Origin: a virus
Reading direction: 5' to 3' (one strand)
DNA length: 64,000 nucleotides
IMG/VR virus record: IMGVR_UViG_3300047444_000617
Span: 46,249-110,248 of that record
A program made the translations under genes and the position numbers. The notes below the pieces were generated by a model, which was not told the origin of the DNA, ran no database searches, and saw only the letters and a list, made by a program, of their open reading frames with translations. Below, piece after piece: positions 1 to 64,000 of this stretch. Numbering within the stretch: position 1 is the first letter of the stretch; every line of letters begins with the position of its first letter.

Positions 1-261
1 CTCCTCGTAGACGCGGCGCTTGCGTGCGATGGCCTGCACGCGCAACTCCAGGCGCTTGGTCCACTCCGCCACTTCGGCGGGAGCGACTACGCCGATCTCG
101 CACTGGCGTAGCCACAGCACAGGGTCGAATCGCTCGCTGGTACCGGTGAGTGCGTCGGCGATGTCGAAGGCGAGGGCGCGGCGGGCGTCCCTGTCCACAT
201 CAGAGTCGGCGATGGCTGCCGACAAGGTCTCGTAGTCGCCTCGGTTCATACCGCTGGCCAT
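1..261 (-). CDS. Hypothetical protein, 3' end beyond the window
   Basis: The reading frame opens at ATG 261-259 behind a strong Shine-Dalgarno (AGGAGG, 7 bases before the start) and stays open to the left edge (87 codons visible). It begins MASGMNRGDYETLSAAIADS and carries acidic and Arg/Lys-rich stretches. I recognise no domain. Its leader shares the CCCACACCAGGAGG element found before three other left-end genes, so it is probably controlled with them. Too short for the supplied frames because it is cut by the edge. Confidence 0.75.
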   Translation of the reverse strand, partial: MASGMNRGDYETLSAAIADSDVDRDARRALAFDIADALTGTSERFDPVLWLRQCEIGVVAPAEVAEWTKRLELRVQAIARKRRVYEE

Positions 262-305
262 GATCTACCTCCTGGTGTGGGGTGCGTTTGCGTGGAGAGT
301 ACTAC

Positions 306-341
306 GGGCCACCTGACCGTGTTGCAGTGGTCAGGTGGCCC
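306..341 (-). terminator. Perfect 13-bp hairpin between genes
   Basis: GGGCCACCTGACC (306-318) and its exact complement (329-341) flank a 10-base loop. It lies just downstream of the DUF2786 gene and upstream of the left-edge gene. There is no T-run on the minus strand, so it may be a factor-dependent or bidirectional terminator. Confidence 0.6.
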
Positions 342-360
342 GCTGGGGGTGCTGGAAGGG

Positions 361-1218
361 TCAGGCGGCGATGCCCGTGCGCTGGCCGCCGATGGCCTTG
401 TTGCTGCCCAGACGGGCGGAGCGGGCAGCGTCGTCACCGGCGGAGCGCGCGCTGTAACTGGTCGACGACGTCGGCTTGTAGCCCTTCCAAGAACCCCTGG
501 CGGTGGAGTGCTCGGTGTAGTAGCCGTTGATCTCCGCCTTCTTGTCCATCAGGACCAGCTCGGCGGACACCTTGACCTCCTGGGCGGTGCCGTCGGCCGC
601 CTCCTCGTGGATGGTGACGGTGGAGTTCTTGGCCGCCTTCAGTGCCTCCTCGCGGGCCTCGCGCAGCCGGTAGGCGATGCGCTGGGTGAAGGAGTCGTAG
701 AAGTTGGCGCGGGCGGTGCGTCCGTCCACCGGCCGCTCCTCGTAATCCGTGTAGACGTCGCCCCAGTAGTCGCGCTTCTTCACCGCGCGGCTGACCGTCT
801 CCTTCTTGTACTCGCCCTTCTTCAGCCACGCGGTGGCGGCCTCGGTCATCTGGAAGAGCAGGGAGGCGTACAGCACCTCGACGACCTCGATGTCGGAGGG
901 CATGCCGAACGCGATGACGTAGGTGGAGTTCTGGGCGATGTTGATCGTCAGGTCGTTGTTGCGTGAGACGGCGTGGAAGAGGTTGACGAGCCGGGCGTTG
1001 TTGTTCTTGCGGACCTGCCCGATGGTGATCGTCTTGTGGGTAGGCTGCTCGCGCTGCTCCTTCTTCGCCGTGTGGCGCCGGGCAACGGCCAGGTCGATGC
1101 TGGTCTGCGTGGCGAGGGCCTGCGCCTTCCTCATGGCCGCGTCGGCTTCCTCGGGGGTGCCCGCGTTCTCGGCCTGGTTGAGGATCTTGGCCAGCTTGTC
1201 GAGCATGCGGTCGCTCAT
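361..1218 (-). CDS. DUF2786-domain protein
   Basis: 285 residues. The N-terminus (RMLDKLAKILNQAENAGTPE, then EADAAMRKAQALAT) matches the DUF2786 signature, a small N-terminal domain common in actinobacterial and phage proteins of unknown function. The rest is mixed alpha/beta without a recognisable enzyme motif; the C-terminal 60 residues are Ser/Arg/Gly-rich and probably disordered. The start is supported by an AGGAGG Shine-Dalgarno inside the shared 20-bp leader at 1224-1243. Domain assignment is from sequence pattern; the role is unknown. Confidence 0.8.
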   Translation of the reverse strand: MSDRMLDKLAKILNQAENAGTPEEADAAMRKAQALATQTSIDLAVARRHTAKKEQREQPTHKTITIGQVRKNNNARLVNLFHAVSRNNDLTINIAQNSTYVIAFGMPSDIEVVEVLYASLLFQMTEAATAWLKKGEYKKETVSRAVKKRDYWGDVYTDYEERPVDGRTARANFYDSFTQRIAYRLREAREEALKAAKNSTVTIHEEAADGTAQEVKVSAELVLMDKKAEINGYYTEHSTARGSWKGYKPTSSTSYSARSAGDDAARSARLGSNKAIGGQRTGIAA

Positions 1219-1258
1219 TGGGTGCTCCTCCTGGTGTGGGGGCTTAGTGGTGAGTGGA

Positions 1259-1693
1259 TCAGGCTTCGACGTGCTCGTGGATGTCGAGCAGGTTCTCCGG
1301 GAGGGTCTCGGTGTACTTCACCCTCGGCGCACCCTTCCTGGCGTCGTCCCAGTTGCTGGAAGCGGTGGAGAACGACCTGCGCTCGAAGAGGGTCACCAGG
1401 CGCTCGCGGAGGACTTTGGTGCCCGCCGCGCCCTCGTTGCGACTGACGAGTTTCTGGGCCTCGTAGTAGTCCATGTGGCGGGCCAGCTCGGCGATGACGT
1501 CCACCCGGTTCATGGCCTGCACGCGAGCCCGGTAGCCCGGGGCCTTCTCGGTCTGCATGTCCTTGAGGGCGTTGCGTACTGCGCGCGTGTGGGCGTTGCC
1601 GAGCTGCTGCTGCGTGCGCTTGCCCTGCTCGGTTCGGATGACCCGCTCTTCGCCACATACGCGGATCGTGGTCTCGCGGTAGTTCCTGTCCAC
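1259..1693 (-). CDS. Hypothetical protein
   Basis: 144 residues, GTG start at 1693-1691 behind an AGGAGGAG sequence in the shared leader (1701-1720). A promoter-like TTGACA/TAGATT pair lies just upstream (1736-1765), so this is probably the first gene of a short transcript that continues into the DUF2786 gene. The protein is charged and mostly helical by eye, with no motif I recognise. Confidence 0.75.
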   Translation of the reverse strand: MDRNYRETTIRVCGEERVIRTEQGKRTQQQLGNAHTRAVRNALKDMQTEKAPGYRARVQAMNRVDVIAELARHMDYYEAQKLVSRNEGAAGTKVLRERLVTLFERRSFSTASSNWDDARKGAPRVKYTETLPENLLDIHEHVEA

Positions 1694-1735
1694 GGGGACC
1701 GCTCCTCCTGGTGTGGGGGCTGGCTGATGAGGACG

Positions 1736-1765
1736 AATCTACGGGTCACTCTTACCGATTGTCAA
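1736..1765 (-). promoter_or_regulatory. Sigma70-like promoter
   Basis: Minus strand TTGACA (1765-1760), 18-base spacer, TAGATT (1741-1736). The spacer begins with AATCGGTAAG, the CGGTAA element seen near other promoters here. The preceding sequence GATACCGC resembles GATACGGC before the promoter at 3326. It would drive the 1259-1693 gene. Confidence 0.65.
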
Positions 1766-1779
1766 GCGGTATCGCCAAA

Positions 1780-2115
1780 TTACTTTCTGGGCTGTCCACC
1801 GCTGGGGATGCTGATCACGCGCTTGCCCCGGCGGTGGTCGAACCGCATCTCCTTGGCCCGGTCGGCAGCGATCTCGTCGTAGATCTCGTTCACCGCCTTG
1901 ACGGCGTCATTGATGGTGGTGAACGGCCCGCCGGTGCGCTCGGTCAGCCGAGGGGTGTGCAGGTCGAAGTACCAGCCGACGTCCTCGGCCGTGATGTCAT
2001 CCTCGGTGGGGTTCTCGACGACCTGGTCGGCAGTGACGCGCCAGATGGCCCCGAGGCGCCCGAACTCATCGGTGGGGTAGATGATGCCTTCGCCGCCGAC
2101 CTTGAGGGTGAGCAT
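1780..2115 (-). CDS. Hypothetical protein
   Basis: 111 residues, ATG start behind AGGAGAACACCCC. The N-terminal half looks like a small beta-sheet domain (MLTLKVGGEGIIYPTDE). It contains an LHT tripeptide encoded by CTG CAC ACC, not by the repeated CTTCATACC motif, showing that the motif is a nucleotide rather than a peptide signal. No function recognised. Confidence 0.75.
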   Translation of the reverse strand: MLTLKVGGEGIIYPTDEFGRLGAIWRVTADQVVENPTEDDITAEDVGWYFDLHTPRLTERTGGPFTTINDAVKAVNEIYDEIAADRAKEMRFDHRRGKRVISIPSGGQPRK

Positions 2116-2157
2116 GGGGTGTTCTCCTGTCCAGAGGGTGGTAAGCGGTACTTGCGG

Positions 2158-2385
2158 TCAGCCGTGGTGCTTCAGTGCGTCCATGGCGGCCTGGGCGTCC
2201 TTGAACGCGCTGTTTCGGATGGTCTTGATGACCTCCCACACGAAGAGGTCGTCGGGGTCGACGGGGAACATATCGTCGGTGACTGCCTTATCCCGCAGGC
2301 CCGCATTGATCAGGCGCGCGACGGCGTTGCGCAGCCGGGCCTCGCGGTTCGGATCCATGGGTGCGGTCATGGTGCGGCCTTTCAT
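2158..2385 (-). CDS. Small hypothetical protein
   Basis: 75 residues. The ATG at 2385 overlaps the TGA of the metallohydrolase-like gene (ATGA), implying translational coupling; a second ATG at codon 6 (after GAAAGG) is an alternative. Helical and charged, no motif recognised. Confidence 0.7.
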   Translation of the reverse strand: MKGRTMTAPMDPNREARLRNAVARLINAGLRDKAVTDDMFPVDPDDLFVWEVIKTIRNSAFKDAQAAMDALKHHG

Positions 2386-2900
2386 ATGTTGGCGAGGGCG
2401 CCGAACGAGACACCGTGGCGGGTGAAGGAGTCGGTCAGTAGCAGACCGATCTCCGGCCCCATGACCTCGCGCACCATGTGCAGGAAGGTGCTGGCGAACA
2501 CGGCGTCGTGATGCTCTCCGCGCGGCGCGAGGTGGTGGCTCAACTCGTGCAGGATTACCAGTTCCCGCATAGCCCAGGATGACTCACCCGGCTTGTGGTC
2601 GGGGATGGCGAACACCTGGCCCAGCGACTCGTAGTGGGCGAACCGGTCGCCCTTGCGCTGGCGGACGCGGACAGGCAGGACAGTGCGCTCCGGCCAGGTA
2701 CTGCGGACCCAGTTCAGGGCCAGCACGGCGTCGATGTAGCGCTGGATGCTGTCCAGGTCGCCGAACTTGCGCTCCCGGGGAACGAGGAGGCTGGATCCGT
2801 AGAAGTCGAAGGTGGGGACGTCGACACCGGCGAGGGAGTCGAGCGTGCGGCGGACCATCTTCTCGGCCTCGTAGACCTTGGACTTCTGGTTGTCGCGCAC
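2382..2900 (-). CDS. Zinc metallohydrolase-like protein with HExxH motif
   Basis: 172 residues. The sequence VILHELSHHLAPRGEHH holds a zincin-type HELSH motif followed by a further His eight residues on, placed about two thirds along. This matches a family of small actinobacterial putative metallohydrolases (I believe TIGR04338). The two His and the Glu would bind zinc and activate water; the substrate is unknown. There is no signal peptide, so it acts in the cytoplasm. It follows the 2903-3253 gene by 2 bases and overlaps the next gene, so the three form one operon. Confidence 0.75.
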   Translation of the reverse strand: MRDNQKSKVYEAEKMVRRTLDSLAGVDVPTFDFYGSSLLVPRERKFGDLDSIQRYIDAVLALNWVRSTWPERTVLPVRVRQRKGDRFAHYESLGQVFAIPDHKPGESSWAMRELVILHELSHHLAPRGEHHDAVFASTFLHMVREVMGPEIGLLLTDSFTRHGVSFGALANI

Positions 2901-2902
2901 CG

Positions 2903-3253
2903 TCAGGACTCCTTGCCAGTGAGAGCAAAGATGACCTTGCGCTTGGCCTCGGCGTAACCGAGCTTGAAGCCCTGCTCCTTGGCCGCGTTGACCAGGTTCT
3001 CGGTGTGGGAGCGGGCGCCGCGCTCGGAGGTGCCACTACCCATGATCAGGACGATGTTGTCGGAGATCTCGTACTCCAGTGGACGGCGAGGGTGCTCGAT
3101 GACGGGGCCCTTGTCGCGGCCCGCGTTGTAGATGCCGTCCAGGGCGCGGCGCAGGTCGTCAATGTTCAGGTCCGCTCCCTGGCCGACCAGCTCGATGACG
3201 GCCGCGTACTTCTTCTCAAGGGCAAGGTAGTCGCGGACGCTGTTATCGGTCAT
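2903..3253 (-). CDS. Hypothetical protein
   Basis: 116 residues, first gene of the 2158-3253 operon. Start ATG 3253 follows the shared leader repeat (3259-3278). The C-terminal half (IVLIMGSGTSERGARSHTEN) has an alternating hydrophobic strand followed by Gly/Ser, but no firm fold assignment. The upstream promoter at 3296-3326 probably drives it. Confidence 0.75.
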   Translation of the reverse strand: MTDNSVRDYLALEKKYAAVIELVGQGADLNIDDLRRALDGIYNAGRDKGPVIEHPRRPLEYEISDNIVLIMGSGTSERGARSHTENLVNAAKEQGFKLGYAEAKRKVIFALTGKES

Positions 3254-3295
3254 GGTGTGCTCCTCCTGGTGTGGGGGCTGGTCTTGGTGACGAGA

Positions 3296-3326
3296 GATAC
3301 GGTACTCAGGAATCGGTAGCTGTCAA
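3296..3326 (-). promoter_or_regulatory. Sigma70-like promoter
   Basis: Minus strand TTGACA at 3326-3321, then either TACCGT (16-base spacer) or CGTATC (18-base spacer). The spacer holds TACCGATT, the complement of the CGGTAA element, in opposite orientation to that at 1757. Preceded by GATACGGC, as at the 1760 promoter (GATACCGC). Confidence 0.6.
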
Positions 3327-3343
3327 GCCGTATCCCAAAGAGA

Positions 3344-3379
3344 CAGGCCGCGAGCCGCTGACATGCGACTCACGGCCTG
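3344..3379 (-). terminator. Rho-independent-like terminator
   Basis: Minus strand RNA forms a 15-bp stem with two G-U pairs (arms 3365-3379 and 3344-3358, 6-base loop), followed by CUGUCUCUUU. It ends the secreted-protein transcript (3396-3785) and insulates the next promoter at 3326. Confidence 0.7.
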
Positions 3380-3395
3380 GGGGAGGCTGCAGGAA

Positions 3396-3785
3396 TTACT
3401 TCGTGGCGGTCGGAGTTACGTCCGTCGTGTCCTTCGGGCACGGAATGGTCACGTGCGCGGAGTGGGTGTACTTGAGTCCGTTCACGACCGCGTAAGGCGT
3501 GTCCGTGGATGTGGGCGCCGGGGACGGACCGACCACGAAAGTCACCTTGCACAATCCGCCGGGATTCTGCGTCGCAGGTGCCTTTACGTACTTGATGACC
3601 GTGCGCGTAGGTTCCGGCGAGACGTCCGAAGAGAAATCCGATACGGATCTGGTGGTCTCCTGTACAGAAATTCCGATATGAAGTCCGCCAGAAGTCTGGT
3701 TCGGAATGCTAGCGATTCCGACTGCGGGAATGGCGACGAGAACTGCTGCGGCTGCTGCGGCCTTCAGGCCGTGGGGTATGGGCAT
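3396..3785 (-). CDS. Small secreted or membrane-anchored protein
   Basis: 129 residues from ATG 3785 (GGAG seven bases upstream); a longer frame exists but lacks a ribosome site. The N-terminus (MPIPHGLKAAAAAAVLVAIP) is a basic residue followed by a long Ala/Val/Ile-rich segment, so a signal peptide or membrane anchor. The mature part is Thr/Ser/Pro-rich with two Cys (CKVTF and IPCPKD) that could form a disulfide. It carries GLHI, encoded CTT CAT ATC, a variant of the repeated motif. Exported phage proteins of this kind may act at the cell surface, for example in superinfection exclusion, but nothing in the sequence proves it. Confidence 0.65.
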   Translation of the reverse strand: MPIPHGLKAAAAAAVLVAIPAVGIASIPNQTSGGLHIGISVQETTRSVSDFSSDVSPEPTRTVIKYVKAPATQNPGGLCKVTFVVGPSPAPTSTDTPYAVVNGLKYTHSAHVTIPCPKDTTDVTPTATK

Positions 3786-3835
3786 AATCCGACTCCAATA
3801 TCCTGCGGAAGAGTGAGAGGTACCTGCGGTATTTT

Positions 3836-3991
3836 CTACCCGCCGAGAAGCACCGTACCGAAGCCGTCGCAGTGCACGCAGTCGGCCCTGTCGCGGTCCT
3901 CCCCCGTGCCGTGGCACCGCTTGCACTCGACCTCGACGTCAGCGTCCTCGTCGCTGTCGGCGGAAGACACTGCATTCACGTACGTGCTCAT
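3836..3991 (-). CDS. Mini zinc-finger protein, DnaJ-type CxxCxGxG repeats
   Basis: 51 residues, too short for routine ORF lists. After an acidic N-terminus it has CKRCHGTGEDRDRADCVHCD then GFG, that is CxxCxGTG and CxxCxGFG, the zinc-binding pair of DnaJ cysteine-rich domains, here as a single zinc site. It starts 9 bases after the stop of the TGT-like gene, with CAGGGAGAG in that gene's last codons as possible ribosome site. A zinc-binding accessory or chaperone-like role is inferred. Confidence 0.65.
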   Translation of the reverse strand: MSTYVNAVSSADSDEDADVEVECKRCHGTGEDRDRADCVHCDGFGTVLLGG

Positions 3992-4000
3992 GAGAAGTAC

Positions 4001-5542
4001 TTACTCTCCCTGTTCGTTGAAGAAAGTTGGTACATCGACGACCTCAGCGTCGATGAATCCGCTCGACTGCTCGATCATCCGGTCCGCTGACATCGGACGG
4101 TCGAGCGTTGTCATCTGCTCCCCCGCGTCCCGCCCGAAGATCCGGCTGATCATCCCCGCCTGGGCGCCGTTCCCCTTGGCTTCCAGTTTCACGGAGAAGC
4201 CCTCCTGCTCCAGTTCGGTCTTGACCTTGACCAGTTTCTGAAGCCGGTCGATCTCGCCGGACAGGTTCGGATCCGCGTATCCGCCGGTCATGTCCTCGAC
4301 CATCTTCATGAAGAGCACCCGCTGCGCCTGCATCTCGATGAGCGAGTTCTGCAGCGACTGCATCTGCTGCTTGCTCTTCACCTGTACCGGGATGTCGTAC
4401 GCGCAGTTGCTGTGCTGGTCGTACGCCGGGCACTTCGAGGACAGGAAGCAGGAGGAGCACTGCCGCATGGACTGGCTGCGCACCGTGACCAGGGGGACGT
4501 CACGTTCCTTGTTGAGCCCGTCCTCGGGGTCGGTGTAGGTCTCCTTCTCCTGCACCAGGCCGATGACCGGCAAGTTGGTACGCGGCCGGTCCTTCCTGGG
4601 CATGGGAGTTGATACGCCGTTGAGCGGTTCGGAGTCCGCCGTACCAACTTCACCCCCCTGCAATTGAGCGAAACCGGAAAGTAGCCCGGAGGGGGAGGTA
4701 GTAACTGCTTCGGGTGAGTTCGGGCGGTGCTGCTCGATGGAGGCCGCCAACTGCTGCCACGACCAGATGGTGAAGCGCAGGACCTCGTCGTTGTCGCCGT
4801 CCTCGATCTTGTCGGCGTCGAAGCCCGCTTCTATGAATAGCGTGCGGTGCCTCTTTCGTGCCTGCTCCTTGTACTTCTTCGGGTAGCGCTTCAATTCCCG
4901 GCCGGTCCACACAATGGTGTCCCCGTATTGGCTGGGGGAAAGCCAGGAGGTCGACGCCACGCTGTCCCAGGTGACGGCTGCCATTTCCGCTGGCTTCGTC
5001 ATGGCGACGCCGTGGAGCAGCGTGCCGTATTTCCTGGTGATCTCGTTGAGGACCGGTGTGAGATTCCGTCCGTCGAGATCCGTCTGGGTAACTCCGACGC
5101 GCTTGTATCGCTGGGCGAGGCGGTCGAGTTCTTCGACTCCCCATTCCGCGTGCCATATGGGAAGGAATTTGTCTTCCGGGATGTCCTCCCAGAAGTCCTC
5201 CCGCATTGCGGCTATCCATTCGCGTCCGAGAACGACCGCGTCGAACTCGGACACCATATGAAGCGAGTCGATGTTCTGCTGGACGAACGCCATGTAGTGC
5301 GCGGCGATTTCCTTCAGTTCAGCGACGGAGTACTTGTCGTCCTCGGCCTTGTTCACCGTGTAGGCGCCGGAGTCCAGGAACACCTTCTGGTTGGGCAGGT
5401 AGTGGTCCTGGATCAGCCAGGGCCTGGAGAACTTGGTGCGTCGCCGCAGCCCCATGTACGACAAGGAGACGTTCTCCACGCCTTCCTCGGCCAGCATCTT
5501 CCGCCAGCCTGGAATCTCAGAGCCTCCCAGAAAGAGGTGCAC
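4001..5542 (-). CDS. TIM-barrel protein resembling tRNA-guanine transglycosylase / DpdA
   Basis: 513 residues, GTG start with GGAG nine bases upstream. Residues ~1-270 look like the TGT/DpdA barrel: VFLDSGAYT near residue 55 (compare the LDSGAF signature), FDAVVLGREW, and HGVAMTKPAEM followed by the strand SVASTSWLS around 195-215. DpdA proteins exchange guanine for a 7-deazaguanine in DNA; TGT does so in tRNA. The C-terminal ~200 residues are extra: a Cys cluster (CSSCFLSSKCPAYDQHSNC) that could bind zinc or Fe-S, then coiled coil. Contains LHM coded CTT CAT ATG. No queuosine-pathway partners are visible in the window, so substrate is open. Confidence 0.55.
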   Translation of the reverse strand: MHLFLGGSEIPGWRKMLAEEGVENVSLSYMGLRRRTKFSRPWLIQDHYLPNQKVFLDSGAYTVNKAEDDKYSVAELKEIAAHYMAFVQQNIDSLHMVSEFDAVVLGREWIAAMREDFWEDIPEDKFLPIWHAEWGVEELDRLAQRYKRVGVTQTDLDGRNLTPVLNEITRKYGTLLHGVAMTKPAEMAAVTWDSVASTSWLSPSQYGDTIVWTGRELKRYPKKYKEQARKRHRTLFIEAGFDADKIEDGDNDEVLRFTIWSWQQLAASIEQHRPNSPEAVTTSPSGLLSGFAQLQGGEVGTADSEPLNGVSTPMPRKDRPRTNLPVIGLVQEKETYTDPEDGLNKERDVPLVTVRSQSMRQCSSCFLSSKCPAYDQHSNCAYDIPVQVKSKQQMQSLQNSLIEMQAQRVLFMKMVEDMTGGYADPNLSGEIDRLQKLVKVKTELEQEGFSVKLEAKGNGAQAGMISRIFGRDAGEQMTTLDRPMSADRMIEQSSGFIDAEVVDVPTFFNEQGE

Positions 5543-5605
5543 GGTTGGTTTCTCCGAATCTTGTTCGTTGGTCCGGCAAGCCTATCCATTCAAGGCCTTT
5601 GCCTA

Positions 5606-6286
5606 TTACTTCTTGAGCGGCTTGACGGCGCTCGCGGGGAACAGGCCGGGCTGGGTGACGCGCGGCTTGCGGGCGGCCGTCGACTTCGGCTTGACCGCCT
5701 TGGGGCCCTCGCTGGCGGCCAGACCGAACTGCTGTGGGGCGCGGACCTGGCTCGGGCCGAACAGACCCTTCTGCACGGCGCGCTGCGGCGCCTTGGGAGC
5801 AGCCGGTGCCGGAGCCGACGGCTTGGCGGGGGCGGAGTACGGCTTGTCGAACTCGCGCAGGTCCTGCACCTGCGAGGGGTGCGGGGCGGCCATCGGTGCG
5901 CTGGTGTGGGTGCTCGGCCGGTTGAAGGCGTTGTGGAAGTCCTCCCACGCGCCGCCCGACGGCTTGCTCTGCGCCTGGATGGAGTCCATCCGGGCGTTGA
6001 AAGTATGAAGGAGGTCGGAGGCTGCGGCGCTGTGCTTGGCCTGCCAGGTGTCGGCGGAGCGGCTGAACGACTTGCCGACCTTCTGCACGTCGCCGCTGGG
6101 GGTCGAGGAGGGGGCCTGGGTGGGCGCCGGGGAACCCTTCGGGCCCGGTCGGCGGCTGGGGGTCCTGGCAGGGTTCTCCAGGGCGCTCAGGCGGTCCTCG
6201 ACGGAGCGCTTGCCGTGGAACTGCAGCGGGTGCAGGTAGCGGTCGCGGAACTGGGTGGCTATGGAGTGGAAAGCGAAGGCGCTCAT
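5606..6286 (-). CDS. Pro/Ala-rich hypothetical protein
   Basis: 226 residues from ATG 6286, which overlaps the stop of the membrane protein gene (ATGA). Composition is strongly Pro, Ala, Ser and Lys, with a predicted helical patch around DLLHTFNARMD that contains the CTTCATAC motif. The C-terminal half repeats short QKGLFGP / QPGLFPAS modules. Likely largely disordered, possibly a virion or scaffold-associated protein; function unknown. Confidence 0.7.
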   Translation of the reverse strand: MSAFAFHSIATQFRDRYLHPLQFHGKRSVEDRLSALENPARTPSRRPGPKGSPAPTQAPSSTPSGDVQKVGKSFSRSADTWQAKHSAAASDLLHTFNARMDSIQAQSKPSGGAWEDFHNAFNRPSTHTSAPMAAPHPSQVQDLREFDKPYSAPAKPSAPAPAAPKAPQRAVQKGLFGPSQVRAPQQFGLAASEGPKAVKPKSTAARKPRVTQPGLFPASAVKPLKK

Positions 6287-6582
6287 GGTCGGGTGTCCCT
6301 CCGGACGAAGTAGAGGTAGCGGTGTCCGGCCAGGAAGGAGGCGAGGAAACCGACGTTGATCAGTGACCGCGCCGAGGTGGCTGAGGTCAGGAAGACCGCC
6401 GTGAAGGCGACGACGTTGGCGCTGTAGACGAACAAGGTGGCGGCCAGCCACTTCTCCGCCCGGCCCAGCCGGTACCAGACGGGGAGGTTCGCGCGCAGCA
6501 GCAGTGCCGCGAAGGACGCGCCGGTCAGGACGGCGAGGATGCGTGCGATGGCGATGACGACGAGGTATCCGTAGGTGCTCAA
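6283..6582 (-). CDS. Three-helix membrane protein
   Basis: 99 residues starting at TTG 6582, with GGAG close upstream and overlapping the end of the preceding gene. Three hydrophobic segments are clear: YLVVIAIARILAVLTGASFA, WLAATLFVYSANVVAFTAVF and LINVGFLASFLAGHRYLYFV, with a basic C-terminus. Too short and too far from the endolysin to call a holin with confidence. Translationally coupled on both sides. Confidence 0.65.
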   Translation of the reverse strand: MSTYGYLVVIAIARILAVLTGASFAALLLRANLPVWYRLGRAEKWLAATLFVYSANVVAFTAVFLTSATSARSLINVGFLASFLAGHRYLYFVRRDTRP

Positions 6583-7073
6583 AGGATCTCCATGTGTGGG
6601 CGCTGGTCTTCTTCGCGCAGTGCTTGCTGACGCTCCACCTCCTCGCGCAGTACCGACCAGGGGGTGACGGTTTCCTTGTAGTCGGGCCGGAACCTGGGGG
6701 ATGCGTAGTTGGGGTGGAGGTAGTTCAGGACCGCTACGCCGTGGGCCATCACGTGCGCGGCGATGGTGGGGTCCGGCTCGATCAGCAGCTCGACGCTGCA
6801 CCCGGCCTGGCGGAGACGGGAGATCTGCTGCATCCGGCGCTCTCCGGGGTCTTCGGGGTCGCGGAGTTTCGCAGGGGTGATGTAGGGGTGCTTGTTGAAG
6901 CCGTTGACCCGCAGCCAGTAGTTGACCGGCTCGATGTCGGTGTCGTCGGTGATCAGGGCGACCTTGTAGGTCTCCATCAGGCCCCAGTACAGGCGCTGGC
7001 CCTGGTGGATGACGGCCTGTCCGACCTCCTTGGCCAGTACCCCCTCGACGACAATGGCGACGGTGGCGGTCAC
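6579..7073 (-). CDS. Hypothetical protein, possible HAD/PIN-like Rossmann fold
   Basis: 164 residues; GTG 7073 overlaps the TGA of the nucleotidyltransferase-like gene (GTGA). VAIVVEGVLAKEV near the N-terminus and KVALITDDTDIEP near residue 40 alternate strand and acidic residues as in HAD or PIN domains, but the canonical DxD is absent, so the assignment is weak. It sits between a nucleotidyltransferase-like and a membrane protein in one coupled operon. Confidence 0.6.
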   Translation of the reverse strand: MTATVAIVVEGVLAKEVGQAVIHQGQRLYWGLMETYKVALITDDTDIEPVNYWLRVNGFNKHPYITPAKLRDPEDPGERRMQQISRLRQAGCSVELLIEPDPTIAAHVMAHGVAVLNYLHPNYASPRFRPDYKETVTPWSVLREEVERQQALREEDQRPHMEIL

Positions 7074-8065
7074 TGGCCACCCCGGTAGGGGGTGTTCCAC
7101 AGGGCGGCCTTGGCAAGGGCGGTGGCTGCGTCCTCCAGGGGAGCGCCGTACAGGTCGATCTCCTGGGCGCTGCGGGCTTCGACGTCCATGCTGGCCAGCG
7201 TGTCCAGGGCCTGTACGGTCCCGGCCTCCTTGTGCGACTGCCACCGGAAGTTGGCGTAGTCGCCGTATCCCTCGCCGGTGGCGGTGAACGCCGCGCGTCG
7301 GCCGAGGTGTATGTCGTCGAACATGGCCTTGGCCTGCTGTACGACGATCTTCTGCGAGGACAGGGCGTTCTTCCAGCCCGGGGAGTTGTGGGTGAACGTG
7401 GCCGCCTGGGAGCGCAGCCGCTTGTACCGCTCGACCATGCGCCGCACGTCGAGGCGTTCGGCCTCGATGGCGTCCCGCCATTCCTTCGGGTACAGGCTGC
7501 GCGGGTCGTCCGGCAGCTCGGGCGGCCGGATGTCCCAGCGGTTGGCAGTGAGGTTGTAGGCGGCATAGGGGTGGATCGCCGCGATCGAGGACGCCGTGGT
7601 GCCGGGGTTGAGGTAGTAGGTGACCTCGTACGTCTGGCCGTGGAAGTCTGTTTGGGCGGTGTGGGGCCAGAGGTTCTTCTTGAGGTCGGAGTTGAGCAGG
7701 TCTGCGAATTCGCTCTCCGGCATCCCCTGGTAGGCCGGATTGGCCTGGCAGAACTTCGGGTAGTCGACGCCGAAGAGAACGTCGAGATCACCGTTTCCGC
7801 GATCTCCGGCCCACTGGTAGGAGATGCCGGATCCGGCCAGCCACACTCCGAGCCAGGAATTGCGCGCTCTGTACCGGGTGTCGAGGAATCCGCTCAGCAC
7901 GCCGAGTATGTGGTCGCGGACGTCGGGCTTGATCTGCTGCCCGTTGAAGATGTGCGGGTCCAGTCCGTGCTGGGGTGCGCTGAAATACCCGGAGGCGCCC
8001 GTATGAATGTCGGGCTGCTCTCTCTGGGCCACCGCGCGATTGAGATAGAACTCGTATCCGGCCAT
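7070..8065 (-). CDS. Nucleotidyltransferase-fold protein
   Basis: 331 residues. LAGSGISYQWAGDRGNGDLD then VLFGVDY fits the Pol-beta-type nucleotidyltransferase signature: a GS turn followed by DxD-like acidic residues (GDLDVL) that would bind Mg-nucleotide. The ~200-residue C-terminal part is helical. The family transfers nucleotides to RNA, antibiotics or proteins; the target here is unknown. A TAGAAT hexamer lies only 7 bases before the ATG, which would give a nearly leaderless transcript if it is a -10 box. Confidence 0.65.
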   Translation of the reverse strand: MAGYEFYLNRAVAQREQPDIHTGASGYFSAPQHGLDPHIFNGQQIKPDVRDHILGVLSGFLDTRYRARNSWLGVWLAGSGISYQWAGDRGNGDLDVLFGVDYPKFCQANPAYQGMPESEFADLLNSDLKKNLWPHTAQTDFHGQTYEVTYYLNPGTTASSIAAIHPYAAYNLTANRWDIRPPELPDDPRSLYPKEWRDAIEAERLDVRRMVERYKRLRSQAATFTHNSPGWKNALSSQKIVVQQAKAMFDDIHLGRRAAFTATGEGYGDYANFRWQSHKEAGTVQALDTLASMDVEARSAQEIDLYGAPLEDAATALAKAALWNTPYRGGQ

Positions 8066-8090
8066 GACAACGATTCTAGCCGGAAATGGT

Positions 8091-8126
8091 AATCCCCCCG
8101 ATTCCGAGTGGGGAATCGAGGGGATT
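8091..8126 (-). terminator. Hairpin terminator
   Basis: AATCCCCCCGATTCC (8091-8105) pairs with GGGAATCGAGGGGATT (8111-8126) around GAGTG. It lies in the 78-base gap between the 8144-8530 gene and the nucleotidyltransferase gene; on the minus strand it is followed by ACCATTT. Confidence 0.65.
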
Positions 8127-8143
8127 TCTAGTTGGTATTTCTC

Positions 8144-8530
8144 TTACATCTTGAGGGCGGCGCGGAGCCGGGCCTCCTCGGCCTGCCGCTGCATGGCGGC
8201 GCCCGCCATGATCATCTGCTGCTGGGTGCGCTGGGCGGTCTCCATGGCCTGGATGTCCTTCTGCACCACGGAGGCCGCACCGTAGATGTCGTCGAAGGTG
8301 GCGCCTCGGTCCAGCACCAGGTCGAGGGCGATGGCGAGGTTGGCGTCCGCCACGACGGCGCCGTCCTTGCCGACGACGACGAGGAACGCGGTGGTGACGC
8401 GGGTGCCCGTCTCCTCGGCGGTGGGCGGGTTGTCCTCGGCCATCTTGGCCAGGGCCTGCTTCTGCTCGTCGGTGAGGTCGGTATGAAGCGGGGTGCTGGT
8501 GGTCTGGCCGAGGATCGGGATGTCAGTCAT
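8144..8530 (-). CDS. Hypothetical protein
   Basis: 128 residues. The N-terminus contains TPLHTDLTDEQKQALAKMAE with the CTTCATACC motif at codons 15-17. The middle has an alternating hydrophobic stretch (TTAFLVVVGKDGAVVADANL) typical of a small beta sheet; the C-terminus is a long amphipathic helix rich in Gln, Ala and Met, probably coiled coil. No known family recognised. Confidence 0.75.
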   Translation of the reverse strand: MTDIPILGQTTSTPLHTDLTDEQKQALAKMAEDNPPTAEETGTRVTTAFLVVVGKDGAVVADANLAIALDLVLDRGATFDDIYGAASVVQKDIQAMETAQRTQQQMIMAGAAMQRQAEEARLRAALKM

Positions 8531-8564
8531 GTGATGCTCCAGGTTGGGTTCGGGTGGTACCGGG

Positions 8565-9050
8565 TTACTTGTAGAGACCGGCCTTCGCGCGGGCGGCGGT
8601 CACGACCAGCGAGTGGACGGGGCAGAACTCGCACAGGTAGCGGTCCTGGGCGCTGCGGTACTTCGGCAGGCCTGCCGCCTTGCGCTCGGCGGCCGTGTCG
8701 GGGGTGAGCCGCTTGGAGCCGGTCTTGTAGTCCGAGCAGGCGGGGTTGCGGTTGTGCGACTTCCAGCAGGAGTGCGCGTCTTCCTGGAAGGTGTTCTTGG
8801 CGTTGTAGAACGCCGGGTCCAGGCCGGTGTGCCCCGTCTTCTCGCGTATCTGCGCGATGATCGACTTGCGGGTGCTCTCACTGTCCCAGTGCTTCTTCTC
8901 CACCCGCATCAGGGGGTGGGCGATGTGCTCGGGGTGCTTTTGCACCAGGGCTTCGAGGAGGAAGTCGTTCTCGGGCCTGCCCTCGTAGTCGGGCAGTTCC
9001 TCCAGCGACCCGCAGGTCTTGCAGAGGAGCAGTCGTACGTGCTCGGCCAT
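8565..9050 (-). CDS. Cysteine-rich, probably zinc-binding protein
   Basis: 161 residues from ATG 9050 (GGAAGG nine bases upstream; the longer MIRKDT start lacks a site). Cys pairs sit at both ends, CKTC near residue 10 and CEFC near residue 140, with further Cys between (SCWKSH, ACSDY). That spacing suggests one or two structural zinc sites. No catalytic motif recognised. Confidence 0.7.
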   Translation of the reverse strand: MAEHVRLLLCKTCGSLEELPDYEGRPENDFLLEALVQKHPEHIAHPLMRVEKKHWDSESTRKSIIAQIREKTGHTGLDPAFYNAKNTFQEDAHSCWKSHNRNPACSDYKTGSKRLTPDTAAERKAAGLPKYRSAQDRYLCEFCPVHSLVVTAARAKAGLYK

Positions 9051-9089
9051 GGTGTCCTTCCGAATCAATGCCAGGTGGCGTACAACATA

Positions 9090-9128
9090 GCATCCCTGTT
9101 ACCGCATTGGAAACGGTAACAGGGATGC
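9090..9128. terminator. Perfect 15-bp hairpin
   Basis: GCATCCCTGTTACCG (9090-9104) and its complement (9114-9128) around a 9-base loop, between the endolysin gene and the Cys-rich gene. Each arm contains the CGGTAAC/GTTACCG element found at several promoters, so it may also be a protein-binding palindrome. Confidence 0.65.
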
Positions 9129-9147
9129 GTTTACTGAGGGATGAGGG

Positions 9148-10146
9148 TTACTTGCCGGTGGCCAGGTAGCGGCCGAGCAGGACGTAGGAGTCCCCGCCCG
9201 TCGCGCCCTGGATCGCGACCTGCTTGCCGTTGATGACGACCTGGCCCGCCTTGGCGTGCGTGTAGCCCAGGGCGGCGTTGGCCGGACCGCCGACCGCGAC
9301 GACGACGTCACCGGCAGCCAGAGCCGCCTTGGCCACGTCCACACGGCCGGTCGAGACGGCACCCTTGGGCTGGAAGGCGTCGGTTGCCGCCGCTGCCGTC
9401 AGGGTGTCGACAGCCTCGCCGAAGATGACCATGGTGTACGCCTTCGTGGGAGCAGGGGTAGGTGCGGGAACGGGCTTGGGGGTCACGGGGATGACCACCG
9501 GCGGCTTGTTGATGACCGGGACCGGGACGGGCTTCGGCTTGGGAGCCGGAATGGCCAGGGCGGCCCAGGTATGAAGGTCACCGTTGAACATGTCGTTGTC
9601 CAGGCCGCCGACGATGCCGTACTGGTGCAGCGTCCACACCTTCCACGGCCCGATCCTGGGGTGGCCCGCCGGGTTGGCCGGGTCGGCGATCCACAGCGGG
9701 TAGGACGTCAGGACGGCCTTGTTGGCCGCCGAGCACGCGGCGTAGACGTTGGTCATCCAGTACTCGTTGACGTACAGGATGGGAGAGGCACCGGTCTTGG
9801 CCTTCACGTGCGCCAGCCACCGCAGTGCGTACTCCGCCCGCTGGGTCCACGAGCCCTGATCCCACTCCAGGTCCAGCACCAGCACATCGCCGATGACGGC
9901 CTTGGCCTTGGACAGGAAGTAGTCGGCTTCCTTGATCGGGTCGTTGGCGGGGTGCGCGAAGTGGTAGTGCCCGATCGCCTTCTTCGCCTTGCGCGCCGCA
10001 GCCACGAACGTGTCGTGGTCCGGGTCGTGGAAGGTCAGGCCCTCGGTCGCCTTGGCGACGACGAAGGCGTTGCTGCTGCTGGCCACCGCAGCGAGCACCG
10101 TCTTGGAAGCGTTGACGTTCGCGACGTCGACACCGTGGAGAGACAT
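9148..10146 (-). CDS. Endolysin, GH25 lysozyme
   Basis: 332 residues. Residues 1-205 carry the GH25 features: GVDVA at the N-terminus, GHYHFAHP, the catalytic pair in VLVLDLEWDQ, and the terminal QYG...NDMFNGD. This hydrolyses the MurNAc-GlcNAc bond of host peptidoglycan. A Pro/Lys-rich linker (about 210-240) joins a C-terminal domain with TMVIFGEAVDTLTAAAATDA and VVVAVGGPANAALG, similar to cell-wall-binding repeat 2 domains. No signal peptide, so release depends on a holin; the holin candidate is ~28 kb upstream. DLHT at ~198 is the repeated motif. Confidence 0.92.
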   Translation of the reverse strand: MSLHGVDVANVNASKTVLAAVASSSNAFVVAKATEGLTFHDPDHDTFVAAARKAKKAIGHYHFAHPANDPIKEADYFLSKAKAVIGDVLVLDLEWDQGSWTQRAEYALRWLAHVKAKTGASPILYVNEYWMTNVYAACSAANKAVLTSYPLWIADPANPAGHPRIGPWKVWTLHQYGIVGGLDNDMFNGDLHTWAALAIPAPKPKPVPVPVINKPPVVIPVTPKPVPAPTPAPTKAYTMVIFGEAVDTLTAAAATDAFQPKGAVSTGRVDVAKAALAAGDVVVAVGGPANAALGYTHAKAGQVVINGKQVAIQGATGGDSYVLLGRYLATGK

Positions 10147-10151
10147 CTGAT

Positions 10152-10400
10152 TCAGAATCCTGCCTGCGCTGGAGGGGTCGGGACGTAGTTGGGGGTGTGC
10201 ACCGGCTTGCCGTCGGGGCGAACCTTGATCTCCTCCTCATGCCTCCCGTACCAGACGTCGTTGAGGTCGACGCGGGTCCGGGAGGTCAGGGAGTCGGTCA
10301 CGCCGATACCACCGCGCTCGGCGATGATCTTCTTGTACTTGCCGTCGGTCATTCCCTCCGACAATTCGGCGTTCATGCTCCGGGATGGGGCGTATGCCAT
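10152..10400 (-). CDS. Small hypothetical protein
   Basis: 82 residues; its ATG overlaps the TAA of the preceding 55-residue gene (TAATG). Charged, with a Pro-rich tail. It sits directly before the endolysin in a run of coupled small genes. No motif recognised. Confidence 0.7.
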   Translation of the reverse strand: MAYAPSRSMNAELSEGMTDGKYKKIIAERGGIGVTDSLTSRTRVDLNDVWYGRHEEEIKVRPDGKPVHTPNYVPTPPAQAGF

Positions 10401-10567
10401 TACTTCGCTCGCTTTCCGCTACCGTTCGACCCGACGCGCCGGTCGTTGAAGATCGCCAGCGGCTTGGCCGACCCGGTGGAGCCGTGCCGGGCAACGTGGA
10501 CGACGTTGTCGCCGAATCCGGGACCGCGCTTGTCGTCGGCGCGGCGTGCCTTCTTGTGCTTGGACAT
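10400..10567 (-). CDS. Small basic protein
   Basis: 55 residues starting MSKHKKARRADDKRGPGFGD, ending with a Lys/Arg-rich tail. Too short for the supplied list. Both ends overlap neighbours (TGATG upstream, TAATG downstream), which strongly supports it as a real gene. The charge suggests nucleic-acid or capsid association, but that is inference. Confidence 0.7.
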   Translation of the reverse strand: MSKHKKARRADDKRGPGFGDNVVHVARHGSTGSAKPLAIFNDRRVGSNGSGKRAK

Positions 10568-10860
10568 CAGAACCCCCCAATCGTCGGCCTTGAGGTTCCA
10601 GAATATCCTCCAAGGCTGCCTGTTCCGTTAGTCGGCCCAGGGTAGTAACGGTTTATGTTGAGCACGGCCTGAATACTCAGGGCCGTGGTCTTGTATCCGA
10701 ACCTCGGAGGGAACAGAGGGCGGACAACCTGGGGTGGCGGGCTCTGGAGTGCAAGCACGTCACCTGGAACATCTGCAATGCCGAGCGCGTCCGTGAGAAT
10801 CCGCTCAGGAAGAGAGGCCCACGGACGCGTGCGGTCGTACACGGAATCCGGCTGCTGCAT
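10567..10860 (-). CDS. Hypothetical protein
   Basis: 97 residues from ATG 10860, two bases after the stop of the 417-residue gene. Rich in Pro and Gly, ending TNGTGSLGGYSGTSRPTIGG. No motif recognised; likely a structural or accessory virion protein given its neighbours, which is inference only. Confidence 0.65.
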   Translation of the reverse strand: MQQPDSVYDRTRPWASLPERILTDALGIADVPGDVLALQSPPPQVVRPLFPPRFGYKTTALSIQAVLNINRYYPGPTNGTGSLGGYSGTSRPTIGGF

Positions 10861-10862
10861 GA

Positions 10863-12116
10863 TCAGAACAACCTCTGCTGGCCCGGGTGGACCTCGGTAT
10901 GAAGCCCGTTGCCCTTTCCGTAGGAGTTCAGGGAGGAGTCGTGGTTGTCTCCCCGTCGGCGCTTTTCCTCGCTCCACTGCGCGGACTGCATGTTGGTCAG
11001 CGAATTGAGGCCGCGCTCCGTCATCACCTTGCGGGCGACGTGGTCGTGGAAGGCGTGGATTCCCTTGATGCCCATGTAGGCCTCCTGGGACTCGCTACCC
11101 TTCTTGCTCTCCAGGTGCGGGGCGAAAGCGCCACCGCCGGAGTGCGTGTCGGATACCCAGAACTGCGACGAGCCGTGGGGGTCGACCCACGAGTTGTGAT
11201 AGGCGGAGACCTTCTCACCGGCTGTCGGCTTCCACGCGTCGGACAACTTCTCGCCGCCCAGGACCTTGTGCGTGACGTCGATGGCCAGCGCGTGGTTTCG
11301 CGGGTAGCCGTTGGCCGGGTACGCGCGGGTGTCCCCTTCCTTCTTCTCCAGTTTCGTGAACTGCTTGCCGCTGCGGGCGGTGACGGTCTTCTCGACCTTG
11401 TCCTCGCGCGGGACGTAGTAGTCGGGGTGGTAGTGGTACTCCTCGCCGGTGCGGCCCGACTTCGCCCACTGAATCGCGTGGGTGGCTGCCTCGTCGTTGG
11501 GGTAGACCGCCCTGCCCGTCTCCTTGTCCGGCCGCACGAACACGTTCTGCGGGGACGTGATGGCGTTGGCGGCGGCCTGCACACCGAACGGGACGCCGTT
11601 GTTCTTCGCCGACGTCTTCAGCCGCGCACGCGGGCTCAGGGAGCCGTTGCGGGTGTGGTCCTCGGCCGGGCTGTAGAAGGAGTCGTGGTGCCCGCCCTCG
11701 TGGTCGTACGCGCGGTCGACCTGGGCACCCAGAGCGCGGTGAGCCGACTCGGGGGTGACGCCGAACTTCGCGGCCGAGCGCAGCACGCGGGCCTGCTCGT
11801 GCGGCGCGAAGTCCTCCCACCGGCGATTGACCGGCATCATGTCGCGCGTGGGGTTCATGGTGTGCTGGCCGTGCCACACGTCCGACCCCTCCGGCCCGGC
11901 CAGTTCCATCTGGCCGTGCAGGTTGGGAGCCTTGTCGGTGTTGCCCATGAGCCGGTACGACTGCCGTGGGCTGGCGGCGGCCCCCGGCTTGTCCTGGATG
12001 GTCTGGAAGCGCTCGGGGTGCGCGCCCTCGAAGGACACGCGCTTGACGGTGGCGTCCTTGACCGTCTTGTTGTAGACGCGGGTCTCGGCCGCCTTCTCCG
12101 CTGGGGTCTTGGCCAT
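10863..12116 (-). CDS. Large hypothetical protein with C-terminal clamp-motif-like tail
   Basis: 417 residues. His-rich centre (DHEGGHHDSFYSP) and several Asn/Gly-rich loops; no catalytic signature I can name. The last residues, GQQRLF, resemble the Q-x-x-L-F sliding-clamp-binding peptide. GLHTEV shortly before is the repeated CTTCATACC motif. The ATG overlaps the TGA of the small gene upstream (TGATG). Possibly a virion-packaged protein. Confidence 0.75.
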   Translation of the reverse strand: MAKTPAEKAAETRVYNKTVKDATVKRVSFEGAHPERFQTIQDKPGAAASPRQSYRLMGNTDKAPNLHGQMELAGPEGSDVWHGQHTMNPTRDMMPVNRRWEDFAPHEQARVLRSAAKFGVTPESAHRALGAQVDRAYDHEGGHHDSFYSPAEDHTRNGSLSPRARLKTSAKNNGVPFGVQAAANAITSPQNVFVRPDKETGRAVYPNDEAATHAIQWAKSGRTGEEYHYHPDYYVPREDKVEKTVTARSGKQFTKLEKKEGDTRAYPANGYPRNHALAIDVTHKVLGGEKLSDAWKPTAGEKVSAYHNSWVDPHGSSQFWVSDTHSGGGAFAPHLESKKGSESQEAYMGIKGIHAFHDHVARKVMTERGLNSLTNMQSAQWSEEKRRRGDNHDSSLNSYGKGNGLHTEVHPGQQRLF

Positions 12117-12238
12117 CAGCCGCCCACTCCCTGAGTCTTCTTGGCAGCCTGCATGGACTGCACGGGGTTCTTCGGTGAGGCCTTCTTGATGGCGTCGAGC
12201 TGGCCCCGGAACTCCTGGGTGCGCACGGCTATCTCCAC
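12116..12238 (-). CDS. Small basic hypothetical protein
   Basis: 40 residues, GTG start at 12238 inside the last codons of the 182-residue gene, TGA overlapping the next ATG (TGATG). Begins MEIAVRTQEFRGQLDAIKKA. An internal GTG (codon 5) is an alternative start. Not in the supplied list because of its length. Lys/Gln-rich; no known family. Confidence 0.55.
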   Translation of the reverse strand: MEIAVRTQEFRGQLDAIKKASPKNPVQSMQAAKKTQGVGG

Positions 12239-12777
12239 TGGTCCGGTGAGTTGCGAGGGGAGGCGGAAGGAAGCAGCTTCTTCAGCCGCTCGGAGCGCAC
12301 CGGGTCGATGTCCGCCATGACCTCGGCCACGCCGTACTTCTCCTGCAAGGCGCCCATCTCCGCCGGGGACAGGGCTGCGTTCTTGCCCATATGCGCCAGG
12401 CGCTCGGTGACGTCACCCTTCTGCGTCCACTTCAGGCCCCGGGCCTGGTAGACCAGCCCGGCCTGTGGGTTGACCCCGCCGACGTCCGGCCACTCGTAGT
12501 CCGAGTTGTCGATCTTGTCGCCCTTGTGGACGCCCCTTTGGTAACTCCGCTCGGTCAGGCGCTTTTGCACGCCCTGCAGGACTCGGTCCTGCCTGCGGTC
12601 GTTGATCGTTCCGAGGTAGCCGTCGGGGTACTCCGCCGAGGGGACGCGTGCCCCCATGCCAGCGCGCCGGGCGTCCAGTGAGTCGCGGAAGTTCAGGGCG
12701 TCGGTTCCCGCCCCGCCGTTCGCGCGCACTATGGAGCCCGGCTGTCCATCGGCCAAGTACTGCCAGTTGCTGGACAC
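12229..12777 (-). CDS. Hypothetical protein
   Basis: 182 residues. Hydrophilic, with several Arg/Asp-rich helices and GVNPQAGLVYQARGLKW in the middle. No family recognised. Sits in a cluster of small genes (10.1-13.4 kb) of similar hydrophilic composition, which may be virion-associated. Confidence 0.7.
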   Translation of the reverse strand: MSSNWQYLADGQPGSIVRANGGAGTDALNFRDSLDARRAGMGARVPSAEYPDGYLGTINDRRQDRVLQGVQKRLTERSYQRGVHKGDKIDNSDYEWPDVGGVNPQAGLVYQARGLKWTQKGDVTERLAHMGKNAALSPAEMGALQEKYGVAEVMADIDPVRSERLKKLLPSASPRNSPDQWR

Positions 12778-12795
12778 TGCTGCCTACTTACTGGG

Positions 12796-13134
12796 TTACG
12801 CGCCCTGGCCGTACTGGCGCTTGAGCCAGAAGTCCCGGTTGCCGACGGCGGAGGGGACGGTCACGGTGTTGCGCTGGACGTCGTTCGCGCAGGCCGCGTT
12901 CGCCTCGTACAGGACGGCGGTCGGGTGCAGGGAGGCGCCGTTGCGCTCCAGGATGTTCGGGCGGTGGGCGGCCGTGGCCGACTCCAGGAAGCCGCCCTTG
13001 GCCTGGTTCTTCTTCGGCACCGACCGGCCCTTGATCGGCTTGGCCACGTTGCCGACGTTGGACGCCGAGGTGCCCATGGTCGGACGCAGCGACGGGTTGT
13101 CCGTCGTCACGTTGCTGTTCTTGTTCTTCGCCAC
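12796..13134 (-). CDS. Hypothetical protein
   Basis: 112 residues from GTG 13134 (GGAG six bases upstream); the longer upstream frame is a shadow of the next gene. Starts MAKNKNSNVTTDNPSLRPTM, Asn/Ser/Thr-rich, with a possible two-Cys C-terminal part. No family recognised. Confidence 0.7.
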   Translation of the reverse strand: MAKNKNSNVTTDNPSLRPTMGTSASNVGNVAKPIKGRSVPKKNQAKGGFLESATAAHRPNILERNGASLHPTAVLYEANAACANDVQRNTVTVPSAVGNRDFWLKRQYGQGA

Positions 13135-13144
13135 TGCAGGCTCC

Positions 13145-13411
13145 TTAGCCGCCGATGGTTCGGTACGGGTTCTTGTCGATCCACAGCCGCTGGTCGTAGG
13201 TGTTCGACGAGGAGCCGTTCTGCGAAGGGGCGGAGCCGCCACCGATGCGCTTGCGTTCGTAGTCGTCGCTCGACAGACCGTTGCTGGATCCGCGCACCTG
13301 CGTCTCATCGAAAACCGAGGTCGGCGTGAAGTGGGTCTGCGCCGTCGGGTACTTCGTTTCCATTGCTCCGGAAGAAAAGGACCCATTTCGTCCGCTCGAC
13401 ACGCCGTTCAT
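13145..13411 (-). CDS. Hypothetical protein
   Basis: 88 residues, ATG 13411 with GGAGG five bases upstream. Ser/Asn/Gly-rich throughout, low-complexity (GGGSAPSQNGSSSNTYDQ), so probably extended or disordered. Starts a run of coupled genes after the spoVS gene. Confidence 0.7.
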   Translation of the reverse strand: MNGVSSGRNGSFSSGAMETKYPTAQTHFTPTSVFDETQVRGSSNGLSSDDYERKRIGGGSAPSQNGSSSNTYDQRLWIDKNPYRTIGG

Positions 13412-13469
13412 TTTCCCTCCACAGGATCATTCCAAGTGTAAAGACGGGAGCGCAGCGGATTGGAACTGA

Positions 13470-13769
13470 TCAGTGGACGAGGATCCGCAGAAGCAGGGCG
13501 CTGATTTCCCCCGCGTCCGGTGTGGTCACCGTGGTGAAACCGGGTCGGCAGTCGAGGACGATTCCCCTCGGAGCCACGAAACTGTTCGCGATGGCGATAG
13601 CCTTCATGGCCTGGTTTACCGCGCCTGCACCGATGGCCCGCAGGGTCACCCGCTTACCGTCGTAGACGGCGTGCGAGATGGCGCTGGCCAGGCTGGCGGC
13701 GGACGACGAACTCTTCACCCGGAGGATAGCCTCGTTACTGGCTACCTCGTCGTCGAACTGAACTCCCAT
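13470..13769 (-). CDS. spoVS: SpoVS-family protein
   Basis: 99 residues. Residues 14-90 match the SpoVS/Alba-like family closely: ILRVKSSSSAASLASAISHA, then RVTLRAIGAGAVNQAMKAIA, then FVAPRGIVLDCRPGF. In Bacillus SpoVS affects sporulation and septation, and it is a small dimeric Alba-like, probably nucleic-acid-binding protein. A phage copy could act on host development or nucleoid. The leader folds into a hairpin covering its Shine-Dalgarno (13777-13825). It sits after a strong terminator, suggesting its own regulation. Confidence 0.88.
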   Translation of the reverse strand: MGVQFDDEVASNEAILRVKSSSSAASLASAISHAVYDGKRVTLRAIGAGAVNQAMKAIAIANSFVAPRGIVLDCRPGFTTVTTPDAGEISALLLRILVH

Positions 13770-13776
13770 TGGTGTC

Positions 13777-13825
13777 TCCTGTTGCTCCGATTTGCGTCAC
13801 AAATCGAGAATACGGAGCAGCAGGA
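13777..13825 (-). promoter_or_regulatory. 5' leader hairpin hiding the spoVS ribosome site
   Basis: In the minus-strand RNA, UCCUGCUGCUCCG (13825-13813) pairs at 12 of 13 positions with CGGAGCAACAGGA (13789-13777), enclosing a second 7-bp stem CGAUUUG/CAAAUCG. The AGGAG Shine-Dalgarno (13780-13776) lies mostly in the 3' arm, 8 bases before the ATG, so folding would block translation. Confidence 0.6.
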
Positions 13826-13840
13826 TTCTTGTGTTAATGA

Positions 13841-13880
13841 CAGCAGGCCCCGGGGCTCTATCCCCACCCGGGGCCTGCTG
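13841..13880. terminator. Perfect 14-bp hairpin terminator
   Basis: CAGCAGGCCCCGGG (13841-13854) and its exact complement (13867-13880) around 12 bases, directly after the Hjc-like nuclease gene and before the spoVS leader. GC-rich stem without a T-run. Confidence 0.75.
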
Positions 13881-13892
13881 CGTATTTAGTTG

Positions 13893-14240
13893 TTACTCTT
13901 CAGGAGCCTTGGGGTATACGAGGTCGAGGAACGTGCCGACCTTCATGGTCGCGTACTGCTCGCGGGGGTCTGTGACCCCGCGCTTCTTGTGGAAGACCAC
14001 CCCGTGAGGCACGCCCGCGTTCTCGGCCTCGACGGTGGCCTCCTTCAACCAGCCGGACAGGCTCATGGCCTTCTCGTTCTTCGCCTCGATGACGAAGCGG
14101 CCCTCGCCGGGGACGTAGAAGTCGCCCTTGTCGGCCGCGCCGTTCAGCACCCGGCGCTCGGCCAGGGGCTGCTTGGCCTTGATGGCCGGGAGCAGGCTGG
14201 TCTCGAACGAGGTGCCCTTCTGCTTGGACTTGTTCGTCAC
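13893..14240 (-). CDS. PD-(D/E)XK nuclease, Hjc-like Holliday-junction resolvase candidate
   Basis: 115 residues. KGTSFETSLLPAI at the N-terminus, then DKGDFYVPGEGRFVIEAKNE: the GD..F..E-A-K pattern is the PD-(D/E)XK core, with Asp in the GDF turn and Glu-x-Lys binding metal. Size and order match archaeal Hjc-type resolvases and phage equivalents. It would cut branched DNA during recombination or before packaging. Start overlaps the stop region of the preceding gene. Confidence 0.75.
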   Translation of the reverse strand: MTNKSKQKGTSFETSLLPAIKAKQPLAERRVLNGAADKGDFYVPGEGRFVIEAKNEKAMSLSGWLKEATVEAENAGVPHGVVFHKKRGVTDPREQYATMKVGTFLDLVYPKAPEE

Positions 14241-14587
14241 CGGTCGTACTCCCGATCACCGTAGAGAGGCATGCGGACACCCTCGGGGATGAGTCCGTGC
14301 TCGGGCTTGTCCACCAGAACCCCTCGCACCGACCAGTAGCAGTTGTCCATCGGGGCGAAGGTCCGGCTGTGGAAATCGCGCAGCACCACGGTGTCGACGT
14401 GGTGGTAGTGGATGGTCGGCGGGATGAGCCAGTCCGTGGTGTCATTCCCGTGCCGGTCCAGCATCTCGTTCAGCGCCGCGATCTTCTCCTCGGGAGCGGG
14501 GTGGCCCTTGTGGACCCAACCCACTGCGTACCCCTTGGTGGATCCGCCGTTGGCGATGCCCTTGTACGCGGTCATGTATCCGTCCAC
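14237..14587 (-). CDS. Hypothetical protein
   Basis: 116 residues, GTG start 14587 three bases after the dNMP kinase stop; ATG at codon 5 is an alternative. The segment GGSTKGYAVGWVHKG resembles the C-terminal part of this phage's tape measure (GGSYKGYAVGSANID), which may reflect shared ancestry. IHYHHVDTVVLRDFHS follows. No catalytic family recognised. Confidence 0.65.
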   Translation of the reverse strand: MDGYMTAYKGIANGGSTKGYAVGWVHKGHPAPEEKIAALNEMLDRHGNDTTDWLIPPTIHYHHVDTVVLRDFHSRTFAPMDNCYWSVRGVLVDKPEHGLIPEGVRMPLYGDREYDR

Positions 14588-14590
14588 CGC

Positions 14591-15193
14591 TCAGGCCTGG
14601 GCCAGGATCTCGTGCACCTTGGTATGAAGGTCCTGGAGGTCCCCGTCGTTGACCAGGTGGGAGTCGAACCACTTGTCGGGCAGTTCCTTCTCCGACTTGT
14701 GGTCGTTGACGGCGCCGTAGCCGGGCCGGGTGATCTTGATTAGCAAGCCCAAGCGAGAGTCGATGGCCTGGTGCTCGTTCTCGAACCGCAGGTCGGTGAA
14801 GACGTAGCGCTTGCTCTTGTCCAGGCCCTTAAATGCGGCCTCGACCCACACGTCCTGGCTGATCATCTCCCGGCCGACCTCGGTGCCCAGCACCTGCAGC
14901 ATGCGGCGGATCTCGTCGTAGGTGCGCTTGGCGTCCTCCCAGCCGATCTCGTCCACGATCTCCTGCAGCCGGAAGTCCCGGCCGTAGGAGTCGGACAGGA
15001 TGACGGGGTTGAGGACGTACAGGGCCTCGCGGAGGGTATCGGCGAAGGCGACTCGCTCGTACCCGTACTCGGTCAGGATCCGGGCGACGGCGTCCTTGCC
15101 GGTTCCGGGGTATCCGTGGAGGCCGATGAAGCCGGGCAGCCACTCCAGGATGACCTGGGGAAGCCTGTCGGTGGGGGAAAGCGTGGTGCTCAC
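14591..15193 (-). CDS. Deoxynucleoside monophosphate kinase
   Basis: 200 residues from GTG 15193 (GTGA overlap with the upstream gene). GLHGYPGTGKDAVARIL is a P-loop with the Asp after GK typical of phage dNMP kinases (T4 gp1-like); YVFTDLRFENE fits the later motif. It phosphorylates dNMPs to dNDPs, completing dNTP supply along with ThyX and the ribonucleotide reductase in this window. DLHTKV near the C-terminus carries the CTTCATACC motif. Confidence 0.88.
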   Translation of the reverse strand: MSTTLSPTDRLPQVILEWLPGFIGLHGYPGTGKDAVARILTEYGYERVAFADTLREALYVLNPVILSDSYGRDFRLQEIVDEIGWEDAKRTYDEIRRMLQVLGTEVGREMISQDVWVEAAFKGLDKSKRYVFTDLRFENEHQAIDSRLGLLIKITRPGYGAVNDHKSEKELPDKWFDSHLVNDGDLQDLHTKVHEILAQA

Positions 15194-15570
15194 TTGGTCT
15201 GGTCCTCTACTTCGATGGTGGTTGCGAGGGTGTTGTCCCTGATGTACTCGACCATCAAGGGGATGGTCCACAGAGCCCGCCGGGCGGCGACGACCTGCTC
15301 GTTGCGCCGCTTCTCCATGCGCTGCAGGGTTTCGAACTGGCCCTTCCAGCGGCCGGTCATCCAGTCCGTCTGGGCGATCAGCGGGGTGACCTTGTCGATG
15401 AGGTTCCGGGCCTGGTCCTCCGTACTCCACCGCCGCTTCCGCTCGGCGATGAGTTCGTCGGTGGTGCGGTCGAGTTCGGCGCGCACGGCGATCAGCGCGT
15501 GGGCGGTGTACAGGAGGAGCCCGACGAATACGGCGGCGATCACCAGCGCGGTGATGGTTCCGGCGCTCAT
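15190..15570 (-). CDS. Membrane-anchored coiled-coil protein
   Basis: 126 residues from ATG 15570, overlapping the stop of the small membrane gene upstream (ATGA). One N-terminal membrane helix (TITALVIAAVFVGLLLYTAH), then a long charged helical region (AELDRTTDELIAERKRR). Architecture is like an i-spanin, but the gene is among nucleotide-metabolism genes, far from the endolysin, so I do not assign a lysis role. Confidence 0.7.
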   Translation of the reverse strand: MSAGTITALVIAAVFVGLLLYTAHALIAVRAELDRTTDELIAERKRRWSTEDQARNLIDKVTPLIAQTDWMTGRWKGQFETLQRMEKRRNEQVVAARRALWTIPLMVEYIRDNTLATTIEVEDQTK

Positions 15571-15746
15571 CGGTGCATCAGGCACCGCGCGGGCACATCC
15601 TTGACGGGCTGCCAGGACCACCAGGAGCAGGGGGCGGAGGTGCGTATCCACACGCCCCCCACGAGGAGCGCACCGAGCGCGAGGCCCACCAGCGCACACG
15701 TTACGTAGAAGGGCAGTTCTCGGCGGAGTCTGCGGAAGCGGTTCAC
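15567..15746 (-). CDS. Small single-pass membrane protein
   Basis: 59 residues, not in the supplied list as a separate gene. GTG 15746 overlaps the TGA of thyX (GTGA) and its own TGA overlaps the next ATG. Basic N-terminus (MNRFRRLRRELPF), then one membrane helix (YVTCALVGLALGALLVGGVW). A membrane pair with the next gene is likely. Confidence 0.65.
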   Translation of the reverse strand: MNRFRRLRRELPFYVTCALVGLALGALLVGGVWIRTSAPCSWWSWQPVKDVPARCLMHR

Positions 15747-16447
15747 GGGGCGACCCTTCCCCAGCCCACGAAGGCCTGGTATGTCAGCGGGAAGTACTCG
15801 GCGAAGGCGGCTTCCATCTCCAGCGCCACCTTCTCGATCTCGTACTGCGGGAAAGAGGCGAAATGGGCGCCGGGGTTCTTGGTGCGCAGGGACAGGAAGT
15901 GCATCAGCGAGCGCGGGTTGCAGGTGGCGTAGAACGCGGTGTAGGTGCCGACCGGCAGTACGTTGCGTGCGACCTCCTTGGCCACGCCCGCCTTCAGCAT
16001 GCGTTGGTAGGAGGACCACGCGGCGCGGTAGACGCTCTCGTGCTCCCAGCGCGTGATGCCGAAGTGCTCGTGGGTGCCGGGGACGAACGTGTACTGGCCT
16101 GGCTTGCCCTCCTGCACCAGCGGGCGGTCGTGCGTCGGGACGTAGAAGTGAGGCTCCAGTTCCCGGTACCTGCCGGAGGTCTCGTTGTAAGACCACCCGG
16201 CCCTGTGCCTCATGAACTCCCGAGCCACGAAGATCGGGGCCTCGATGAGGAACGACAGCGAGCCGTGCTCGAAGGGGCTGCCGTGCCGGTTCTCCATGAG
16301 GTAGTTGATCAGGCCCCCGGCCTCCCCCGACTCCGCCGCAGCGGAGCCGAGGGTGGACACGCGAGCCGCCTGGCAGATCTTCGCGTCGGACCCGGCCAGG
16401 TTGTCCAGGTCGAGCGTCGCGGAGAGGTCTGAGCGGAGGGTGGTCAC
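15743..16447 (-). CDS. thyX: Flavin-dependent thymidylate synthase ThyX
   Basis: 234 residues from GTG 16447. The ThyX motif RHRxxSxNExSxRY is present as RHRAGWSYNETSGRY near residue 80, preceded by HGSPFEHGSLSFLIEAPIFV. The enzyme methylates dUMP to dTMP using methylene-tetrahydrofolate and FAD/NADPH. Coupled upstream to the RNA ligase gene (GTGA) and downstream to a membrane protein. Common in large actinophages. Confidence 0.95.
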   Translation of the reverse strand: MTTLRSDLSATLDLDNLAGSDAKICQAARVSTLGSAAAESGEAGGLINYLMENRHGSPFEHGSLSFLIEAPIFVAREFMRHRAGWSYNETSGRYRELEPHFYVPTHDRPLVQEGKPGQYTFVPGTHEHFGITRWEHESVYRAAWSSYQRMLKAGVAKEVARNVLPVGTYTAFYATCNPRSLMHFLSLRTKNPGAHFASFPQYEIEKVALEMEAAFAEYFPLTYQAFVGWGRVAP

Positions 16448-17154
16448 TTGGACTTCACCACCGACTTCGGCGACTCGTCGTTCTTGAGGGTGGCCTTGAA
16501 GTAGGTACCGGCCGCGTCGTGGTAGACGACGACACCCTCGGGGTCCATGAAGCCCGGCGCGATCAGGGAGCCCTCGGACTCCAACGTATGAAGCGCCTCG
16601 TCGACTGCTTCGTTCAGCCACTTGCCGTCGATGACGGAAATGACCGGCACCACGGTGACGATATCCGGGGCGGGCTTGGCCTTGGGGAAGGTCTGCAGGT
16701 AGTGCTCGGTGATCTCCGGGTCGTTCGAGTCGTACCAGCGCTGGGTGTTGAACAGGGCGAAGCGCTTCTCGTCGAGCCCGTAGCCGGACTGGATGCCCTG
16801 GCCGAACCACTCGCCGTAGTGCTTGCCCTCGCCGAGCCCGGCCAAAGCGACGGCGTTCTCCCACACCCACGCAGCGAACTGGAAGTTGTCGTTGCCGGGG
16901 GTGAGCCAGCGGTTCCGGCTGCCCGCCCGGACGATGAAGCGCTCGTAGCGGTTGTCGGTCTCGTTGAACAGCGTGACACCGACTCCGGTCGTACCCTCCA
17001 GGTACTGGGGGTCCATCAGGGGGACGGCGTCGGGGAGCCGGGTGACCTCGATCAGGCCGTTGGTGCCGTTGATCTTCTCGGTGATGACCACACGGCGGTG
17101 CAGTCGCGGGATGGGCCGGAACTTCGGGTAGTCGCTCGCCTTGAGGACGGTCAT
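16444..17154 (-). CDS. RNA ligase (T4 Rnl2-like nucleotidyltransferase)
   Basis: 236 residues. VITEKINGTNGLIEV (residues ~22-36) fits the KxxG nucleotidyl-lysine motif of the RNA ligase family; GEWFGQGIQ, RFALFN and DPEGVVVYH correspond to later ligase motifs. The Lys in EKINGTNG is the predicted adenylation site. It would seal nicked RNA, for example tRNAs cut by host anticodon nucleases. ALHTLE near residue 190 is the repeated motif (ACG Thr codon). Confidence 0.82.
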   Translation of the reverse strand: MTVLKASDYPKFRPIPRLHRRVVITEKINGTNGLIEVTRLPDAVPLMDPQYLEGTTGVGVTLFNETDNRYERFIVRAGSRNRWLTPGNDNFQFAAWVWENAVALAGLGEGKHYGEWFGQGIQSGYGLDEKRFALFNTQRWYDSNDPEITEHYLQTFPKAKPAPDIVTVVPVISVIDGKWLNEAVDEALHTLESEGSLIAPGFMDPEGVVVYHDAAGTYFKATLKNDESPKSVVKSK

Positions 17155-17160
17155 GTGGTG

Positions 17161-17583
17161 TTAGTCCCTTTCGTGGGCCGAGTATGCGCTGAGTGGGATG
17201 CCGTAGCGGGGGCCGTCGTCCGTCTCGATGAGTCGTACTGTAGTTACCGCTTCTTTCTTACCGATACGAAACACTATCTCGCGGCGGTTGTCAACGTATT
17301 CGAACCACTCCGCAATGTGACCCACGGCCTCCCACTCGAAGGCGTCGTACATCACCAGCCCGTCCTGGACGGCCGACTGCTCGCTGATGCCCGTGTGCTG
17401 GTAGAGCCGCAGCATGTAGTCCAGCCGCCCCGCCAGGAAGCCGCGACCGCGCCGGTCGACGTACACCGGCACCTTGTGGTTGCTCAGGCAGGTGCGAGGA
17501 GCCCCGGTGGACCACTCCTCGCGCCACGTCCATGGCGGGCGGGGCTGCATGAGACGGGTCACCTTGCGCTGTACGAGCCTCAT
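17161..17583 (-). CDS. Hypothetical protein
   Basis: 140 residues from ATG 17583, overlapping the preceding TGA (ATGA). PVYVDRRGRGFLAGRLDYML and the C-terminal strands (EIVFRIGKKEAVTTVRLIET) suggest a small alpha/beta domain. The coding sequence contains two AT-rich CGGTAA elements (around 17233 and 17251). No function recognised. Confidence 0.65.
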   Translation of the reverse strand: MRLVQRKVTRLMQPRPPWTWREEWSTGAPRTCLSNHKVPVYVDRRGRGFLAGRLDYMLRLYQHTGISEQSAVQDGLVMYDAFEWEAVGHIAEWFEYVDNRREIVFRIGKKEAVTTVRLIETDDGPRYGIPLSAYSAHERD

Positions 17584-17780
17584 GAGCCCTCCGAACGAAG
17601 AAGGACGACGACGGGGCCGTAGTTTCCAGCGACCTTCGTCCAGGACTTTGGGCCACCATGACCATCCATGCGCACCCAGTAGCAACCGAGGTTGGCCCAC
17701 TGGACACCGTTACAGGTGCTCTGTACTACCGAGCCCGCCGGGGGTGCTGGGTCTGCGGACGTAAGCGTCGGGCGCTTCAC
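17580..17780 (-). CDS. Small hypothetical protein
   Basis: 66 residues, GTG 17780 overlapping the upstream TGA (GTGA) and stop overlapping the next ATG. Two Cys (QSTCNGVQW, LGCYWVRM) with Trp/Gly-rich surroundings, so possibly a small disulfide or metal-binding domain. No family recognised. Confidence 0.6.
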   Translation of the reverse strand: MKRPTLTSADPAPPAGSVVQSTCNGVQWANLGCYWVRMDGHGGPKSWTKVAGNYGPVVVLLRSEGS

Positions 17781-18286
17781 GCGCTCATCCGTCCTGCGCG
17801 CGCCTCACGGTCCCCCCGGCCGACCCGCCGGGTCAGTTCACGGCTCAGGAGCGTGTTCTTCCGCTCGGCGGAGTCATGGACGGCCTGCAGGAGTTTGCGG
17901 TACGCGTAGGCCCGGGTCTTGGCCTCCTGGGCCTCCAGGTACTCCGGGTCCTCGTACGCCCGAGCGCGGGCGGCCGTCACTGTCTTCTCGGAGGCGTTCC
18001 TGACGGCGGATAGGGCCTTATGCCTTTCGAGTGTGTCGACGGTGGACTTTTCGTCCACCTCCGCTGCCGCCAGCCGGGAGCCTGTGTACTCCACCCACGC
18101 CGTCGTCCTGGTGAACAGCGTCATCAACTCGCTGTCGCTTAGCGCGGTGGGATCCTCCGGCAGTTCGGGCACGTCGCCGTCCGGCTTCGGGGGCAGTGGC
18201 AGGTCCTCCCTGGCCAACTGCCGGGTCGCTCTCTCGCTGGGCGTCTGTACCGCTTCCCAGCCCTTGCGCACTACCGCTCGTGTCAT
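17777..18286 (-). CDS. Hypothetical helical protein overlapping the Cas4-like gene
   Basis: 169 residues. ATG 18286 has GGGAG about 10 bases upstream. Helical and charged (RARAYEDPEYLEAQEAKTRA), with no motif. Its first 269 bases overlap the 3' part of the Cas4-like frame. The clean start and the normal-looking protein suggest this is the real product of the overlap; the C-terminal tail of the Cas4 frame looks like out-of-frame translation. Confidence 0.65.
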   Translation of the reverse strand: MTRAVVRKGWEAVQTPSERATRQLAREDLPLPPKPDGDVPELPEDPTALSDSELMTLFTRTTAWVEYTGSRLAAAEVDEKSTVDTLERHKALSAVRNASEKTVTAARARAYEDPEYLEAQEAKTRAYAYRKLLQAVHDSAERKNTLLSRELTRRVGRGDREARAGRMSA

Positions 18287-19202
18287 TGGTGGTGGTCTCC
18301 CAGCAGGCGTTGAAGAACGGACATTCCTTGCAGGTCTTCTTGTCCTGGCCGCAGAAGTCCGGTCGTGGTGGTGGCTTGCCCTTCTTCAGGGCGTATTTGA
18401 TGTCGAGCGCGGAATCCAGCAGCGGCTCGGAGATCTCCGAGTTGTACTTGACGACGAACTCCTTGGTCGCCTGAGTCGCCTTGTACTCGTAGAGGAAGAT
18501 CACCTGGTCGAACGGCAGGCCCATCTCCTTGCACAGCGCGAGATAGATCTGGGTCTGCCGGATGTGGCTGCCGAACGGACGGCGAAGCGCCTTCCACAGC
18601 CCGTCGGTGTCGATGACGGTCTTGCCGTCCTCGGTCTTCACGGTGAACTGCCGCAGCAGCTTGGGGTCATCGAAGCGGACGGTGCCGTTGCCTATGGACT
18701 TGATCTCGACAAGGGCGTTCAGGTCCTCTACGGCCCCGTCCTCGTGTCCCGCGATGAGGTACTTCTCCTCGGCCTCCAGGGGCACCTCGTGGTAGTCGAG
18801 AGCGAACCTGCTCACGTCTCCGTAGCCGTCGAGCGCGTTGTAGCAGTTGGCACATGTCGGCTGCCCGCCGGTGCCGAGCCAGGCGTGCCCGCACAGACGG
18901 CACACCCACTTGCCATACAGCCGCCCCATGTCCTGCAGCCACTTCTGCCACTTCGCGTGGATCATGTGGCCCTCGGCAAAGACCCCCTCCAACTGTGCGG
19001 AGAAGTTCCGGCTCTTCTCGGGGGAAACCCCCGCCAGCCTGTAGTAGGTCTGACGGGGGCACCAGTCGCTCTTGGCCATCTCGGAGGGGTGGATGATGTC
19101 CTGCCGCCGGTCGGTCGGCTTGTCGTGCTCGGAGAGCAGGTGCTTGTGGATGTCACCCAGCAGCAGCGAGGAGGTCTTCTTCGTCTCCGCCAGGCTCGCC
19201 AT
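18018..19202 (-). CDS. Cas4/RecB-like PD-(D/E)XK exonuclease
   Basis: About 394 residues from ATG 19202. HPSEMAKSDWCPRQTYYRLA opens the domain; AGHEDGAVEDLNALVEIKSIG holds the D..ExK nuclease core; FCGQDKKTCKECPFFNACW with the early Cys forms a Cas4-type Fe-S cluster. A zinc-ribbon-like insert (CRLCGHAW...CANC) lies between. The recognisable domain ends near 18300, yet no stop codon follows until 18018, so the last ~90 residues overlap the next gene. Probably a recombination exonuclease working with RecA. The start is uncertain: it overlaps whiB by 50 bases. Confidence 0.75.
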   Translation of the reverse strand: MASLAETKKTSSLLLGDIHKHLLSEHDKPTDRRQDIIHPSEMAKSDWCPRQTYYRLAGVSPEKSRNFSAQLEGVFAEGHMIHAKWQKWLQDMGRLYGKWVCRLCGHAWLGTGGQPTCANCYNALDGYGDVSRFALDYHEVPLEAEEKYLIAGHEDGAVEDLNALVEIKSIGNGTVRFDDPKLLRQFTVKTEDGKTVIDTDGLWKALRRPFGSHIRQTQIYLALCKEMGLPFDQVIFLYEYKATQATKEFVVKYNSEISEPLLDSALDIKYALKKGKPPPRPDFCGQDKKTCKECPFFNACWETTTNDTSGSAQGLGSGTDAQRESDPAVGQGGPATAPEAGRRRARTAGGSHRAKRQRVDDAVHQDDGVGGVHRLPAGGSGGGRKVHRRHTRKA

Positions 19203-19590
19203 CCTCCCCGTCGGCTTCGTCGTCGTCGTAGTCCGACGGGATGCGGTCCGGCCAGACGGCTTCGAGGTCTTCCCGGCTCGGGGCACTTGCGAATCTCCAG
19301 TCCTTCTTGGGTACGAACCTCCGGATGTAGGCCCGTTCCAGGACGCTCAGACCGCCCCAGATTCCGTAGTGCTCGTTGTTGACGAGCGCGAACTTCAGGC
19401 ACTGTTCTCGCAGCGGGCACACCCGGTCGGTATAGGTGCCGTTGCAAACGTGCTTGGCCTGCGACCGGCTTCCTGTGCCGTCTCCGAAGAAGTCGTCGTG
19501 GTCCCTGGTCGGCCGGAACTTCCGGCAGGAGGCCTCCTTTTCAGGCTTGCCTCCGCCATCCCACTCCGGTGCATTGATACGCAGGTGCAT
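19153..19590 (-). CDS. WhiB-like transcription factor
   Basis: 145 residues from ATG 19590 (TAATG overlap with the resolvase stop). Four Cys in WhiB order: SCRKF, KHVCNG, then RVCPLREQC, followed by the hallmark YGIWGGLSVLERAYIRR turn and basic region; the second-third Cys spacing is longer than the usual CxxC. WhiB proteins bind a 4Fe-4S cluster and partner with the primary sigma factor. The C-terminus is a highly acidic tail (DYDDDEADGEDGEPGGDEED). Phage WhiB proteins can block host WhiB2-controlled septation; here the role is inferred. Confidence 0.85.
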   Translation of the reverse strand: MHLRINAPEWDGGGKPEKEASCRKFRPTRDHDDFFGDGTGSRSQAKHVCNGTYTDRVCPLREQCLKFALVNNEHYGIWGGLSVLERAYIRRFVPKKDWRFASAPSREDLEAVWPDRIPSDYDDDEADGEDGEPGGDEEDLLAAAG

Positions 19591-19934
19591 TACCACGGCA
19601 GGATCTCCTCGGCTTCCGCACTCGGGTGCGCCAAGGTATGAAGCGCGAGAAATGTCTCTTCGGACATCGTGATCCAGTTCCTTCCACTGGCCATCTGAGT
19701 GCCGAAGAGCATTTCCCTGCCGTCGATCAGGGCCTGCTTCTCTGCGGTTATCAGTTCTTTGTCCTTCAGGGAGTACGAGCCCTTGCTGGTGACTTTGTAC
19801 TCGATGGAGTAGTCGGGGGTCCTGACATCGTTCTTCCGGACCCAACCATTTCCACTACCGGCGTTCACCGTCCCGCCGAGAAGTTTCGCTCCTCGCCTCT
19901 CCTGCGCCTGGCTCTTCTTCAACATGTCCGCCAT
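19590..19934 (-). CDS. PD-(D/E)XK endonuclease, resolvase-like
   Basis: 114 residues. ATG 19934 has GGAGG six bases upstream. KSQAQERRGAKLLGG, then RTPDYSIEYKVTSKGSYSLK: PD...E-x-K is the nuclease core, in the arrangement of phage Holliday-junction resolvase-like proteins. It overlaps the preceding small membrane gene by 80 bases. This is a second resolvase-like gene besides 13893-14240, here next to recA. ALHTLA near the end carries the repeated motif. Confidence 0.75.
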   Translation of the reverse strand: MADMLKKSQAQERRGAKLLGGTVNAGSGNGWVRKNDVRTPDYSIEYKVTSKGSYSLKDKELITAEKQALIDGREMLFGTQMASGRNWITMSEETFLALHTLAHPSAEAEEILPW

Positions 19935-20070
19935 ATGCGGCCTCCAGGAGATTCGCGAGGAGATTGAACTTCTCGTGGGCCCTGCCCTGGCGCCGGGAAT
20001 ACCGGACGCCGAGGAACAGGATGTAAACGGCCGCGACCAGCAGGAGCAGCAAGGCGATCAGGGCCACCAT
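19855..20070 (-). CDS. Small single-pass membrane protein
   Basis: 71 residues, ATG 20070 overlapping the recA stop (TGATG). N-terminal membrane helix (MVALIALLLLLVAAVYILFL) then a charged cytoplasmic tail (RAHEKFNLLANLLEAAYGGH). Overlaps the resolvase-like gene by 80 bases in another frame, which is unusual for this genome but both have credible starts. Confidence 0.6.
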   Translation of the reverse strand: MVALIALLLLLVAAVYILFLGVRYSRRQGRAHEKFNLLANLLEAAYGGHVEEEPGAGEARSETSRRDGERR

Positions 20071-21254
20071 CAGGCGGCCTGGGTATGAAGCCCGTCGGCT
20101 TCCTCGGCCTTGGGCCTGCGCGACACCTTCTTGGTGCCCGCGCTCTCGGCGGTCTCCAGGTCCTCCTCGGAGATGCTGCGCTCGTCGGCACGGGTGGATG
20201 CGGCCAGGACCTTCTGATAGATGCTGGCCAGCAGTTCGGGGTCCTCGCGCAGGCCGGTCAGCAGGGCGTCCTTGCCCTGCCAGCGCAGCACCGGCTTGCC
20301 CTTGGCGTCGTACTGTCCGTTGTCGATCTCGAAGAAGGCGCCCTTGCGCTGGATGACGTCGAAGAGAATGCCCATGGTCTGGATTTCCTTGGCGGTGTCG
20401 TACGCACCGCGCGGGAAGTTCAGGTAGGGCGCCGCCCGGAAGTAGGCGTCGATGGTGGCGATCTGCTGCGGGGCCGCCGACTTGTTCTTGATGGTCTTCA
20501 CCTTGACGACCTGGCCGACATTCACCTTGCCCTTGCCGGGCCGGGCCTCCTGAATCCATTCGTCGCGCCGGACCTCGACTCTGGTGTAGAAGGCGTAGTT
20601 CTTGGCGTTTCCGCCGGGAGTCGTGGTCGGCGTGCCGTGAGGGCTGAACTTGCCGATGGCGTCGCGGTACTGGTTGATGACGATGCCCAGCATCGGGCGG
20701 TCGTCGGGGTCGGTCATGCTGCGCTTGGTCGCGGCGCCGGACTTGCGGAAGAACTTGCCGGTGAGGCGGGCGCCGAGCGCCATGGTCGCCTCGTCCATGT
20801 CCTTGGCGGACTCCTCGTCCGGGATGAGTGCGGGGTAGGAGTCGAGCACGATCATGTCGACGGAGCGGGAGGCGGCGAAGTCCAGCATCGTCTGGTAGGC
20901 GAACTCCATCTGCTGGGTGGGGACGACCAGGACGCGGTTGTTGTCGACGCCCAGGGCCTCGGCCTGGTCGACGTCGTAGTGCTCGGCCGCGATCCACAGG
21001 GCGCAGAAGTTCGGGTCGAGTGCCTGGTTGGCGGCCAGCGTCTTGTAGACGATGAACGTCTTGCCGTGAGACTCCCGGCCGATCACCTCGACCCACTGAT
21101 TGCCTGGCCAGCCGCCACCGAGGGCGATGTCCAGGGACAAGGAGCCGGAGGTGAAGCGCTTGGCCACCTTCATCTCCGAGGCGAAGCAGATGGCCCCGGG
21201 GATCTCCTTGTTGACCTTGGCGATGAGTGCGAGGGCTTCCTTGTTGACGGTCAC
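20070..21254 (-). CDS. recA: RecA recombinase
   Basis: 394 residues. EVIGRESHGKTFIVYKTLAA is the Walker A region (GRESHGKT), DMIVLDSYPALIPDEE the Walker B region, with MTSGSLSLDIALGGG-like FTSGSLSLDIALGGGWP before. It polymerises on ssDNA for strand exchange. The acidic/basic C-terminus ends EADGLHTQAA, carrying the CTTCATACC motif. GTG 21254 overlaps the TGA of a 10-codon micro-ORF (GTGA), so translation is probably coupled. Neighbours are nucleases of recombination. Confidence 0.93.
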   Translation of the reverse strand: MTVNKEALALIAKVNKEIPGAICFASEMKVAKRFTSGSLSLDIALGGGWPGNQWVEVIGRESHGKTFIVYKTLAANQALDPNFCALWIAAEHYDVDQAEALGVDNNRVLVVPTQQMEFAYQTMLDFAASRSVDMIVLDSYPALIPDEESAKDMDEATMALGARLTGKFFRKSGAATKRSMTDPDDRPMLGIVINQYRDAIGKFSPHGTPTTTPGGNAKNYAFYTRVEVRRDEWIQEARPGKGKVNVGQVVKVKTIKNKSAAPQQIATIDAYFRAAPYLNFPRGAYDTAKEIQTMGILFDVIQRKGAFFEIDNGQYDAKGKPVLRWQGKDALLTGLREDPELLASIYQKVLAASTRADERSISEEDLETAESAGTKKVSRRPKAEEADGLHTQAA

Positions 21255-21283
21255 GGGCAGCCCCCGCAGGTATGAAGTGTCAT
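21251..21283 (-). CDS. Micro-ORF MTLHTCGGCP before recA
   Basis: ATG 21283, 10 codons, TGA overlapping the recA GTG (GTGA). AGGAG lies 12-16 bases before the ATG. The product is MTLHTCGGCP. It is one of four micro-ORFs that carry the repeated CTT-CAT-ACC triplet series in frame where the motif falls between larger genes. It may be a leader peptide coupling recA translation; the peptide itself may have no function. Confidence 0.55.
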   Translation of the reverse strand: MTLHTCGGCP

Positions 21284-21316
21284 GTGGTGTTGTTTCTCCT
21301 GATCGCGTAACGCAGA

Positions 21317-21357
21317 ACCGGTAGCCCCCATACCATATCTGGCAGGGAACTACCGGT
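21317..21357. terminator. Hairpin between nrdJ and recA
   Basis: ACCGGTAG (21317-21324) and CTACCGGT (21350-21357) form an 8-bp stem with an inner CCC/GGG pairing. It could be a weak terminator or an operator, since the arms resemble the CGGTA element. Confidence 0.45.
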
Positions 21358-21401
21358 CCAGCGATGTATCAACTAGTCAGACGAAGATCTTTTGATCAGT
21401 G

Positions 21402-23366
21402 TCAGGCGGTCACGAGGTCGACGTCCTCGCAGCCGCCAGCCGCCGAGCAGGCCAGTGACTGGCTGCCCTTGGTCTGGTCGTACGTCTCGTAGAACGCCAG
21501 GTCCGACCACTCCACCCGCTGGTTCTTGGACACCAGTTCCTCGTACTCCTCCTGCGTGCACTCCTCGTACGGGGCCTGCACGTAGGTGTGGTCGGAGTAG
21601 GGGAGGAAGGAGACGCCGGAGATCTCGTCGAGGCGGTCCAGAACCCAGGCGCCCACGTCCTTCCACTCCTCCTCGCGGACGGAGATCGTCACCGACGGTT
21701 TGTGCTCGCACCAGAAGGTCTGGTACGTCATCCACAACGCGAGGTGCCGCAGTGCCGAGACGTCGTCACGCACCAGGGCCTCCTCCCCGGCCCGCTGGGC
21801 GAAGGTGAACACCCACGCGGCGGAGTTGTAGGCGTCCTCCTCGTACGGGATCCCGGCGTCGATCAGCACGAACGCCACGGGGTCCTTCTTGTCCACGCGG
21901 ACCCGGCGCCGGTAGAAGCGGGCATGCTTCGGGTGGAGCCCGGACTCGCAGTCAACCAACTGGGACACCGTCCCCGAAGGCTTCACGGTGGTGGTCGCGG
22001 CGCTCTCAGGGATGCCGAGCCGGAGGGCTTCCTGCTTGTTGGCTTCCCGCACCACGATGCGCAGGTTGGCCAGCGCCAAGGCGGTCAGCCCTTGCCCCTT
22101 GCTCCCGTTCAGGTGCGGGTTTCCGAACACGCCGGTCAGGCTGACGCCCAGCAGCCGCTCCTCCTCCGCGTTCTGGCGCCACTCCTCCCGCAGGTACGGG
22201 TAGTCAGTCAGGGTGGCCTGCCAGGTGCCGAGGATGGTGGCCAGGCGGGCCTTGCGCGTCAGGTCGGCGACGGTGTCGTCCGGGCGGACCACGACCTCGG
22301 AGAGGTTGCAGAACGAGAACGGGCGCAGAATGATCTCGCTGCAGGGGTTGGTCCCGTAGTCGGTGTCCTGCGACCGGCGGCCGAACCTGGCGGCCTGCCG
22401 CTGGGCAGCACCACGGTGGAAGATCCCCCGCTCGCCGCTGCCGGAGGCGACCAGAGAGTCCCACTCCTGGTCGAACTCCTCGACGGTCGTCCTGTCGTCG
22501 TAGACGGCCGAGATGTTCGCCAGCGCGCGGTAGGGGTGCTCGACCCACCACTCCCCCGACTTCGCCTCGGCCATCTCGCGGTCGTCGAGGTCGGAGAGGC
22601 TGATCATGGCGGAGCGGCGGACGCCACCGACGACCACGACGGAGGCGATCTTGCACGCGATGTCGTGGACCTCGATCGGCCGGAACTTGCGACCGGCCGC
22701 CGCCTTGAACTTCTCCACGGTGAACTCGAAGAGGGAGTTGAGTGGTTCGGGGCCGGAGGCTCGCCCTCCGAAGGTATGAAGTCGGCTACCGGCCGGACGG
22801 ATCTCGGACAGGTCCCAGGTGGGGATCGCGCCGACCCGCAGATGCTTCAGCAACTCGCGGTAGGCCAGGCCCCAGCCCTCCTTGGAGTCCTCCACCTTGA
22901 TGACCACGGTGGGGACCTCCTCCAGCCGCTCAGCGACGCTGGGCAACTGGTCGACGTACCGCTTCTCGACGCTGTAGCCGACACCCGTGCCGTTCATGAG
23001 GATGTAGAGCAGTTCGTCCAGGGCGAGCGGGTCCTTCAACGGGAGGTACGAGCAGTTGAACCCGGCGATGTTCGATCGGTCCAGGGCGGGACCGGCCGTC
23101 ATCACCGCGCGCATGGACGGCATCACGTCGTGGTTGAGGATGGCCTGCCGGATCTCGAAGAACAGGTCGCCGTCCGGGGCGTATCGGTGCTTGTCCCGCA
23201 ACTGCACCTTCATGAACGTCATGTAGCGGTCGACGGTTTCCGTCCAGGTCTCGCGACGGTTCTCCTCCTCCAGCCACCGGCTGTAGCGGCTCTTCGCGAT
23301 GAAGGAACGGTAGGGGTCGGCGATGTCGCCGGAGAGGGTGAGCAAGGAGGTCACCAGTTGATCCAT
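21402..23366 (-). CDS. nrdJ: Adenosylcobalamin-dependent (class II) ribonucleotide reductase
   Basis: 654 residues, single-chain, like the monomeric class II type. Key features: GFNCSYLPLKD (first active-site Cys), GTGVGYSVEKR, TNPCSEIILRPFSFCNLSE (thiyl Cys and Glu), TVKPSGTVSQL (phosphate loop), and the C-terminal redox pair SLACSAAGGCED. It reduces ribonucleotides to deoxyribonucleotides using B12 and needs no oxygen or separate radical subunit. RLHTFGG near residue 200 is the repeated motif. With ThyX and dNMP kinase it makes the phage self-sufficient for dNTPs. Confidence 0.93.
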   Translation of the reverse strand: MDQLVTSLLTLSGDIADPYRSFIAKSRYSRWLEEENRRETWTETVDRYMTFMKVQLRDKHRYAPDGDLFFEIRQAILNHDVMPSMRAVMTAGPALDRSNIAGFNCSYLPLKDPLALDELLYILMNGTGVGYSVEKRYVDQLPSVAERLEEVPTVVIKVEDSKEGWGLAYRELLKHLRVGAIPTWDLSEIRPAGSRLHTFGGRASGPEPLNSLFEFTVEKFKAAAGRKFRPIEVHDIACKIASVVVVGGVRRSAMISLSDLDDREMAEAKSGEWWVEHPYRALANISAVYDDRTTVEEFDQEWDSLVASGSGERGIFHRGAAQRQAARFGRRSQDTDYGTNPCSEIILRPFSFCNLSEVVVRPDDTVADLTRKARLATILGTWQATLTDYPYLREEWRQNAEEERLLGVSLTGVFGNPHLNGSKGQGLTALALANLRIVVREANKQEALRLGIPESAATTTVKPSGTVSQLVDCESGLHPKHARFYRRRVRVDKKDPVAFVLIDAGIPYEEDAYNSAAWVFTFAQRAGEEALVRDDVSALRHLALWMTYQTFWCEHKPSVTISVREEEWKDVGAWVLDRLDEISGVSFLPYSDHTYVQAPYEECTQEEYEELVSKNQRVEWSDLAFYETYDQTKGSQSLACSAAGGCEDVDLVTA

Positions 23367-23391
23367 TCAGTAGCGGTAGGTAAGGGGGACG

Positions 23392-23838
23392 TCAGCGAAT
23401 GACGTCTACGATGTGGCTGGGGTCGTAGTTGCTACGGCCCCCCGCTCCCCCGCTGGCGATCTGTCGGGCTGGCGTCGAGGGTGTCGACTTGTCACCGGAA
23501 GGGAGCCCGGCAGCGGTCTGCTGGAAGCGGGAGTTGTAGCCGCACGTGTAGCACTGGGCCATGGCCTGCGGCTGGCCATGCGGCTTGAAGAAGTCGTCGC
23601 CGCCGCAGTCGGGGCAGTGGGTGTTCTGCTTGGCGACCATGGCGCGAGCCGGGGCCTTCCCCGGCTGGGGAACTGGCACTGTCTGCTGAACCTGCTCGGG
23701 CGCGGGGTATGCCTGCTGTTGCTGGCCGGGGGATGCCCACCAGGGGCCACCGGTCGGCTGCGGCTGAGGCTGAGGGGCCTGGGCGGGGGCAGCCTGCGGA
23801 GGCGCCGCCCCCAACTTGTTTGCCCAGAAGTTACTCAC
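23392..23838 (-). CDS. Zinc-ribbon protein with Pro/Gln-rich N-terminus
   Basis: 148 residues. Residues 1-70 are Pro, Gln and Ala-rich; then HCPDCGGDDFFKPHGQPQAM and QCYTCGYNSRF form a four-Cys zinc ribbon near residues 75-105. The C-terminus is Ser/Thr/Gly-rich. Probably a nucleic-acid or protein adaptor between the polymerase and reductase genes; function unknown. Confidence 0.7.
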   Translation of the reverse strand: MSNFWANKLGAAPPQAAPAQAPQPQPQPTGGPWWASPGQQQQAYPAPEQVQQTVPVPQPGKAPARAMVAKQNTHCPDCGGDDFFKPHGQPQAMAQCYTCGYNSRFQQTAAGLPSGDKSTPSTPARQIASGGAGGRSNYDPSHIVDVIR

Positions 23839-24286
23839 CGAACTGCGCTCCTTCCGTGTACGTGATGATGCCCATGTCGAAGAGGTTCGCGAGGATCGCG
23901 CCCACCCCGGCTTGGAGGACGAGGGAATGGTGACGCTGGAGTGACACCGCAGAATCCTCGTCCACCGAGACGCCCGAGTTAATCAGCATAGCCGAGGCGG
24001 TAATGCCTGAAACAAGCGGCGTGAGCAGTGCGAGAATTTCCCCCAGGGGTATCACCGCAGCCATTCTTTCGTGGCTGGATCGGTGCTCCATGTCGCGGAC
24101 GTCCGGGCTTTCCGGAGAGAGGTTCATGAGGGGCATCATCCCCTCGACGTCAGAGCAGGGCACGAGATCCCACAGCAGCCGCTTGGTGAGCATCTCCGGG
24201 GTGTACATGGTCACGCCCGAACCCTCGAACGAGTCGATGTCCTCGGGATTGTCCGAGTCGTCATTCTTTCGGTTGAAGAATCGCAC
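23831..24286 (-). CDS. Hypothetical protein
   Basis: 151 residues from GTG 24286 (TAGTG overlap with the polymerase stop; GGAGG seven bases upstream). Acidic N-terminal region, then two hydrophobic stretches (IPLGEILALLTPLVSGITAS and GVGAILANLFDMGIITYTEG) that could be membrane-associated helices or a buried helical bundle. No family recognised. Confidence 0.65.
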   Translation of the reverse strand: MRFFNRKNDDSDNPEDIDSFEGSGVTMYTPEMLTKRLLWDLVPCSDVEGMMPLMNLSPESPDVRDMEHRSSHERMAAVIPLGEILALLTPLVSGITASAMLINSGVSVDEDSAVSLQRHHSLVLQAGVGAILANLFDMGIITYTEGAQFGE

Positions 24287-26268
24287 TACTTCGCCTCCGA
24301 CCAACGGTCTACGATCTTGACGTCCGACGAGAGAGGGACGCGCAGGAGTTTCTGGATGTCCTCGCCGAGCATGGCCTCCTTGACCAGCGCGGCTGCTTCC
24401 TGTGCCCGGTCCTCCGGCGCGAGCACGACCAGCTCGTCGTGCACGGAGAGGATCAGGCGGATGTCGTCCGGCAGGAGGTTGCTCAGCCGGATCATCGCCA
24501 ACTTGATGAGGTCGGCCGCCGAGCCCTGGATGAGGCTGTTGACGGCCTGGCGCTCGGCACCCATACGCAGACCGTTGTTCTGCGACAGGATGAGCGGCAG
24601 GCGCCGCTTGCGGCCTAGCAGAGTGCGGATGTGCGGAGGGCGGCGGGATCGGCAGACACGGACGACGTCGTTCTTGAAGGCGTAGATCTCGGGGAACATC
24701 TTCTGGTGGATCTCCAGGAAGCGCTTTGCTTCCTTTACGGAAATTCCAGCCATCGAAGCGACCTTGTCCGGGCCCGCTCCATATACGACGGCGAAGTTGA
24801 TTCCCTTTGCCACCTGCCGAAGGTTGATGGCCTCTCGGTCACCGGCCTTGACGCGGGCCATGAATTCTTGCGGATCCTGGCCGATAAGGGCTGCGGCAGT
24901 GGCCGAGTGCGGGTCCACACCGTTGTGGAATCCCCGGTACAGCGCACCCTTTCCGATGAAGTGCGCGAGCACCACCAGTTCGATCTGCCCATAGTCGGCG
25001 ACGACCAGCTTGTAGCCGGACGGTGCGATGAACAGTCCTCGGATCCGCTTACCGAGTTCGGTGTCAGGTCGTGGGATATTCTGCAGGTTGGGTTCCCGGC
25101 AGGAGAATCGTCCGGTCACCGTTCCGTACTGAACGAAGTCGGCGTGAATGCGGCCGTCGAATATCCGGCAGGGCTTATCGGGGTCGCCCTCGACACCCAG
25201 GTATGCCAGCGGGTACCCGAGCAGCTTGGCGACTTCTGCGTAGTCGGCCAGGGCCTTGACGACCGGGTTGTTGGGGTGCGCTTCCAGGGAGTCGGAGTCG
25301 GTGGAGTAGTCGGCGAAGGTGAGGGTCTGCCCCGCGTCCCTCTTCTTCTTCCCGCCGTCGGTGGGCTTGAGAGGCTTGAGGCCCTGGCCGCCCTCGGACT
25401 TCGGGGCGTACAGGACAGCGGCCTTCTGCGCGGGCGCGTTGAGGTTGAAGCGCTGACCGGCGGCCCGGTAGATGTTGGCCTCGATGTCCACCAGCCGGGC
25501 GGACATGTCGCGGACCAGCTCCTCCATCGCCTCGACGTCGACCGGGGCGCCGGTGATGCCCATGTCGAGCAGCACGCCGAGCACATCCATCTCCAGGCGG
25601 CGGACGTGCGTGAGGTTCTGCTCCTCGATCCGGCGTTGGAACTGCTTCCACAGCAGCCAGGTGTACTTGGCGTCCATGTAGGCGTAGTGGGCGACCTTGG
25701 AGAACGTGAACTTCTCCACGCCGTTCTTGCCGACGTTCTCCTGGTCGTAGTCGACCTTGTAGTACCGCTTGACGAGTTCCTTCAGGCCCTTCTGCTTCAT
25801 GTTCTCGTCGAGCAGCCACTGCAGCACGATGGTGTCGGAGTAGTCCGGCGGTGCGATCTCGCCCCAGTACTTCGCGGTGCTGATCAGGTCGAAGGTCGCG
25901 TTGTGGGCGATCTTGATCTTGTCCTCGGCCCAGAACAGCGGCTTGAGGATGCTGAACACCTCGCTGGGCAGCATCTGCTGCGGCGGAGCGTCGAACACGG
26001 CCGGGATGGGGTCGAACTTCCCGGTGGCCTTGTTCTTCTTCTTCGTGGCCCTGGAGATCTGGACGTCGCCGTTGGGGTGGCCGAAGGGGATGGCGTAGGC
26101 CATGCCGTCAGTGGCCAGCGACATCCAGTTGGCGACGTTCTGGGTCGGGACGTTGCGGTTCTTGCCGATCGTCTCGATGTCGAAGGAGAAGGCCGGACGC
26201 TCCATGAAGCGCTCGACCACGGTATGAAGTCGGTCGGGGGTCAAGATGACCGAGTCGCGGATGATCAT
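24286..26268 (-). CDS. polA: Family A DNA polymerase with 3'-5' exonuclease domain
   Basis: 660 residues from ATG 26268; the longer frame upstream is a shadow. Exonuclease motifs: FSFDIETIG (Exo I), AHNATFD (Exo II), YAYMDAKYT (Exo III). Polymerase motifs: NLQNIPRP, VVADYGQIELVVLAH (motif A), RQVAKGINFAVVYGAG (motif B, Ala where Gly is usual after NF) and ILSVHDELVV (motif C). No 5'-3' nuclease domain. RLHTVV at residue 13 is the repeated motif. This is the replicative polymerase. Confidence 0.95.
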   Translation of the reverse strand: MIIRDSVILTPDRLHTVVERFMERPAFSFDIETIGKNRNVPTQNVANWMSLATDGMAYAIPFGHPNGDVQISRATKKKNKATGKFDPIPAVFDAPPQQMLPSEVFSILKPLFWAEDKIKIAHNATFDLISTAKYWGEIAPPDYSDTIVLQWLLDENMKQKGLKELVKRYYKVDYDQENVGKNGVEKFTFSKVAHYAYMDAKYTWLLWKQFQRRIEEQNLTHVRRLEMDVLGVLLDMGITGAPVDVEAMEELVRDMSARLVDIEANIYRAAGQRFNLNAPAQKAAVLYAPKSEGGQGLKPLKPTDGGKKKRDAGQTLTFADYSTDSDSLEAHPNNPVVKALADYAEVAKLLGYPLAYLGVEGDPDKPCRIFDGRIHADFVQYGTVTGRFSCREPNLQNIPRPDTELGKRIRGLFIAPSGYKLVVADYGQIELVVLAHFIGKGALYRGFHNGVDPHSATAAALIGQDPQEFMARVKAGDREAINLRQVAKGINFAVVYGAGPDKVASMAGISVKEAKRFLEIHQKMFPEIYAFKNDVVRVCRSRRPPHIRTLLGRKRRLPLILSQNNGLRMGAERQAVNSLIQGSAADLIKLAMIRLSNLLPDDIRLILSVHDELVVLAPEDRAQEAAALVKEAMLGEDIQKLLRVPLSSDVKIVDRWSEAK

Positions 26269-26513
26269 GCGACGACTACCTCGCTGGTGGTCTCGATCCA
26301 GACGTGGGCGCCGCAGTCGAGCGGCTGGTCCGGGCGGTAGACGACGCGGGCCACGACCTTGCCGTCGGCGTCGAGTACCGTGACGTCGTTGCCCTTGCGG
26401 TTCTGCTTGTAGTCCTTGGCGGTGATGACCGGCAGGCGCTCCTCCCCCGGCCCGGCCTTTCGATTCGCCTTGATGTGGTGCTGGTTGATGTGGATGCGGG
26501 TGGTGACGGCCAC
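26265..26513 (-). CDS. Small hypothetical protein
   Basis: 82 residues; stop overlaps the polymerase ATG (ATGA). Strands such as NDVTVLDADGKVVARVVYRP suggest a small beta-barrel-like domain. A terminator-like hairpin separates it from the ssDNA-binding gene upstream, so polymerase translation may depend on this gene. No family recognised. Confidence 0.7.
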   Translation of the reverse strand: MAVTTRIHINQHHIKANRKAGPGEERLPVITAKDYKQNRKGNDVTVLDADGKVVARVVYRPDQPLDCGAHVWIETTSEVVVA

Positions 26514-26550
26514 GACGGGCTCCTGTGGTGGTGGCGGATGGGAAAGCTGA

Positions 26551-26583
26551 GGGGAGGCCCCAGCTCGGTGCTGGAACCTCCCC
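26551..26583. terminator. Hairpin terminator
   Basis: GGGGAGG (26551-26557) pairs with CCTCCCC (26577-26583), with an inner CCAGC/GCTGG stem. Just downstream of the ssDNA-binding protein gene, so it may limit transcription from it into the polymerase operon. Confidence 0.65.
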
Positions 26584-26594
26584 GTCGGAGCCGG

Positions 26595-27398
26595 TCAGTC
26601 GTTGAGGATCTCGCGGGCGATCTGCTTGAGTTCGCTGCGCGAGTTCACCTTGAAGATCGTCTCGTCGTAGGCGTCGGCCTCCAGGGCGTCCAGGTCCACG
26701 TCGTCGGGGTCGACCTCCCAGTCGTCGTAGATGTCCCGCTCCTTGACCGGGATGATGTAGTAGTTGGTCTTGTTGTTCTTGGTCTCCTTGCGGGCGGAGA
26801 AGTACAGGTCGTCCCGGTTGAGGGGCTTGGTCTTGTCGCTCTTGGCGAAGTTCTTGAGGATGTCGGCGACCATCGGGCCGACCTTCCACACCTTGACCTT
26901 GGGGTCCTGGGGGTCGGTGAAGTCCACGACGTTGAAGCAGACCTGCTGCGAGGGCTTGTCACCGGCGTCGTCGCACAGGGGGCAGCGGACCTCCAGGCAC
27001 GTCCAGGATCGCTTGCCCTTGCGCTCGATCCAGTGCTGCAGGTAGACCCAGAACGGCTCGTCGTCGAGGAACTTGAACAGCACCTCGTCGCCGGTGACCT
27101 TGAAGTCGTCGGGGAAGGAGGAGGTGGCCTGCTTGGTCTTCTCGTACGAGCCCCATCCCCGGCCGCCGACGCTCGGTGAGGGCTCGTCGTCCTCCTCCTC
27201 GTCCTTGGCCGGACGGCGGGAGCGGCGGGAGGCGGGGGCCTCCTCGGTATGAAGCGACTCGCGGCGCGAGCCACGTCGCGAGCCCCTGGCGGGACGCTCG
27301 TCCTCCTCGTCGTCGTAGCGCTCGTCCTCCGGCTCCTCGGCCGGGCTGTACGCGTCGGTGCTGCGCGGGGCGCGACGGCGGGTGAGGGTACGGGCCAT
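26595..27398 (-). CDS. gp32-like single-stranded DNA-binding protein
   Basis: 267 residues from ATG 27398. An Arg/Glu-rich N-terminus (~80 residues, with SLHTEE carrying the repeated motif) precedes a core with FWVYLQHWIERKGKRSWTCL and EVRCPLCDDAG, reminiscent of the zinc-containing T4 gp32 core, then KTNYYIIPVKERDIYDDWEV and an acidic C-terminal region. Abundant acidic tail plus zinc core fits an SSB that recruits replication partners. Assignment is by pattern and location next to the polymerase. Confidence 0.7.
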   Translation of the reverse strand: MARTLTRRRAPRSTDAYSPAEEPEDERYDDEEDERPARGSRRGSRRESLHTEEAPASRRSRRPAKDEEEDDEPSPSVGGRGWGSYEKTKQATSSFPDDFKVTGDEVLFKFLDDEPFWVYLQHWIERKGKRSWTCLEVRCPLCDDAGDKPSQQVCFNVVDFTDPQDPKVKVWKVGPMVADILKNFAKSDKTKPLNRDDLYFSARKETKNNKTNYYIIPVKERDIYDDWEVDPDDVDLDALEADAYDETIFKVNSRSELKQIAREILND

Positions 27399-27637
27399 CA
27401 GTTGTTCTCCTGCTTGTAGAGGTGGATGTAGGACTCGTCCTCGGCGGTGTTCAGCCGGGACTCCTCGATGTCGTTCGCCAGCGAGTCGTGGATGTAGTCG
27501 ACCGCGATCTTGTGCAGGTCCTTCAGGGACTTGGCGTTGGGGAAGTCGTCGCTGTCGATCTCCACGGACTCGGAGAACTCCACCCACTCGAAGTTCCCCA
27601 TGGACACGTGGTGCTTGGCGCTGCGGATGATCTTCAC
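27398..27637 (-). CDS. Small hypothetical protein
   Basis: 79 residues from GTG 27637; both ends overlap neighbours (GTGA upstream, TGATG downstream). Acidic, beginning MKIIRSAKHHVSMGNFEWVE. The beta-strand-like start and acidic helices recall small SSB- or recombination-associated proteins but nothing firm. Confidence 0.65.
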   Translation of the reverse strand: MKIIRSAKHHVSMGNFEWVEFSESVEIDSDDFPNAKSLKDLHKIAVDYIHDSLANDIEESRLNTAEDESYIHLYKQENN

Positions 27638-28161
27638 TGCTCGGCCAGCCTCTTGAAGAGGTCGACGACGCGGGCGGTGAAAGCGGTCGACTTGATCGGC
27701 TTCTGGTGAGACACCAGGATGCCTTCCTCCTGCGCGATGCGGACGATGCCCTCGATCTGCTCGCGGGTGTACAGCCGCCGCCGTCCACGCGGGTCGTCGT
27801 CCCGGCCCGGGGACTGGTACGTGGACTTGGGGATGATCCCCTCGCGCTCCCACTTGCGGATGGTCACCGACTGGCGGCCGAGTGCCTGGGCGAGGTTGCC
27901 GAGGGTGTAGAACTCGGTCTCGACACCGGCCACGACGTACTTGCGGGGCTTGGCATCCCAGCCTCCCCAGTACCCTCCCGGCTGATGGGACTTGGCGTAT
28001 CCGGGGTTAAGCCAAGGTCTTCCCGTGTTGTCGGCCGCTCCATCGGCGGCCTCGGTATGAAGCCGGTTGGGGTGACGGACGATGGGGCGGGTGGAGCCGG
28101 GGTAGAACTGCTCCCCGATCTGCGCGAACTCCTGATCCAGGGCGTCTGCAGAGGCGGTCAT
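27634..28161 (-). CDS. MerR-like helix-turn-helix DNA-binding protein
   Basis: 175 residues. FYTLGNLAQALGRQSVTIRK then WEREGIIPKS and RRLYTREQIEGIVRI match the MerR/excisionase winged-helix fold (HTH, wing with Arg-Arg-Leu-Tyr-Thr). No ligand-binding domain follows. It is a candidate regulator of phage promoters, for instance at the CGGTAA elements, though that link is a guess. RLHTEA near residue 35 is the repeated motif. Confidence 0.78.
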   Translation of the reverse strand: MTASADALDQEFAQIGEQFYPGSTRPIVRHPNRLHTEAADGAADNTGRPWLNPGYAKSHQPGGYWGGWDAKPRKYVVAGVETEFYTLGNLAQALGRQSVTIRKWEREGIIPKSTYQSPGRDDDPRGRRRLYTREQIEGIVRIAQEEGILVSHQKPIKSTAFTARVVDLFKRLAEQ

Positions 28162-28171
28162 GTGGTGGGTC

Positions 28172-28552
28172 CTATCCGTAGTGAGTGGCGAGAAGCCAGC
28201 GGGGCTCTCCCTGCTCCGGAGTGATACCGAGGGTCTTCAGGGCCAGGGCCAGGTGCTCGCGGTGCTTGTCGGTGATCTCCGGGATCTCGATCTCCGCGAC
28301 CCAGTTCCTGCTCAGAGACGTTCCGGCGAGCAGAAGGTCTCCGGTGTAGCCCCGGCTGAGATTGCCGTAGGTCTGGAAGTGGACGTTGGGCAGTCCGAGC
28401 ACGTTCTCCAGGTGCTGCTCGGCGGACGTCTTCAGGCCCAGGTCCATGTCGTACCAGGGGAGTTCGTCGATGTCCTCACGGATCTTGTACTCCCCCTCGT
28501 CCCCGCCGAGGTCGTAGCCGTAGCCGAGGCGCGCGTAGGCGTGGGAACCCAT
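28172..28552 (-). CDS. Hypothetical protein
   Basis: 126 residues, ATG one base after the stop of the upstream gene. Begins with an aromatic/Gly-rich segment (MGSHAYARLGYGYDLGGDEG). No family recognised; part of the 27.4-29.0 kb coupled operon. Confidence 0.7.
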   Translation of the reverse strand: MGSHAYARLGYGYDLGGDEGEYKIREDIDELPWYDMDLGLKTSAEQHLENVLGLPNVHFQTYGNLSRGYTGDLLLAGTSLSRNWVAEIEIPEITDKHREHLALALKTLGITPEQGEPRWLLATHYG

Positions 28553-28553
28553 G

Positions 28554-29036
28554 TCAGCCCCTGATCGGCTTGAAGGCGAAGGCGACGTCCTCGGTGAACA
28601 GGCCGTCCAGTTCCTCGTCGGACAGGAGCCCCTCCTGGTTGAGCACGTACAACTCCTGCTGGTCCAGGACCTCGGTGGTGACCGGCTTGAAGACGCGGTC
28701 TCGCAGCCCCTTGGCGGTGAGCAGCACGTCGGCGGCCTCCGCGTCCAGGCCGATGGAGACGCGGCGCTCTCGCTTGACCTCGGTGAACTTCTGGCCGTTG
28801 ATCTCGATGGGGGACGGCAGGGTCCAGAACTTGGATCCCTTTTCGTCGACCTCGCCGATGTTGTCGACGTAGACGGAGATCTCGTCGCGCAACTTGTTCT
28901 TGCGGGTGACGATCTGCGTCTCCTGGAACTTCAGCGCCAGGAACTGCCGGGTCTTCTCCATCGGATCGTTCTCGATCTGGAGATTGATGGGCTTCTCAGG
29001 AACCCGGCGGGTGTTGCGGCGTTGGACTGTAGCCAT
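28554..29036 (-). CDS. Hypothetical protein
   Basis: 160 residues, first gene after the promoter at 29084-29112; ATG 29036 with AAGGAGAG upstream. Lys/Glu-rich with a helical middle and a C-terminal acidic helix (NQEGLLSDEELDGLFTEDVA). Gene order suggests a replication accessory role, unproven. Confidence 0.7.
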   Translation of the reverse strand: MATVQRRNTRRVPEKPINLQIENDPMEKTRQFLALKFQETQIVTRKNKLRDEISVYVDNIGEVDEKGSKFWTLPSPIEINGQKFTEVKRERRVSIGLDAEAADVLLTAKGLRDRVFKPVTTEVLDQQELYVLNQEGLLSDEELDGLFTEDVAFAFKPIRG

Positions 29037-29083
29037 AGAGCGGATGCTCTCCTTCTACTGGGTGTTGGGCTAGGCAAGTAGTG

Positions 29084-29112
29084 ACTCTACACTACCGTTT
29101 TCGAGTTGTCGA
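29084..29112 (-). promoter_or_regulatory. Sigma70-like promoter
   Basis: Minus strand TCGACA (29112-29107), 17-base spacer, TAGAGT (29089-29084). The spacer contains AACGGTAG, the CGGTA element, 2 bases before the -10 box. It would drive the 28554-29036 gene and the operon through the ssDNA-binding protein. Confidence 0.65.
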
Positions 29113-29119
29113 TTCTTGG

Positions 29120-29464
29120 TTACCGCTTCTTGTGGGTGCCCTGCTTGGCCGCATACCTCTTGGCGTCACGGTCGGTCTGGTCCCGGCGCACGGCGGTCTC
29201 GACGACGTCCTGGTAGACGGTAACGACACGGTGCTCGGCGGGGTCGACGACGGCCACAAGGTCTCCGCGCACGTGGCGGACCTGTCCGGGAACCCTCGCA
29301 GAGGGGTAGGTATGAAGCGGCTCGTTGGCCGCCAGCAGGACGTCCTTGCTGGTCCACCCCTTGGCGGCGGCCTGCTTCTGTGCGTGGTAGGTCAGTTTGT
29401 AGTTCGGGGCCTCCGCGACGGAGGTGCCCCAGTCGATCCCGAGAGCTTCAGCGATGGTGGTCAT
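29120..29464 (-). CDS. DUF4258-like protein
   Basis: 114 residues. LTYHAQKQAAAKGWTSKDVL, then the strand pattern around RGDLVAVVDPAEHRVVTVYQ, resembles DUF4258 (RelE-like fold), a family often seen in phage and toxin-antitoxin loci. No antitoxin partner is evident, so a toxin role is not claimed. EPLHTYPS holds the repeated motif. Preceded by a promoter at 29510-29538. Confidence 0.65.
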   Translation of the reverse strand: MTTIAEALGIDWGTSVAEAPNYKLTYHAQKQAAAKGWTSKDVLLAANEPLHTYPSARVPGQVRHVRGDLVAVVDPAEHRVVTVYQDVVETAVRRDQTDRDAKRYAAKQGTHKKR

Positions 29465-29509
29465 GCGGGCCTCCTGTGTTCGAGCCTTGTTCGAGCGGCT
29501 GATGAGGAG

Positions 29510-29538
29510 ACTTTACGGCCCACCTAGCAGGTCGTCAA
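29510..29538 (-). promoter_or_regulatory. Sigma70-like promoter with flanking inverted repeat
   Basis: Minus strand TTGACG (29538-29533), 17-base spacer, TAAAGT (29515-29510), the best match to the sigma70 consensus in the window. AGCAGGT/ACCTGCT arms (29551-29557 and 29526-29532) surround the -35 box and could bind a repressor. Confidence 0.7.
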
Positions 29539-29569
29539 TGGATCTGACAAACCTGCTTGCGATATGCGG

Positions 29570-29701
29570 TCACCAGTCGAGAACGGCACCCCTCAGAGCC
29601 AGTCGAATGGGAGCAATGTCCCAATCCTCCTGCTCTTCGGGAGGGCGTATGACATCCTCCAGCCCCTCGCGGAGCAGGACGTCGAGTGGTTCTTCTCGCA
29701 T
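29570..29701 (-). CDS. Small acidic protein within an inverted-repeat locus
   Basis: 43 residues from ATG 29701, starting MREEPLDVLLREGLEDVIRP and ending ALRGAVLDW. Not in the supplied list. Its start codon lies in the loop, and its codons 3-8 in the arm, of a 17-bp inverted repeat (29677-29748), so translation is probably controlled by RNA structure. Ribosome site is weak. No family recognised. Confidence 0.5.
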   Translation of the reverse strand: MREEPLDVLLREGLEDVIRPPEEQEDWDIAPIRLALRGAVLDW

Positions 29702-29748
29702 ATCTGCATACTCTCATGCAGTTACCGATTTAGAACCACTCGACGTCC
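29677..29748. repeat. 17-bp perfect inverted repeat around a small gene's start
   Basis: GGACGTCGAGTGGTTCT (29677-29693) and its exact complement (29732-29748) flank 38 bases. The loop contains CGGTAAC, a second 6-bp stem (CTGCAT/ATGCAG) and the ATG of the 43-residue gene. The right arm follows the SNF2 helicase stop, so the read-through mRNA would fold over the next gene's start. Confidence 0.8.
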
Positions 29749-29766
29749 CGGGTGAGATCCTGGAAG

Positions 29767-31410
29767 TTACGCCGCTTCCAGCGCCTGCGTGAGGGAGACC
29801 AGGTCGTTGTCGATGCGGCCGTTGTCGTCGGCGCCTCGGCCGTCGGTGATGGCCGACCCCACCCGGCGCTTGTGCGCGAGCATGGCCAGCTTGCGCGGCT
29901 CGGTGGTGGCCGCCGTGATGGCGTTGAGGATGTAGATGTCCTTGAACTCACTGCTCGCGCGGTTGTGCCGGGCGTTGATCTGATCCTGCTTCCCGGACGA
30001 CCAGGCGAGGTCGTAGTTGATCAGGTAGTTGGCCATGTACAGGTCGGTGCCGAACGCCCCGGCGTGGCTGGACAGGAAGACACGACACTGTCCATCGGTC
30101 TCGAACCTCTGGGCGGCATAGGCCTTGGCTGCCGAGGACATGCGGCCGGTGTATGTAACCGCGCAGCCATCAGGCAGCCGGTCGGCCAGCAGGTCGAGCA
30201 TGTCGGGGTTGACCGAGAAGATGATCACCTTGTTGCCGGGGACCGCGAGGATGTCCTCGACCGCAGAGACCACCGCGTCCAACTTCGGGGTCGTGGTGAC
30301 CGCATCCAGTACTCCCGACTGCCACACCTCGTAGGCGTACTTCGATCCCGGCCAGGTCTTCTTCTGCACCCCCGACTGCCTCGACTCCTGGCTCTCCTCG
30401 TAGCGCTGCCCGGACCGCACGATGAGGTCCGGGTGGTTGAGCAGCATGTCCAGCGCCTGCATCCGCGCCATGATCTTTCCCTTCTGACTGTTCTCGTTCG
30501 GGGTGTCCCCTCCGTGGTAGTGGGCGAACAGGTCGAACGACTCCGTGTTGGGGCCGAGCGCGCGCAGCTCGGAGAGCAGTTCGGTGGAGATGTGCTTGTA
30601 GGCCTTGCGGGTGTGGGTGTCCAGCACGACCGGGATGACGCTCTCCTGTACGCGGGGCAGGAACGGCTTGACGTCCGGGTCCAGGCGCGTCTTCCGCACC
30701 ATGACGTCGGCCAGCTTGGCGTGAAGGAGTGGCAGGTTCCGGTACTGCTGCACACCGCCGAAGCGGTTGCGGACGATGTAGGTCTTGTCGAACAGGTCGA
30801 AGCGCCCCAGCACCTCGTCGTCCACCCACTGCATGATCGAGAACAGTTCCTCGGGTTTGCCGTTCTCCACCGGGGTGCCAGTCAGTCCGAAGCGGAACGG
30901 GGCCGTCAGCCGCTTGATCTTCCGCGTGCGCTGCGCCCGGAAGGTTTTGATCGCGGTGCACTCGTCCAGGACGATGCACTCCGGCTTGATGCGGCGGACG
31001 AAGTTCCAGTCGTTGACGACGTTCTCGTAGCCCAAGATGACGTAATCGGGCCGGTACGTCTTCACCTTGACGTACTGGGCGGCCCGCTTCTTGGCGTCAC
31101 CGTCGATCAGTACGCAGTAGTCCTCCGTCGGGACGGTGATCTCCTGCACCATCCCGTCCTCGCGCACCTTGACCGAGCGGGTGGCCACGTCGGTGAGGCG
31201 GGCGATGGACTTGGCCCACTGGTACTTGAGGTTGGCCGGGACGACGATCACCGTCGTCTCGACCTCCTCCCGCTCGATCAACTCCTCGATCGCAGCCAGG
31301 GCGATGACCGTCTTGCCCAGGCCCATCTCGTAGGCGATCAGGAGGGAGCCGCGCTGCACCGCACGGTCCACGGCCTCCTCCTGGTAGGTATGAAGGTCGA
31401 CGGTCAGCAC
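29767..31410 (-). CDS. SNF2-family DEAD/DEAH-type helicase
   Basis: 547 residues from GTG 31410, overlapping the HNH gene stop. LHTYQEEAVDRAV (Q-motif-like, containing the repeated CTTCATACC), LIAYEMGLGKTVIALAAIEE (motif I), ECIVLDECTAIKTF (motif II, DECx), RFGLTGTPVENGKPEEL (motif III), then the second RecA fold with VIIFSVNPDMLDLL and QDQINARHNRAS (motif VI). A dsDNA translocase that may remodel forks or recombination intermediates. Confidence 0.92.
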   Translation of the reverse strand: MLTVDLHTYQEEAVDRAVQRGSLLIAYEMGLGKTVIALAAIEELIEREEVETTVIVVPANLKYQWAKSIARLTDVATRSVKVREDGMVQEITVPTEDYCVLIDGDAKKRAAQYVKVKTYRPDYVILGYENVVNDWNFVRRIKPECIVLDECTAIKTFRAQRTRKIKRLTAPFRFGLTGTPVENGKPEELFSIMQWVDDEVLGRFDLFDKTYIVRNRFGGVQQYRNLPLLHAKLADVMVRKTRLDPDVKPFLPRVQESVIPVVLDTHTRKAYKHISTELLSELRALGPNTESFDLFAHYHGGDTPNENSQKGKIMARMQALDMLLNHPDLIVRSGQRYEESQESRQSGVQKKTWPGSKYAYEVWQSGVLDAVTTTPKLDAVVSAVEDILAVPGNKVIIFSVNPDMLDLLADRLPDGCAVTYTGRMSSAAKAYAAQRFETDGQCRVFLSSHAGAFGTDLYMANYLINYDLAWSSGKQDQINARHNRASSEFKDIYILNAITAATTEPRKLAMLAHKRRVGSAITDGRGADDNGRIDNDLVSLTQALEAA

Positions 31411-31703
31411 TGGGAGTACTGCCGATCGAACTGCGACGAGGTCTTGACCCTGGGTGCGTACACGGCACGCGGGGTGTACTTGCCCTCGGCTATGTGGTCG
31501 GGGTTGACGCACTTGGCCCTGTAGCAGGAGCGGTGGCGCTGCGCGGCGGCTCCCGAGCCGACGAGGTAGGACAGCAGCGTCTTGCCCTTGTAGGAGGGAC
31601 TGAGGGACTTGGTCTGGTAGATGAGGCAGGAGGAGTCCGGGTCGGGTTCGACGCGGTCCCAGAAGAGCGCGTCCAGGTGCTCGTAGCCTTCGGGGGCGTT
31701 CAT
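31404..31703 (-). CDS. HNH-like endonuclease, small
   Basis: 99 residues from ATG 31703, overlapping the primase stop (ATGA). HRSCYRAKCVNPDHIAEGKY fits the C-terminal half of an HNH motif (CxNPxH); the first His is less clear, so it may be degenerate. Free-standing HNH genes are common between phage replication genes. DNA cleavage activity is inferred from the motif only. Confidence 0.6.
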   Translation of the reverse strand: MNAPEGYEHLDALFWDRVEPDPDSSCLIYQTKSLSPSYKGKTLLSYLVGSGAAAQRHRSCYRAKCVNPDHIAEGKYTPRAVYAPRVKTSSQFDRQYSQC

Positions 31704-32668
31704 GAAAACCTCGCTATGACGGATGGGTAGGAGTTGCGCACGGCGAAGACGACCTCGGCGTCGGTCATGTCGCCGGGGTCCTTGGCGGAGGTGCCGGAGT
31801 AGTCCAGGAACTTCAGGGCCAGGCCCCGCCGGGACCACTCCTGCCGCAGCCGCTCGGAGTGCTTGGCGCCGTCCACGTCGTTGTCGAGCGCGACGATCAA
31901 CGTGTCGAAGTGGTCGCGGATCAGGGACATCTGCGCGTCGGAGACGCCCGCGCCGAAGGACGACAGGCCCGCTGGGAATCCGGCCGCGCGCAGCCGCACG
32001 ACGTCCAGAGGGGACTCGACGAGGATCGCCGTGTCGCCCTCGTAGGTATGAAGCCCGAACAGCGTCTTGGACTTGGTCATGGAGTTGGGACGGTTGCGGA
32101 AGTAGCGGGCGTTCTTCTCCTGCCAGCCCCACAGCACGCCGGTGTCGGGGTCACGGACGGGAACGATCCACATCTCCCGGTCGGTGTCCCACAGCACCCC
32201 GCAGACGTCGGCATCCTCGGGGGTGAAGTGCCGCTTGGCACACTCCTCCTCCGGCGGGGTCACCCACAGAGCCAGCGAGGCCTCGTTGATCTGCGTGGTG
32301 GTGTCGACCTTGGTGGGGTCGACCGACTTCTTGGCCAGGAACTTCTTGACCCGCTCGATTCCTCCGCGCTTGCGCACCCACGCGACAGCATCCGCGTACG
32401 GAATTTCGAGGACGTCTTTCACCAGAATCACGAACACACCGTGGTATCCGCAGGAAAAGCAGTTGAACTGACCGACCCCGGAATGCACGGAGAACGACGG
32501 GTGCTTGTCCGCCTTTCCTGTCCGCGCCTCGTGCATGGGGCAGGGCATGTGGAGTTCTTCGCCGTACTCCTTGAACTCCAGTCCGAGTTCGTCGAGGCAG
32601 GCCGCGACGTTACCAGGGACGGGCGCACTTCCTGCGGCATCCCACCCACTTCGCTTTACTTTCCGCAT
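31700..32668 (-). CDS. DnaG-type DNA primase
   Basis: 322 residues from ATG 32668 (GGGAGG five bases upstream; GTG 32671 is possible). Zinc-binding domain: CPMHEARTGKADKHPSFSVH then FNCFSCGYHGV. TOPRIM domain: AILVESPLDVVRL and LIVALDNDVDGAKHSERLRQ, with Glu and DxD for metal. It synthesises RNA primers and sits next to DnaB. FGLHTYEG between the domains is the repeated motif. Confidence 0.9.
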   Translation of the reverse strand: MRKVKRSGWDAAGSAPVPGNVAACLDELGLEFKEYGEELHMPCPMHEARTGKADKHPSFSVHSGVGQFNCFSCGYHGVFVILVKDVLEIPYADAVAWVRKRGGIERVKKFLAKKSVDPTKVDTTTQINEASLALWVTPPEEECAKRHFTPEDADVCGVLWDTDREMWIVPVRDPDTGVLWGWQEKNARYFRNRPNSMTKSKTLFGLHTYEGDTAILVESPLDVVRLRAAGFPAGLSSFGAGVSDAQMSLIRDHFDTLIVALDNDVDGAKHSERLRQEWSRRGLALKFLDYSGTSAKDPGDMTDAEVVFAVRNSYPSVIARFS

Positions 32669-32910
32669 CACTGCCTCCCTTCCAGATATCGGAGATACAC
32701 ACTCATCTCGGGCCCGCGAGGGTTCATGTAGTAGGTGCCGTAGCGGACGACGTGCACCTTTCCCAGCCCCCGGATGTGTCGCGGTTCGGTCGCGAATACC
32801 AGATTCCGGTCACGGGGATTCCTGTCGTTCTCCCGGCACCAGAACTGGAACTCCCGGTAGTTGCCCGCGAGGACGACAGTCTTTACGTCAGAAGCCTCCC
32901 TGCCAGCCAT
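32668..32910 (-). CDS. Small hypothetical protein
   Basis: 80 residues. ATG 32910 lies inside the last codons of dnaB but has GGAG seven bases upstream, and its TGA overlaps the primase ATG. Arg-rich, with RNLVFATEPRHIRGLGKVHV in the middle. Position between DnaB and primase suggests a primosome accessory; no motif proves it. Confidence 0.7.
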   Translation of the reverse strand: MAGREASDVKTVVLAGNYREFQFWCRENDRNPRDRNLVFATEPRHIRGLGKVHVVRYGTYYMNPRGPEMSVYLRYLEGRQ

Positions 32911-34156
32911 CGGTGTTCTCCTCCTTGGCGTCGGCGAAGGGGTCCTCGTTCAGTTCCTCGAACTTCCCCGTCTCCCAGTCCCATTGGCAGTACGTCTCCA
33001 GGGGCGGGCAGTTTCGGGCCAGGACGACCTTGATCTTGTTGATGTTCTCGTCGTCGGTTCGCTCGACGCCGAGAATCACGTCGGAGTCCTGGGCGAATGA
33101 GGAGGAGTACCCGATGGAGTCGGAGGTGATCCCCTTCTTCTTGTTCATCTTCCATTCCAGGACCTGCGTGGAAATGACCATGGGGATCTGCAGGTTCTTC
33201 GCCATGCGCTTGAATCCCCGGGTGAGATTGGTGAGCGCCTGACTGGATCCCTGGGCCTCTCCGAGTTCGTCCTGCATCATGTAGATGCCGTCCACGAATA
33301 CGATCGTCGGCCGGATGGTGTCGATCTTCGACTGCACACCGGTCAGCGTCGTGGCATTCATGGAGTCCGAGGAGAGGAAGAAGGAGGGCATTGCCTCCAA
33401 TTCCCGCAGGGCCTTTTCGAGTTTGTCCCACTCGGTCTTCTTGAGGGTGCCGTTCCGCAGCCGGGCGTGGGAGATCCCCGCGCGGATCGCGTCGAACCTC
33501 TCCTCCTGCTCCTCGTTGCTCATCTCGAAGCCGACGAACAGCGGGCGCTCGCCGAACAGGTGCGCTGCCATGGCAGCCAGCAGCAGCAGGGTCGACTTAC
33601 CGGCCTTCGGGGGACCGACGAAGGTGACCAGTTGCTCCTTCTGGAGGCCCTGGGTGGCCCTGTCGATCGTCGAGAAGCCGGTGGGGATGCCCCGGAGCCC
33701 GTCGGGCAGGTCCTTCAGCGACAGGTACCGTGCAAGGCGTTCCTGGCCGGTCTCCGTCAGGTCGGTGTCCCGGGAGTTGGGCACGGCCGAGGCGATGTTG
33801 GCCAGCGTGCGCGACAGCGCCTCGATGGCGGCGTTGGCGTTGTTCTCCTCGTGTGCGTCGACCGAAGCGGCCAGGCCCTCTTCCAGGAGGGCCAAAGTAT
33901 GAAGTTCCCGCAGCCGGTCGGTGAGGACCTGCATGGGGTCCTCGACCTTGACGAACTTGTAGGTCGGGAAGTCGGTCTTGATGGTGGCCAGCGAGGGCAC
34001 CTGGCCGTAGGTGCCCTTGTGCCGCAGGATCGCCTTGAAGACGGCCCTGTTGTCCGCGTCCTGGAAGAAGTCAGGCGTCACGCCTGCATCCGCGACTTCT
34101 GACAGGTCCTTGTCCTGGATGACGCGGGAGACGAGCAGCCGCTCGAAGTCCGCCAC
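32888..34156 (-). CDS. dnaB: Replicative DNA helicase, DnaB-like
   Basis: 422 residues from GTG 34156 (TAGTG overlap). A short N-terminal DnaB domain (ADFERLLVSRVIQDKDLSEV), then RecA-like core with TFVGPPKAGKSTLLLLAAMA (Walker A), RPTIVFVDGIYMM (Walker B) and the DnaB-type QNIPMVIST-like LQIPMVISTQVLEWK. Unwinds DNA at the fork, loaded by the 34648-35307 AAA+ protein. RELHTLALLEEG is the repeated motif (ACT Thr codon). Confidence 0.9.
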   Translation of the reverse strand: MADFERLLVSRVIQDKDLSEVADAGVTPDFFQDADNRAVFKAILRHKGTYGQVPSLATIKTDFPTYKFVKVEDPMQVLTDRLRELHTLALLEEGLAASVDAHEENNANAAIEALSRTLANIASAVPNSRDTDLTETGQERLARYLSLKDLPDGLRGIPTGFSTIDRATQGLQKEQLVTFVGPPKAGKSTLLLLAAMAAHLFGERPLFVGFEMSNEEQEERFDAIRAGISHARLRNGTLKKTEWDKLEKALRELEAMPSFFLSSDSMNATTLTGVQSKIDTIRPTIVFVDGIYMMQDELGEAQGSSQALTNLTRGFKRMAKNLQIPMVISTQVLEWKMNKKKGITSDSIGYSSSFAQDSDVILGVERTDDENINKIKVVLARNCPPLETYCQWDWETGKFEELNEDPFADAKEENTDGWQGGF

Positions 34157-34599
34157 TACAGTGCTCCGATCAAGGTGGTGGGGACAGCCGGGAGCATGCG
34201 CCCCTTGCTGCCGTAGATCAGGTGGTGTTCGTTGTCGTAGACGGCGGCCACGTCCGGCATGAGAGCCAGGCGGCGGGCCAAGCGCTGGGGGTTGTCCGCC
34301 CACACGCGGCCGACAGGAAGGCCCTCGACGTCCAGGCGCCACTCCACTGCCTCAGCGAAGTCCTCACCGAGGTAGGTGATGACGTCGACCGAGTAGCGGT
34401 AGCGCCAGACGGTGTCCCAGATGACCCGGGCCAGTGGCTCGTTGATCTCGTAGGCCTTGACCGCGCGCTTCCACTGGCGGGCCTTGCGGGCGAGTGATTC
34501 GCCAGCTCGTGCGCGCGGCGTGGGCAGAAGGCCCAGCAGTCCCTCGTAGACCAGGACCAGGCGAGGGGAGACTTCGTTGCTGATGTCCCCGCCCTGCAT
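34156..34599 (-). CDS. Hypothetical protein
   Basis: 147 residues, ATG 34599 overlapping the TGA of a 19-codon micro-ORF (TGATG). Mostly helical, Arg-rich (ARKARQWKRAVKAYEINEPL), sitting between the helicase loader and DnaB, so a replisome role is plausible. No family recognised. Confidence 0.7.
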   Translation of the reverse strand: MQGGDISNEVSPRLVLVYEGLLGLLPTPRARAGESLARKARQWKRAVKAYEINEPLARVIWDTVWRYRYSVDVITYLGEDFAEAVEWRLDVEGLPVGRVWADNPQRLARRLALMPDVAAVYDNEHHLIYGSKGRMLPAVPTTLIGAL

Positions 34600-34658
34600 C
34601 AGGTGCGCTCCGCCGTCGTGCGGAGCCGGGTATGAAGCGCGCGTTGCTCATGCGGCAC
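34599..34658 (-). CDS. Micro-ORF MPHEQRALHTRLRTTAERT
   Basis: 19 residues, GTG 34658 with a perfect GGAGGA seven bases upstream. It overlaps the loader's 3' end by 11 bases and its TGA overlaps the next ATG (TGATG). It contains the motif as CTT CAT ACC in frame. The strong ribosome site makes this the best supported of the four micro-ORFs. Confidence 0.7.
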   Translation of the reverse strand: MPHEQRALHTRLRTTAERT

Positions 34659-35307
34659 GGCGGTCTCCTCCGACAACCTTCAGGTGCGTGAAGGCCCCCT
34701 GGATGAAGGAGCCCATGGAAGGGTTGTAGATGTCGCCCCACTTGACCGGCGGGACGTTGGAGGTGACCAGGGTCGGCCGGGCCTCGCGGTGTCGCAGGCG
34801 CAGCAGGTCGTCCAGCAGTCCCTCGGCGTAGCCGGTCTTGGTCTTGTGCTCCTTGCCGACGTCGTCGAGCAGCAGGACGGGTGCCTTCTCGGCCGAGACG
34901 ATCTGGTCCTGCACGGCCCACCAGCGGGCCACGGCCTCGGGCTCCTTGCGGTCCTGCAGGGTCATCCGCTCGATGTTCAACTTCACGTAGTCGGAGTAGG
35001 CCAGCCAGGCGACCGGCAGGCGGCGCTCGAAGTAGACGTCCATCAGCGTGGAGGTGGCCAGGGTGGTCTTTCCGGTTCCGGGAGGACCGACGACCAGCAG
35101 GCCCTTGCCGATCTGGGACCAGTCGGCCGGGTACTGGTCGATGGGCCGCTTGTCGGTGACGTAGTGGTCCTGGAGGTTGTCGACGAACTTCTGGCAGATC
35201 TCCTTGTGGGGAGAGTCCGCCAACGTATGAAGCCGCAGGTGTCGGTAGTGCGGTGGGATTCCGTACTCCTTCAGCCGGAGCGCGTGGACCCGGGGGTCGG
35301 TCGCCAT
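34648..35307 (-). CDS. DnaC-like AAA+ helicase loader
   Basis: 219 residues. GLLVVGPPGTGKTTLATSTL is Walker A, APVLLLDDVGKEHKT Walker B, and LVTSNVPPVKWGDIYN sensor I. It follows the DnaC/DnaI pattern: a short N-terminus, then one ATPase domain. It would load DnaB at the origin. RLHTLADSPHKE at residue 25 holds the repeated motif. Start behind AGGAGGTACC. Confidence 0.85.
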   Translation of the reverse strand: MATDPRVHALRLKEYGIPPHYRHLRLHTLADSPHKEICQKFVDNLQDHYVTDKRPIDQYPADWSQIGKGLLVVGPPGTGKTTLATSTLMDVYFERRLPVAWLAYSDYVKLNIERMTLQDRKEPEAVARWWAVQDQIVSAEKAPVLLLDDVGKEHKTKTGYAEGLLDDLLRLRHREARPTLVTSNVPPVKWGDIYNPSMGSFIQGAFTHLKVVGGDRRAA

Positions 35308-35390
35308 GTGCGGGGTACCTCCTGTGGTGGGTGGACGATGAGCAGGCTAACACAGTTACCGTTTCCTGAATACCTGCTGAAAATGCGTAA

Positions 35391-35418
35391 GGGGCGAGCC
35401 GCGCAAGCAGCCCGCCCC
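35391..35418 (-). terminator. Hairpin terminator
   Basis: GGGGCG (35391-35396) and CGCCCC (35413-35418) stem after the initiator-like gene. On the minus strand it is followed by TTACGCATTTTC, T-rich. Confidence 0.55.
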
Positions 35419-35428
35419 TCCGGGTCGG

Positions 35429-36469
35429 TCAGGTCCAGTAGTCCTCGTTGTACCTGTTGGCCTCCACCTGATCGGCAGCGTCCGACTTGCCGCGACGCTG
35501 GGTCAGCAGTCCCCTGGCGGCCAGGAAATCCCTCCAGGCGGGGACGTTCTCCGATCGCTGCCAGGAAGGCGACCAGTAGGTGATGATCATCTTGGTGATC
35601 TCCTCCTTCGTGGTGCCCTCCCGCATCCACCGGCCGAAGTTCCCGGACAACGCTCCGAAGTTGACAGCCCCTGGCACCGGATGGCCGACCTCCTGAGCCC
35701 GCTTTTCGAAGAAGGAGGCCAGTACCTCTGACGGCCTCGTAGACCGCCTCTCACGACGTTGGCGGACCGGAGGGGCCAGGTCTCCGTCCGAAGCCGGGAG
35801 ATCGCCGTACAGGGTGAACGACGGGGTGTTCTCTTCGAGAGACTGAGCCACCACATACGCCGGGTCCAGTTCCCTCTCCGCCTGGGCGGCTTCCTCGGCC
35901 TCCTGCCTCCGGGTCTTCTTCCGGCCGCCCTTGCGCGGAGCGCGTACCGCATCCCAGCCCTTGCCACCCGGCCTCGGGAGGGCCTCCTCAGCATGGTCGG
36001 GATCTGACCGCGCCGACCGGCGCGGTGGAAGAGACGTAGTCTCTTCTATTTCTCCTACTACTAGTTGGTTACTAGGGTTGGGTGAAAAATCTGCAGGGTG
36101 CAGATTCTGCAGGGTGGGATTGTCCGGGTTTGCATCATGCAGATTCTGCATGTCAACTACCTGCGGGACCGGCTCTTCCACCCACTCCGAAACGGGACGA
36201 ATCCGGCGCACGACGGAGGCGTAGAGAGCCGCTTCCGGGGGTGCCTTCTCCTTCGGGACGGACTCGATGATGCCCCGCTCTTCCAGGCTCTTCAGGCAGG
36301 CGTAGACGCCACGCTCGGACATGCGGGTGCGCTTGGCCAGGGTCTTGACGGACTCCCACATCATGCGGTGGTCGTCTCCGGCCGCGTCAGCGATACGCAG
36401 CAGGACCAGCAGGTCACCCTTGCCCACAGGCGCGTACTGCCAGACCTCGGACATGATCAGGATGCTCAA
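35429..36469 (-). CDS. HTH replication-initiator-like protein
   Basis: 346 residues from TTG 36469. Residues ~40-75 (ESVKTLAKRTRMSERGVYAC, then LKSLEERGIIES) form a winged helix-turn-helix of the Rep/DnaD initiator type. The middle is charged and disordered, with two QNLH repeats; the C-terminal 100 residues (NFGALSGNFGRWMREGTTKE) resemble the end domain of phage replisome organisers. The gene contains a palindromic repeat pair and an AT-rich stretch (36028-36150) that look like an origin. Located directly before the loader and helicase. Confidence 0.7.
   Translation of the reverse strand: MSILIMSEVWQYAPVGKGDLLVLLRIADAAGDDHRMMWESVKTLAKRTRMSERGVYACLKSLEERGIIESVPKEKAPPEAALYASVVRRIRPVSEWVEEPVPQVVDMQNLHDANPDNPTLQNLHPADFSPNPSNQLVVGEIEETTSLPPRRSARSDPDHAEEALPRPGGKGWDAVRAPRKGGRKKTRRQEAEEAAQAERELDPAYVVAQSLEENTPSFTLYGDLPASDGDLAPPVRQRRERRSTRPSEVLASFFEKRAQEVGHPVPGAVNFGALSGNFGRWMREGTTKEEITKMIITYWSPSWQRSENVPAWRDFLAARGLLTQRRGKSDAADQVEANRYNEDYWT
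36028..36150. other. Candidate origin of replication inside the initiator gene
   Basis: GAAGAGAC-GTA-GTCTCTTC inverted repeat (36028-36046), then an AT-rich stretch (36044-36090), then two copies of TGCAGATTCTGCA (36099-36111 and 36138-36150), a near-palindrome, plus a repeated CTGCAGGGTG (36091-36100, 36107-36116). Iterons next to AT-rich DNA inside the initiator gene is the lambda O arrangement. Not experimentally known. Confidence 0.5.
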
Positions 36470-36513
36470 TTGCCCGCCCTGCCAAGGCGGTAAGTATGAA
36501 GCGGTAGCGGCAT
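36466..36513 (-). CDS. Micro-ORF MPLPLHTYRLGRAGN
   Basis: 15 residues from ATG 36513; its TGA overlaps the TTG start of the initiator-like gene (TTGA). Carries CTT CAT ACT in frame. The ribosome site is weak (GAGAGAG). It may couple or limit initiator synthesis, in the manner of a leader peptide. Confidence 0.5.
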   Translation of the reverse strand: MPLPLHTYRLGRAGN

Positions 36514-36563
36514 GATATGGTCTCTCTCATCTCGGGGTTTGTGGTGGGCCTCCGGGTGTGGTG

Positions 36564-36624
36564 GCCAAAGGCCCCCGGCAGTGAATTGAGGTCTCGAACC
36601 TCTTCAATGCCGGGGGCCTTTGGC
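36564..36624. terminator. Very strong hairpin terminator
   Basis: Two arms of about 27 bases (GCCAAAGGCCCCCGGCA at the base, exactly complemented) around CTCGA, with two mismatches. It lies between the AT-hook gene and the initiator leader, works in both directions, and insulates the replication operon. Confidence 0.85.
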
Positions 36625-36628
36625 GTTT

Positions 36629-37795
36629 CTACTCCCCGTCGATGTCGAGGCCCTTCTCCTCGATCTCCGCCCGGGTCAGTTGGACGACCTTCTGTCCGGC
36701 CGGGATACGGCCACGGCCGCGTCGGCTGTAGTTGCCCTTCTCGTCGACCAGGAACGCGAAGGTCTTGGACTCGTCACGCGGACGGCCACGGCGACGACGT
36801 CCCGTGGGCTCCTCCTGCTCCTCCTCGTCCTTCTGCTGGGCCGCCAGGGCCTTGTAGCCCTCCCCCTTCGCCGGGTCCTCCCCGAGCGTATGAAGGGCCT
36901 TGCGCAGCAGTTCGGTCAGCGGTCGCTCGCGCACGTCGGCCTGGTTGATCACGGCGTTGCGCTCGTCCTCCAGGCGCAGGACGGTGTAGGCCGCCTCCAG
37001 AGCGGCGCGGACGAGCGGGAGGTCGATCTCCGTCTCGGAGGACGGGGTGGCATCCCGCTGGGCCTTCTGCGCGGCGCGGTTGACCTGCTGCTCCAGGTCC
37101 TCCTCGACCGGGTCCACCTCGGGCTCGGGCTTGCGGCTGCGACGGCTGCGCTTGGGGGCAGGCTCGTCCTTGGGCTCCTCCGGCTCGTCCTCGGTGAGCG
37201 GCTCCTCCTCCGGCTGGGCCTCCTCCGGCTCGGCCCGGCGGCCACGACGGCGACCGCGCTTGGGCTCCTCCGGCTCGGGCTCCGGCTCGGGCTCCGGCTC
37301 CTCGGCGGCCTCGGGCTCACCGAAGGAGATGTCGTCGAGCCCAGCGGTGAGGTCCTTGGCCTTGATACCCACCTGATCGGCGGCGTCCAGGAGGAGTTCG
37401 GCCTCCTCGCTACCGTCCTCGCCCCACAGCAGTACGAGGTACTTCTCCCCCTCGGCCGCCTCCAGCAGGTCGACGACCTTCGACGTGACGTTGCTGGCCG
37501 TGGCCGTGGAGTCGGCGGCCCGCAGGATCTTGTCGAGCGCCCGGGACTTCTCGCCGTCGGTGACCGCGACGAACGGCAGGTCCACGTACTCGGACCAGTT
37601 CAGCACGGCCTCCAGGCCGTCGGACAGGTGCGTCTTGGTGATCGGGAAGATCAGGTTGATCTCGCGGTCGGAGGGGGCGGGGTAGCCGTCGGCGTCCTCG
37701 TCGCCGAAGCCGAGCCAGTCGTTGAGCAGAGCCTTGATGTTGTCGAGGTCCACGTCGGCCGAACCGGCGAAGGCGAGGGTGATGGGCTTACTCAA
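36629..37795 (-). CDS. Acidic/basic DNA-binding protein with AT-hook
   Basis: 388 residues. N-terminal ~130 residues look folded (ITLAFAGSADVDLDNIKALL). The middle is a Pro-Glu repeat with basic patches (PKRGRRRGRRAEPEE). RRRRGRPRDESK near residue 345 is an AT-hook core (RGRP). The last 50 residues (AFLVDEKGNYSRRGRGRIPA) look like a short beta hairpin. May bind AT-rich DNA such as the origin. RKALHTLG is the repeated motif. Driven by the 37843-37871 promoter. Confidence 0.75.
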   Translation of the reverse strand: MSKPITLAFAGSADVDLDNIKALLNDWLGFGDEDADGYPAPSDREINLIFPITKTHLSDGLEAVLNWSEYVDLPFVAVTDGEKSRALDKILRAADSTATASNVTSKVVDLLEAAEGEKYLVLLWGEDGSEEAELLLDAADQVGIKAKDLTAGLDDISFGEPEAAEEPEPEPEPEPEEPKRGRRRGRRAEPEEAQPEEEPLTEDEPEEPKDEPAPKRSRRSRKPEPEVDPVEEDLEQQVNRAAQKAQRDATPSSETEIDLPLVRAALEAAYTVLRLEDERNAVINQADVRERPLTELLRKALHTLGEDPAKGEGYKALAAQQKDEEEQEEPTGRRRRGRPRDESKTFAFLVDEKGNYSRRGRGRIPAGQKVVQLTRAEIEEKGLDIDGE

Positions 37796-37842
37796 GTGTG
37801 CTCCCGTGTGGTGTTGTTACCGCCTCTTCGGCGGCGATGAGT

Positions 37843-37871
37843 ACGTTACAGGTTACCGATTCTAAAAGCAA
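37843..37871 (-). promoter_or_regulatory. Sigma70-like promoter with CGGTAAC element
   Basis: Minus strand TTGCTT (37871-37866), 17-base spacer, TAACGT (37848-37843). The spacer contains GAATCGGTAAC just before the -10 box. A terminator lies immediately upstream, so the AT-hook gene has its own transcript. Confidence 0.55.
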
Positions 37872-37900
37872 GAAACCCCCACTAAGAAAGCGAGGGTTTC
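37872..37900 (-). terminator. Rho-independent terminator
   Basis: Minus strand GAAACCC and GGGTTTC arms (37894-37900 and 37872-37878), 15-base loop, followed by TTGCTTTT. It ends the late (structural and holin) transcript. Confidence 0.75.
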
Positions 37901-37914
37901 AAGTCGTTTGACAA

Positions 37915-38202
37915 TCAGGGCAGGTCAGGCACCCTGCGCCCGGTTGCCGGATGCCTGCGCGGGATGCGCAGCGGGGGTGCTTCCACCACTCCTCCGCGCA
38001 CCGCCGTGTGCAGCAGGGCCACAGCACCGGCTGCCGCCACCGCCAGCAACCACCGCCCGGGAAGCCGTTGGGCCTCGTAGCCCAGGGCCACCACAGCGAG
38101 TGGCTGCAGCCAGGCGGGGAGGGAGAAGGGGAGCGTGACGGCCACCCACTCCCACGCGGTGAAGGTAGCCAGCGAGATCAGCAGCAGCCGGAACCAGTCC
38201 AT
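37915..38202 (-). CDS. Membrane protein
   Basis: 95 residues. Hydrophobic segments LLLISLATFTAWEWVAVTLP, WLQPLAVVALGYEAQ and RWLLAVAAAGAVALLHTAV give two or three membrane helices, with a basic C-terminus. Directly after the holin-like gene at the end of the late operon, so possibly a second lysis membrane protein. Its LHT is coded CTG CAC ACG, not the repeated motif. Confidence 0.7.
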   Translation of the reverse strand: MDWFRLLLISLATFTAWEWVAVTLPFSLPAWLQPLAVVALGYEAQRLPGRWLLAVAAAGAVALLHTAVRGGVVEAPPLRIPRRHPATGRRVPDLP

Positions 38203-38205
38203 GGG

Positions 38206-38697
38206 TCAGACCGTGGCCGGGGCAGGCTGGGCGACGTCCACCGGCGGCTCGGGGGCAGGCTCGGGGGTGGGCTCCGTCGTCTCGTCGGGGACCGCGTCGG
38301 TGCTCAGCGGGAAGTTGTTCGACGGGCCGGACTCCTCAGCCTCCAGCGCCTGCTCGAAGTCCGAGGTCAGTTCCTCGACGGGACGGATATGAAGCGTCTT
38401 CGCCTCGCGCACCAGCGCGTTCTGCAGCCAGCCGAACCAGCCGTACTTCTTGAGCAGGGAGTGGTAGAAGACAGTGCCGGTCAGCCAGGCGAGGAACGCG
38501 GCTCCCAAGGCTGGTGCCCAGGTGTAGTTCTCCGGGTCGCCCTGGCGTACCGCCGCGAAGCCGGTAGCGGTGGCCAGGACGGCGTGCGCGAAGCCCTTGA
38601 TGGTCGGGCTGGTCGAGGGCCTGGTGAACACCGCCACGATGGCGGGCAGCACCAAGCCGAGGGTGAGGGCCGCCACGTCGGCGTAGTTAGTAGGCAT
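38206..38697 (-). CDS. Holin-like membrane protein
   Basis: 163 residues from ATG 38697 (AAGGAAG seven bases upstream). Three hydrophobic segments: AALTLGLVLPAIVAVFTRP, GFAHAVLATATGFAAVRQG and GAAFLAWLTGTVFYHSLLKK, then a charged, Pro/Glu-rich C-terminus. The order and length match actinophage holins placed after tail genes. It would open the membrane for the GH25 endolysin. Contains TLHIRP coded CTT CAT ATC. Confidence 0.65.
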   Translation of the reverse strand: MPTNYADVAALTLGLVLPAIVAVFTRPSTSPTIKGFAHAVLATATGFAAVRQGDPENYTWAPALGAAFLAWLTGTVFYHSLLKKYGWFGWLQNALVREAKTLHIRPVEELTSDFEQALEAEESGPSNNFPLSTDAVPDETTEPTPEPAPEPPVDVAQPAPATV

Positions 38698-38763
38698 TTT
38701 CTTCCTTACGGATTGAGTGTTACGGGGTGGCACAAACCATTCAACCGGTTCTCGGAGTTGGGT

Positions 38764-41496
38764 TTAGAAACGGCGGATCGTTCGCAGCGTCGTCGCGTAC
38801 GTTCCGGTGCCGTTCAGCGTCGAGTTACCCCCGAGGTCGGACATCGTCGGACCGTTCGCGGTCTTCCGGCTGGAGATGAACCGGGGGTTGCCGCCGGAGT
38901 CCGTGCCGAGGTAGATGCCGGTGTGGTCCAACTGTCCGGACACGGCCTCTCCGCTGTCCGCGTCGAAGGACACGATGTCTCCGACCTGGAGGGCGGTCAG
39001 GCTCGGCGCTGAACTGGTGCCGGATGCTACGAGGATGCCAGGACCGGACGGACCGATGTCCCGGCTGCGTCGTGGGATGTTCAGTCCGTCGAAGGACTGG
39101 TCGAACGTCATGGGCAGGCCCAGGAACCGTCCGTAGACCGTGCGGACGAAGCCGGAGCAGTCCATGCATCCCGAGATCGTGATCGACCCGTGCGGGAAGT
39201 TCTGGGTCTCGCCGTCGGCATACGTCCAGGACAGGCCCAGGTAGTCGCTCCAGTCGGAGAATTCGATACGCGTGCCGTCTGTGGCGAGTGGACCGTACTG
39301 GGCCTGCCCGACTGCCCGCCCGTCCGATCCGGTGCCCGAAGCGGCTCCGGTGATGAACTTCATCGCGTATGCCAGGGCGTCGTCGGAGGTGTCCGTGGAC
39401 CAGGAGGCGATCTGCATGGCCAGGTCGGACGTCCAGGATCCGTCGAACGGTGCGTCCAGGGTCCGTACCCAGGTGCTGTGGGTGACGGACGGAGGGTGAG
39501 CCCACACGCCGGAGTCGAGGGCGACCTGCTCGACCAGGACGTGTATGGGCAGGGCGGTGTTGCCGGTGAACGGGAACCCCCGCAGGCCGATACGCCCGGT
39601 CGGGTAGGTGGCATCGGCGACGGAGAAGGTCCAGGTGCCCGGCTCGCTGGTGCCGTCCTTCCAGGCCCGGCACATGATGTTGCCGCCACTACGCGACGTG
39701 CGCATGTGCCACAACTGGTTCGCGGCGAAGCCGGTGCCCACCGTGGTCGTGGTGCCCAGCGTCGTCGTCGAGCCGCCGACGACCTTCTCCAGGGAGAACT
39801 GGATGTCTCCGGTCGTGGTGACGGTCAGCCGTGCTCGGTAGTGGTTGGAACTGTCCGTGTATCCGAACGTCATGCCCGCCGAAACCGACGCGCCGGTGGG
39901 CACCTTGTCGAAGGTCAGCGCAGCAGCGGCGGAGAAGTCAGAGATATCCCCGTCGTTGAGCGAGCAGTACCGTCCGACGTTCGCGGTGTCCAGCAGGATC
40001 ACGCCCTGAGATCCGTTCACCGAGAAGTTGGCGTTGGTGCCGGTCAAATTGAGCCAGGTCCCACCGGCCGGGGACATACCGAAGCCATTGGAGTAGGTGC
40101 GGTTGAAGTCGTCAACGAAGGTCCGCTTCTGCTCGGTGAAGGTCCTCGGCAGGCCGCGCATCGTCACCGTCTTGGATCCTACGGTGAGCGACGCCAACTG
40201 CCCGGAGGCGTCATTGACGACGAGCCGGTTGGGGTTGGCGAGCGACTGGTAGGTGAGGCCCTTGGCGAGGGTCACCTCCGGGAGCACGGCGTACTGCGGA
40301 GCGTTCGCGGTGATGCCCAGGGGGGTGTTCTCGTTGAGCAGGGTCTGGACGAGGAAACTGCGCTCGACGCGGTTCTCGTAGTAGTAGGAGCGGGTCAGGT
40401 TGGCGACGCCGTCGGTCTCCCACAGGTAGTCGTCGCCCTGGTTGCCATCGAAGTACTCGCGGACCGCTTGGCCTTCTTCCACGAGCACACCGTCGACCCA
40501 GAAGATGCTGGCCGTGCTGGGGGCCATCGTGCCGTGGATGACGCTCAGCCCGAGGTACACCTCCGACTGCGCAGCGGTGAAGACGACGGAGAGCGTGCGC
40601 CAGCGCTTGTTGGAGGCGTCCAGGGTGTCGGCCGCCTGGGTCCACTTCACGCTGCTGACCTGTGTCGTCTGGGTGCCGGACCATGGCGCGATGTCTCCGC
40701 AGCCGAGGGCGATGGCGACCTTGGCGCTCATGGTGTAGGTGCGCCCCGGGATCAGGCCGGACACTCGGAAGTTGCTGCCGGAGTCGGCCGGGGCGCCCGC
40801 AGGCACGGTGACCTTGAGGCTCTGGCTGCCCTTCCAGAAGAACGAGGTGTCCAGGTCCAGCGTGGCGGAGGCGACAGGGTAGTAGCCGGTGATACCCGAC
40901 TCCATGTTGGGGTTGTTCGCGTAGTTCAGACGGGTCGGCTTGACGATGGTCTGGATCTCGCGGGCGTTCTCGTAGGCGCTCGGGGCGGCGGCCGACAGCG
41001 GCAGCGGCTCGAACTGGATCGCGTCCAGGATCTGGTGCTGGTTGGCCGTCATCGACGCGAACTTGAACCCCACGGACGCGTACGCAGCACGCTTCCAGGC
41101 GTAGCCTCCTCCCGATACCGGGTAGTCGTTCGGCCCGGTGAATGCCGCGTACTGGCGCGCGTAGGAGCCCGCAGCGGCCGAGGTCAGCGCACCGCTGTTG
41201 ATGCCTGTCCAGGCCATGGCCGGGTCGACGCCCTGGTAGGGGTAGTGGGAGAAGTCCTTGAACGCCGAGGCCGGTGCGCTGACTCCAGCGTTGAGGTCTC
41301 CGCCGACGGTGAACTGCCCGGCCAGCGGGGTCAGCGGGCGCGGGCGCGGGATGCTGATGACCAGGGCGCCATCGACGGTGAACGCGCCGTCCATCGTCGG
41401 GCTGATCACCCGGAAGGTGCGGCCCGTGATCGTGCCGGTGATGCCCAGCGTCGGGGTGAAGTCGTCATCGTTGACGAACGTGACGTTGATCGTCAT
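38764..41496 (-). CDS. Large tail protein with C-terminal NlpC/P60 domain
   Basis: 910 residues. The N-terminal half is beta-rich with a carbohydrate-binding-module-like part (SFFWKGSQSLKVTVPAGAPA, ASIFWVDGVLVEEGQAV), then a concanavalin-like part (DDFNRTYSNGFGMSPAGGTW). Residues ~790-900 hold ISGCMDCSGFVRTVYGRFLG and QLDHTGIYLGTDSGG, the Cys and His of an NlpC/P60 peptidase. Likely receptor or wall binding and peptidoglycan cutting at the tail tip. Confidence 0.8.
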   Translation of the reverse strand: MTINVTFVNDDDFTPTLGITGTITGRTFRVISPTMDGAFTVDGALVISIPRPRPLTPLAGQFTVGGDLNAGVSAPASAFKDFSHYPYQGVDPAMAWTGINSGALTSAAAGSYARQYAAFTGPNDYPVSGGGYAWKRAAYASVGFKFASMTANQHQILDAIQFEPLPLSAAAPSAYENAREIQTIVKPTRLNYANNPNMESGITGYYPVASATLDLDTSFFWKGSQSLKVTVPAGAPADSGSNFRVSGLIPGRTYTMSAKVAIALGCGDIAPWSGTQTTQVSSVKWTQAADTLDASNKRWRTLSVVFTAAQSEVYLGLSVIHGTMAPSTASIFWVDGVLVEEGQAVREYFDGNQGDDYLWETDGVANLTRSYYYENRVERSFLVQTLLNENTPLGITANAPQYAVLPEVTLAKGLTYQSLANPNRLVVNDASGQLASLTVGSKTVTMRGLPRTFTEQKRTFVDDFNRTYSNGFGMSPAGGTWLNLTGTNANFSVNGSQGVILLDTANVGRYCSLNDGDISDFSAAAALTFDKVPTGASVSAGMTFGYTDSSNHYRARLTVTTTGDIQFSLEKVVGGSTTTLGTTTTVGTGFAANQLWHMRTSRSGGNIMCRAWKDGTSEPGTWTFSVADATYPTGRIGLRGFPFTGNTALPIHVLVEQVALDSGVWAHPPSVTHSTWVRTLDAPFDGSWTSDLAMQIASWSTDTSDDALAYAMKFITGAASGTGSDGRAVGQAQYGPLATDGTRIEFSDWSDYLGLSWTYADGETQNFPHGSITISGCMDCSGFVRTVYGRFLGLPMTFDQSFDGLNIPRRSRDIGPSGPGILVASGTSSAPSLTALQVGDIVSFDADSGEAVSGQLDHTGIYLGTDSGGNPRFISSRKTANGPTMSDLGGNSTLNGTGTYATTLRTIRRF

Positions 41497-43547
41497 CAGG
41501 TGACCGCCATTCCGACCTTGGTGGCGGTGCTGAGTGCCGAGTTGGTGATGGTGAGCACCTGTGTTCCGTTCCGAGAGATGGCGATGTTGCTGCCGGAGAA
41601 GGCGGCGGTGATCCGGTCACCGTCCTGGAAAGACTGCGAGTAGGTGTAGGTGCCGGTTACCGCGCCTGACTGGATCAGGTGCAGGGCTGTGCGCCCGGCC
41701 CGCCAGTAGTTGCTGGAGTCCTGCAGCCGGAAGGTGATGCCCTGCTTGAGGGTGTTACCGGGGTTGGTCAGGAACGTCGCCGACACCGTGCCGTCCGCGT
41801 GCCCGGGGATGGTGGCGATGGCTGCGGAGGCCCCGACCGGGTAGGCCGCGCCGCCCGAGTAGCCTCCCGAAGTCCACTGACCCACCGTCTCGGTCCAGGA
41901 CGCGGAGCCGAGGTCGGTGGTGCGCGTGGTCCAGTCGGACCAGTTCTCGCTGAAGGAGTCCAGGACGTTGTACGCGGGCAGGGCGTCGGAGTACAGGGCA
42001 GTGATCAGGGATCCGTGGGAGTCGTAGTACTCCACGAACGGATACACCGCGACCTGCTGCCCGGAGTAGGCCTGCGTGTAGCCGGACAGGCACATCTGGA
42101 CGCGCTCGTCGTAGCCCAGCGGCGTCCACTGGGCGTTTGCGGCGGTCGGAGAAGATGCTGCAGTTCCCCCGTAAGGCCCCTGCCCGTAGGAACCCTGCCC
42201 GAAGCCGACCGCGTCGATGACGGGAGGCAGTGCGTTCAGGCTGGCGGTGAGCGCCTGGTAGACCCGGCCGTGGTACAGCACCAGGTCACCGGGCTGGTAG
42301 TAGGTGTCAGCGTCCCACGCCTGATAGGCGTAGGGCAGCGGGATGCCCCACAGCACCGGCTGCTGCGGATCCATGGACGACTGTCCGGAGAGCCTGGCCA
42401 CCGAGCGCACGGCCATCGTCGCCGTCGTCCCGCCGGAGTTGGTGTTGCGCACCCACAGGGCGTTGCCCGCCTTGTCGTCGGGGTCGGTCGGGTTCTGCAC
42501 ACCGATACCCACCAGGACGCCGCCGGTACCTGGAGTGACACCTGCGGTGAAGGAGATCTCCTCCCACCCCGCGATGTTCCCGTTGGCGTTCACCAAGGTG
42601 GTGTCGGTGCCGTAGACCACGGCGGACCAGTAGGCGTTTGCACTGGCGGTACCGCTCGGAGCCTGGGACTGCCCGTACGCGCCGCTGGAACCGGCCTGGT
42701 ACAGGTAGGACCCGAACTCCACGCGCTCTCCGGAGGCGTAGTTCACCCCGGCGTCCCACTGCGGGTAGGTGGGGTGGTCGAAGTCGGCCTGGTCGTCGGA
42801 GAGCATCAGGTTGCTGCCGGGCAGCAGCTCGACGTCGTAGCCGGTGGTCTCGGAGATGACGCTGCGGATCTGTTCCAGCGTTCCCCGCTGCCGTCCCAGC
42901 GTCGCGGCGTCGCGCACCCGCTGGCGGAACAGGTAGGCCGGTGCCGACGCCTCGTACTGGATCCCGAACTGGGTGGCCAGCTCGGCGATGTTGTCGAAGT
43001 GCGTGCGCATCGCGTCGTTGGTGTAGCGGTTCGAGTCGAAGTAGCTCTTCACGATGTCGAAGCCGAAGCCGAAGATCGACAGGAACGGAGCCAGGTCGGT
43101 GTTGATCGTGTTGGTGTCGTCGGTGAGGTTGTTCCCGGGCTTGGTGTTGACCTTGTAGTAGTCCGGGACAAGGGAGTACAGCAGCTCGCCGTACCCGTTG
43201 TTCTTCGGCATCAGGGTCGAGACGGTGCCCGCACGGCTCCACTGGCCGGAAGCACTGATGAAGATCGTGTAGTACAGCCAGTGCCCTCCGGCCACACCCT
43301 GGTCCACGAACGACGTCGCGGTGTAGTTCTGGTCGAGCAGGATCTCCCCGTCGTTCTCGTTGACCGCCCAGCCGTAGCGGTTGCGGATCAGCCTCAGGGT
43401 GTCCCATGAGCCAGCCGGGGACTTCCAATCCAGCAGCACGGTGGAGTAGTCCGCAGGCGTGGCTGTGAAAGGGCTGACGTCGAACTCGGGGCGGACGTCC
43501 GCGCCGTAGGTCGCCAGTCCGTAGATGGATGAGCCATAAGTTCCCAT
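41496..43547 (-). CDS. Baseplate / tail protein I-like
   Basis: 683 residues; stop overlaps the next ATG (TGATG). GELLYSLVPDYYKVNTKPGN and SIFGFGFDIVKSYFDSNRYT (residues ~130-180), then QRGTLEQIRSVISETTGYDV, resemble gpI-type baseplate proteins that follow gpJ. The C-terminal half is beta-rich with repeated Tyr/Gly strands (SYGQGPYGG), probably fibre-like. Structural role near the tail tip. Confidence 0.65.
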   Translation of the reverse strand: MGTYGSSIYGLATYGADVRPEFDVSPFTATPADYSTVLLDWKSPAGSWDTLRLIRNRYGWAVNENDGEILLDQNYTATSFVDQGVAGGHWLYYTIFISASGQWSRAGTVSTLMPKNNGYGELLYSLVPDYYKVNTKPGNNLTDDTNTINTDLAPFLSIFGFGFDIVKSYFDSNRYTNDAMRTHFDNIAELATQFGIQYEASAPAYLFRQRVRDAATLGRQRGTLEQIRSVISETTGYDVELLPGSNLMLSDDQADFDHPTYPQWDAGVNYASGERVEFGSYLYQAGSSGAYGQSQAPSGTASANAYWSAVVYGTDTTLVNANGNIAGWEEISFTAGVTPGTGGVLVGIGVQNPTDPDDKAGNALWVRNTNSGGTTATMAVRSVARLSGQSSMDPQQPVLWGIPLPYAYQAWDADTYYQPGDLVLYHGRVYQALTASLNALPPVIDAVGFGQGSYGQGPYGGTAASSPTAANAQWTPLGYDERVQMCLSGYTQAYSGQQVAVYPFVEYYDSHGSLITALYSDALPAYNVLDSFSENWSDWTTRTTDLGSASWTETVGQWTSGGYSGGAAYPVGASAAIATIPGHADGTVSATFLTNPGNTLKQGITFRLQDSSNYWRAGRTALHLIQSGAVTGTYTYSQSFQDGDRITAAFSGSNIAISRNGTQVLTITNSALSTATKVGMAVT

Positions 43548-43560
43548 GTCAGTTCAGCCC

Positions 43561-44232
43561 TTAGAACGGCACGACGACGGGGGCACCGATCTGCTCCCGG
43601 ATCATGGATGCGCTCAGGTGCAGGGATTCCACTGACAGGGTCTTGTTCAGCAGTGGGTGGTAGATGCGCATGTCGATGGTCCTACCGGCGGACACCCATC
43701 CCTGCCAGCCGATGTGCATGTGGGAGTTGCCGTCCGAGATCGGTGGGAGGTCCTGCGTCATGACGTCCTGCCCGCTGATGTTGATGGACAGCATGCGGTC
43801 CGAGCCGGTGGCGTTGGAACCGGTGGCGTTGGTCCATATGCAGCGGCCGAAGACCACCCACCAGCCGGGGCGGTTGGTGGTGATGCTGTGCCCGTTGAAG
43901 AGACCCTCGGGGTCGCTGAGAGCACCCGGCGCGGGCCAGGAGATGGTCTTCATCGGCACGCCGACGGCGGCCTTGTAGGAGTCCGAGGACTTGGTCAGGT
44001 AGATCACAGGCATACCGGCGCCGCGCTGCATGGCGTCCAGTCGAGCAGACACCGAAGGCCAGGTGTTGGTATGCATCTTCAGGCTGGTGTCCCGGTGGGG
44101 GTTGAGTCCCAGGGTCTGCTGGATGGCCAGGACCTCGTCCTGCAGGTTGTTCACGTGGGAGGCGTCGATGTCCTCCACCAGGTTCTTGTGGATCGTGAAA
44201 CTCTTGTACTGCTTGGGGTAGACGGCGGCCAT
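43561..44232 (-). CDS. Tail fibre-like protein
   Basis: 223 residues. SHVNNLQDEVLAIQQTLGLN near the N-terminus is a pattern common in phage tail fibre and needle proteins; the rest is beta-rich. Contains KMHTNT coded ATG CAT ACC, sharing CATACC with the motif but lacking CTT. Coupled to gpJ-like gene upstream. Confidence 0.65.
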   Translation of the reverse strand: MAAVYPKQYKSFTIHKNLVEDIDASHVNNLQDEVLAIQQTLGLNPHRDTSLKMHTNTWPSVSARLDAMQRGAGMPVIYLTKSSDSYKAAVGVPMKTISWPAPGALSDPEGLFNGHSITTNRPGWWVVFGRCIWTNATGSNATGSDRMLSINISGQDVMTQDLPPISDGNSHMHIGWQGWVSAGRTIDMRIYHPLLNKTLSVESLHLSASMIREQIGAPVVVPF

Positions 44233-45710
44233 CAGCCGATCCCTCCGGTCATGGTGATGTTGGTGATGTTTCCGACCTTCGGGATCTCCCAGGCGCGGAA
44301 TACGACGTCAGCGGTGCCGGTCTGCGCGGCGTCCGCGCGGGCGATCATGGGAATGTCGACGTAGCGCACTCCGTCCACAGCGAGCAGGGCCTTGTAGAAG
44401 TCGGACAGGGTCAACCGCATGCCGAAATCGACGTTGGAGAAGCCGAGCATGTTCTTCAGGGCCTGCTGCACGTCGTAGAGCACGGAGGCGCGCGAGTAGC
44501 GGGGCCAGCATTCGACTGTGACCGGGGTGGTGCTGTTGCCGATGTTCACGCCGACTACTGAAGGGCCTGCCACGGTGACGGTGACGCCTGCCAGTGCCTT
44601 GCCCTGGAGGGTCTGCAGCACGGCGGCCAGCACCGCGCTGCTGGGCTGACCACCATCGGATCCGATGACATACACCGTGACGGAGGTGTAGGTGGCAGCG
44701 ACCGCGTTCGCCCGCACGATGCCGGGTACGGTCAGCGCCAGGTCGGAGAAGTCGGCGAGGGTGACGCAGCGGTCCTGGGTGCGGAAGATGCGGGGTGCGT
44801 TCGAGCGGATCTGGTCGTTGGTCTCGGGGTCCGCTCCGCCGGTCATGGCCGAGGAGATCGCGCTGCCGTCGCTGTCCTGCGCCAGCGTGACGCCGGGCAG
44901 GTTCGCGCTGGCGATGGATGTGACGACGCCCGCGTTGACGTTGCCGATGGTGCCGCCACCCACGCGGTAGGTGGCGTAGATGGTCAGTTGGTTGGTGGGG
45001 ATGGCGCCGTTGAGGTTGTCGCCGAAGCGGATCCAGGTCGCGCCGGAGTCGTCGAGGTAGGTGGTGAAGACCCTGTCCTGGGGATCGGCGTCCACCAGGT
45101 AGGTGATGTACGTCCACTCGGTAAGGGTGTCGACGTCGTCCACGTAGACCTGAACCGTCCCGCTGATGACGGGTACGTCCGGCAGCCGGAACTCCTGCAC
45201 CGGCAGGCCGGTCGACGTACCGACGTTCACCTGGGTGCGTGTGACGCCCTGGGTGACCGACACCGTGGCGGTGCCTCCGTTGATGGGGACCAGGATGTCG
45301 GAATCGGTTTCGTAGGTGACGGGGCTGTCGATGGTGTCCAAGTACTCGGTGACCACCTGGGTGCCTGCGGGCACCAGTACGGCCGGGCCGGGGTTGGATG
45401 TCTGGAAGGTCACCGTGCCGGTGGCAGGCACCCCGTTGCTCGGGCTGTAGCCGAGCAGGTCGGCGATCTGCAGCAGTGACATGCGCTGCGTGGCGGTCGG
45501 AAGGAAGGACTCCTGCTGGAGGCGGTCACCGTAGTAGGACAGGTTGTCTCCGAGGTAGGAGAACAACTCCACCATGAGTACACCGAAGTCCCCCTCGGAG
45601 GAGGGCACCCATTGCGGGTAGGCGCGCGAGGCGAAGTCCAGCAAGGAGGACTTGAAGCCCTCGTAGTCGCGGCTGGTGTAGTCGATAGCCGGTGGCGTGG
45701 GGGTACTCAT
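44232..45710 (-). CDS. Baseplate J-like protein
   Basis: 492 residues. IDYTSRDYEGFKSSLLDFAS at the start, FSYLGDNLSYYGDRLQQESF, and RTQDRCVTLADFSDLALTVPG in the middle are typical of the gpJ/gp47 baseplate family. It forms part of the wedge ring that opens during contraction. Neighbours gp25-like, gpV-like and gpD-like complete the module. Confidence 0.88.
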   Translation of the reverse strand: MSTPTPPAIDYTSRDYEGFKSSLLDFASRAYPQWVPSSEGDFGVLMVELFSYLGDNLSYYGDRLQQESFLPTATQRMSLLQIADLLGYSPSNGVPATGTVTFQTSNPGPAVLVPAGTQVVTEYLDTIDSPVTYETDSDILVPINGGTATVSVTQGVTRTQVNVGTSTGLPVQEFRLPDVPVISGTVQVYVDDVDTLTEWTYITYLVDADPQDRVFTTYLDDSGATWIRFGDNLNGAIPTNQLTIYATYRVGGGTIGNVNAGVVTSIASANLPGVTLAQDSDGSAISSAMTGGADPETNDQIRSNAPRIFRTQDRCVTLADFSDLALTVPGIVRANAVAATYTSVTVYVIGSDGGQPSSAVLAAVLQTLQGKALAGVTVTVAGPSVVGVNIGNSTTPVTVECWPRYSRASVLYDVQQALKNMLGFSNVDFGMRLTLSDFYKALLAVDGVRYVDIPMIARADAAQTGTADVVFRAWEIPKVGNITNITMTGGIG

Positions 45711-46126
45711 CCGCTGATGACCTCGCTTACGGTGCCGCCCACGCTGACCACGGCGGTGTTGGTCTGCTGCGCGAGGCTGCTCGGGGAAGCCCCGGCCTCA
45801 CGGCGTATGTAGTCGACCTCGATTCGCGCGAGGGACATCTGCGAGGCGTCAGGAATAGGGGTTGCCTTCTGGAGTACAACGCCGGGCTCATAGGCGGTGA
45901 ATGCAGCGGTCACGGCACGGCTGATTTCCTGCGCGACAAAGGACGCGTCAGGGTCGAAAAGCAGATCCGCCACAGGCACCCCGTAGTTCGGGAGCATGAC
46001 TCTCTCCCCCGGCTGCGTGCCGACGAGAGCATTCACGTGCTGGGCGATCTGCCTGTCCGGATTCGTCTCGACGGCGATTGTCCCGTCGGGAGCTAGGCGA
46101 AAAGGAATGGCGATCTCGGTAGGCAT
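45707..46126 (-). CDS. Baseplate wedge protein, gpW/gp25-like
   Basis: 139 residues. IAQHVNALVGTQPGERVMLP then NYGVPVADLLFD matches the gp25/GPW family, which tethers the sheath to the baseplate and starts sheath assembly. Preceded by GGGAG nine bases before the ATG; follows a hairpin after the spike gene. Confidence 0.88.
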   Translation of the reverse strand: MPTEIAIPFRLAPDGTIAVETNPDRQIAQHVNALVGTQPGERVMLPNYGVPVADLLFDPDASFVAQEISRAVTAAFTAYEPGVVLQKATPIPDASQMSLARIEVDYIRREAGASPSSLAQQTNTAVVSVGGTVSEVISG

Positions 46127-46134
46127 GCTTGCAT

Positions 46135-46186
46135 TCTCCCAGGGCGGAAGAATTGCTTGTTAGCGCCTACCGAGACCGCCGGGAGA
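46135..46186. terminator. Hairpin between spike and gp25-like genes
   Basis: TCTCCC/GGGAGA plus GGCGG/CCGCC (arms 46135-46147 and 46176-46186), 28-base loop. Could reduce transcript passing to the distal baseplate genes. No T-run. Confidence 0.4.
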
Positions 46187-48046
46187 TCAGACGAGGTTGC
46201 CGATCGGGATCTTCGCGTTGATCATGAACGTGTCGTTCACCGCGATCGTCGGCAGCCCCTGACCCCGGAACTCGCCACTGCTGTTCACGTAGGTGGCGAT
46301 CGACGCCGTGGCCGTGGACATCCGGATGGCACCACCCGCAGGACTGACGTCACCCCCGAGGCTGACGCCGGGAAGGCCGGTGGCGATCAGAGCACTCGGA
46401 GAGGTGCTGGTGGCATGGAAGACGCCGACCAGGTGGATGTTGTCCTCCCCGTCTCGACGCCACCGGAGGTTCGGGTAGGCACCACCGATGCCTGTGCCCT
46501 GCGCCCATCCGGTACCCATGACCGCGTCGGTCCAGGACTCCGCGTTACCAGAGAGGTCGGCCTTCACCACCGCGCCGCTGACCAGCAGGTTGGCCGCGTA
46601 GGTACCGGTGCGCTCGGTCACCGTTACGCTCGGCGGGAGGGGGAGTGTCGAGTCCCCTTCGGAGATGGTGAGCCGCGCCGCGAGGTTGGGGCCGCCACCT
46701 CCCTCGAAGCCGGAGTCCACCCGGACAGCACCTGGGCCGTCGCTGATCATGGTCGACGAGGCGCCGGTGTTGTTCGCTCCGGCGTCGGTGAAGACCAGTC
46801 CGCCACCAGACAGAGAGGTGGTGGACGTGCCACTGGTCGTGGAGATGTCCCCGTTGGCGCCACCGATGTCGGCCGTCACGGCGCCCGTCGAGTCGTACAC
46901 CTTCATGCTGTTGTCACCCGCCTCGTTCAGCGTGATGCGCTCGCCGGACGTGGCTGTCTGGATGGTGGATCCGGTGATCGTCTTGCCGTCGATGGCGGTC
47001 GCGGACAACTGGGATGCGGAGATCGTCCCCACCGTGATCTTGGTGGCGTCGATGCTGGCGATGACACCACTCGACGCGGTGATCGTCCCGGCCGCCATCT
47101 CGTTGGCCGTCACAGAGTTCGCCGCGATGTCACTGGTACCTGCCTGCTTGGGAGTGTCGGAGTTCGCGCCCGAAGGGGCGGAGGCGATGCCGACCTTGGA
47201 GTACGCGATCAGCCGGTAGTTGTAGGAGTTGGCGTAGTTCTGCACCGAGTCGTAGAGGAAGTCCGGGCCGGTCAGGGTGCCTACGACCACCGGGGCGGGG
47301 AACGCCGGATCCGTGTCGCGCTCGACCTGGACGTGGGAGAAGATCAGTGGCATCGCTGTGCCGGTGTGGTCCAGCCCGTCCCAGGTAACGCGCAGGCCGC
47401 CCAGGACACCCAGGACTGCGGGCGTGGAGGGGACCGGCGGCGGAGTCGTGGAGGACGCGGTGGTGATGTCCGTGGAGGACCACAGGGAGGCGTTGCCGGA
47501 GTTGTCGAGGGCCTGGACGCGGACGAAGAAGTCCACGCCGGTATGAAGGCCGTCGAAGACGACGAGGGTGTCCTCAGTGATCTGGCCGCCGGACCAGTTG
47601 GTGCCGTCGTAGGAGGTCTGCACGACGTAGTGCGACAGGTCGACGAGGTTGGTCCCGTCCTGGTTCTCCGTCGGCGCAGTCCAACTGGCCGTCACGTGCG
47701 CCCGCGTGCTGCCGTCGTCGGCGATGTACTGCACGGTCGACAGTGTCAGCGCGGTCGGCTGCTTGGGAGGCATCGAGTCGTACTCAAGACCCCCTACCTG
47801 GTCCTGTACTTCCTTGATGCCCAGCGGGGAGTACACCGGCTGGGTGACGTCACCACCGGAGAACTGCACCCACACGTTCTGTCCGGCCGCAGGCACGGTG
47901 TTCGTCGGGGAGGCCGGAACCGCCCAGGCGCTCTCCGCTCCGCCCAGGATCTGAGGTATGAGCAGGGTGACGCGGGCCTCCTTGAGGGGGTCCACGTTGT
48001 TGGCAACCGTCCCTGGATACATGCCAAGAACCGGGTCAGACGACAT
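46187..48046 (-). CDS. Baseplate spike (gpV/gp5-like OB-fold) with fibronectin-type regions
   Basis: 619 residues. Residues 1-80 (MYPGTVANNVDPLKEARVTL, then AAGQNVWVQFSGGDVTQPVY) are the OB-fold of gpV/gp5 spikes. Then two fibronectin type III-like repeats (~110-300; HYVVQTSYDGTNWSGG), a long Thr/Ser/Ala heptad part (ASGVIASIDATKITVGTISA) as in tail fibres, and a C-terminal beta domain. The fusion of spike and fibre parts is unusual. DGLHTGVDF is the only motif copy between 39 and 50 kb. Confidence 0.78.
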   Translation of the reverse strand: MSSDPVLGMYPGTVANNVDPLKEARVTLLIPQILGGAESAWAVPASPTNTVPAAGQNVWVQFSGGDVTQPVYSPLGIKEVQDQVGGLEYDSMPPKQPTALTLSTVQYIADDGSTRAHVTASWTAPTENQDGTNLVDLSHYVVQTSYDGTNWSGGQITEDTLVVFDGLHTGVDFFVRVQALDNSGNASLWSSTDITTASSTTPPPVPSTPAVLGVLGGLRVTWDGLDHTGTAMPLIFSHVQVERDTDPAFPAPVVVGTLTGPDFLYDSVQNYANSYNYRLIAYSKVGIASAPSGANSDTPKQAGTSDIAANSVTANEMAAGTITASSGVIASIDATKITVGTISASQLSATAIDGKTITGSTIQTATSGERITLNEAGDNSMKVYDSTGAVTADIGGANGDISTTSGTSTTSLSGGGLVFTDAGANNTGASSTMISDGPGAVRVDSGFEGGGGPNLAARLTISEGDSTLPLPPSVTVTERTGTYAANLLVSGAVVKADLSGNAESWTDAVMGTGWAQGTGIGGAYPNLRWRRDGEDNIHLVGVFHATSTSPSALIATGLPGVSLGGDVSPAGGAIRMSTATASIATYVNSSGEFRGQGLPTIAVNDTFMINAKIPIGNLV

Positions 48047-49187
48047 TTATGTCCTCCAGAATGCTGCTCTCCCAAAACTGCTTATCGCGCAGTACAGCCG
48101 GGACAGCGTTGAATTTGAAGCGCTTGTTCGCATCGCTTTTAAAGGTTACCGTGTACGGCTGGTCTCTTTCTGCATCCACGGTGGTGGTGAAGAGCAGGCC
48201 GGAATTCGAGGAGGACCGGTTGATTATGTGCTTCGTCCCGGTAACCATCCATCTGCCTGAACGGTCGGAGGACACCGCTGTTCCGCCAATGCCGATAAGC
48301 GTCCCCGGCGACACCTTGGCGGTGCCGTACAGTGTGGCTTCCATCGTGATCCAGCCACGCGAGGCGAGAGTCCGCGCCTGCGCAATGGCCTGTGCGTCCG
48401 CATAGTTGGTGACCGACCGGGAGGTGTTGATGGTGTTGAGGAACGTCGTCGTTCCCGCGTCGGCGCCCACGGATGCCTTGATGACCTTTCCGGTCTTGGC
48501 GTCCAGCCCGGAAATAGTCGATGTGCCAGTCGTTCCATTTGACCGGGGCACCATTGTCCCGGTGAGGATCGACATATCCTGGAGGGTGTCGAATACTCCA
48601 GGGGTCTGACTCTTGGAGAATACCGGAATGTCCTGCGACTTCTGCCCGAGCAGGAGAATTCTGGGGTCAAGGAAGTAAAGGGTCGCCCCTTCGACCCAGA
48701 AACGGAATCCCGTCTCGTCGGCAAGGTCCTGCACCAGTTTGAAATCCGACACGCCCGCCTGGGCCCAGTACGTCAGCCGTCGCAGGCTCGGTGAGATGAC
48801 GGTGCGCAGCCCGTTCTCGCGGGCCACCTGCCGCACGATCGCGGTGGGCGAGGTGTTCTTCCACGAGCGCGTGCGCTGGGTGTTCATGGGCAGCGTGGTG
48901 CCGATGCACACGTAGCGGGTCGTCACGCTGCGACCGCCGGAGGACGCCAGGGCGCTGGAGTGGTGGACGTAGCCGTACCAGCGCGCGGTGTCCTGGGGAG
49001 CGCGCCCGTAGTCCAGCACCACGGGGGTCAGCTCCGCGTAGGCGGCGTTCTTGGTGGGAGGGGTGGACACGTCGAGCAGGGCCATCGAGTGCACGCCGAA
49101 GGCCTCCCGCACCTCCAGGCGCGAGAGGTACCCGGTGACCTTCTCACCGCGCATGGACAGGTTCGCGAACGGCGTCTGCTCAGACAC
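48036..49187 (-). CDS. Baseplate hub, gpD-like
   Basis: 383 residues, GTG start overlapping the LysM-like gene stop. TAIVRQVARENGLRTVISPS, VSDFKLVQDLADETGFRFWV and TISGLDAKTGKVIKASVGAD are the pattern of gpD/gp27 hub proteins, which form the torus holding the spike. Pairs with the gpV-like gene downstream. Confidence 0.83.
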   Translation of the reverse strand: MSEQTPFANLSMRGEKVTGYLSRLEVREAFGVHSMALLDVSTPPTKNAAYAELTPVVLDYGRAPQDTARWYGYVHHSSALASSGGRSVTTRYVCIGTTLPMNTQRTRSWKNTSPTAIVRQVARENGLRTVISPSLRRLTYWAQAGVSDFKLVQDLADETGFRFWVEGATLYFLDPRILLLGQKSQDIPVFSKSQTPGVFDTLQDMSILTGTMVPRSNGTTGTSTISGLDAKTGKVIKASVGADAGTTTFLNTINTSRSVTNYADAQAIAQARTLASRGWITMEATLYGTAKVSPGTLIGIGGTAVSSDRSGRWMVTGTKHIINRSSSNSGLLFTTTVDAERDQPYTVTFKSDANKRFKFNAVPAVLRDKQFWESSILEDINVV

Positions 49188-49452
49188 TGGGGATCCTGAT
49201 GATCTGCCCGGGGGTCAGGACCGTCCAGTCCATGACCTCCGGGTTGGCGTCGGCGATCTCCCACCACAGCCGGGCATCCCCGTAGTACTGCTGCGCGAGC
49301 AGGTCGATGCGGTCGGCCGACGTCAACTGGTGGTAGGTGAACCGGAAGGCCCACTCACGCTGCTGGGACGGCACGACAGTCAGGTTGGTACCGCGCCCGG
49401 AGGAGACCAGGTTCAGCGACGACTGCGCGTACCGCGAGTTGCTGGTGATCAT
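49180..49452 (-). CDS. LysM-like tail protein (gpX-like)
   Basis: 90 residues from ATG 49452 (the longer frame is a shadow). HQLTSADRIDLLAQQYYGDA then LWWEIADANPEVMDWTVLTP and GQIIRIPSV match short LysM tail proteins placed next to gpD in contractile phages. Likely stabilises the hub. Confidence 0.82.
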   Translation of the reverse strand: MITSNSRYAQSSLNLVSSGRGTNLTVVPSQQREWAFRFTYHQLTSADRIDLLAQQYYGDARLWWEIADANPEVMDWTVLTPGQIIRIPSV

Positions 49453-50207
49453 CGCCCGCCCTTTCCACTCGAACCACCGGCGAAGGAGTCCGGAGTCACA
49501 CCGGCAGGCAGCGAGCCGAAGGCCTGGAACTCGCTGTTGCCCTTGGGCTTCGGGAGCAGTTGCAAGGTGATGGACACCTGGCAGCGGGACGGAATCATCT
49601 GCTGGGTCCAGTGGGTGTACTGGATATCCAGTTCCTGGATGACCCCGTAGTAGTTCAGCGTGTCGCCGATGATGACGTACACGGGGACATAGAGCATCGG
49701 CCCGGCCGCGTCGAAACTGAACTGCCCCTGCCGGAACGACTTGGAGGAGTCTCCTGTGGCCGCGTTTCCCGTGCCGGTCACGTCCACGGAAGCGGAAATA
49801 CCCGTGATCTTGTAGAGCAGGGAGATGTCCCACCCGACACCGAGCGCCGGAACGAATACGCTTTCCGCGCCCGACACCCGCGAGGAGTCCCACAATTCGT
49901 AGGTCCGGTCGAAAAGCAGGTCGAACTGCACCGTCTGCTGCAGAGGCATCAGGTAGTCCTGCGCCGTCACGTCATTCGGGTTGATCGCGTTTTCGTCCGC
50001 CAGCACCGCCGGGTTCACGGAATGGGAGGCGGCCAGGACGCTCGGGTTGTAAAGGAAGTTGCAGCGATAGCGAACCCCGCCGACCGGCTTCTCCTGAATG
50101 ATGAAGCCGCGACTGAGTGTCTTTCCGCCACCGACCAGAGACTGCAGGCCCGGCAGTTTAGTTATCCTGGGGTCGAACTTTCCGTTGTCCTGAATAACCG
50201 TAGCCAT
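49449..50207 (-). CDS. Tail / baseplate structural protein
   Basis: 252 residues from ATG 50207, overlapping the TGA of a 28-codon micro-ORF (TGATG). Beta-rich, with VQFDLLFDRTYELWDSSRVS and MIPSRCQVSITLQLLPKPKG, as in the proteins found between tape measure and LysM genes of contractile phages. Exact role unknown. Confidence 0.7.
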   Translation of the reverse strand: MATVIQDNGKFDPRITKLPGLQSLVGGGKTLSRGFIIQEKPVGGVRYRCNFLYNPSVLAASHSVNPAVLADENAINPNDVTAQDYLMPLQQTVQFDLLFDRTYELWDSSRVSGAESVFVPALGVGWDISLLYKITGISASVDVTGTGNAATGDSSKSFRQGQFSFDAAGPMLYVPVYVIIGDTLNYYGVIQELDIQYTHWTQQMIPSRCQVSITLQLLPKPKGNSEFQAFGSLPAGVTPDSFAGGSSGKGGR

Positions 50208-50293
50208 CAGGCACCCACCGCAGCAGAGACTCGGTGAGAGTTTCGGAAGTGGGGCCCAGGGCCCCACGTATGAAGTCGGTCAGTGATAGCCAT
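50207..50293 (-). CDS. Micro-ORF between tape measure and baseplate genes (MAITDRLHTWG...)
   Basis: 28 residues. ATG 50293 overlaps the tape measure TAA (TAATG) and its TGA overlaps the next ATG (TGATG), so every base of the gap is coding. Starts MAITDRLHTWGPGPHF, with CTT CAT ACG in frame, then a His/Arg-rich end. No family recognised. Confidence 0.65.
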   Translation of the reverse strand: MAITDRLHTWGPGPHFRNSHRVSAAVGA

Positions 50294-53262
50294 TAGTTTC
50301 CTGCCGCGATGAGATTGATTCGGTCGTCCTCGGCGATGGCCTGGATGAACTTCTGTGCGGCATCTCGGGCCGACTGCTGGTCCATGGCACCCTGCACCTT
50401 GACCACGACCGAACCGGCGTGGAAGTTGAGGGTGGGCGTAGCGCCCTTGGTATGAAGCCCGCCGACTCCCCCGGTAAGCGGCGTGTTCGACGCCAGCGAC
50501 TTGCGGAGAGCCTCGGCCTGGTAGGCGGGGATGATCATCTCGCCCTTGTGGACGCGCGCCGTCTGGTCGACGTCGATGTTCGCCGAGCCGACCGCGTACC
50601 CCTTGTAGGATCCGCCGTTGGCCATGCTCTTGATACCGGGGGCGTTGGCCAGGGAACCGTATCTGGATTCCTCGTACCGCACTCCGGCGATGATGTTGTC
50701 GACCGGGTTCCAGATGTTCTTGTGTCCCGGAAGTGCGTATGCGTTGAACGTGGAGTCGATCGTCTGCATGATGCCCTTGGACGGGTGTCCCGCCTTGGCG
50801 TTGGCATCGGTGTTGTTCTGCGAGCGGGGGTTTCCCCCGGACTCGTGCATGGCGATGGTGTTCACATACCGCTCATTCGCGGGCGTGTCCTGCTTCAGAA
50901 TTCCCAGGGCGCTCTTGATCCACGTCTTGAGGTTCCCGCTAGGCAGCGGGCCGGAGGCGGTCGAGCCGTTGTCAGTGTTGCGGGAGGAGTGCTGCCCGGC
51001 GCCGACACCGGACGTCAGGTTCGCTGCGCCGATCGTGGAGATCCCGGCCGCGATAGCGTCGACCTCCTCGGTGGACCCGTAGTTGCCGACGTCCCCGCCG
51101 AAGCCCATGGTGGACAGCCGGTTGGATGTCGACCCTGCGGTGTCGGAGTTGTCGTTGGCCTGGTCGTTCATGTTGCCGACCGAGCCCAAAATCCGGCGGG
51201 CGTTGGTGAACTCGCCGGGGCTGAAGGAGCGGATACGGACCGAGGCGCCTGTGTGCGGGGCTTCCAGGCACTTGCCATTGCCGATGCACAGCACCACGTG
51301 GTGCGCGGGATTGCCGACGAACATCAGGTCGCCTGCACGCACCTGGTTCATCGGGACGGCCTTGCCGACTTTCTGCTGCTGGGCAGCGGTACGCGGCAGG
51401 CTGACACCGATCTGCTTGAAGGCGAACTGCATCAGGCCCGAGCAGTCGAAGCCGGTCTGCGGGCTGCCACCGCCCCACTTGTACGGGGTGCCCAGGTACT
51501 TCTCGGCGATGCGGATAACGGCGGCTGCGGTCTTGCCAGCACCCTGGGTGCCTGTGGCAGCGGCCCCTCCCCCGCCCGCGCCGGTAGCAGCAGCGGCATT
51601 GCCGCCCGTTCCGCCACCGAAGATGCCCGCGAGCGCGCCCACACCTGCACCGATTCCCGCGCCGATACCGGTTCCGATGACAGGGACGACCGAGCCGATG
51701 GCGGCACCGGTGAGCGCGCCGGTCGCGGTGTCCACCCCGACGTGCGCCAGCTTGTTGCTGGTCTTGCCCTTGACGTGCTTGTCGATGACCTGGTTACCGA
51801 AGTGGTGCACACCCCATGCGCCCAGCCCGTACGCCCCGGCCTTGCCGAGGGTGCTCATGGACAGGTTCAGCATCCCCCCGCCTGCCCCGCCGGGCATTCC
51901 GAGCAGTCGGCTGGCCGAGCCCAGACCCCGGGCGATCCCCAGGGCGCCGAGGCCTCCGCTGATGCTGGATCCGAGCAGCGACCCCGCGCCCCCGGCCCAG
52001 CCCATGATGCCGTCCGCGCCGGACACCTGGAGTATCTTCTGCAGCGACGTGGAGAAGGCGTCCAGCGCCTTGGTGGCGCCCTGAAGCCCTTCGGTGAAGG
52101 CGTCGTTGATGTTGACGTCCTGGTTCCGCAGGGTGCCCGCACGGGTCATCAAGGTGTTGGCCGTCGAGCCGCCGATACCCATCTTGCCGAGGGCGGACTG
52201 GGCGGCGTTCTTCTGCTGCTGCGTCTTGCCGTTGTCACGCTGGTTGGCCAGGTTGGTGTACGTCTGCGCGGTGCCACCGTGCACCTGGGCCAGCAGCATG
52301 CCCTTGAGTTCGCCCTTGACCAGTTCCAGGGTGTTGGCGTCCAGGCCCCACGAGTTCAGCGACTGGTTCAGGCCGGACGCGGGGTCGTCGAGGGTCGCCG
52401 ACAACTGTGCGGCGGTCGTGACCCGCTTGAGTTCGGGGAAGCGCTGGTAGATCTGCTGGGCGATCTGGCGGGGGGTCTGCTTGCTGCCGTTCTTGATCGT
52501 CTGGATCCCGAAGCCGCGCAGGGTGTTGTAGGTGCCTGCGTTCCATGCTGCGGCCGTGCCCTGGGCGCGCTGCGCCTGGGACATCCCCGGGTTCACGTAG
52601 CCGGAGGTGCCCTTGATGTAGTTCCACTGGGTGTTGTACGCGGACGTGCCCGGCGACAGGCCCATCTGGGCCATGATCGAGTACGCCTGCGCGGCGTCCT
52701 GGGTGGACTGGGCGGTGAAGTTGTTCTTGAACGCGGCGTCGCGCAGGTTGTGCCAGGACTGGGAGGAGTACTGCGCTGCCTGATAGGCGGTGGTCTGCAT
52801 CGTGACCTGGTCGGGCAACTCCTTCTGACCCCACTTGACGATGCCCTGCAGGCCGCTCTTGAAGGTGGGTCGGCCGCCGTTGTTGGCCGCGCCCCCACCC
52901 ATGCGCCGGGTACCGGGCCCGGAGCCGCCGGAGCCTCCCTGCCCGCCGTTGTTGCCACCGCCGGTGTTGCCCACCAGGGTCAGGGAGCCGGAGGTGAAGC
53001 GGTACGTACCGCCGTTGCCGAAGCGCGAGCCTCCCTGGCCGCCGTTGGGCTGGGAGTTGGCGAAGTTGCTGGTGCCGTTCCAGACGTCTCCCAGGGCGAG
53101 GCCGATGCCCCGGGCACGGGAGACCTGCCCGATGCCGGTGTTGACCCCCTGGAGCCCGCGCGTGAGGTCGTTGATGGTACGCGTCAGGGCAGAGATCGAA
53201 TCCTGGGCCTGATTGAACCCAAGAAGCGAGCCCTGCCCTGCTACGGTGCTCTCGCTAGTCAT
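50293..53262 (-). CDS. Tape measure protein with NlpC/P60 and lytic-transglycosylase domains
   Basis: 989 residues from ATG 53262 (GAGG upstream). Gly/Asn-rich start, helical middle, Gly/Ala-rich hydrophobic part (GALTGAAIGSVVPVIGTGIG). Residues ~580-690: FDCSGLMQFAFKQIGVSLPR and NPAHHVVLCIGNGKCLEAPH, an NlpC/P60 peptidase. Residues ~810-900: ANERYVNTIAMHESGGNPRS then GIMQTIDSTFNAYA, a soluble lytic transglycosylase domain. GLHTKG near the end is the repeated motif. It sets tail length and opens the wall. Confidence 0.92.
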   Translation of the reverse strand: MTSESTVAGQGSLLGFNQAQDSISALTRTINDLTRGLQGVNTGIGQVSRARGIGLALGDVWNGTSNFANSQPNGGQGGSRFGNGGTYRFTSGSLTLVGNTGGGNNGGQGGSGGSGPGTRRMGGGAANNGGRPTFKSGLQGIVKWGQKELPDQVTMQTTAYQAAQYSSQSWHNLRDAAFKNNFTAQSTQDAAQAYSIMAQMGLSPGTSAYNTQWNYIKGTSGYVNPGMSQAQRAQGTAAAWNAGTYNTLRGFGIQTIKNGSKQTPRQIAQQIYQRFPELKRVTTAAQLSATLDDPASGLNQSLNSWGLDANTLELVKGELKGMLLAQVHGGTAQTYTNLANQRDNGKTQQQKNAAQSALGKMGIGGSTANTLMTRAGTLRNQDVNINDAFTEGLQGATKALDAFSTSLQKILQVSGADGIMGWAGGAGSLLGSSISGGLGALGIARGLGSASRLLGMPGGAGGGMLNLSMSTLGKAGAYGLGAWGVHHFGNQVIDKHVKGKTSNKLAHVGVDTATGALTGAAIGSVVPVIGTGIGAGIGAGVGALAGIFGGGTGGNAAAATGAGGGGAAATGTQGAGKTAAAVIRIAEKYLGTPYKWGGGSPQTGFDCSGLMQFAFKQIGVSLPRTAAQQQKVGKAVPMNQVRAGDLMFVGNPAHHVVLCIGNGKCLEAPHTGASVRIRSFSPGEFTNARRILGSVGNMNDQANDNSDTAGSTSNRLSTMGFGGDVGNYGSTEEVDAIAAGISTIGAANLTSGVGAGQHSSRNTDNGSTASGPLPSGNLKTWIKSALGILKQDTPANERYVNTIAMHESGGNPRSQNNTDANAKAGHPSKGIMQTIDSTFNAYALPGHKNIWNPVDNIIAGVRYEESRYGSLANAPGIKSMANGGSYKGYAVGSANIDVDQTARVHKGEMIIPAYQAEALRKSLASNTPLTGGVGGLHTKGATPTLNFHAGSVVVKVQGAMDQQSARDAAQKFIQAIAEDDRINLIAAGN

Positions 53263-53434
53263 TCCCCGCCTCAGCAAATCGTCTGTGTCGCTGCGCTCTG
53301 AACCACGTCATCCAGTGAATGCGTTCGCGCACGGTCAACCGGCGAATTTCGCTGAGGCTCCACGCCGGACTTAGTTCGACTAGTTGCTCGTATTCAAAGT
53401 ACGTGTCGTGATAGTTACAGGCCCTGAAACAGGT
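53255..53434 (-). CDS. Tail assembly chaperone extension read by probable +1 frameshift
   Basis: 59 codons open in the +1 frame beyond the 53415-54278 gene, ending TAG over the tape measure start (ATGACTAG). There is no start codon near its beginning; the frame opens only 30 bases before the upstream stop, and that window contains GGGGG (53435-53439), where tRNA-Gly on GGG can re-pair after +1. The product continues TCFRACNYHDTYFEYEQLVE. It fills the gap before the tape measure, the normal place for this arrangement. Confidence 0.65.
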   Translation of the reverse strand, partial: TCFRACNYHDTYFEYEQLVELSPAWSLSEIRRLTVRERIHWMTWFRAQRHRRFAEAGND

Positions 53435-54278
53435 CCCCCGCCGAGATCATCAGGGGGACCTCCTTACCGCACGAATCGTGCAGGAACTTGACATCATTGT
53501 ACTGAGGGCCTGGCTGCTTTTCCTCAATGGCGTCGAGGATTGAACGGCGGTCGACGATGCCCAGCGAACGCGCGAATTCCGGGTTTCCGGTCACCGCGTT
53601 CTCCGTGCCGTCGGCCTCGACGACCGAGATCAGGCAGCGCGAGAGCAGGAGGGTGTTCTGCTCGGACTCGGTGGCACGGTCGACGACCGCGAGGATCGCC
53701 TTCTGGTCGGAGCCCACGGGAAGACGCACGAAGGCCTTCCGGTTCCGGCGCAGTTCCACCTCGAAGACACGCTGGGAAGGATCCTCCAGGCGCCGGATCG
53801 GGATCTCGTCGAGGGTGACCGCCAGGCGGAACTCGTCGCCGCAGAACGGGCAGGTGTAGCGCTCCCAGACGATCTCCTCGCCGTACGTGGCGCGGCGGAT
53901 CTCCAGCAGCAGCATGTCGCGGTCGCCGAGCAGGAGGTTGTCCAGGACGGTGGGACCGGAAGGCTCGTCGCCGACGGTTACGGTGCCACATGAAAGCAGC
54001 GTGGTGATGAATGTGCCGACGCCACCGGAGCGCGCCTTGGTGATGGCTTCCTCGTCGGCCCCGGTCAGTTCACGTACCTCGGCGTCGTAACGCGCGTTGG
54101 TGAAGTCGCCGCCCAAGACGTAGCCCCCCGGCAGGCGGAACATGCCTCCTGCCGGGGGTGCGATCTCGGGCTTCTTGACCTCTTCGCCCCCGGCAAGCAT
54201 TGCCGCGATGGCGGCGTTGGCTGCAACAGGGTTGCTGAGGGGGTTGACGTACCCCTCGGTATGAAGGTCGTTAGCCAC
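53415..54278 (-). CDS. Tail assembly chaperone / tail protein with zinc ribbon
   Basis: 287 residues. NDLHTEGYVNPLSNPVAANA at the start carries the repeated motif. RYTCPFCGDEFRLAVTLDEI and LHDSCGKEVPLM give three Cys of a ribbon, and the frameshifted tail would add TCFRAC. Directly upstream of the tape measure, where tail assembly chaperones lie in nearly all long-tailed phages. Its length is larger than most, so it may also be a baseplate assembly factor. Confidence 0.6.
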   Translation of the reverse strand: MANDLHTEGYVNPLSNPVAANAAIAAMLAGGEEVKKPEIAPPAGGMFRLPGGYVLGGDFTNARYDAEVRELTGADEEAITKARSGGVGTFITTLLSCGTVTVGDEPSGPTVLDNLLLGDRDMLLLEIRRATYGEEIVWERYTCPFCGDEFRLAVTLDEIPIRRLEDPSQRVFEVELRRNRKAFVRLPVGSDQKAILAVVDRATESEQNTLLLSRCLISVVEADGTENAVTGNPEFARSLGIVDRRSILDAIEEKQPGPQYNDVKFLHDSCGKEVPLMISAGDLFQGL

Positions 54279-54317
54279 AGGTATTGCTCCTAGTCGATTC
54301 GGGTGCTTCCGCCGCTA

Positions 54318-54869
54318 TTAGAAACTAACGGAAGACGAGCCGACGCTGTTAGCCAACTTCATCTCGAACCCCTCATGCGCGAGGGTCATTTGCTGAACGA
54401 TGATCGCGTTGGCACCGGCGTCCAGGTCCGAGAAGGCGACCGCTGTGGGCCAGGCGTTGTAGATGCGGAATGCAGCCTTGGCAGGGGTCGTGCCGGTGGT
54501 GACCGGGTGGTCGAGGACCTTGACGTCCACGGTGTGCCGGAATTCCGAACCAGCCTTCCCGTTACCGGTGCCCTGGATGACGGTGAACAACTGCCGCATC
54601 CAGTCCATCATCTGCGAGTCGCCGACGGCGAGGCCCTTGGAGAGGGTGATGGGTGCGAAGTCGGACTGACCAGGCATTTTCTGGGTAGTTGTGTTCATAC
54701 CGCCTTCGCGGTACGGAATCACCTCAGTCGTGACGTTCAGTCCCGAAAGGGACATGAAGCCCATGCGGGCGAACCCCTTGATGTCCGGGTGCTGGATCTG
54801 GACCTGGAACTTGAAGTTCCTCAAGGGATCCGAGGCGATGTGTCCGATGCTGGACGTGGTCGTTGCCAT
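54318..54869 (-). CDS. Tail tube protein, T4 gp19-like
   Basis: 183 residues from ATG 54869. DPLRNFKFQVQIQHPDIKGF, MSLSGLNVTTEVIPYREGGM and GQSDFAPITLSKGLAVGDSQ follow the contractile tail tube pattern. It polymerises inside the sheath. The next gene upstream is the sheath. Confidence 0.93.
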   Translation of the reverse strand: MATTTSSIGHIASDPLRNFKFQVQIQHPDIKGFARMGFMSLSGLNVTTEVIPYREGGMNTTTQKMPGQSDFAPITLSKGLAVGDSQMMDWMRQLFTVIQGTGNGKAGSEFRHTVDVKVLDHPVTTGTTPAKAAFRIYNAWPTAVAFSDLDAGANAIIVQQMTLAHEGFEMKLANSVGSSSVSF

Positions 54870-54883
54870 CAGTGGGTTACCTC

Positions 54884-56428
54884 TCAGGAAGTGGTCGTGC
54901 TGTCGGTGGCGGAGGAGCCCCCGCTGTACTGGCCGATCTCGATGACGATGAACTCGGCGGGGGTCTGCGTGGCGACGCCGACCTGGACGTTGACCACTCC
55001 CGCAGCCACGGAGGCCGGGGTGTTGTTGGTCGCGTCGCAGACCACGAAGTAGGCCTGGGCCGGGGTGGATCCGGCCAGCACGCCCGTCTGCATGAGCGTC
55101 AGCAGGTAGGCGGAGACGACGGCACTGACCTGGTCCCACAGGATCTGGTCGTTGTCATCGAAGGGCGCGAACTTGGTCGCGTCGAGGATCCCCTTCTTGA
55201 TCAGCATCAGGGACCGCCGGACCGAGACGTAGCGGTCGGGGGTGCCTTGCGAGAGGGTGCGCGCACCGTAGATCACGAAGCCGGTGCCGGGCAGCGACTT
55301 GATGACGTTGATGCCCGCCACGTTCAGCGTGTCCTGGTCGGCGTTGGAGAACCGGAACTGCACGTCCAGCACGCCCCGCAGGACGGTGTCGATACCGGCC
55401 GGAGGCTTCTGCACACCGCGCGAGGCGTCGGTGCGGCTGAACTGCCCCAGCACCGCGCCGCCGGGAGGCAGCAGCCGGGCCGAACCGGGCGTGGAGGTCG
55501 ACGGGTCGTTGACGATCAGCCACGGGCCGTAGACGGCCGCGTAGGACGAGGCGGTGATCGCCGAGCCGCCGGTGGACATGCCCTGCAGGGACAGCGCGTA
55601 GGAGTGGGCGTTGTCCGCCGAGGAGGCCTTGACGCCGTCCACGACAACGAACACCGTTCCCAGGCCCTCCGCCCACGCGATGACGGGGTTGAGCACGGTG
55701 GAGTCGGTGACGCCGGGCAGGTTCAAGATGAGGTTGTCCTCGATGACCTCCAGGCGCTCGGCCGCTGCACCCAGGTCCACCGTGGCCGACCCGTCCGCGC
55801 CGCCCGTGAGGGGAGTGCCGGTCTGCACCGCCGGGGCGTGCGTGACGTCCCAGGCGGAGGTCAGCAAGGAAGTGATCTGGACGAACTTCGAGCCGGTGAC
55901 GGGGCTGTTGATCAGCGCCTGCGCGTTGCGGGAGTCGGCCGGGTCCAGGGAGACGTCGGCGAAACGCTCCCGCAGGAACGCGGCCGTGGAGCCCCCGACG
56001 TAGACGTACAGGTCGAAGCGACCGGAGCCGGTGCTGGAGGCGACGACATCGACGTACACCGTGTTGCCCCACACCCCGGGGGATATCGCGGTGATCTTCA
56101 GCGTCCCCTCGGGAGTCGCCTCGGTGTCCTCCAGGGTGACCGAGGCAGCGACCGCGTCGGAGGCAGCCGCACGCACGATGTATGCGCTGTTCCCGCCGTT
56201 GTTGAAGTACTGGTAGACGGCGTACGGCAGCAGGTCCGAGGTGTCCCCGAACGAGCCGTAGGTGGCGACGTACTGGGCGAAGGACGACACCAGGGTCGGC
56301 GCCAGCGGGCCACCCTGCTTGCAGGTGCCGACGAAAGCCGCAACGGACTCGCCGGGAGTCGTCGCGGTCTGCGCCAAAGGCGCCAGCGTCTCGTCGATGT
56401 AAACACCGGGCCGCTTGTAAACGGTCAT
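54884..56428 (-). CDS. Tail sheath protein
   Basis: 514 residues. Start MTVYKRPGVYIDETLAPLAQ and the C-terminal QTPAEFIVIEIGQY are the sheath handshake strands; GTCKQGGPLAPTLVSSFAQY and NGGNSAYIVRAAAS in between are typical. It contracts during DNA injection and shows that the phage is a myovirus type. Confidence 0.95.
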   Translation of the reverse strand: MTVYKRPGVYIDETLAPLAQTATTPGESVAAFVGTCKQGGPLAPTLVSSFAQYVATYGSFGDTSDLLPYAVYQYFNNGGNSAYIVRAAASDAVAASVTLEDTEATPEGTLKITAISPGVWGNTVYVDVVASSTGSGRFDLYVYVGGSTAAFLRERFADVSLDPADSRNAQALINSPVTGSKFVQITSLLTSAWDVTHAPAVQTGTPLTGGADGSATVDLGAAAERLEVIEDNLILNLPGVTDSTVLNPVIAWAEGLGTVFVVVDGVKASSADNAHSYALSLQGMSTGGSAITASSYAAVYGPWLIVNDPSTSTPGSARLLPPGGAVLGQFSRTDASRGVQKPPAGIDTVLRGVLDVQFRFSNADQDTLNVAGINVIKSLPGTGFVIYGARTLSQGTPDRYVSVRRSLMLIKKGILDATKFAPFDDNDQILWDQVSAVVSAYLLTLMQTGVLAGSTPAQAYFVVCDATNNTPASVAAGVVNVQVGVATQTPAEFIVIEIGQYSGGSSATDSTTTS

Positions 56429-56461
56429 GAGTTTTCTCCTGTTGAAAGTGAGTTCCTGGGG

Positions 56462-57118
56462 TTACGGATTGCTGCTCCAAGGAATGCCGTCGGTTACGTC
56501 GTCCGTGTAGTATTCGAGGTCCAGCGCGACGCTCTGCGCCTTCACGTAGGTCTGCGCGACACTGCTCGTCATTTCGCTGGACACGGAAATCAGGTACTCG
56601 CGACGGAACAGGCGTTTTCCGTTCTCGTCGCGGGTGTCGACCAGTGCGGGACCGCCCAGGAGATCCAGTCGGCGAACGGTGCCGTCCTCGGGAATCTCCA
56701 GGAATCCGAAGCGCGCAGGAATCCGGTCGGTCTGCGCCAGGGCTGCGGCCAACGCGATGTCGTGGTTGGAGGTGCGGGTGAATACCAGGACCCGGTAGCG
56801 GAGGTCATATGGGATCGGGTACTCCACCAGGTACGGGGACTCGGTGACGTCGTAGGACGTGGCGCCGTCCGCCCACCACGCGGGGGATCCCTCGGGGGCG
56901 TAGGGAAGCCTCACCCAGCCCCGGTGTTCCCGGTCGTCGGCCTTTTCGATTCCGCTGTGCTCGATGACGACCAGCGGGAAAGTCTGCTTTGCCAGCTCGC
57001 TCTCGGGAACGCGGTAGCGCACCGGGACATCTCGTCCGGCGGGGGCGTTCGCGTCAGTAACGGTGAGGCCCTGTAGTTTTGCCTTTACGGCGCGGTCCTC
57101 GTTGATGAGCCATGGCAT
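56462..57118 (-). CDS. Tail terminator/completion-like protein
   Basis: 218 residues, upstream of the sheath, where neck and tail completion proteins lie. Beta-rich N-terminal half (VRYRVPESELAKQTFPLVVI, YDLRYRVLVFTRTSNHDIAL). The ATG lies directly after a long hairpin (57120-57187) which may control it. Assignment is by position. Confidence 0.6.
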   Translation of the reverse strand: MPWLINEDRAVKAKLQGLTVTDANAPAGRDVPVRYRVPESELAKQTFPLVVIEHSGIEKADDREHRGWVRLPYAPEGSPAWWADGATSYDVTESPYLVEYPIPYDLRYRVLVFTRTSNHDIALAAALAQTDRIPARFGFLEIPEDGTVRRLDLLGGPALVDTRDENGKRLFRREYLISVSSEMTSSVAQTYVKAQSVALDLEYYTDDVTDGIPWSSNP

Positions 57119-57119
57119 G

Positions 57120-57187
57120 CAGCGGGCCTCGCGAGATCTTGAAAATGCGGAAGGGTTCCGCCATTCAGGATCTCAAGAAGCCCGCTG
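57120..57187. terminator. Long nested hairpin before the tail completion gene
   Basis: CAGCGGGC/GCCCGCTG base (57120-57127, 57180-57187), GAGATC/GATCTC middle and GCGGAA/TTCCGC tip. On the minus strand it ends one base before the next ATG and includes its GAGG ribosome site, so it may act as terminator or translational brake. Confidence 0.5.
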
Positions 57188-57218
57188 GAATTGATAACAC
57201 AGAAGCGGTATCAGCGTC

Positions 57219-58022
57219 TCACTTGAGGCCGTACCACTGGGATCCCCAGCCGCCGGTGATGAGAGTCGTCGTCATGGTGCTCAGGTCTATTGACGAAGGC
57301 AGCGAGGTCAGCCCGGAAAGCATCGACGCGAGAGTGAGATGCGGCGCGGCCAGACCGGAATTCGCGGTGACGCCACCGCCGCAGGACTTGAACTGCAGGC
57401 TTGTGGTGAAGGTGCCGTTCAGGAGAAGCGCGATGAAGTACTCCCCGGCAGGAGCGGCGTATGCGCTGGTGAAGTTCACGCTCTTCGGCGTTGCGGAACT
57501 CATGAGCGTGGAGGAGATGTCAGCAGTGGCCGCGCGAAGCGTCCCGGTGCTGTCGTAGACGCCCAGGTAGGAGTTCGTGACCGGACCGGTCGTATCGACG
57601 GCCGACAGTCCGAACAGGATGCTGTTGAGGGTGGCCGCGTGCCGCAGCAGCGCGCGGTGCAGGGTGAGTTTGCCCGGCGCGTTGGCGAGGCTCGGTGTGA
57701 CGCTGGTTCCCGCGTTGAGCGGGTTGTAGTTGGCCCACACCAGGTTGTTGTCGTCGGGCATCCAGTTGCCCACGGTATGAAGGTGCCCGGCGTCCGCGTA
57801 CAGGCCGGTGCTTCCGGCGCTGGACACGGGACCTACCGCAGTGGTCGACGTGCCGACGGCCGACTTGGCCAGGTAGGTGGCGGCGTTGGTGGTGGCAGCC
57901 GCCGCGAGGTCTGCAGCCTCCTGGGTTGCGTCGATCTTGCCCGTGTTCAGGGCGGTGAGGTCCGCGTTGATCGTCGGACCCCAGTTCTGGTCTCCGACGT
58001 TGGGGAGCGTGACGCTGGTCAT
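57219..58022 (-). CDS. Tail fibre-like / structural protein
   Basis: 267 residues from ATG 58022. MTSVTLPNVGDQNWGPTINA then Ala/Thr-rich heptads (ADLAAAATTNAATYLAKSAV) is the start typical of phage fibre proteins. GHLHTVGNWM carries the repeated motif. The C-terminal 150 residues are beta-rich. Its place among head-tail genes is unusual for a fibre. Confidence 0.6.
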   Translation of the reverse strand: MTSVTLPNVGDQNWGPTINADLTALNTGKIDATQEAADLAAAATTNAATYLAKSAVGTSTTAVGPVSSAGSTGLYADAGHLHTVGNWMPDDNNLVWANYNPLNAGTSVTPSLANAPGKLTLHRALLRHAATLNSILFGLSAVDTTGPVTNSYLGVYDSTGTLRAATADISSTLMSSATPKSVNFTSAYAAPAGEYFIALLLNGTFTTSLQFKSCGGGVTANSGLAAPHLTLASMLSGLTSLPSSIDLSTMTTTLITGGWGSQWYGLK

Positions 58023-58042
58023 TCCTTGCCTCCGTAGGGTGC

Positions 58043-58564
58043 TTAGTTGTTGGCCTGGGACCAGTGCGCGAACTGCGCGTCGTTGACCAACTCGTCGCCC
58101 TTCATCTGCACGCACTCCATGCCGACGATGAGGTCCCGGTTCTGGATCTGCCCGAGCACGGCAATGGAGGTGACGCGGAACACCGAGTCGTCGTAGATGA
58201 TCCGGTCGGTGAGGTACTTCTCGTGGTCGATGTCCTGGTCGGTGAAGCCCATCCTGCGCAGCGAGTCGAAGCTGGCGGTGATGTGCAGGTTGTCGACGGT
58301 GTACAGGCCCTGCGTGGTGTCGTCGGCCGGACCCTGGTTGTGGATGACGTGCAGAGCGGGCACGCGGAAGGGGCCGGTGAAGATCTTCCCCTGGCCCGTT
58401 CCCTCGTCGTACAGGTCGTCCCCGGCAGGATCGGTGTGGGAGAAGCGGTAGTACTCCACCCTCTCGCCGACCTCGGTCTGCCTCCCGCGCAGGACCCCCA
58501 TGATGTCGGTGGTCTCGTAGTTGGCGTTGAAGCGGCCGTGCGTCTTCCAGTCCAGGCGGCCCAT
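58043..58564 (-). CDS. Head-tail connector / neck protein
   Basis: 173 residues, ATG 58564 overlapping the upstream stop (TGATG). Alpha/beta with FTGPFRVPALHVIHNQGPAD. Located between capsid and tail genes, as with neck proteins; sequence alone gives no family. Confidence 0.6.
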   Translation of the reverse strand: MGRLDWKTHGRFNANYETTDIMGVLRGRQTEVGERVEYYRFSHTDPAGDDLYDEGTGQGKIFTGPFRVPALHVIHNQGPADDTTQGLYTVDNLHITASFDSLRRMGFTDQDIDHEKYLTDRIIYDDSVFRVTSIAVLGQIQNRDLIVGMECVQMKGDELVNDAQFAHWSQANN

Positions 58565-59376
58565 CAGAAGTACCCGTAGAAGTTCTGCGAGGGCAGGCCG
58601 GACTCGTCGTCGTTCTGGTGGCCGGGCCCTATCGGCGGCAGGATCCGCTGGGGCAGCGAGTAGTCGTCGTACTCACGCTCGCGGTACAGCGGCACCAGGC
58701 GGTTGGTGGTGCGTGAGACGCGGCGCAGGTTGGTGACCTCGATGGAGTACAGGCCGACGCCCAGCTTCTCGCAGAGCGTCTTGTATCGGTCGGTCGCGGC
58801 AGCGATCTGCGTCTGGATCTGGTCGAAGCGCTGGCCCCGGTCGACGTGGGTACCGTCGGAGGTCTCGACGTTGATGTCCGTGGACGCGTCGGTGGCCATC
58901 TTCCACAGGCACTCGATCGACGCGAGCATGGACACCAGGGACTCCTCCACATCCGGCAGGGTGGCCAGGCTCACCGGCACCTCGTCGTAGTGGATGAAGC
59001 CGTTGGAGTCCATGTACCGGGTGGAGGCGGTGCGGCCCTGGGTGTGGTGCAGCAGCGCATCGTTGATGTAGGTGTCCAGCTCGTCGTCGGCGAACAGGCC
59101 GTAGGAGGAGCCGGAGACCAGCAGCAGGGAGTCCAGCGGCAGCGGAGTGGTCAGGTCGAGGATGCCGTCCACGGAGTCCACGGTGTAGTCGGCCGGGGTG
59201 TTCAGCGCGGTCTGGGTGGTCCCGGTGATCTGGATGACCTCCAGGCCGGTGACGTTGTTGGCGCTCAGTTCGTACTGGGAGACGTCCCCCACGCCCCGGA
59301 TGGTGTCGCGGAACGGCTGGAGCCGGTCGCCCAGCTCGTTGCGCACGCGCGTACGCAGATCTGCGATGGTGGCCAT
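58564..59376 (-). CDS. Head-tail adaptor protein
   Basis: 270 residues. Begins ATIADLRTRVRNELGDRLQP, typical of gp6/adaptor-like proteins that bind beneath the portal; a long helical centre (EESLVSMLASIECLWKMATD) follows. Position after the capsid module supports this role. Confidence 0.65.
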   Translation of the reverse strand: MATIADLRTRVRNELGDRLQPFRDTIRGVGDVSQYELSANNVTGLEVIQITGTTQTALNTPADYTVDSVDGILDLTTPLPLDSLLLVSGSSYGLFADDELDTYINDALLHHTQGRTASTRYMDSNGFIHYDEVPVSLATLPDVEESLVSMLASIECLWKMATDASTDINVETSDGTHVDRGQRFDQIQTQIAAATDRYKTLCEKLGVGLYSIEVTNLRRVSRTTNRLVPLYREREYDDYSLPQRILPPIGPGHQNDDESGLPSQNFYGYF

Positions 59377-59391
59377 TCCGCGACCTCCCTG

Positions 59392-59811
59392 TCAGGCGTT
59401 GAGCGTCAGCGCGCCAGCGGCGATCTGAAGCGATTCGTTGGTGACGGCCAGCAGCGGGGAGTCGATCGGCCACACGTAGATGACGTCACCGGTGGTCCCG
59501 GAGGCCGAGGTGACCAGCGCGGCGAAGACGGCGGCGTCCGTCATGTCGGAGGTGAAGGGGCCGTAGAACAGCAGCGCGTTGTTGGCCGTGGTCACGGGGC
59601 TTCCCGCCGGGGCCGTCCACACCACCTGCTGGCGCGCGTAGCCGGGCGTGGAGACCTCCGGAAGCGTGGTCATGTCGACGCTGCCGTCTTCCCCGACGGG
59701 GTCGGCGATCAGCAGTGCGAGGTAGGTCGAACGCGGCGCGGTGTAGGCCACGGCGCGGCCGGTGAGGAAGTCCAGGGCGTTACCGGCCCAGGTCGGGGTG
59801 GAACCGGCCAT
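59392..59811 (-). CDS. Structural protein, probable decoration or fibre-base
   Basis: 139 residues; ATG overlaps the upstream stop. Beta-rich, Thr/Ala-rich (TAPRSTYLALLIADPVGEDG), of the type found as small virion proteins with a jelly-roll-like fold near capsid genes. No firm family. Confidence 0.55.
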   Translation of the reverse strand: MAGSTPTWAGNALDFLTGRAVAYTAPRSTYLALLIADPVGEDGSVDMTTLPEVSTPGYARQQVVWTAPAGSPVTTANNALLFYGPFTSDMTDAAVFAALVTSASGTTGDVIYVWPIDSPLLAVTNESLQIAAGALTLNA

Positions 59812-60110
59812 CAGGAGTCAACCTTCTTGAACAGGCGCTGGAAGTCCGACAGGTGCACGGAGAACCGGCGCATTGCGGTGCCGGGCGCGTGCTGGCCGCT
59901 GTCGGTGATCACGTGGGTGTCGTGCTCGTACTCGACGAGGACCGAGTGCTCGGCTGCGTGCCCGACTCCGGCAGTTCCTGCCGGGAAGACGTCGACCACG
60001 GCGACCGGGGAGCCGGACGGGATGTGCCCCAGCCCGGCTCCGTGCCCCTCGGCGTTCTCCAGCACGTACGTCTCGCCCGGGGAGGGGACGAGCGGGGCGG
60101 GAGTAGTCAT
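59811..60110 (-). CDS. Small hypothetical virion protein
   Basis: 99 residues between the capsid and adaptor genes. Beta-rich, His-containing (SVLVEYEHDTHVITDSGQHA). Possibly a head completion or decoration protein; no family recognised. Confidence 0.6.
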   Translation of the reverse strand: MTTPAPLVPSPGETYVLENAEGHGAGLGHIPSGSPVAVVDVFPAGTAGVGHAAEHSVLVEYEHDTHVITDSGQHAPGTAMRRFSVHLSDFQRLFKKVDS

Positions 60111-60131
60111 GGGATAGGTCTCCTTGGACCG

Positions 60132-60512
60132 TCAGTGCCAGATGTAGCCGAGGGTGTCGAGGTGGTCGTAGAGGGCCTTGGGCGCCTTGTAGCGCACGCC
60201 CTCCTCGAAGTCGTAGTGGTTGCCGTGGCCGTAGGTCATGTTCTCCAGCGAGGTGTTCACGCGGAACTCCCGCAGGGGCGTCTCGACCTCGACGGCATCG
60301 GACACCTCGATGGCGGCCGGAGCGGGCGCCGGGCGCAGGTCCTTGGGGATGACCTCGTGCACGGTGTCGTCGCGCTCGGCAGCGGCAGCGGCGTTGATGA
60401 GGGCGATCTCGCTCTCGCGGGCCTTCAGTTCCTCGGCGTGCTCCTTGGCGAGAGCGGCCTTGTTGCGGCCGGTCAGGTCACCGGGACGGGCAACGTTGCG
60501 TGCAGCAGGCAT
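60132..60512 (-). CDS. Small hypothetical protein after the capsid gene
   Basis: 126 residues from ATG 60512 (GGAG nearby; the longer start has no site). Ala/Glu-rich helical N-terminal half (KAALAKEHAEELKARESEIA), then a short folded domain with GHGNHYDFEEGVRYKAPKAL, which resembles the small fold found in head fibre or decoration proteins. Confidence 0.6.
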   Translation of the reverse strand: MPAARNVARPGDLTGRNKAALAKEHAEELKARESEIALINAAAAAERDDTVHEVIPKDLRPAPAPAAIEVSDAVEVETPLREFRVNTSLENMTYGHGNHYDFEEGVRYKAPKALYDHLDTLGYIWH

Positions 60513-60567
60513 TTCATTCTCCGGGTTCGGGACTCGTTTATGGTGTAGCGGTACTACTCTAACGACG

Positions 60568-60606
60568 AAGGGGAGGGGCTCTGGTAATCCCAGAACCACT
60601 CCCCTT
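60568..60606 (-). terminator. Hairpin after the capsid gene
   Basis: AAGGGGAG (60568-60575) pairs with CTCCCCTT (60599-60606), with inner GG/CC and TCTG/CAGA pairing around GTAATCC. The second of two hairpins after the capsid gene; may set the capsid-to-tail mRNA ratio. Confidence 0.6.
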
Positions 60607-60617
60607 CCCGCGCGACT

Positions 60618-60657
60618 ACCAACTCAGCGCAGGGACCGTGGTCCCTACAATCAGTTG
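60618..60657. terminator. Hairpin at the end of the capsid gene
   Basis: ACCAACT/AGTTGGT (60618-60624, 60651-60657) encloses AGGGACC-GT-GGTCCCT (60631-60646). It overlaps the capsid stop codon. Confidence 0.5.
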
Positions 60658-61634
60658 GTCTCCGCGATCAAAACGGCCTGGTCCGTGATCAAGCCGAGGC
60701 CCCAGATCGCATACCAGGCAAGGGCGTGCTCACGCCCAAAGTCGAGAATGCCGCCGTCCCTCAGTTCGACCGGCAGCGAGATCGCGTGGCCGAATGCGTT
60801 GTCGCCCAGGAAGATGCTCTGGTAAACCGTCTTCCCGCCGGAGTTGACGACCTGCTTGACCTGGGTGGTCTCGATGAAAACGACGTCGTTGAGGCGTCCG
60901 ATCTCACCCAAAAGGAAGTTCCCCGGGGCCGCGTACTTGGTCACCTCGATGAATTCGGGATCATCGCGCAGGCGGCGGGACTGGTGCGGGTGGACGAAGG
61001 ACACATAGGTGTCCCCGAGGCGCGGGACGTTCTTGGTCGCGAGTGTTTCCACCGCGTCCTTGACGAGGGCGGCGGTGAAATCGAACGTGCCGTCCAGGGC
61101 GTCGGTTCCGGTGGCGGCGGTGCCGTGGTCGTACGGCGAGATCGCGGTACGCGCGGTGAGGGCGTACTTGTTGTAGCCCCAGATCTTGCTGGACGCCTGC
61201 AGCAGGGTGTCCCTCGCCGACTGGTCCAGGTAGAGAGCCATGTTTCGACCCAAAAGCCGCGAAGCGGACGCCATCACGTCGTCGAACGAGGCGTTCAACA
61301 GCAGTTCGCTGACGGCCACGGCGTAGCCGTGCTCGGCGACGGTGATGCTGAACTGGGAGGCGGAAAGGGCGTTGGTCTGCATCCGAACGCCTTCGACCAA
61401 CTGGCTGGCCGAACCGAGGTTGTTGTACCTCATGAAATTGATCGTGAGGCCGGGCTGGACGCCGAGTTCGGTCTTCTTCACGGCGAATTGTTCGAAGCGA
61501 AGGATCGGCATCGACTGGAACAAGATTTCCTTGCTCCAGATGGTCTGGATGGCAGCACCAAGGGTGCTGTTGGCGCCCGAGTAGTTCGTCGGAGAAGCCG
61601 ACAGGTTCGGGGTACCAGTGATCGCGCTTGGCAT
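60651..61634 (-). CDS. Major capsid protein, N4-gp56 family
   Basis: 327 residues. IWSKEILFQSMPILRFEQFA, GLTINFMRYNNLGSASQLVE, GYAVAVSELLLNASFDDVMA and TYVSFVHPHQSRRLRDDPEF match the N4-gp56 type of HK97-fold capsid proteins. No cleavable N-terminal extension is obvious. Flanked by scaffold upstream and hairpins downstream. Confidence 0.92.
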   Translation of the reverse strand: MPSAITGTPNLSASPTNYSGANSTLGAAIQTIWSKEILFQSMPILRFEQFAVKKTELGVQPGLTINFMRYNNLGSASQLVEGVRMQTNALSASQFSITVAEHGYAVAVSELLLNASFDDVMASASRLLGRNMALYLDQSARDTLLQASSKIWGYNKYALTARTAISPYDHGTAATGTDALDGTFDFTAALVKDAVETLATKNVPRLGDTYVSFVHPHQSRRLRDDPEFIEVTKYAAPGNFLLGEIGRLNDVVFIETTQVKQVVNSGGKTVYQSIFLGDNAFGHAISLPVELRDGGILDFGREHALAWYAIWGLGLITDQAVLIAETN

Positions 61635-61669
61635 ACTTGGATTTCCTTAGTTACGGGTACTCGACCGGA

Positions 61670-62533
61670 TTACGAGTACAGTCCACGCTGGTTCTGGGCT
61701 GCCTGTCCGACGCCCAACTGGCCCCGAATCTTGGCGTACTCCGACATCGGCATCGCCGAAAGGTCGGCAAGGGAGTACGACTTGTGCCCCGGATCGGTGT
61801 CCATCGGTCCCGTGGTGGAATAGCCCGTGGGGCTCACACCGCGCATTGAGGCCCGCTGCTGAATAGCGGCCTGCTGGACCGATTCCAGGATAGCCTGGGT
61901 CTTTTCCTTTACGGTATTGATGCTCGATTCGACCTCGGCCTGGGTGTTGCCGGTGACGAAATCGAGAAGTTCCGGAGCGATGTTTTCCTGCTCCTCGCCG
62001 ACGCGGCGCTGGATGTAGGACTGCAGGGCGTTGAACTCCTGCTCCTTGGCGAAGAGCGCCCGCTCCTGTGCACGCTCCTGCTCGAACTGGGTGAACCTCG
62101 CAGTCCACTCCTGCTCCTTCTGGGCCAGGAGGTCCTTGGCGGACATGTCAGCCTCGGCCAGGGCCTTGGCCTGCGCGGCGGCTTCCTGACGGCGCTGCTC
62201 CTCCTCGGCCTGGGCGGCCTCGCGGGCGGCGCGCTGCTGCTCGATCTCGTCGAGGAACTTCTTGTTCTGGGTCTCGACGGACTCCAGCCGCTTGTACAAC
62301 TTGTCCTTCTCCTCCTGCCGCGCCCGCTGGATGTCCTCGGCGGTGAACCGGGGCTCTGCGGGGGCCGGAGGGGTGGTCGGCTCGACGACAGCGGCCGGGA
62401 TGGTGATGACGGGGTCGCCACCCTCACCAGGCTGCGGAGCGCCACCGGCGATGTTGTAGATCGGGAAGCCGTTCTTGCGGTGGCCCAGCACGGTCATGGC
62501 GGGCAGCGAGATGCCCTGGGTATGAAGCGACAT
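61670..62533 (-). CDS. Capsid scaffolding protein
   Basis: 287 residues from ATG 62533. MSLHTQGISLPAM at the start carries the repeated motif. Residues ~70-190 are Gln/Glu/Ala-rich coiled coil (AAREAAQAEEEQRRQEAAAQ). The C-terminus (SLADLSAMPMSEYAKIRGQL) is the capsid-binding end typical of scaffolds. Between portal and capsid, as expected. Confidence 0.87.
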   Translation of the reverse strand: MSLHTQGISLPAMTVLGHRKNGFPIYNIAGGAPQPGEGGDPVITIPAAVVEPTTPPAPAEPRFTAEDIQRARQEEKDKLYKRLESVETQNKKFLDEIEQQRAAREAAQAEEEQRRQEAAAQAKALAEADMSAKDLLAQKEQEWTARFTQFEQERAQERALFAKEQEFNALQSYIQRRVGEEQENIAPELLDFVTGNTQAEVESSINTVKEKTQAILESVQQAAIQQRASMRGVSPTGYSTTGPMDTDPGHKSYSLADLSAMPMSEYAKIRGQLGVGQAAQNQRGLYS

Positions 62534-62546
62534 GCGCTCTCGACTC

Positions 62547-64000
62547 CTAGTCGGTGTTGGTGTCCGGGTCTCGGCGTAGTCCGGCCCGAGGGCCATACGC
62601 CTGTGTCACGATTTCGTTAGTCATCTTCTGAATCTCAGGCGCTGTGATGTTGCCGAGGTCGACACCACCGGGAAGCGTCACCGGATTCGGACCCGCAGGA
62701 GGATTGACGGGGTTCCCATCTGCATCCGTCTGCGGTGCAGGCGCCTCCGCCCCTTCAGGCGGCATTCCCGTCAGTTGCAGGATAGTAGAATCTATCTGCG
62801 CCTTTAGCATTCGCAGTGCGCCCTGCTGCTTGGCGTCCTCGATCTGCTCTTCGAAGATCTCCCTGACCTTCTCGTCGGGGAACTCCTCGCCGAGATCGTG
62901 GAGTGCTCCGCGCATGGACTCCAAGCCCATCGACATCTTTGCCTGGATTTCGTTCAACTTGATGAGCGTGTCGACGGGGAGAGGCGCGGGCCATTCGCAC
63001 TCGGTGAAGTAGGCCATGGGGTCGAGGACGTCGACCATAGGCGGCTGGTCGTCCTTCATGATGCCCTCGGTGGCGGGGTCATACAGCCGGGTCTCCGGCT
63101 CGAAGGTGAACAGCGTCTTGAGGATGAGTTCGTTTATGCCCTGCAGGCCTACCGAGTACTGCATCTTCTTCTGGTCGTACCGGGACATCATCGGCCTGTA
63201 CATGATGGCCAAAGCCACGCCCGACGTATTGCTCGCGGGCTGCATCTGGCCGAGCGCGGTTTCGGGAACGCCGGTGATCTCGTGCATGGCACGCTTGATC
63301 ATTTCGAGGTACTGAAGGGGTCCGGCGAGGTCTACGCCGTTCTCCAGGTTGAATACCTGGGCGTCCTTGGGCAGTCCGCCCCACACCTTGCGAGGACCCT
63401 TCTCAAGGTTGCTCGCTTTCGCGCCCGTGATGATGGTCACGGGGGCCGCGTGGTAATTGATGATGTCGCTGATGTCGGTGGCCTTCTCGTTGTACTCACG
63501 ATTCAGGCTGACGATGTCGGCGATGTCGGACAGACCCCACGGGGAGCCACTGACCTGGCTGTTTGCGATGTGCTTGACGGGGATTACGCCCAGCGGATTC
63601 GGCCGGGAGTCGATCAACTCGTCATTCAGATACTCCTCGATCGTGGAATCCGTGAGGACCTCGACGTACGTGTAGACACTTCTGGTCCCGTCTTCGCCGG
63701 TGGCCCAGAAGCGGTACTTGAGTTTGAACCTGATGAGCCTGTCGCGGTCGTGCGGGTGCCACTCCGGAAAGCAGAAGGCACTGTTGAGCGGAAGAATGCG
63801 AACGCGGCCGGGCTGCTGCTGTCCCAGATCATCTACGAATGCCGGTGCGTATGCGACCTTCACAAAGCAGTCGCCGGAGACGCCGCCTTGCTGGCCCATC
63901 TCCCAGAGCAACTGCTCCTTGCGGTTGTCCACCTCCCAGGCACGCTTCAAAAGCGCCGGGATGATGTGCTCGTACTGCTTCACGCTCTTGAAGTGGACGC
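62547..64000 (-). CDS. Portal protein, 5' end beyond the window
   Basis: About 484 codons visible; the frame continues past the right edge, so the GTG at 63983 is probably internal. LLKRAWEVDNRKEQLLWEMG, SGDCFVKVAY, NREYNEKATDISDIINYHAA and VPETALGQMQPASNTSGVAL are typical portal features; the C-terminus is Pro/Ala-rich. It forms the dodecameric DNA gate. Followed by scaffold and capsid. Confidence 0.88.
   Translation of the reverse strand, partial: VHFKSVKQYEHIIPALLKRAWEVDNRKEQLLWEMGQQGGVSGDCFVKVAYAPAFVDDLGQQQPGRVRILPLNSAFCFPEWHPHDRDRLIRFKLKYRFWATGEDGTRSVYTYVEVLTDSTIEEYLNDELIDSRPNPLGVIPVKHIANSQVSGSPWGLSDIADIVSLNREYNEKATDISDIINYHAAPVTIITGAKASNLEKGPRKVWGGLPKDAQVFNLENGVDLAGPLQYLEMIKRAMHEITGVPETALGQMQPASNTSGVALAIMYRPMMSRYDQKKMQYSVGLQGINELILKTLFTFEPETRLYDPATEGIMKDDQPPMVDVLDPMAYFTECEWPAPLPVDTLIKLNEIQAKMSMGLESMRGALHDLGEEFPDEKVREIFEEQIEDAKQQGALRMLKAQIDSTILQLTGMPPEGAEAPAPQTDADGNPVNPPAGPNPVTLPGGVDLGNITAPEIQKMTNEIVTQAYGPRAGLRRDPDTNTD

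Follow-up and report, generated by a model that had tools for sequence, protein, structure and literature searches.

An octamer locked to the reading frame in about 40 phage genes, and an orphan HicA-type protein as its putative reader

A short tag, CTTCATAC, recurs across a ~110 kb Streptomyces-type phage, in the coding sense and in a single reading frame of about 40 genes. On balance, we favour the explanation that translated mRNAs of the phage itself carry this octamer as the in-frame recognition sequence of an orphan HicA-type protein. More tentatively, the phage may possess an mRNA address system, in which an orphan HicA-family protein would read a tag of 8–12 nt at some 40 places, provided that it lies in the translated frame, and silence the messages bearing it, with tag and reader co-evolving (CTTCATAC, CTTAATAC, CTTCTAG) to provide immunity at the RNA level and not repression at the DNA level.

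Within the window (the whole 64,000-nt stretch of DNA analysed), GTATGAAG occurs 27 times on the + strand and never on the − strand, as a previous sequence-only reading had counted, and TATGAAG occurs 30 times. The number expected by chance is exceeded, as that reading had also claimed, with dinucleotide shuffles giving a mean of 0.49 copies over both strands (maximum 3). All called window genes at tag sites are leftward, hence the tag on the coding strand is CTTCATAC. The whole record holds 35 coding-strand copies and a single copy on the opposite strand, the latter inside a small, oppositely transcribed gene and in that gene's sense and frame, so the strand lock stands within the window but not for the record as a whole. 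As the tag changes strand where a gene is transcribed the other way, it follows gene direction and not DNA strand, and the Chi-like or packaging polarity signal suggested earlier is not supported, nor is a KOPS-type signal.

Every copy within a called gene (100%) is in phase 0, and each copy in a readable gene reads CTT-CAT-AY. The single phase previously proposed, CTT-CAT-ACN, was correct, but the core is CTTCATA[C/t], with six copies of CTTCATAT on the same strand as CTTCATAC. A synonymous-codon shuffle that keeps the proteins, proposed as a check alongside the other strand and phases, gave a phase-0 mean of 0.33 (maximum 2) against 35 observed, and 0.02 and 0.19 in the remaining phases. The refuting outcome named with that check did not arise, and the dinucleotide and synonymous shuffles rule out a chance origin. 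Information around the tag reaches SG-CTT-MAT-AYC-K, with flanking positions −2, −1, +8 and +9 also informative, and the octamer is essentially invariant where adjacent wobble positions are 70–80% identical. A peptide motif is ruled out, since L-H-T, L-H-I, L-H-M, L-N-T and L-L-x are all present with the codons fixed, as is in-frame insertion of a mobile element, since sites convert base for base. The frame lock supports the earlier suggestion that the signal is encountered by the ribosome, as a tag in translated mRNA would be, and the interpretation of the sequence-only reading is overall partly supported.

On the − strand of the window, CTTCATAC lies in frame 0 at 6003..6010 (gene 5606-6286), 16586..16593 (16444-17154), 26222..26229 (codon 14 of the DNA polymerase gene, 24286-26268), 27247..27254 (26595-27398), 28055..28062 (27634-28161), 29310..29317 (29120-29464), 32046..32053 (31700-32668), 33897..33904 (32888-34156), 35225..35232 (34648-35307), 36888..36895 (36629-37795) and 57775..57782 (57219-58022). 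CTTCATAT is in frame 0 on the same strand at 38387..38394 (gene 38206-38697) and at 5256..5263, in a queuine tRNA-ribosyltransferase-like gene (4001-5497) where A-group phages carry CTTAATAT. Window copies outside called genes fall in short ORFs (10–28 codons), again in phase 0, with the exception of the − strand CTTCATAT variant at 3676..3683, over which no gene could be called. These − strand CTTCATAC copies are at 21270..21277, in a 10-codon micro-ORF (MTLHTCGGCP, then stop) immediately upstream of gene 20070-21254; 34630..34637, in the short ORF VPHEQRALHTRLRTTAERT ending in a stop; 36494..36501, at codon 5 of the short ORF MPLPLHTYRLGRAGN, likewise ending in a stop; and 50268..50275, at the seventh codon of an ORF of 28 codons (MAITDRLHTW...) lying upstream of the following gene.

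Of 44 distinct sites that could be aligned, 30 carry CTTAATAC in place of CTTCATAC in sister (A-group) phages, changing His to Asn, and tags at shared sites belong to one of two families, CTTCATAY (C-type) or CTTAATAY (A-type). In the window this exchange affects frame 0, − strand sites at 8481..8488 (codon 15, gene 8144-8530, with indels in the flanks), 9569..9576 (9148-10146), 10897..10904 (10863-12116, 13 codons before the end), 14622..14629 (14591-15193, close to the C-terminus), 19636..19643 (19590-19934), 20083..20090 (final codons of 20070-21254), 22774..22781 (ribonucleotide reductase gene, 21402-23366), 47541..47548 (46187-48046), 50450..50457 (tail gene 50293-53262, close to the C-terminus), 54259..54266 (codon 5, 53415-54278) and 62520..62527 (codon 3 of 61670-62533, downstream of the portal gene). 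That His gives way to Asn in concert indicates selection on the nucleotides and not the peptide, as the sequence-only reading had held. C- and A-type phages form largely two clades, hence the C/A switch may represent one event plus the case of a more distant phage, G048, which has CTTCTAG as a third in-frame motif (z = 22.5, with none above z = 8.8 in five control genomes).

CTTAATAC in phase 1 would contain a stop and in phase 2 requires TTA, a codon missing from the source genome. A frame lock merely inherited from CTTAATAC is nevertheless argued against by about 10 sites gained inside the C lineage, for instance from CTGCACAC, all of which are in frame. One such site is 31388..31395 (− strand, frame 0, codon 6 of gene 29767-31410), where most other phages have CTGCACAC or CTGCACCC and the tag was gained via synonymous changes.

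A signal for the ribosome alone, in which the three codons pause translation and the C and A types differ because of host or phage tRNAs, would account for the frame lock, and the two codons exchanged, CAT and AAT, are those of phage tRNAs for His and Asn. Phage tRNA-His was found in the C group alone and is not universal there; it was not found in G000, G001 and G011, which rules it out as the switch. Together with the CTT-CTA of G048 and the informative flanks, this makes ribosome pausing very unlikely. We regard as more improbable still a phage small RNA that pairs with the tag in trans. An anti-motif, GGTAT[G/T], in a conserved 5′-UTR does covary with tag type, and in a 5′-UTR hairpin the tag's switch base and its partner change together as C-G or A-U in 9/9 cases. 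However, we found no conserved non-coding RNA bearing the full complement, the exact antisense copies sit in an oppositely transcribed gene, and pairing would be independent of frame.

Among 120 families, a HicA-like family was the single strong outlier separating C- from A-type phages, with a margin of 25.6 points against 5.8 for the next family. Its type predicts motif type in all 25 contigs with the gene. The gene is missing from 11 motif-less relatives, and marginal matches were obtained in two further motif-less relatives (G028 and G031, without a locked motif); both gene and tag are missing from six related Streptomyces prophages, and G048, which has a distant homologue, also has the CTTCTAG motif. 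Searches for HicA homologues in bacterial genomes and in the phage collection returned none. In the C-group and in G049, the 3′ end of the HicA-like gene is itself the motif. However, A-group genes carry CTTAATCT there instead of the octamer, and the G048 gene lacks CTTCTAG at its 3′ end, both of which count against our favoured explanation. A 285-aa family (G000_82), initially the most divergent between the groups, was ruled out as reader because the A-motif phage G049 has its C-like form.

The HicA-like association also bears on DNA-level stoperators, where a phage repressor would bind an asymmetric DNA site and block transcription elongation. Copy number, spread, orientation, subgroup variants and the presence of integrases all fit the stoperators of cluster A phages (PMC6550527). 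We nonetheless consider this unlikely, as it leaves unexplained the strict frame lock, including that of the lineage-specific gains, and the 6–10 codon micro-ORFs; the C and A groups are told apart by the HicA-like protein but by no DNA-binding protein, and compensatory change in the hairpin points to RNA.

The HicA-like protein is 69–97 aa in all copies, in keeping with the small single-domain HicA family (PF07927/COG1724, 50–100 aa). Its predicted model (pLDDT 72) has the helix-strand-strand-strand-helix order of the dsRBD-like HicA fold, and the best Foldseek matches, albeit with weak E-values (0.14–0.33), were 1WHZ (probability 0.94, TM 0.56) and 2HJJ, the closest structural relatives of HicA (PMC3969222). 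W23-G30-H32 are invariant in all phage copies with a spacing equal to that of HicA Trp15-Gly22-His24 (PMC3969222); these include the counterparts of Gly22 and His24, which B. pseudomallei HicA needs for toxicity. The Pfam HicA profile scored 14.1 bits, below the cut-off of 27, the A-type protein matched no HicA profile, and a PHROG 353 "toxin" family match had E-values of 0.001–0.0016. By eye, no HicB partner was recognised beside the gene on gene maps, and its two neighbours, scanned as 110-residue pieces, had no PHROG match. In our favoured explanation, the protein would be an RNA-binding protein and most likely an endoribonuclease, with cleavage inferred.

The phage-encoded protein would read the tag on ribosome-engaged phage mRNA, which would be why only one frame works, and would cut or block the mRNA there. 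E. coli HicA cleavage is reported to be strongly biased to before the first codon position (PMC8546651), a codon register that would explain the frame lock. It is rather unlikely that the protein binds but does not cut, acting to repress translation or to protect or activate phage mRNAs. The HicA–tag association and RNA-binding fold would be the same, and the tag shows slightly less base-pairing than controls matched for AT (0.64 against 0.56, p = 0.03), but the toxicity residues are invariant. With less certainty, the HicA-type reader and its tags may form a genome-wide off switch, as suggested by the ~40 sites spread over late, middle and integrase-region transcripts and by their absence from a conserved block of 15–19 kb. 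The system would then be an RNA-level counterpart of cluster A mycobacteriophage stoperators, with the C/A variants as specificity (immunity) groups. The biological purpose of the system is inferred, and one can only guess why a phage would act against late mRNAs of its own.

If true, a frame-locked, sequence-specific tag in ~40 coding regions would amount to a new level of control over phage genes, exerted through translation. HicA motifs and in vivo targets were described as unknown in a 2024 review (PMC11594946); an orphan HicA-type protein would gain a physiological target set, bearing also on whether HicA depends on the ribosome. The natural C/A pair is a ready-made specificity swap, and tags could be used as programmable in-frame off switches.

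The proposed tag system shares features with several known systems. Like the cluster A stoperators and their Rep repressor (L5, Bxb1), it comprises ~30 or more asymmetric, genome-wide sites oriented with transcription (35:1 here, the exception in an opposite gene), in actinobacterial phages, with subgroup variants that track the regulator (PMC6550527), as HicA type matches motif type in all gene-bearing contigs. Stoperators, however, are frame-indifferent DNA sites at which a repressor blocks elongation, whereas the tags lie within genes, are frame-locked by both the synonymous null and the lineage-specific gains, and have a candidate reader with an RNA-binding fold. With the HicA mRNA interferases of HicAB, the protein shares size, secondary-structure order, G-x-H and W spacing and its best structural match, and the frame-locked tag recalls the reported codon-register cleavage of E. 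coli HicA (PMC8546651). It differs in that no HicB was recognised, in the Pfam score below the cut-off and in a long specific site kept at ~40 places within genes of the phage itself. Sequence preferences of known HicA proteins are ill defined, and E. coli toxins have short motifs, against 8–12 nt for the phage tag. T4 RegB cleaves GGAG in Shine-Dalgarno sequences, mainly of early mRNAs. Our system can be likened to it as a putative phage RNase exerting post-transcriptional control on phage mRNAs (PMC3014915), but the tags are inside coding sequence, in frame and not in Shine-Dalgarno regions, and are missing from one block, perhaps an early one. Ribosome-dependent interferases of the RelE family differ in fold and have short specificity (PMC8546651), and no RelE-like gene is implicated here; their cleavage is nevertheless tied to codon position, like the frame-locked tag.

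The window holds 27 copies of GTATGAAG, all on the + strand and none on the other, against a dinucleotide-shuffle expectation of 0.49. Its genes run leftward, so the motif reads CTTCATAC on the coding strand. In the whole record (110,248 bases, the window being G000:C1:46249-110248), CTTCATAC occurs 35 times in coding-strand orientation and once on the opposite strand; a further 6 coding-strand copies read CTTCATAT. With genes predicted by a simple custom codon-usage caller, copies inside called genes are all in phase 0 (CTT-CAT-AYN), and most of the others lie in frame within short ORFs missed by the caller (MTLHTCGGCP*, MRLHTYGGPC*, MRLHTRAVA*, VVRLNT*, MTAALHT*). Under a synonymous-codon shuffle preserving proteins and codon usage, 0.33 phase 0 copies are expected in the record against 35 observed, and 0.18 against 36 in a further phage, G049, bearing out the sequence-only reading that the octamer is strand- and frame-locked beyond chance. 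Its strict strand lock holds in the window (27:0) but not across the record (35:1), where the odd copy lies in an oppositely transcribed gene. Each genome examined has a single such copy, in a small oppositely transcribed gene adjoining the integrase; the encoded proteins diverge widely among phages, yet every one of these genes contains a single motif, in its own sense and frame, hence the signal tracks transcripts and reading frames and not the DNA strand.

The closest cultured relatives are the Streptomyces phages BRock, pSt2308, GiJojo, Alone3 and LuckySocke (58-61% by portal protein), and the host is probably Streptomyces. The IMG/VR portal relatives compared are similarly close, mostly 92-98% at the amino acid level, and fall into a C-group (G000, 001, 002, 003, 004, 011, 012), with CTTCATA[C/T] present and CTTAATAC absent, and an A-group (G006, 007, 008, 009, 010, 013), with CTTAATA[C/T] and 0-1 CTTCATAC each. 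At 30 of 76 distinct C-group sites the aligned A-group position is CTTAATAC, and at 14 the aligned A-group genomes have non-motif sequence; judged by alignment, the sites of the two groups are orthologous. As the switch changes His to Asn in each protein, the peptide is not the thing conserved, and the proposal that selection is on nucleotides is upheld. Between C-group genomes the octamer is near-invariant (position 8 being C or T) in a count of motif-matching copies only, non-motif states being counted in the separate site comparison, and adjacent wobble positions are about 70-80% identical. Across 182 non-redundant sites, information spans SG-CTT-MAT-AYC-K. New sites arise through ordinary substitution: two silent changes have turned CTGCACAC (Leu-His-Thr), the state of most relatives, into CTTCATAC in single lineages. 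Lone CTTCATAC copies retained in A-type genomes (G008 oriented 6639, G009 oriented 57754), in a PLLHTAP context, may be either unconverted relics or recombinants.

Neither of the other frames is available to CTTAATAC: one has a TAA stop, the other TTA, which called genes of G000 never use (0 of about 32,000 codons). Both other frames of CTTCATAC are open, therefore C-type sites are free to arise in any frame. About ten sites, apparently C-lineage gains, are all in frame 0, so the frame lock is not simply inherited.

Each genome has roughly 40 tags, mostly one per gene. They are about two- to three-fold overrepresented within 15 codons of either gene end, where one would expect them if the proteins do no more than tolerate the three residues. 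A tag-free block of 15-19 kb, which we guess to be the early region, occupies the same place in five genomes and ends at a UTR element in G004 and G049. This element is a structured 5'-UTR (L010, oriented G000 80148-80260, record about 29990-30101) of two hairpins and a stem covering the start codon, upstream of a gene for a DUF2637 plus HTH protein (228-242 aa). Here an upstream ORF terminates in the motif, and an anti-motif base-pairs with it (C-group CATACC...GGTATG, A-group AATACC...GGTATT); the second hairpin and the start-codon stem come after. The switch base pair is C-G in five of nine sequences and A-U in four, and never broken, a covariation that points to the RNA level. The preceding genes vary, yet all finish in CTT[C/A]ATACC-stop.

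Ortholog families across C- and A-type genomes were ranked by how far the lowest within-group identity exceeds the highest between-group identity. The standout among 120 families was G000_149 (+25.6 points), which encodes an orphan HicA-like protein of 69-97 aa (record 10029-10238, minus strand, outside the window); the runners-up reached +5.8 and +2.4 and the remainder were negative. Every C-type contig found via this gene has CTTCATAC and lacks CTTAATAC; every A-type contig has CTTAATAC, with CTTCATAC occurring once at most, and many of these agreeing contigs played no part in forming the hypothesis; the contig set includes many near-duplicates from similar metagenomes, and independent motif switches are few (C/A, and G048). 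G049 encodes a protein with 73% identity to the A-type, and that phage has 37 CTTAATAC on its coding strand. The more distant phage G048, whose copy of the protein is only 45-51% identical to either type, has neither motif. De novo counting puts CTTCTAG at the top of its k-mers, with 32 sense and 7 antisense copies; of the 30 within genes, 28 read CTT-CTA-G in frame, where 1.2 are expected. The 884 aa terminase of G048 (oriented 33427-36081, L166-L170) has an intein-like insert at the ATP-binding loop (ARQ/SGKS). In in-frame codon-pair scans the CTT-tag ranked first in every gene-carrying genome tested (z 10-31), and five control genomes gave top scores of at most 8.8. The gene was absent at E 0.01 from BRock and ten other motif-less relatives, two further motif-less relatives gave marginal matches only, and six actinobacterial, mostly Streptomyces, prophage regions (terminase 60% identical) had neither gene nor motif. 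Frame lock, concerted switch and unique gene association stand as sequence evidence apart from any mechanism.

G000_149 matches a PHROGs toxin family (E 0.001-0.0016) and scores 14 bits against Pfam HicA, under the cut-off of 27. Its AlphaFold2 model (modest pLDDT of 72) is ordered helix-strand-strand-strand-helix, and the best Foldseek matches, 1WHZ and 2HJJ, have been named close structural relatives of HicA (PMC3969222). Counterparts of Gly22 and His24, required for HicA toxicity (PMC3969222), are invariant, and their distance from a conserved Trp is as in HicA. No HicB was recognised in a PHROG scan of two neighbours. The gene itself terminates in the motif in C-group phages (CTTCATATCTAA or CTTCATATCAACTAA) and in G049 (CTTAATACC), but not in the A-group (CTTAATCTC) or G048. 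An inverted repeat, long and conserved (CATCCCGGGTACC...GGTACCCGGGATG), lies just downstream of the gene in most phages inspected (record about 9880-10020).

These phages carry other elements. One is a phage-borne c-di-AMP (ydaO/yuaA) riboswitch, RF00379, conserved across seven of the genomes with scores of 55-72 bits; it lies between tRNA genes on the minus strand (L010:1130-1269, record 21130-21269; also in L093, L103, L106, L120, L124 and L175) and its neighbour gene encodes G000_130, a secreted LysM protein (220 aa) whose C-terminal domain looks NlpC/P60-type by eye. A tRNA-His (gtg) of 86 nt, whose variable arm is long and class II-like (L093:8973-9058, L103:1737-1822, L124:9573-9658), occurs in four of the C-group genomes examined, namely G002, G003, G004 and G012; the A-group genomes examined lack it.

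Phages with the tag carry a tyrosine integrase (PF00589), for which the motif-less controls G020, G021 and G022 have no counterpart, and a large serine recombinase; in the record the two lie side by side on the minus strand (L009:4155-5231 and 5556-7049). In other genomes the recombinase is encoded on the other strand, and the small variable gene that precedes it always has one motif. From the tag distribution and integrase presence we propose an off switch acting on mRNA and read in the translated frame, in which the HicA-like protein would touch the tag and cut tagged mRNA, translation would be needed for this action, and the purpose may be silencing or immunity. RNA-seq of E. coli toxins found HicA strongly biased to cut before the first codon position, and asks that its ribosome independence be reconsidered (PMC8546651); this codon-register bias, independent of the present analysis, is the property a frame-locked tag needs. 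The tags resemble stoperators, the DNA repressor sites of cluster A mycobacteriophages (PMC6550527), in number, orientation and subgroup specificity, but differ in that they would be read in the translated frame.

Follow-up and report, generated by a model that had tools for sequence, protein, structure and literature searches.

A probable programmed +1 ribosomal frameshift at a conserved UUU_C site in the tail assembly chaperone gene of a Streptomyces-type phage and its relatives

Overview

The tail assembly chaperone gene of a Streptomyces-type phage very probably undergoes programmed +1 ribosomal frameshifting at CUG_UUU_C, as judged from its sequence and from the conservation of the site across a large gene family. 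In the proposed mechanism, UUU (codon 284) would occupy the ribosomal P site and be read by tRNA-Phe (anticodon GAA) through a wobble pair, and this tRNA would sometimes slip one base forward onto UUC, where its pairing would be perfect. Translation continuing in the +1 frame would add a 56-residue domain, predicted to be helical, and would stop at the start of the tape measure gene. Most ribosomes are expected to end at the zero-frame TAA and release a short chaperone of 287 residues, while a minority would go on to produce a long form of 340 residues (P0003). By analogy with G and GT of phage lambda, many short copies may coat the tape measure protein, and a few long copies may recruit the tube protein.

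Gene order and features of the locus

The window is the whole stretch of DNA that was analysed, 64,000 nucleotides in length, and forms part of a 110,248-base IMG/VR virus record. The tail genes on its minus strand follow the order sheath, tube, a gene for 287 residues and a gene for a tape measure protein of 989 residues. The 287-residue gene thus sits between the tail tube gene, which lies upstream, and the tape measure gene, which lies directly downstream, and this order agrees with the tail assembly chaperone position assigned to it in an earlier note on this DNA. The features referred to below are as follows, in the direction of transcription.

54318..54992, minus strand: tail tube protein, T4 gp19-like, the upstream neighbour (PHROG 4542, E = 3.7e-38)
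53415..54278, minus strand: zero-frame gene, 287 residues, GTG start, putative short tail assembly chaperone of the TAC-N or 'G' type (PF12322, PHROG 150)
53453..53460, minus strand: 5' arm of a hairpin predicted by folding, GGTCCCCC, upstream of the shift site
53432..53439, minus strand: 3' arm of the predicted hairpin, GGGGGACC, which contains GGGGG and is also Shine-Dalgarno-like
53426..53429, minus strand: putative slippery tetranucleotide TTT_C for the +1 shift, made up of codon 284 and the skipped C53426, identified by family conservation
53415..53417, minus strand: zero-frame stop TAA, three sense codons past the TTT
53258..53425, minus strand: +1-frame extension of 56 codons, RACNYHDTYFEYEQLVELSPAWSLSEIRRLTVRERIHWMTWFRAQRHRRFAEAGND, putative TAC-C or 'T'-type domain
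53376..53395, minus strand: downstream element in the +1 frame, GAATACGAGCAACTAGTCGA, with the invariant rare codons CAA and CTA, identified by its strong synonymous constraint
53255..53257, minus strand: +1-frame stop TAG, adjoining the tape measure ATG
50293..53262, minus strand: tape measure gene, ATG at 53262-53260, for a protein that carries NlpC/P60 and SLT lytic domains

The second frame and its relatives

Following a TGA at 53449-53447, the +1 frame stays open between 53446 and 53258, which gives 63 codons closed by the TAG at 53257-53255, and it overlaps the zero frame by about 30 nt. The earlier note had described this frame as ending exactly over the tape measure ATG; the final two codons of the frame do span that ATG, but the TAG itself lies slightly downstream of it. 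Codon differences between near relatives, counted pairwise, amount to 320, 285 and 890 at positions 1, 2 and 3 of the +1 frame, and this distribution indicates that the extension evolves as a protein among them. A homologous out-of-phase frame is open in all 109 of the distinct related contexts that have enough downstream sequence, which excludes chance or a sequencing slip as the origin of the second frame and, along with an overlap of the size originally claimed, upholds the first reading of this frame as real. The W, L and RER positions of the frame are 89–99% conserved over these 109 contexts.

The same layout extends well beyond the window. All of the 40 IMG/VR relatives whose zero frames are 72–93% identical retain both frames over the stretch that their contigs cover, and this arrangement recurs at about 40% identity in the cultured Streptomyces phages BRock, pSt2308, GiJojo, LuckySocke and Alone3. 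More distant relatives occur in contigs assigned to Actinomadura, Terracoccus, Saccharothrix, Streptomyces and Nonomuraea and in one Bacillota MAG, and further ones were obtained from additional genomes and from a large clade of IMG/VR phages found with L112. A search of phage DNA with the window gene as the query gave no match, and no phage hit came from tblastn with the Ramlibacter homolog as the query.

The second frame could instead be a separate small gene with its own translation, reached by re-initiation or from a non-standard start. The nearby position of the zero-frame stop would suit such an arrangement, and separate small ORFs are in fact annotated as hypothetical genes in the records of BRock, GiJojo, LuckySocke and Alone3, the frame of pSt2308 being unannotated. 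The annotated starts, however, vary between phages and leave some of the conserved frame out. In the window, the first ATG, GTG or TTG codon of the second frame comes only after the conserved tryptophan, in keeping with the original description of a frame that has no usable start, and no start codon column before this tryptophan is common to more than 24 of the 109 contexts, which counts against an independent gene. A separate gene would also leave the fixed TTT_C and the existence of homologs with both domains in frame unexplained, and we regard it as very improbable.

The proposed shift site

The position of the proposed +1 shift was located by a family survey of 244 PF12322-family loci, of which 240 include the zero-frame stop. 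TTT followed by C is found near this stop in 216 of the 240 loci, corresponding to 111 distinct contexts, and is separated from it by two or three sense codons in 110 of the 111. These 216 loci span cultured Streptomyces phages, actinobacterial genomes and the large IMG/VR phage clade. The codon after the TTT is CAG, CGN, CAA, CTC, CCG or CTG across the family, and the codon before it is mostly CUG, UUG or UUA. When the group of the window is aligned with the BRock group, to which it is only about 39% identical, CCTGTTTC is invariant and GGGG is not, and the sole invariant block in the overlap is C-CTG-TTT-C.

Codon usage adds weight to the TTT in high-GC genomes. Only 3 of the 103 Phe codons in the tail genes of the window are TTT, and, outside the site, the Phe codons of the gene in 18 high-GC lineages comprise 6 TTT against 102 TTC, while the site itself is TTT in 18 of 18. 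The Phe codons of the low-GC clades are 344 TTT against 65 TTC; TTT being the usual codon there, it is little informative in these clades, and only the following C counts. In bacteria, UUU_Ynn is reported to be particularly liable to +1 shifts (PMC5009743).

The overlap of the window also holds a GGGGG run, which the earlier note had named as the slippery site. A +1 shift on this run, from GGG_G to GGG, would re-pair perfectly, and GGG_GAY is invariant in the near relatives of the window. The G-run is nevertheless missing, with both frames intact, from BRock, GiJojo and LuckySocke, from the Actinomadura, Streptomyces and Nonomuraea sequences and from the L112 clade; the corresponding bases are GTG GGC ATC in the BRock group and GTC AGC GAC in the Actinomadura locus L118. 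Two further relatives (L030 and L031), again with both frames intact, have GGGG only. Most of the 216 loci with TTT_C have no GGGGG run. Because it is not conserved in relatives that retain both frames, GGGGG was rejected as the slippery site, and slippage on the G-run is as improbable as a separate small gene. The run coincides with the 3' arm of the predicted hairpin in the group of the window, which offers an alternative reason for its conservation.

Least probable of all, and barely credible, is a joining of the frames by a −2 shift, which reaches the same frame as +1, or by an event at the mRNA or DNA level, since a −2 shift would leave the P-site tRNA-Phe facing UGU, a poor match, RNA polymerase slippage would have no homopolymer of four or more bases to act on at the invariant site, and an assembly indel is at odds with an arrangement that recurs in more than 100 distinct contexts, complete phage genomes included. 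The +1 direction preferred at the outset stands.

RNA structure and possible stimulators

No stimulator of the +1 shift at UUU_C common to the whole family was found, the upstream hairpin and the G-run being confined to the group of the window. The RNA downstream of the site folds no better than shuffled sequences, with z about 0. On the upstream side, an 8-bp hairpin is predicted to pair 53460-53453 with 53439-53432 and to end two bases before the TTT, and its fold reaches z of about −3 to −5 against shuffles in the window group only. The hairpin is weak in the BRock group and compensatory changes in it were not seen, and for these reasons it is retained only as a possible, lineage-specific local stimulator. 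Codons of about 290-300 show synonymous conservation that is among the strongest of the gene, and CAA and CTA, otherwise almost unused, are invariant in this interval.

Family and fold of the zero-frame protein

The zero-frame protein matches the Pfam family PF12322 (T4_baseplate; T4 gp26/gp51) with a score of 40.2 bits (curated cut-off 24.5, E = 4e-10), and it also matches PHROG 150, annotated as baseplate hub. An AlphaFold2 model of the zero-frame protein alone has a pLDDT of 87. Comparison of this model with 350,542 PDB chains by Foldseek placed the HK97 tail assembly chaperone 2ob9 at the top (probability 0.89, target TM 0.53), a weak match with E = 0.27, and its matches in the viral structure library BFVD are T4-type baseplate hub proteins, one gp26 among them.

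The zero frame further contains a zinc ribbon, C143-x2-C146 ... H267-x2-C270, in which residue 267 is H or C. It had been proposed that the extension brings two more Cys to this ribbon; slippage at UUU_C would add only one, C287. Completion of the zinc ribbon by the extension was rejected, as relatives have Ser, Ile or another residue at the position of C287, and C143, C146, H/C267 and C270 are already present in the zero frame.

Comparison with known recoding systems

Frameshifting in tail assembly chaperone genes is, as a general kind, well known. The case of lambda gpG and gpGT was reportedly described by Xu, Hendrix and Duda in 2004. As with lambda G/GT, the gene studied here is located between the tube and tape measure genes, would give a short and a long form from one start and has a second frame that ends at the tape measure start, and neither protein is expected in the virion. 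The direction is −1 in lambda, whereas it would be +1 at UUU_C here; the comparison with gpG was made through Pfam and PHROG scans.

In the phage literature, programmed +1 frameshifts are much less common than −1 frameshifts and lack an accepted general motif (PMC10885494). The tail chaperone of the halovirus HSTV-2 uses a +1 shift, and Listeria phage PSA shifts +1 at the proline codon CCC in its capsid and tail shaft genes (PMC5009743). In both, as proposed for the present case, a +1 shift affects tail or structural genes of a tailed virus, and PSA differs in the shift codon, which is CCC there and UUU here. The +1 site of influenza A PA-X is UCC_UUU_CGU (PMC5009743). Like the family, PA-X and the bacterial UUU_Ynn sites have UUU in the P site and a skipped C (UUU_C), often with CGN or CAR as the next codon, but PA-X belongs to another gene and another organism, has a different preceding codon and is not related by descent. 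The tail chaperones of Vandenendeviridae and Andersonviridae are made by −1 frameshifting at GTTTTT (PMC12846349); there, too, the chaperone gene precedes the tape measure gene, and the second frame of the chaperone gene is usually misannotated as a hypothetical protein, the direction being −1 in contrast to the +1 shift proposed here.

A +1 UUU_C version of this breadth was not found described in the literature searched, most subscription papers being outside the search. The family provides a natural alignment of more than 100 distinct sites with an invariant UUU_C, in a class of genes whose shift ratio serves a physical purpose. UUU_C may also serve as a simple sequence rule for correcting the annotation of this gene in Streptomyces and other phages, and the family raises the question of why the same task is handled in related phages by +1 shifts, −1 shifts, fusion or gene duplication.

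Other routes within the family and in T4

Further branches of the family appear to obtain the second domain differently. On a reading of their sequences, L134/L150 have AAT_TTT_TTA with the second domain in the −1 frame, and L158, L159, L175, L177 and L180/L181 have TTT_TTC with a −1 frame; L152 has CTG_GGG_GAA. It is probable that −1 shifts occur at U_UUU_UUC/UUA or at G_GGG_GAA, in a few genomes each. Both domains are encoded in a single frame in L149, L135-L139 and L151, so a fusion of the two makes sense as one protein. Among +1 arrangements, a Streptococcus phage carries TTC_TTT_CGT and the Listeria phage LIS04 carries TTT_TTT_A.

T4 gp26 and gp51 both match the PF12322 model. The profile of the extension matches the C-terminal tail of gp51 (hhalign E = 0.00014, a score attained by 0 of 300 column shuffles), and gp26 aligns with the zero-frame part only. 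In T4 the two proteins come from separate genes on opposite strands, whereas here one gene combined with a +1 shift would provide both. Vladimirov, Gautam and Davidson are said to have reported in 2022 that the tail assembly chaperones of T4-like phages are made without frameshifting, and to have named genes 26 and 51. The reading of gp26 and gp51 as the G/GT pair of T4 was reached independently here, but this chaperone pair has reportedly already been published, and the link to T4 is a known one with which the present result simply agrees.

We consider it likely that PF12322 is a family of chaperones whose members obtain a single conserved C-terminal domain by at least five routes, namely +1 shifting at UUU_C, +1 shifting at UUU_U, probable −1 shifting, in-frame fusion and the separate genes of T4. 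If this is true, few +1 frameshift sites known in phages would be as deeply conserved as UUU_C, and members of a single gene family would have changed the direction of their recoding while keeping the same product. As to distribution, the +1 UUU_C arrangement occurs in actinobacterial phages and genomes, in the large IMG/VR phage clade and in the Streptococcus phage, and the +1 UUU_U arrangement in Listeria phage LIS04.

Frame arrangement in related loci

In related genes of the PF12322 tail assembly chaperone family (loci L134, L150, L158, L159, L175, L177, L180, L181, and L152), the -1 frame encodes the second domain, next to U_UUU_UUA, U_UUU_UUC, or G_GGG_GAA. These are probable -1 frameshifts within the same gene family. 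The second domain of L131, from a Burkholderiales MAG, is also in the -1 frame, with an overlapping ATG, and a nine-T run is located close to the end of the chaperone gene (about 4690-4720). In bacterial genomes (L149, L135-L139, and L151), one open frame holds both domains as natural fusions.

In Alishewanella phage Slicko01 (L174), the extension is in the +1 frame and its motif matches, and a clear UUU_C was absent from this region (2100-2300). In one contig (L191) of the large IMG/VR phage clade found with locus L112, the proposed slippery site TTT_C is retained and the zero-frame stop is moved downstream (about 2280-2320), which is either natural variation or an error in sequencing.

Conservation and contig ends within the extension

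The extension is interrupted by the contig start or end in many IMG/VR contigs (L002, L007, L009, L013, L113, L114, L116, and L117), several of which break at the identical base. Most likely the assembly broke here, where conservation is strong; a genome end is a less likely reading. The extension also contains a rare-codon stretch:

GAATACGAGCAACTAGTCGA, read in the +1 frame (minus strand, positions 53376-53395 of the window)

In this frame, its synonymous sites are almost unchanged across the window's relatives.
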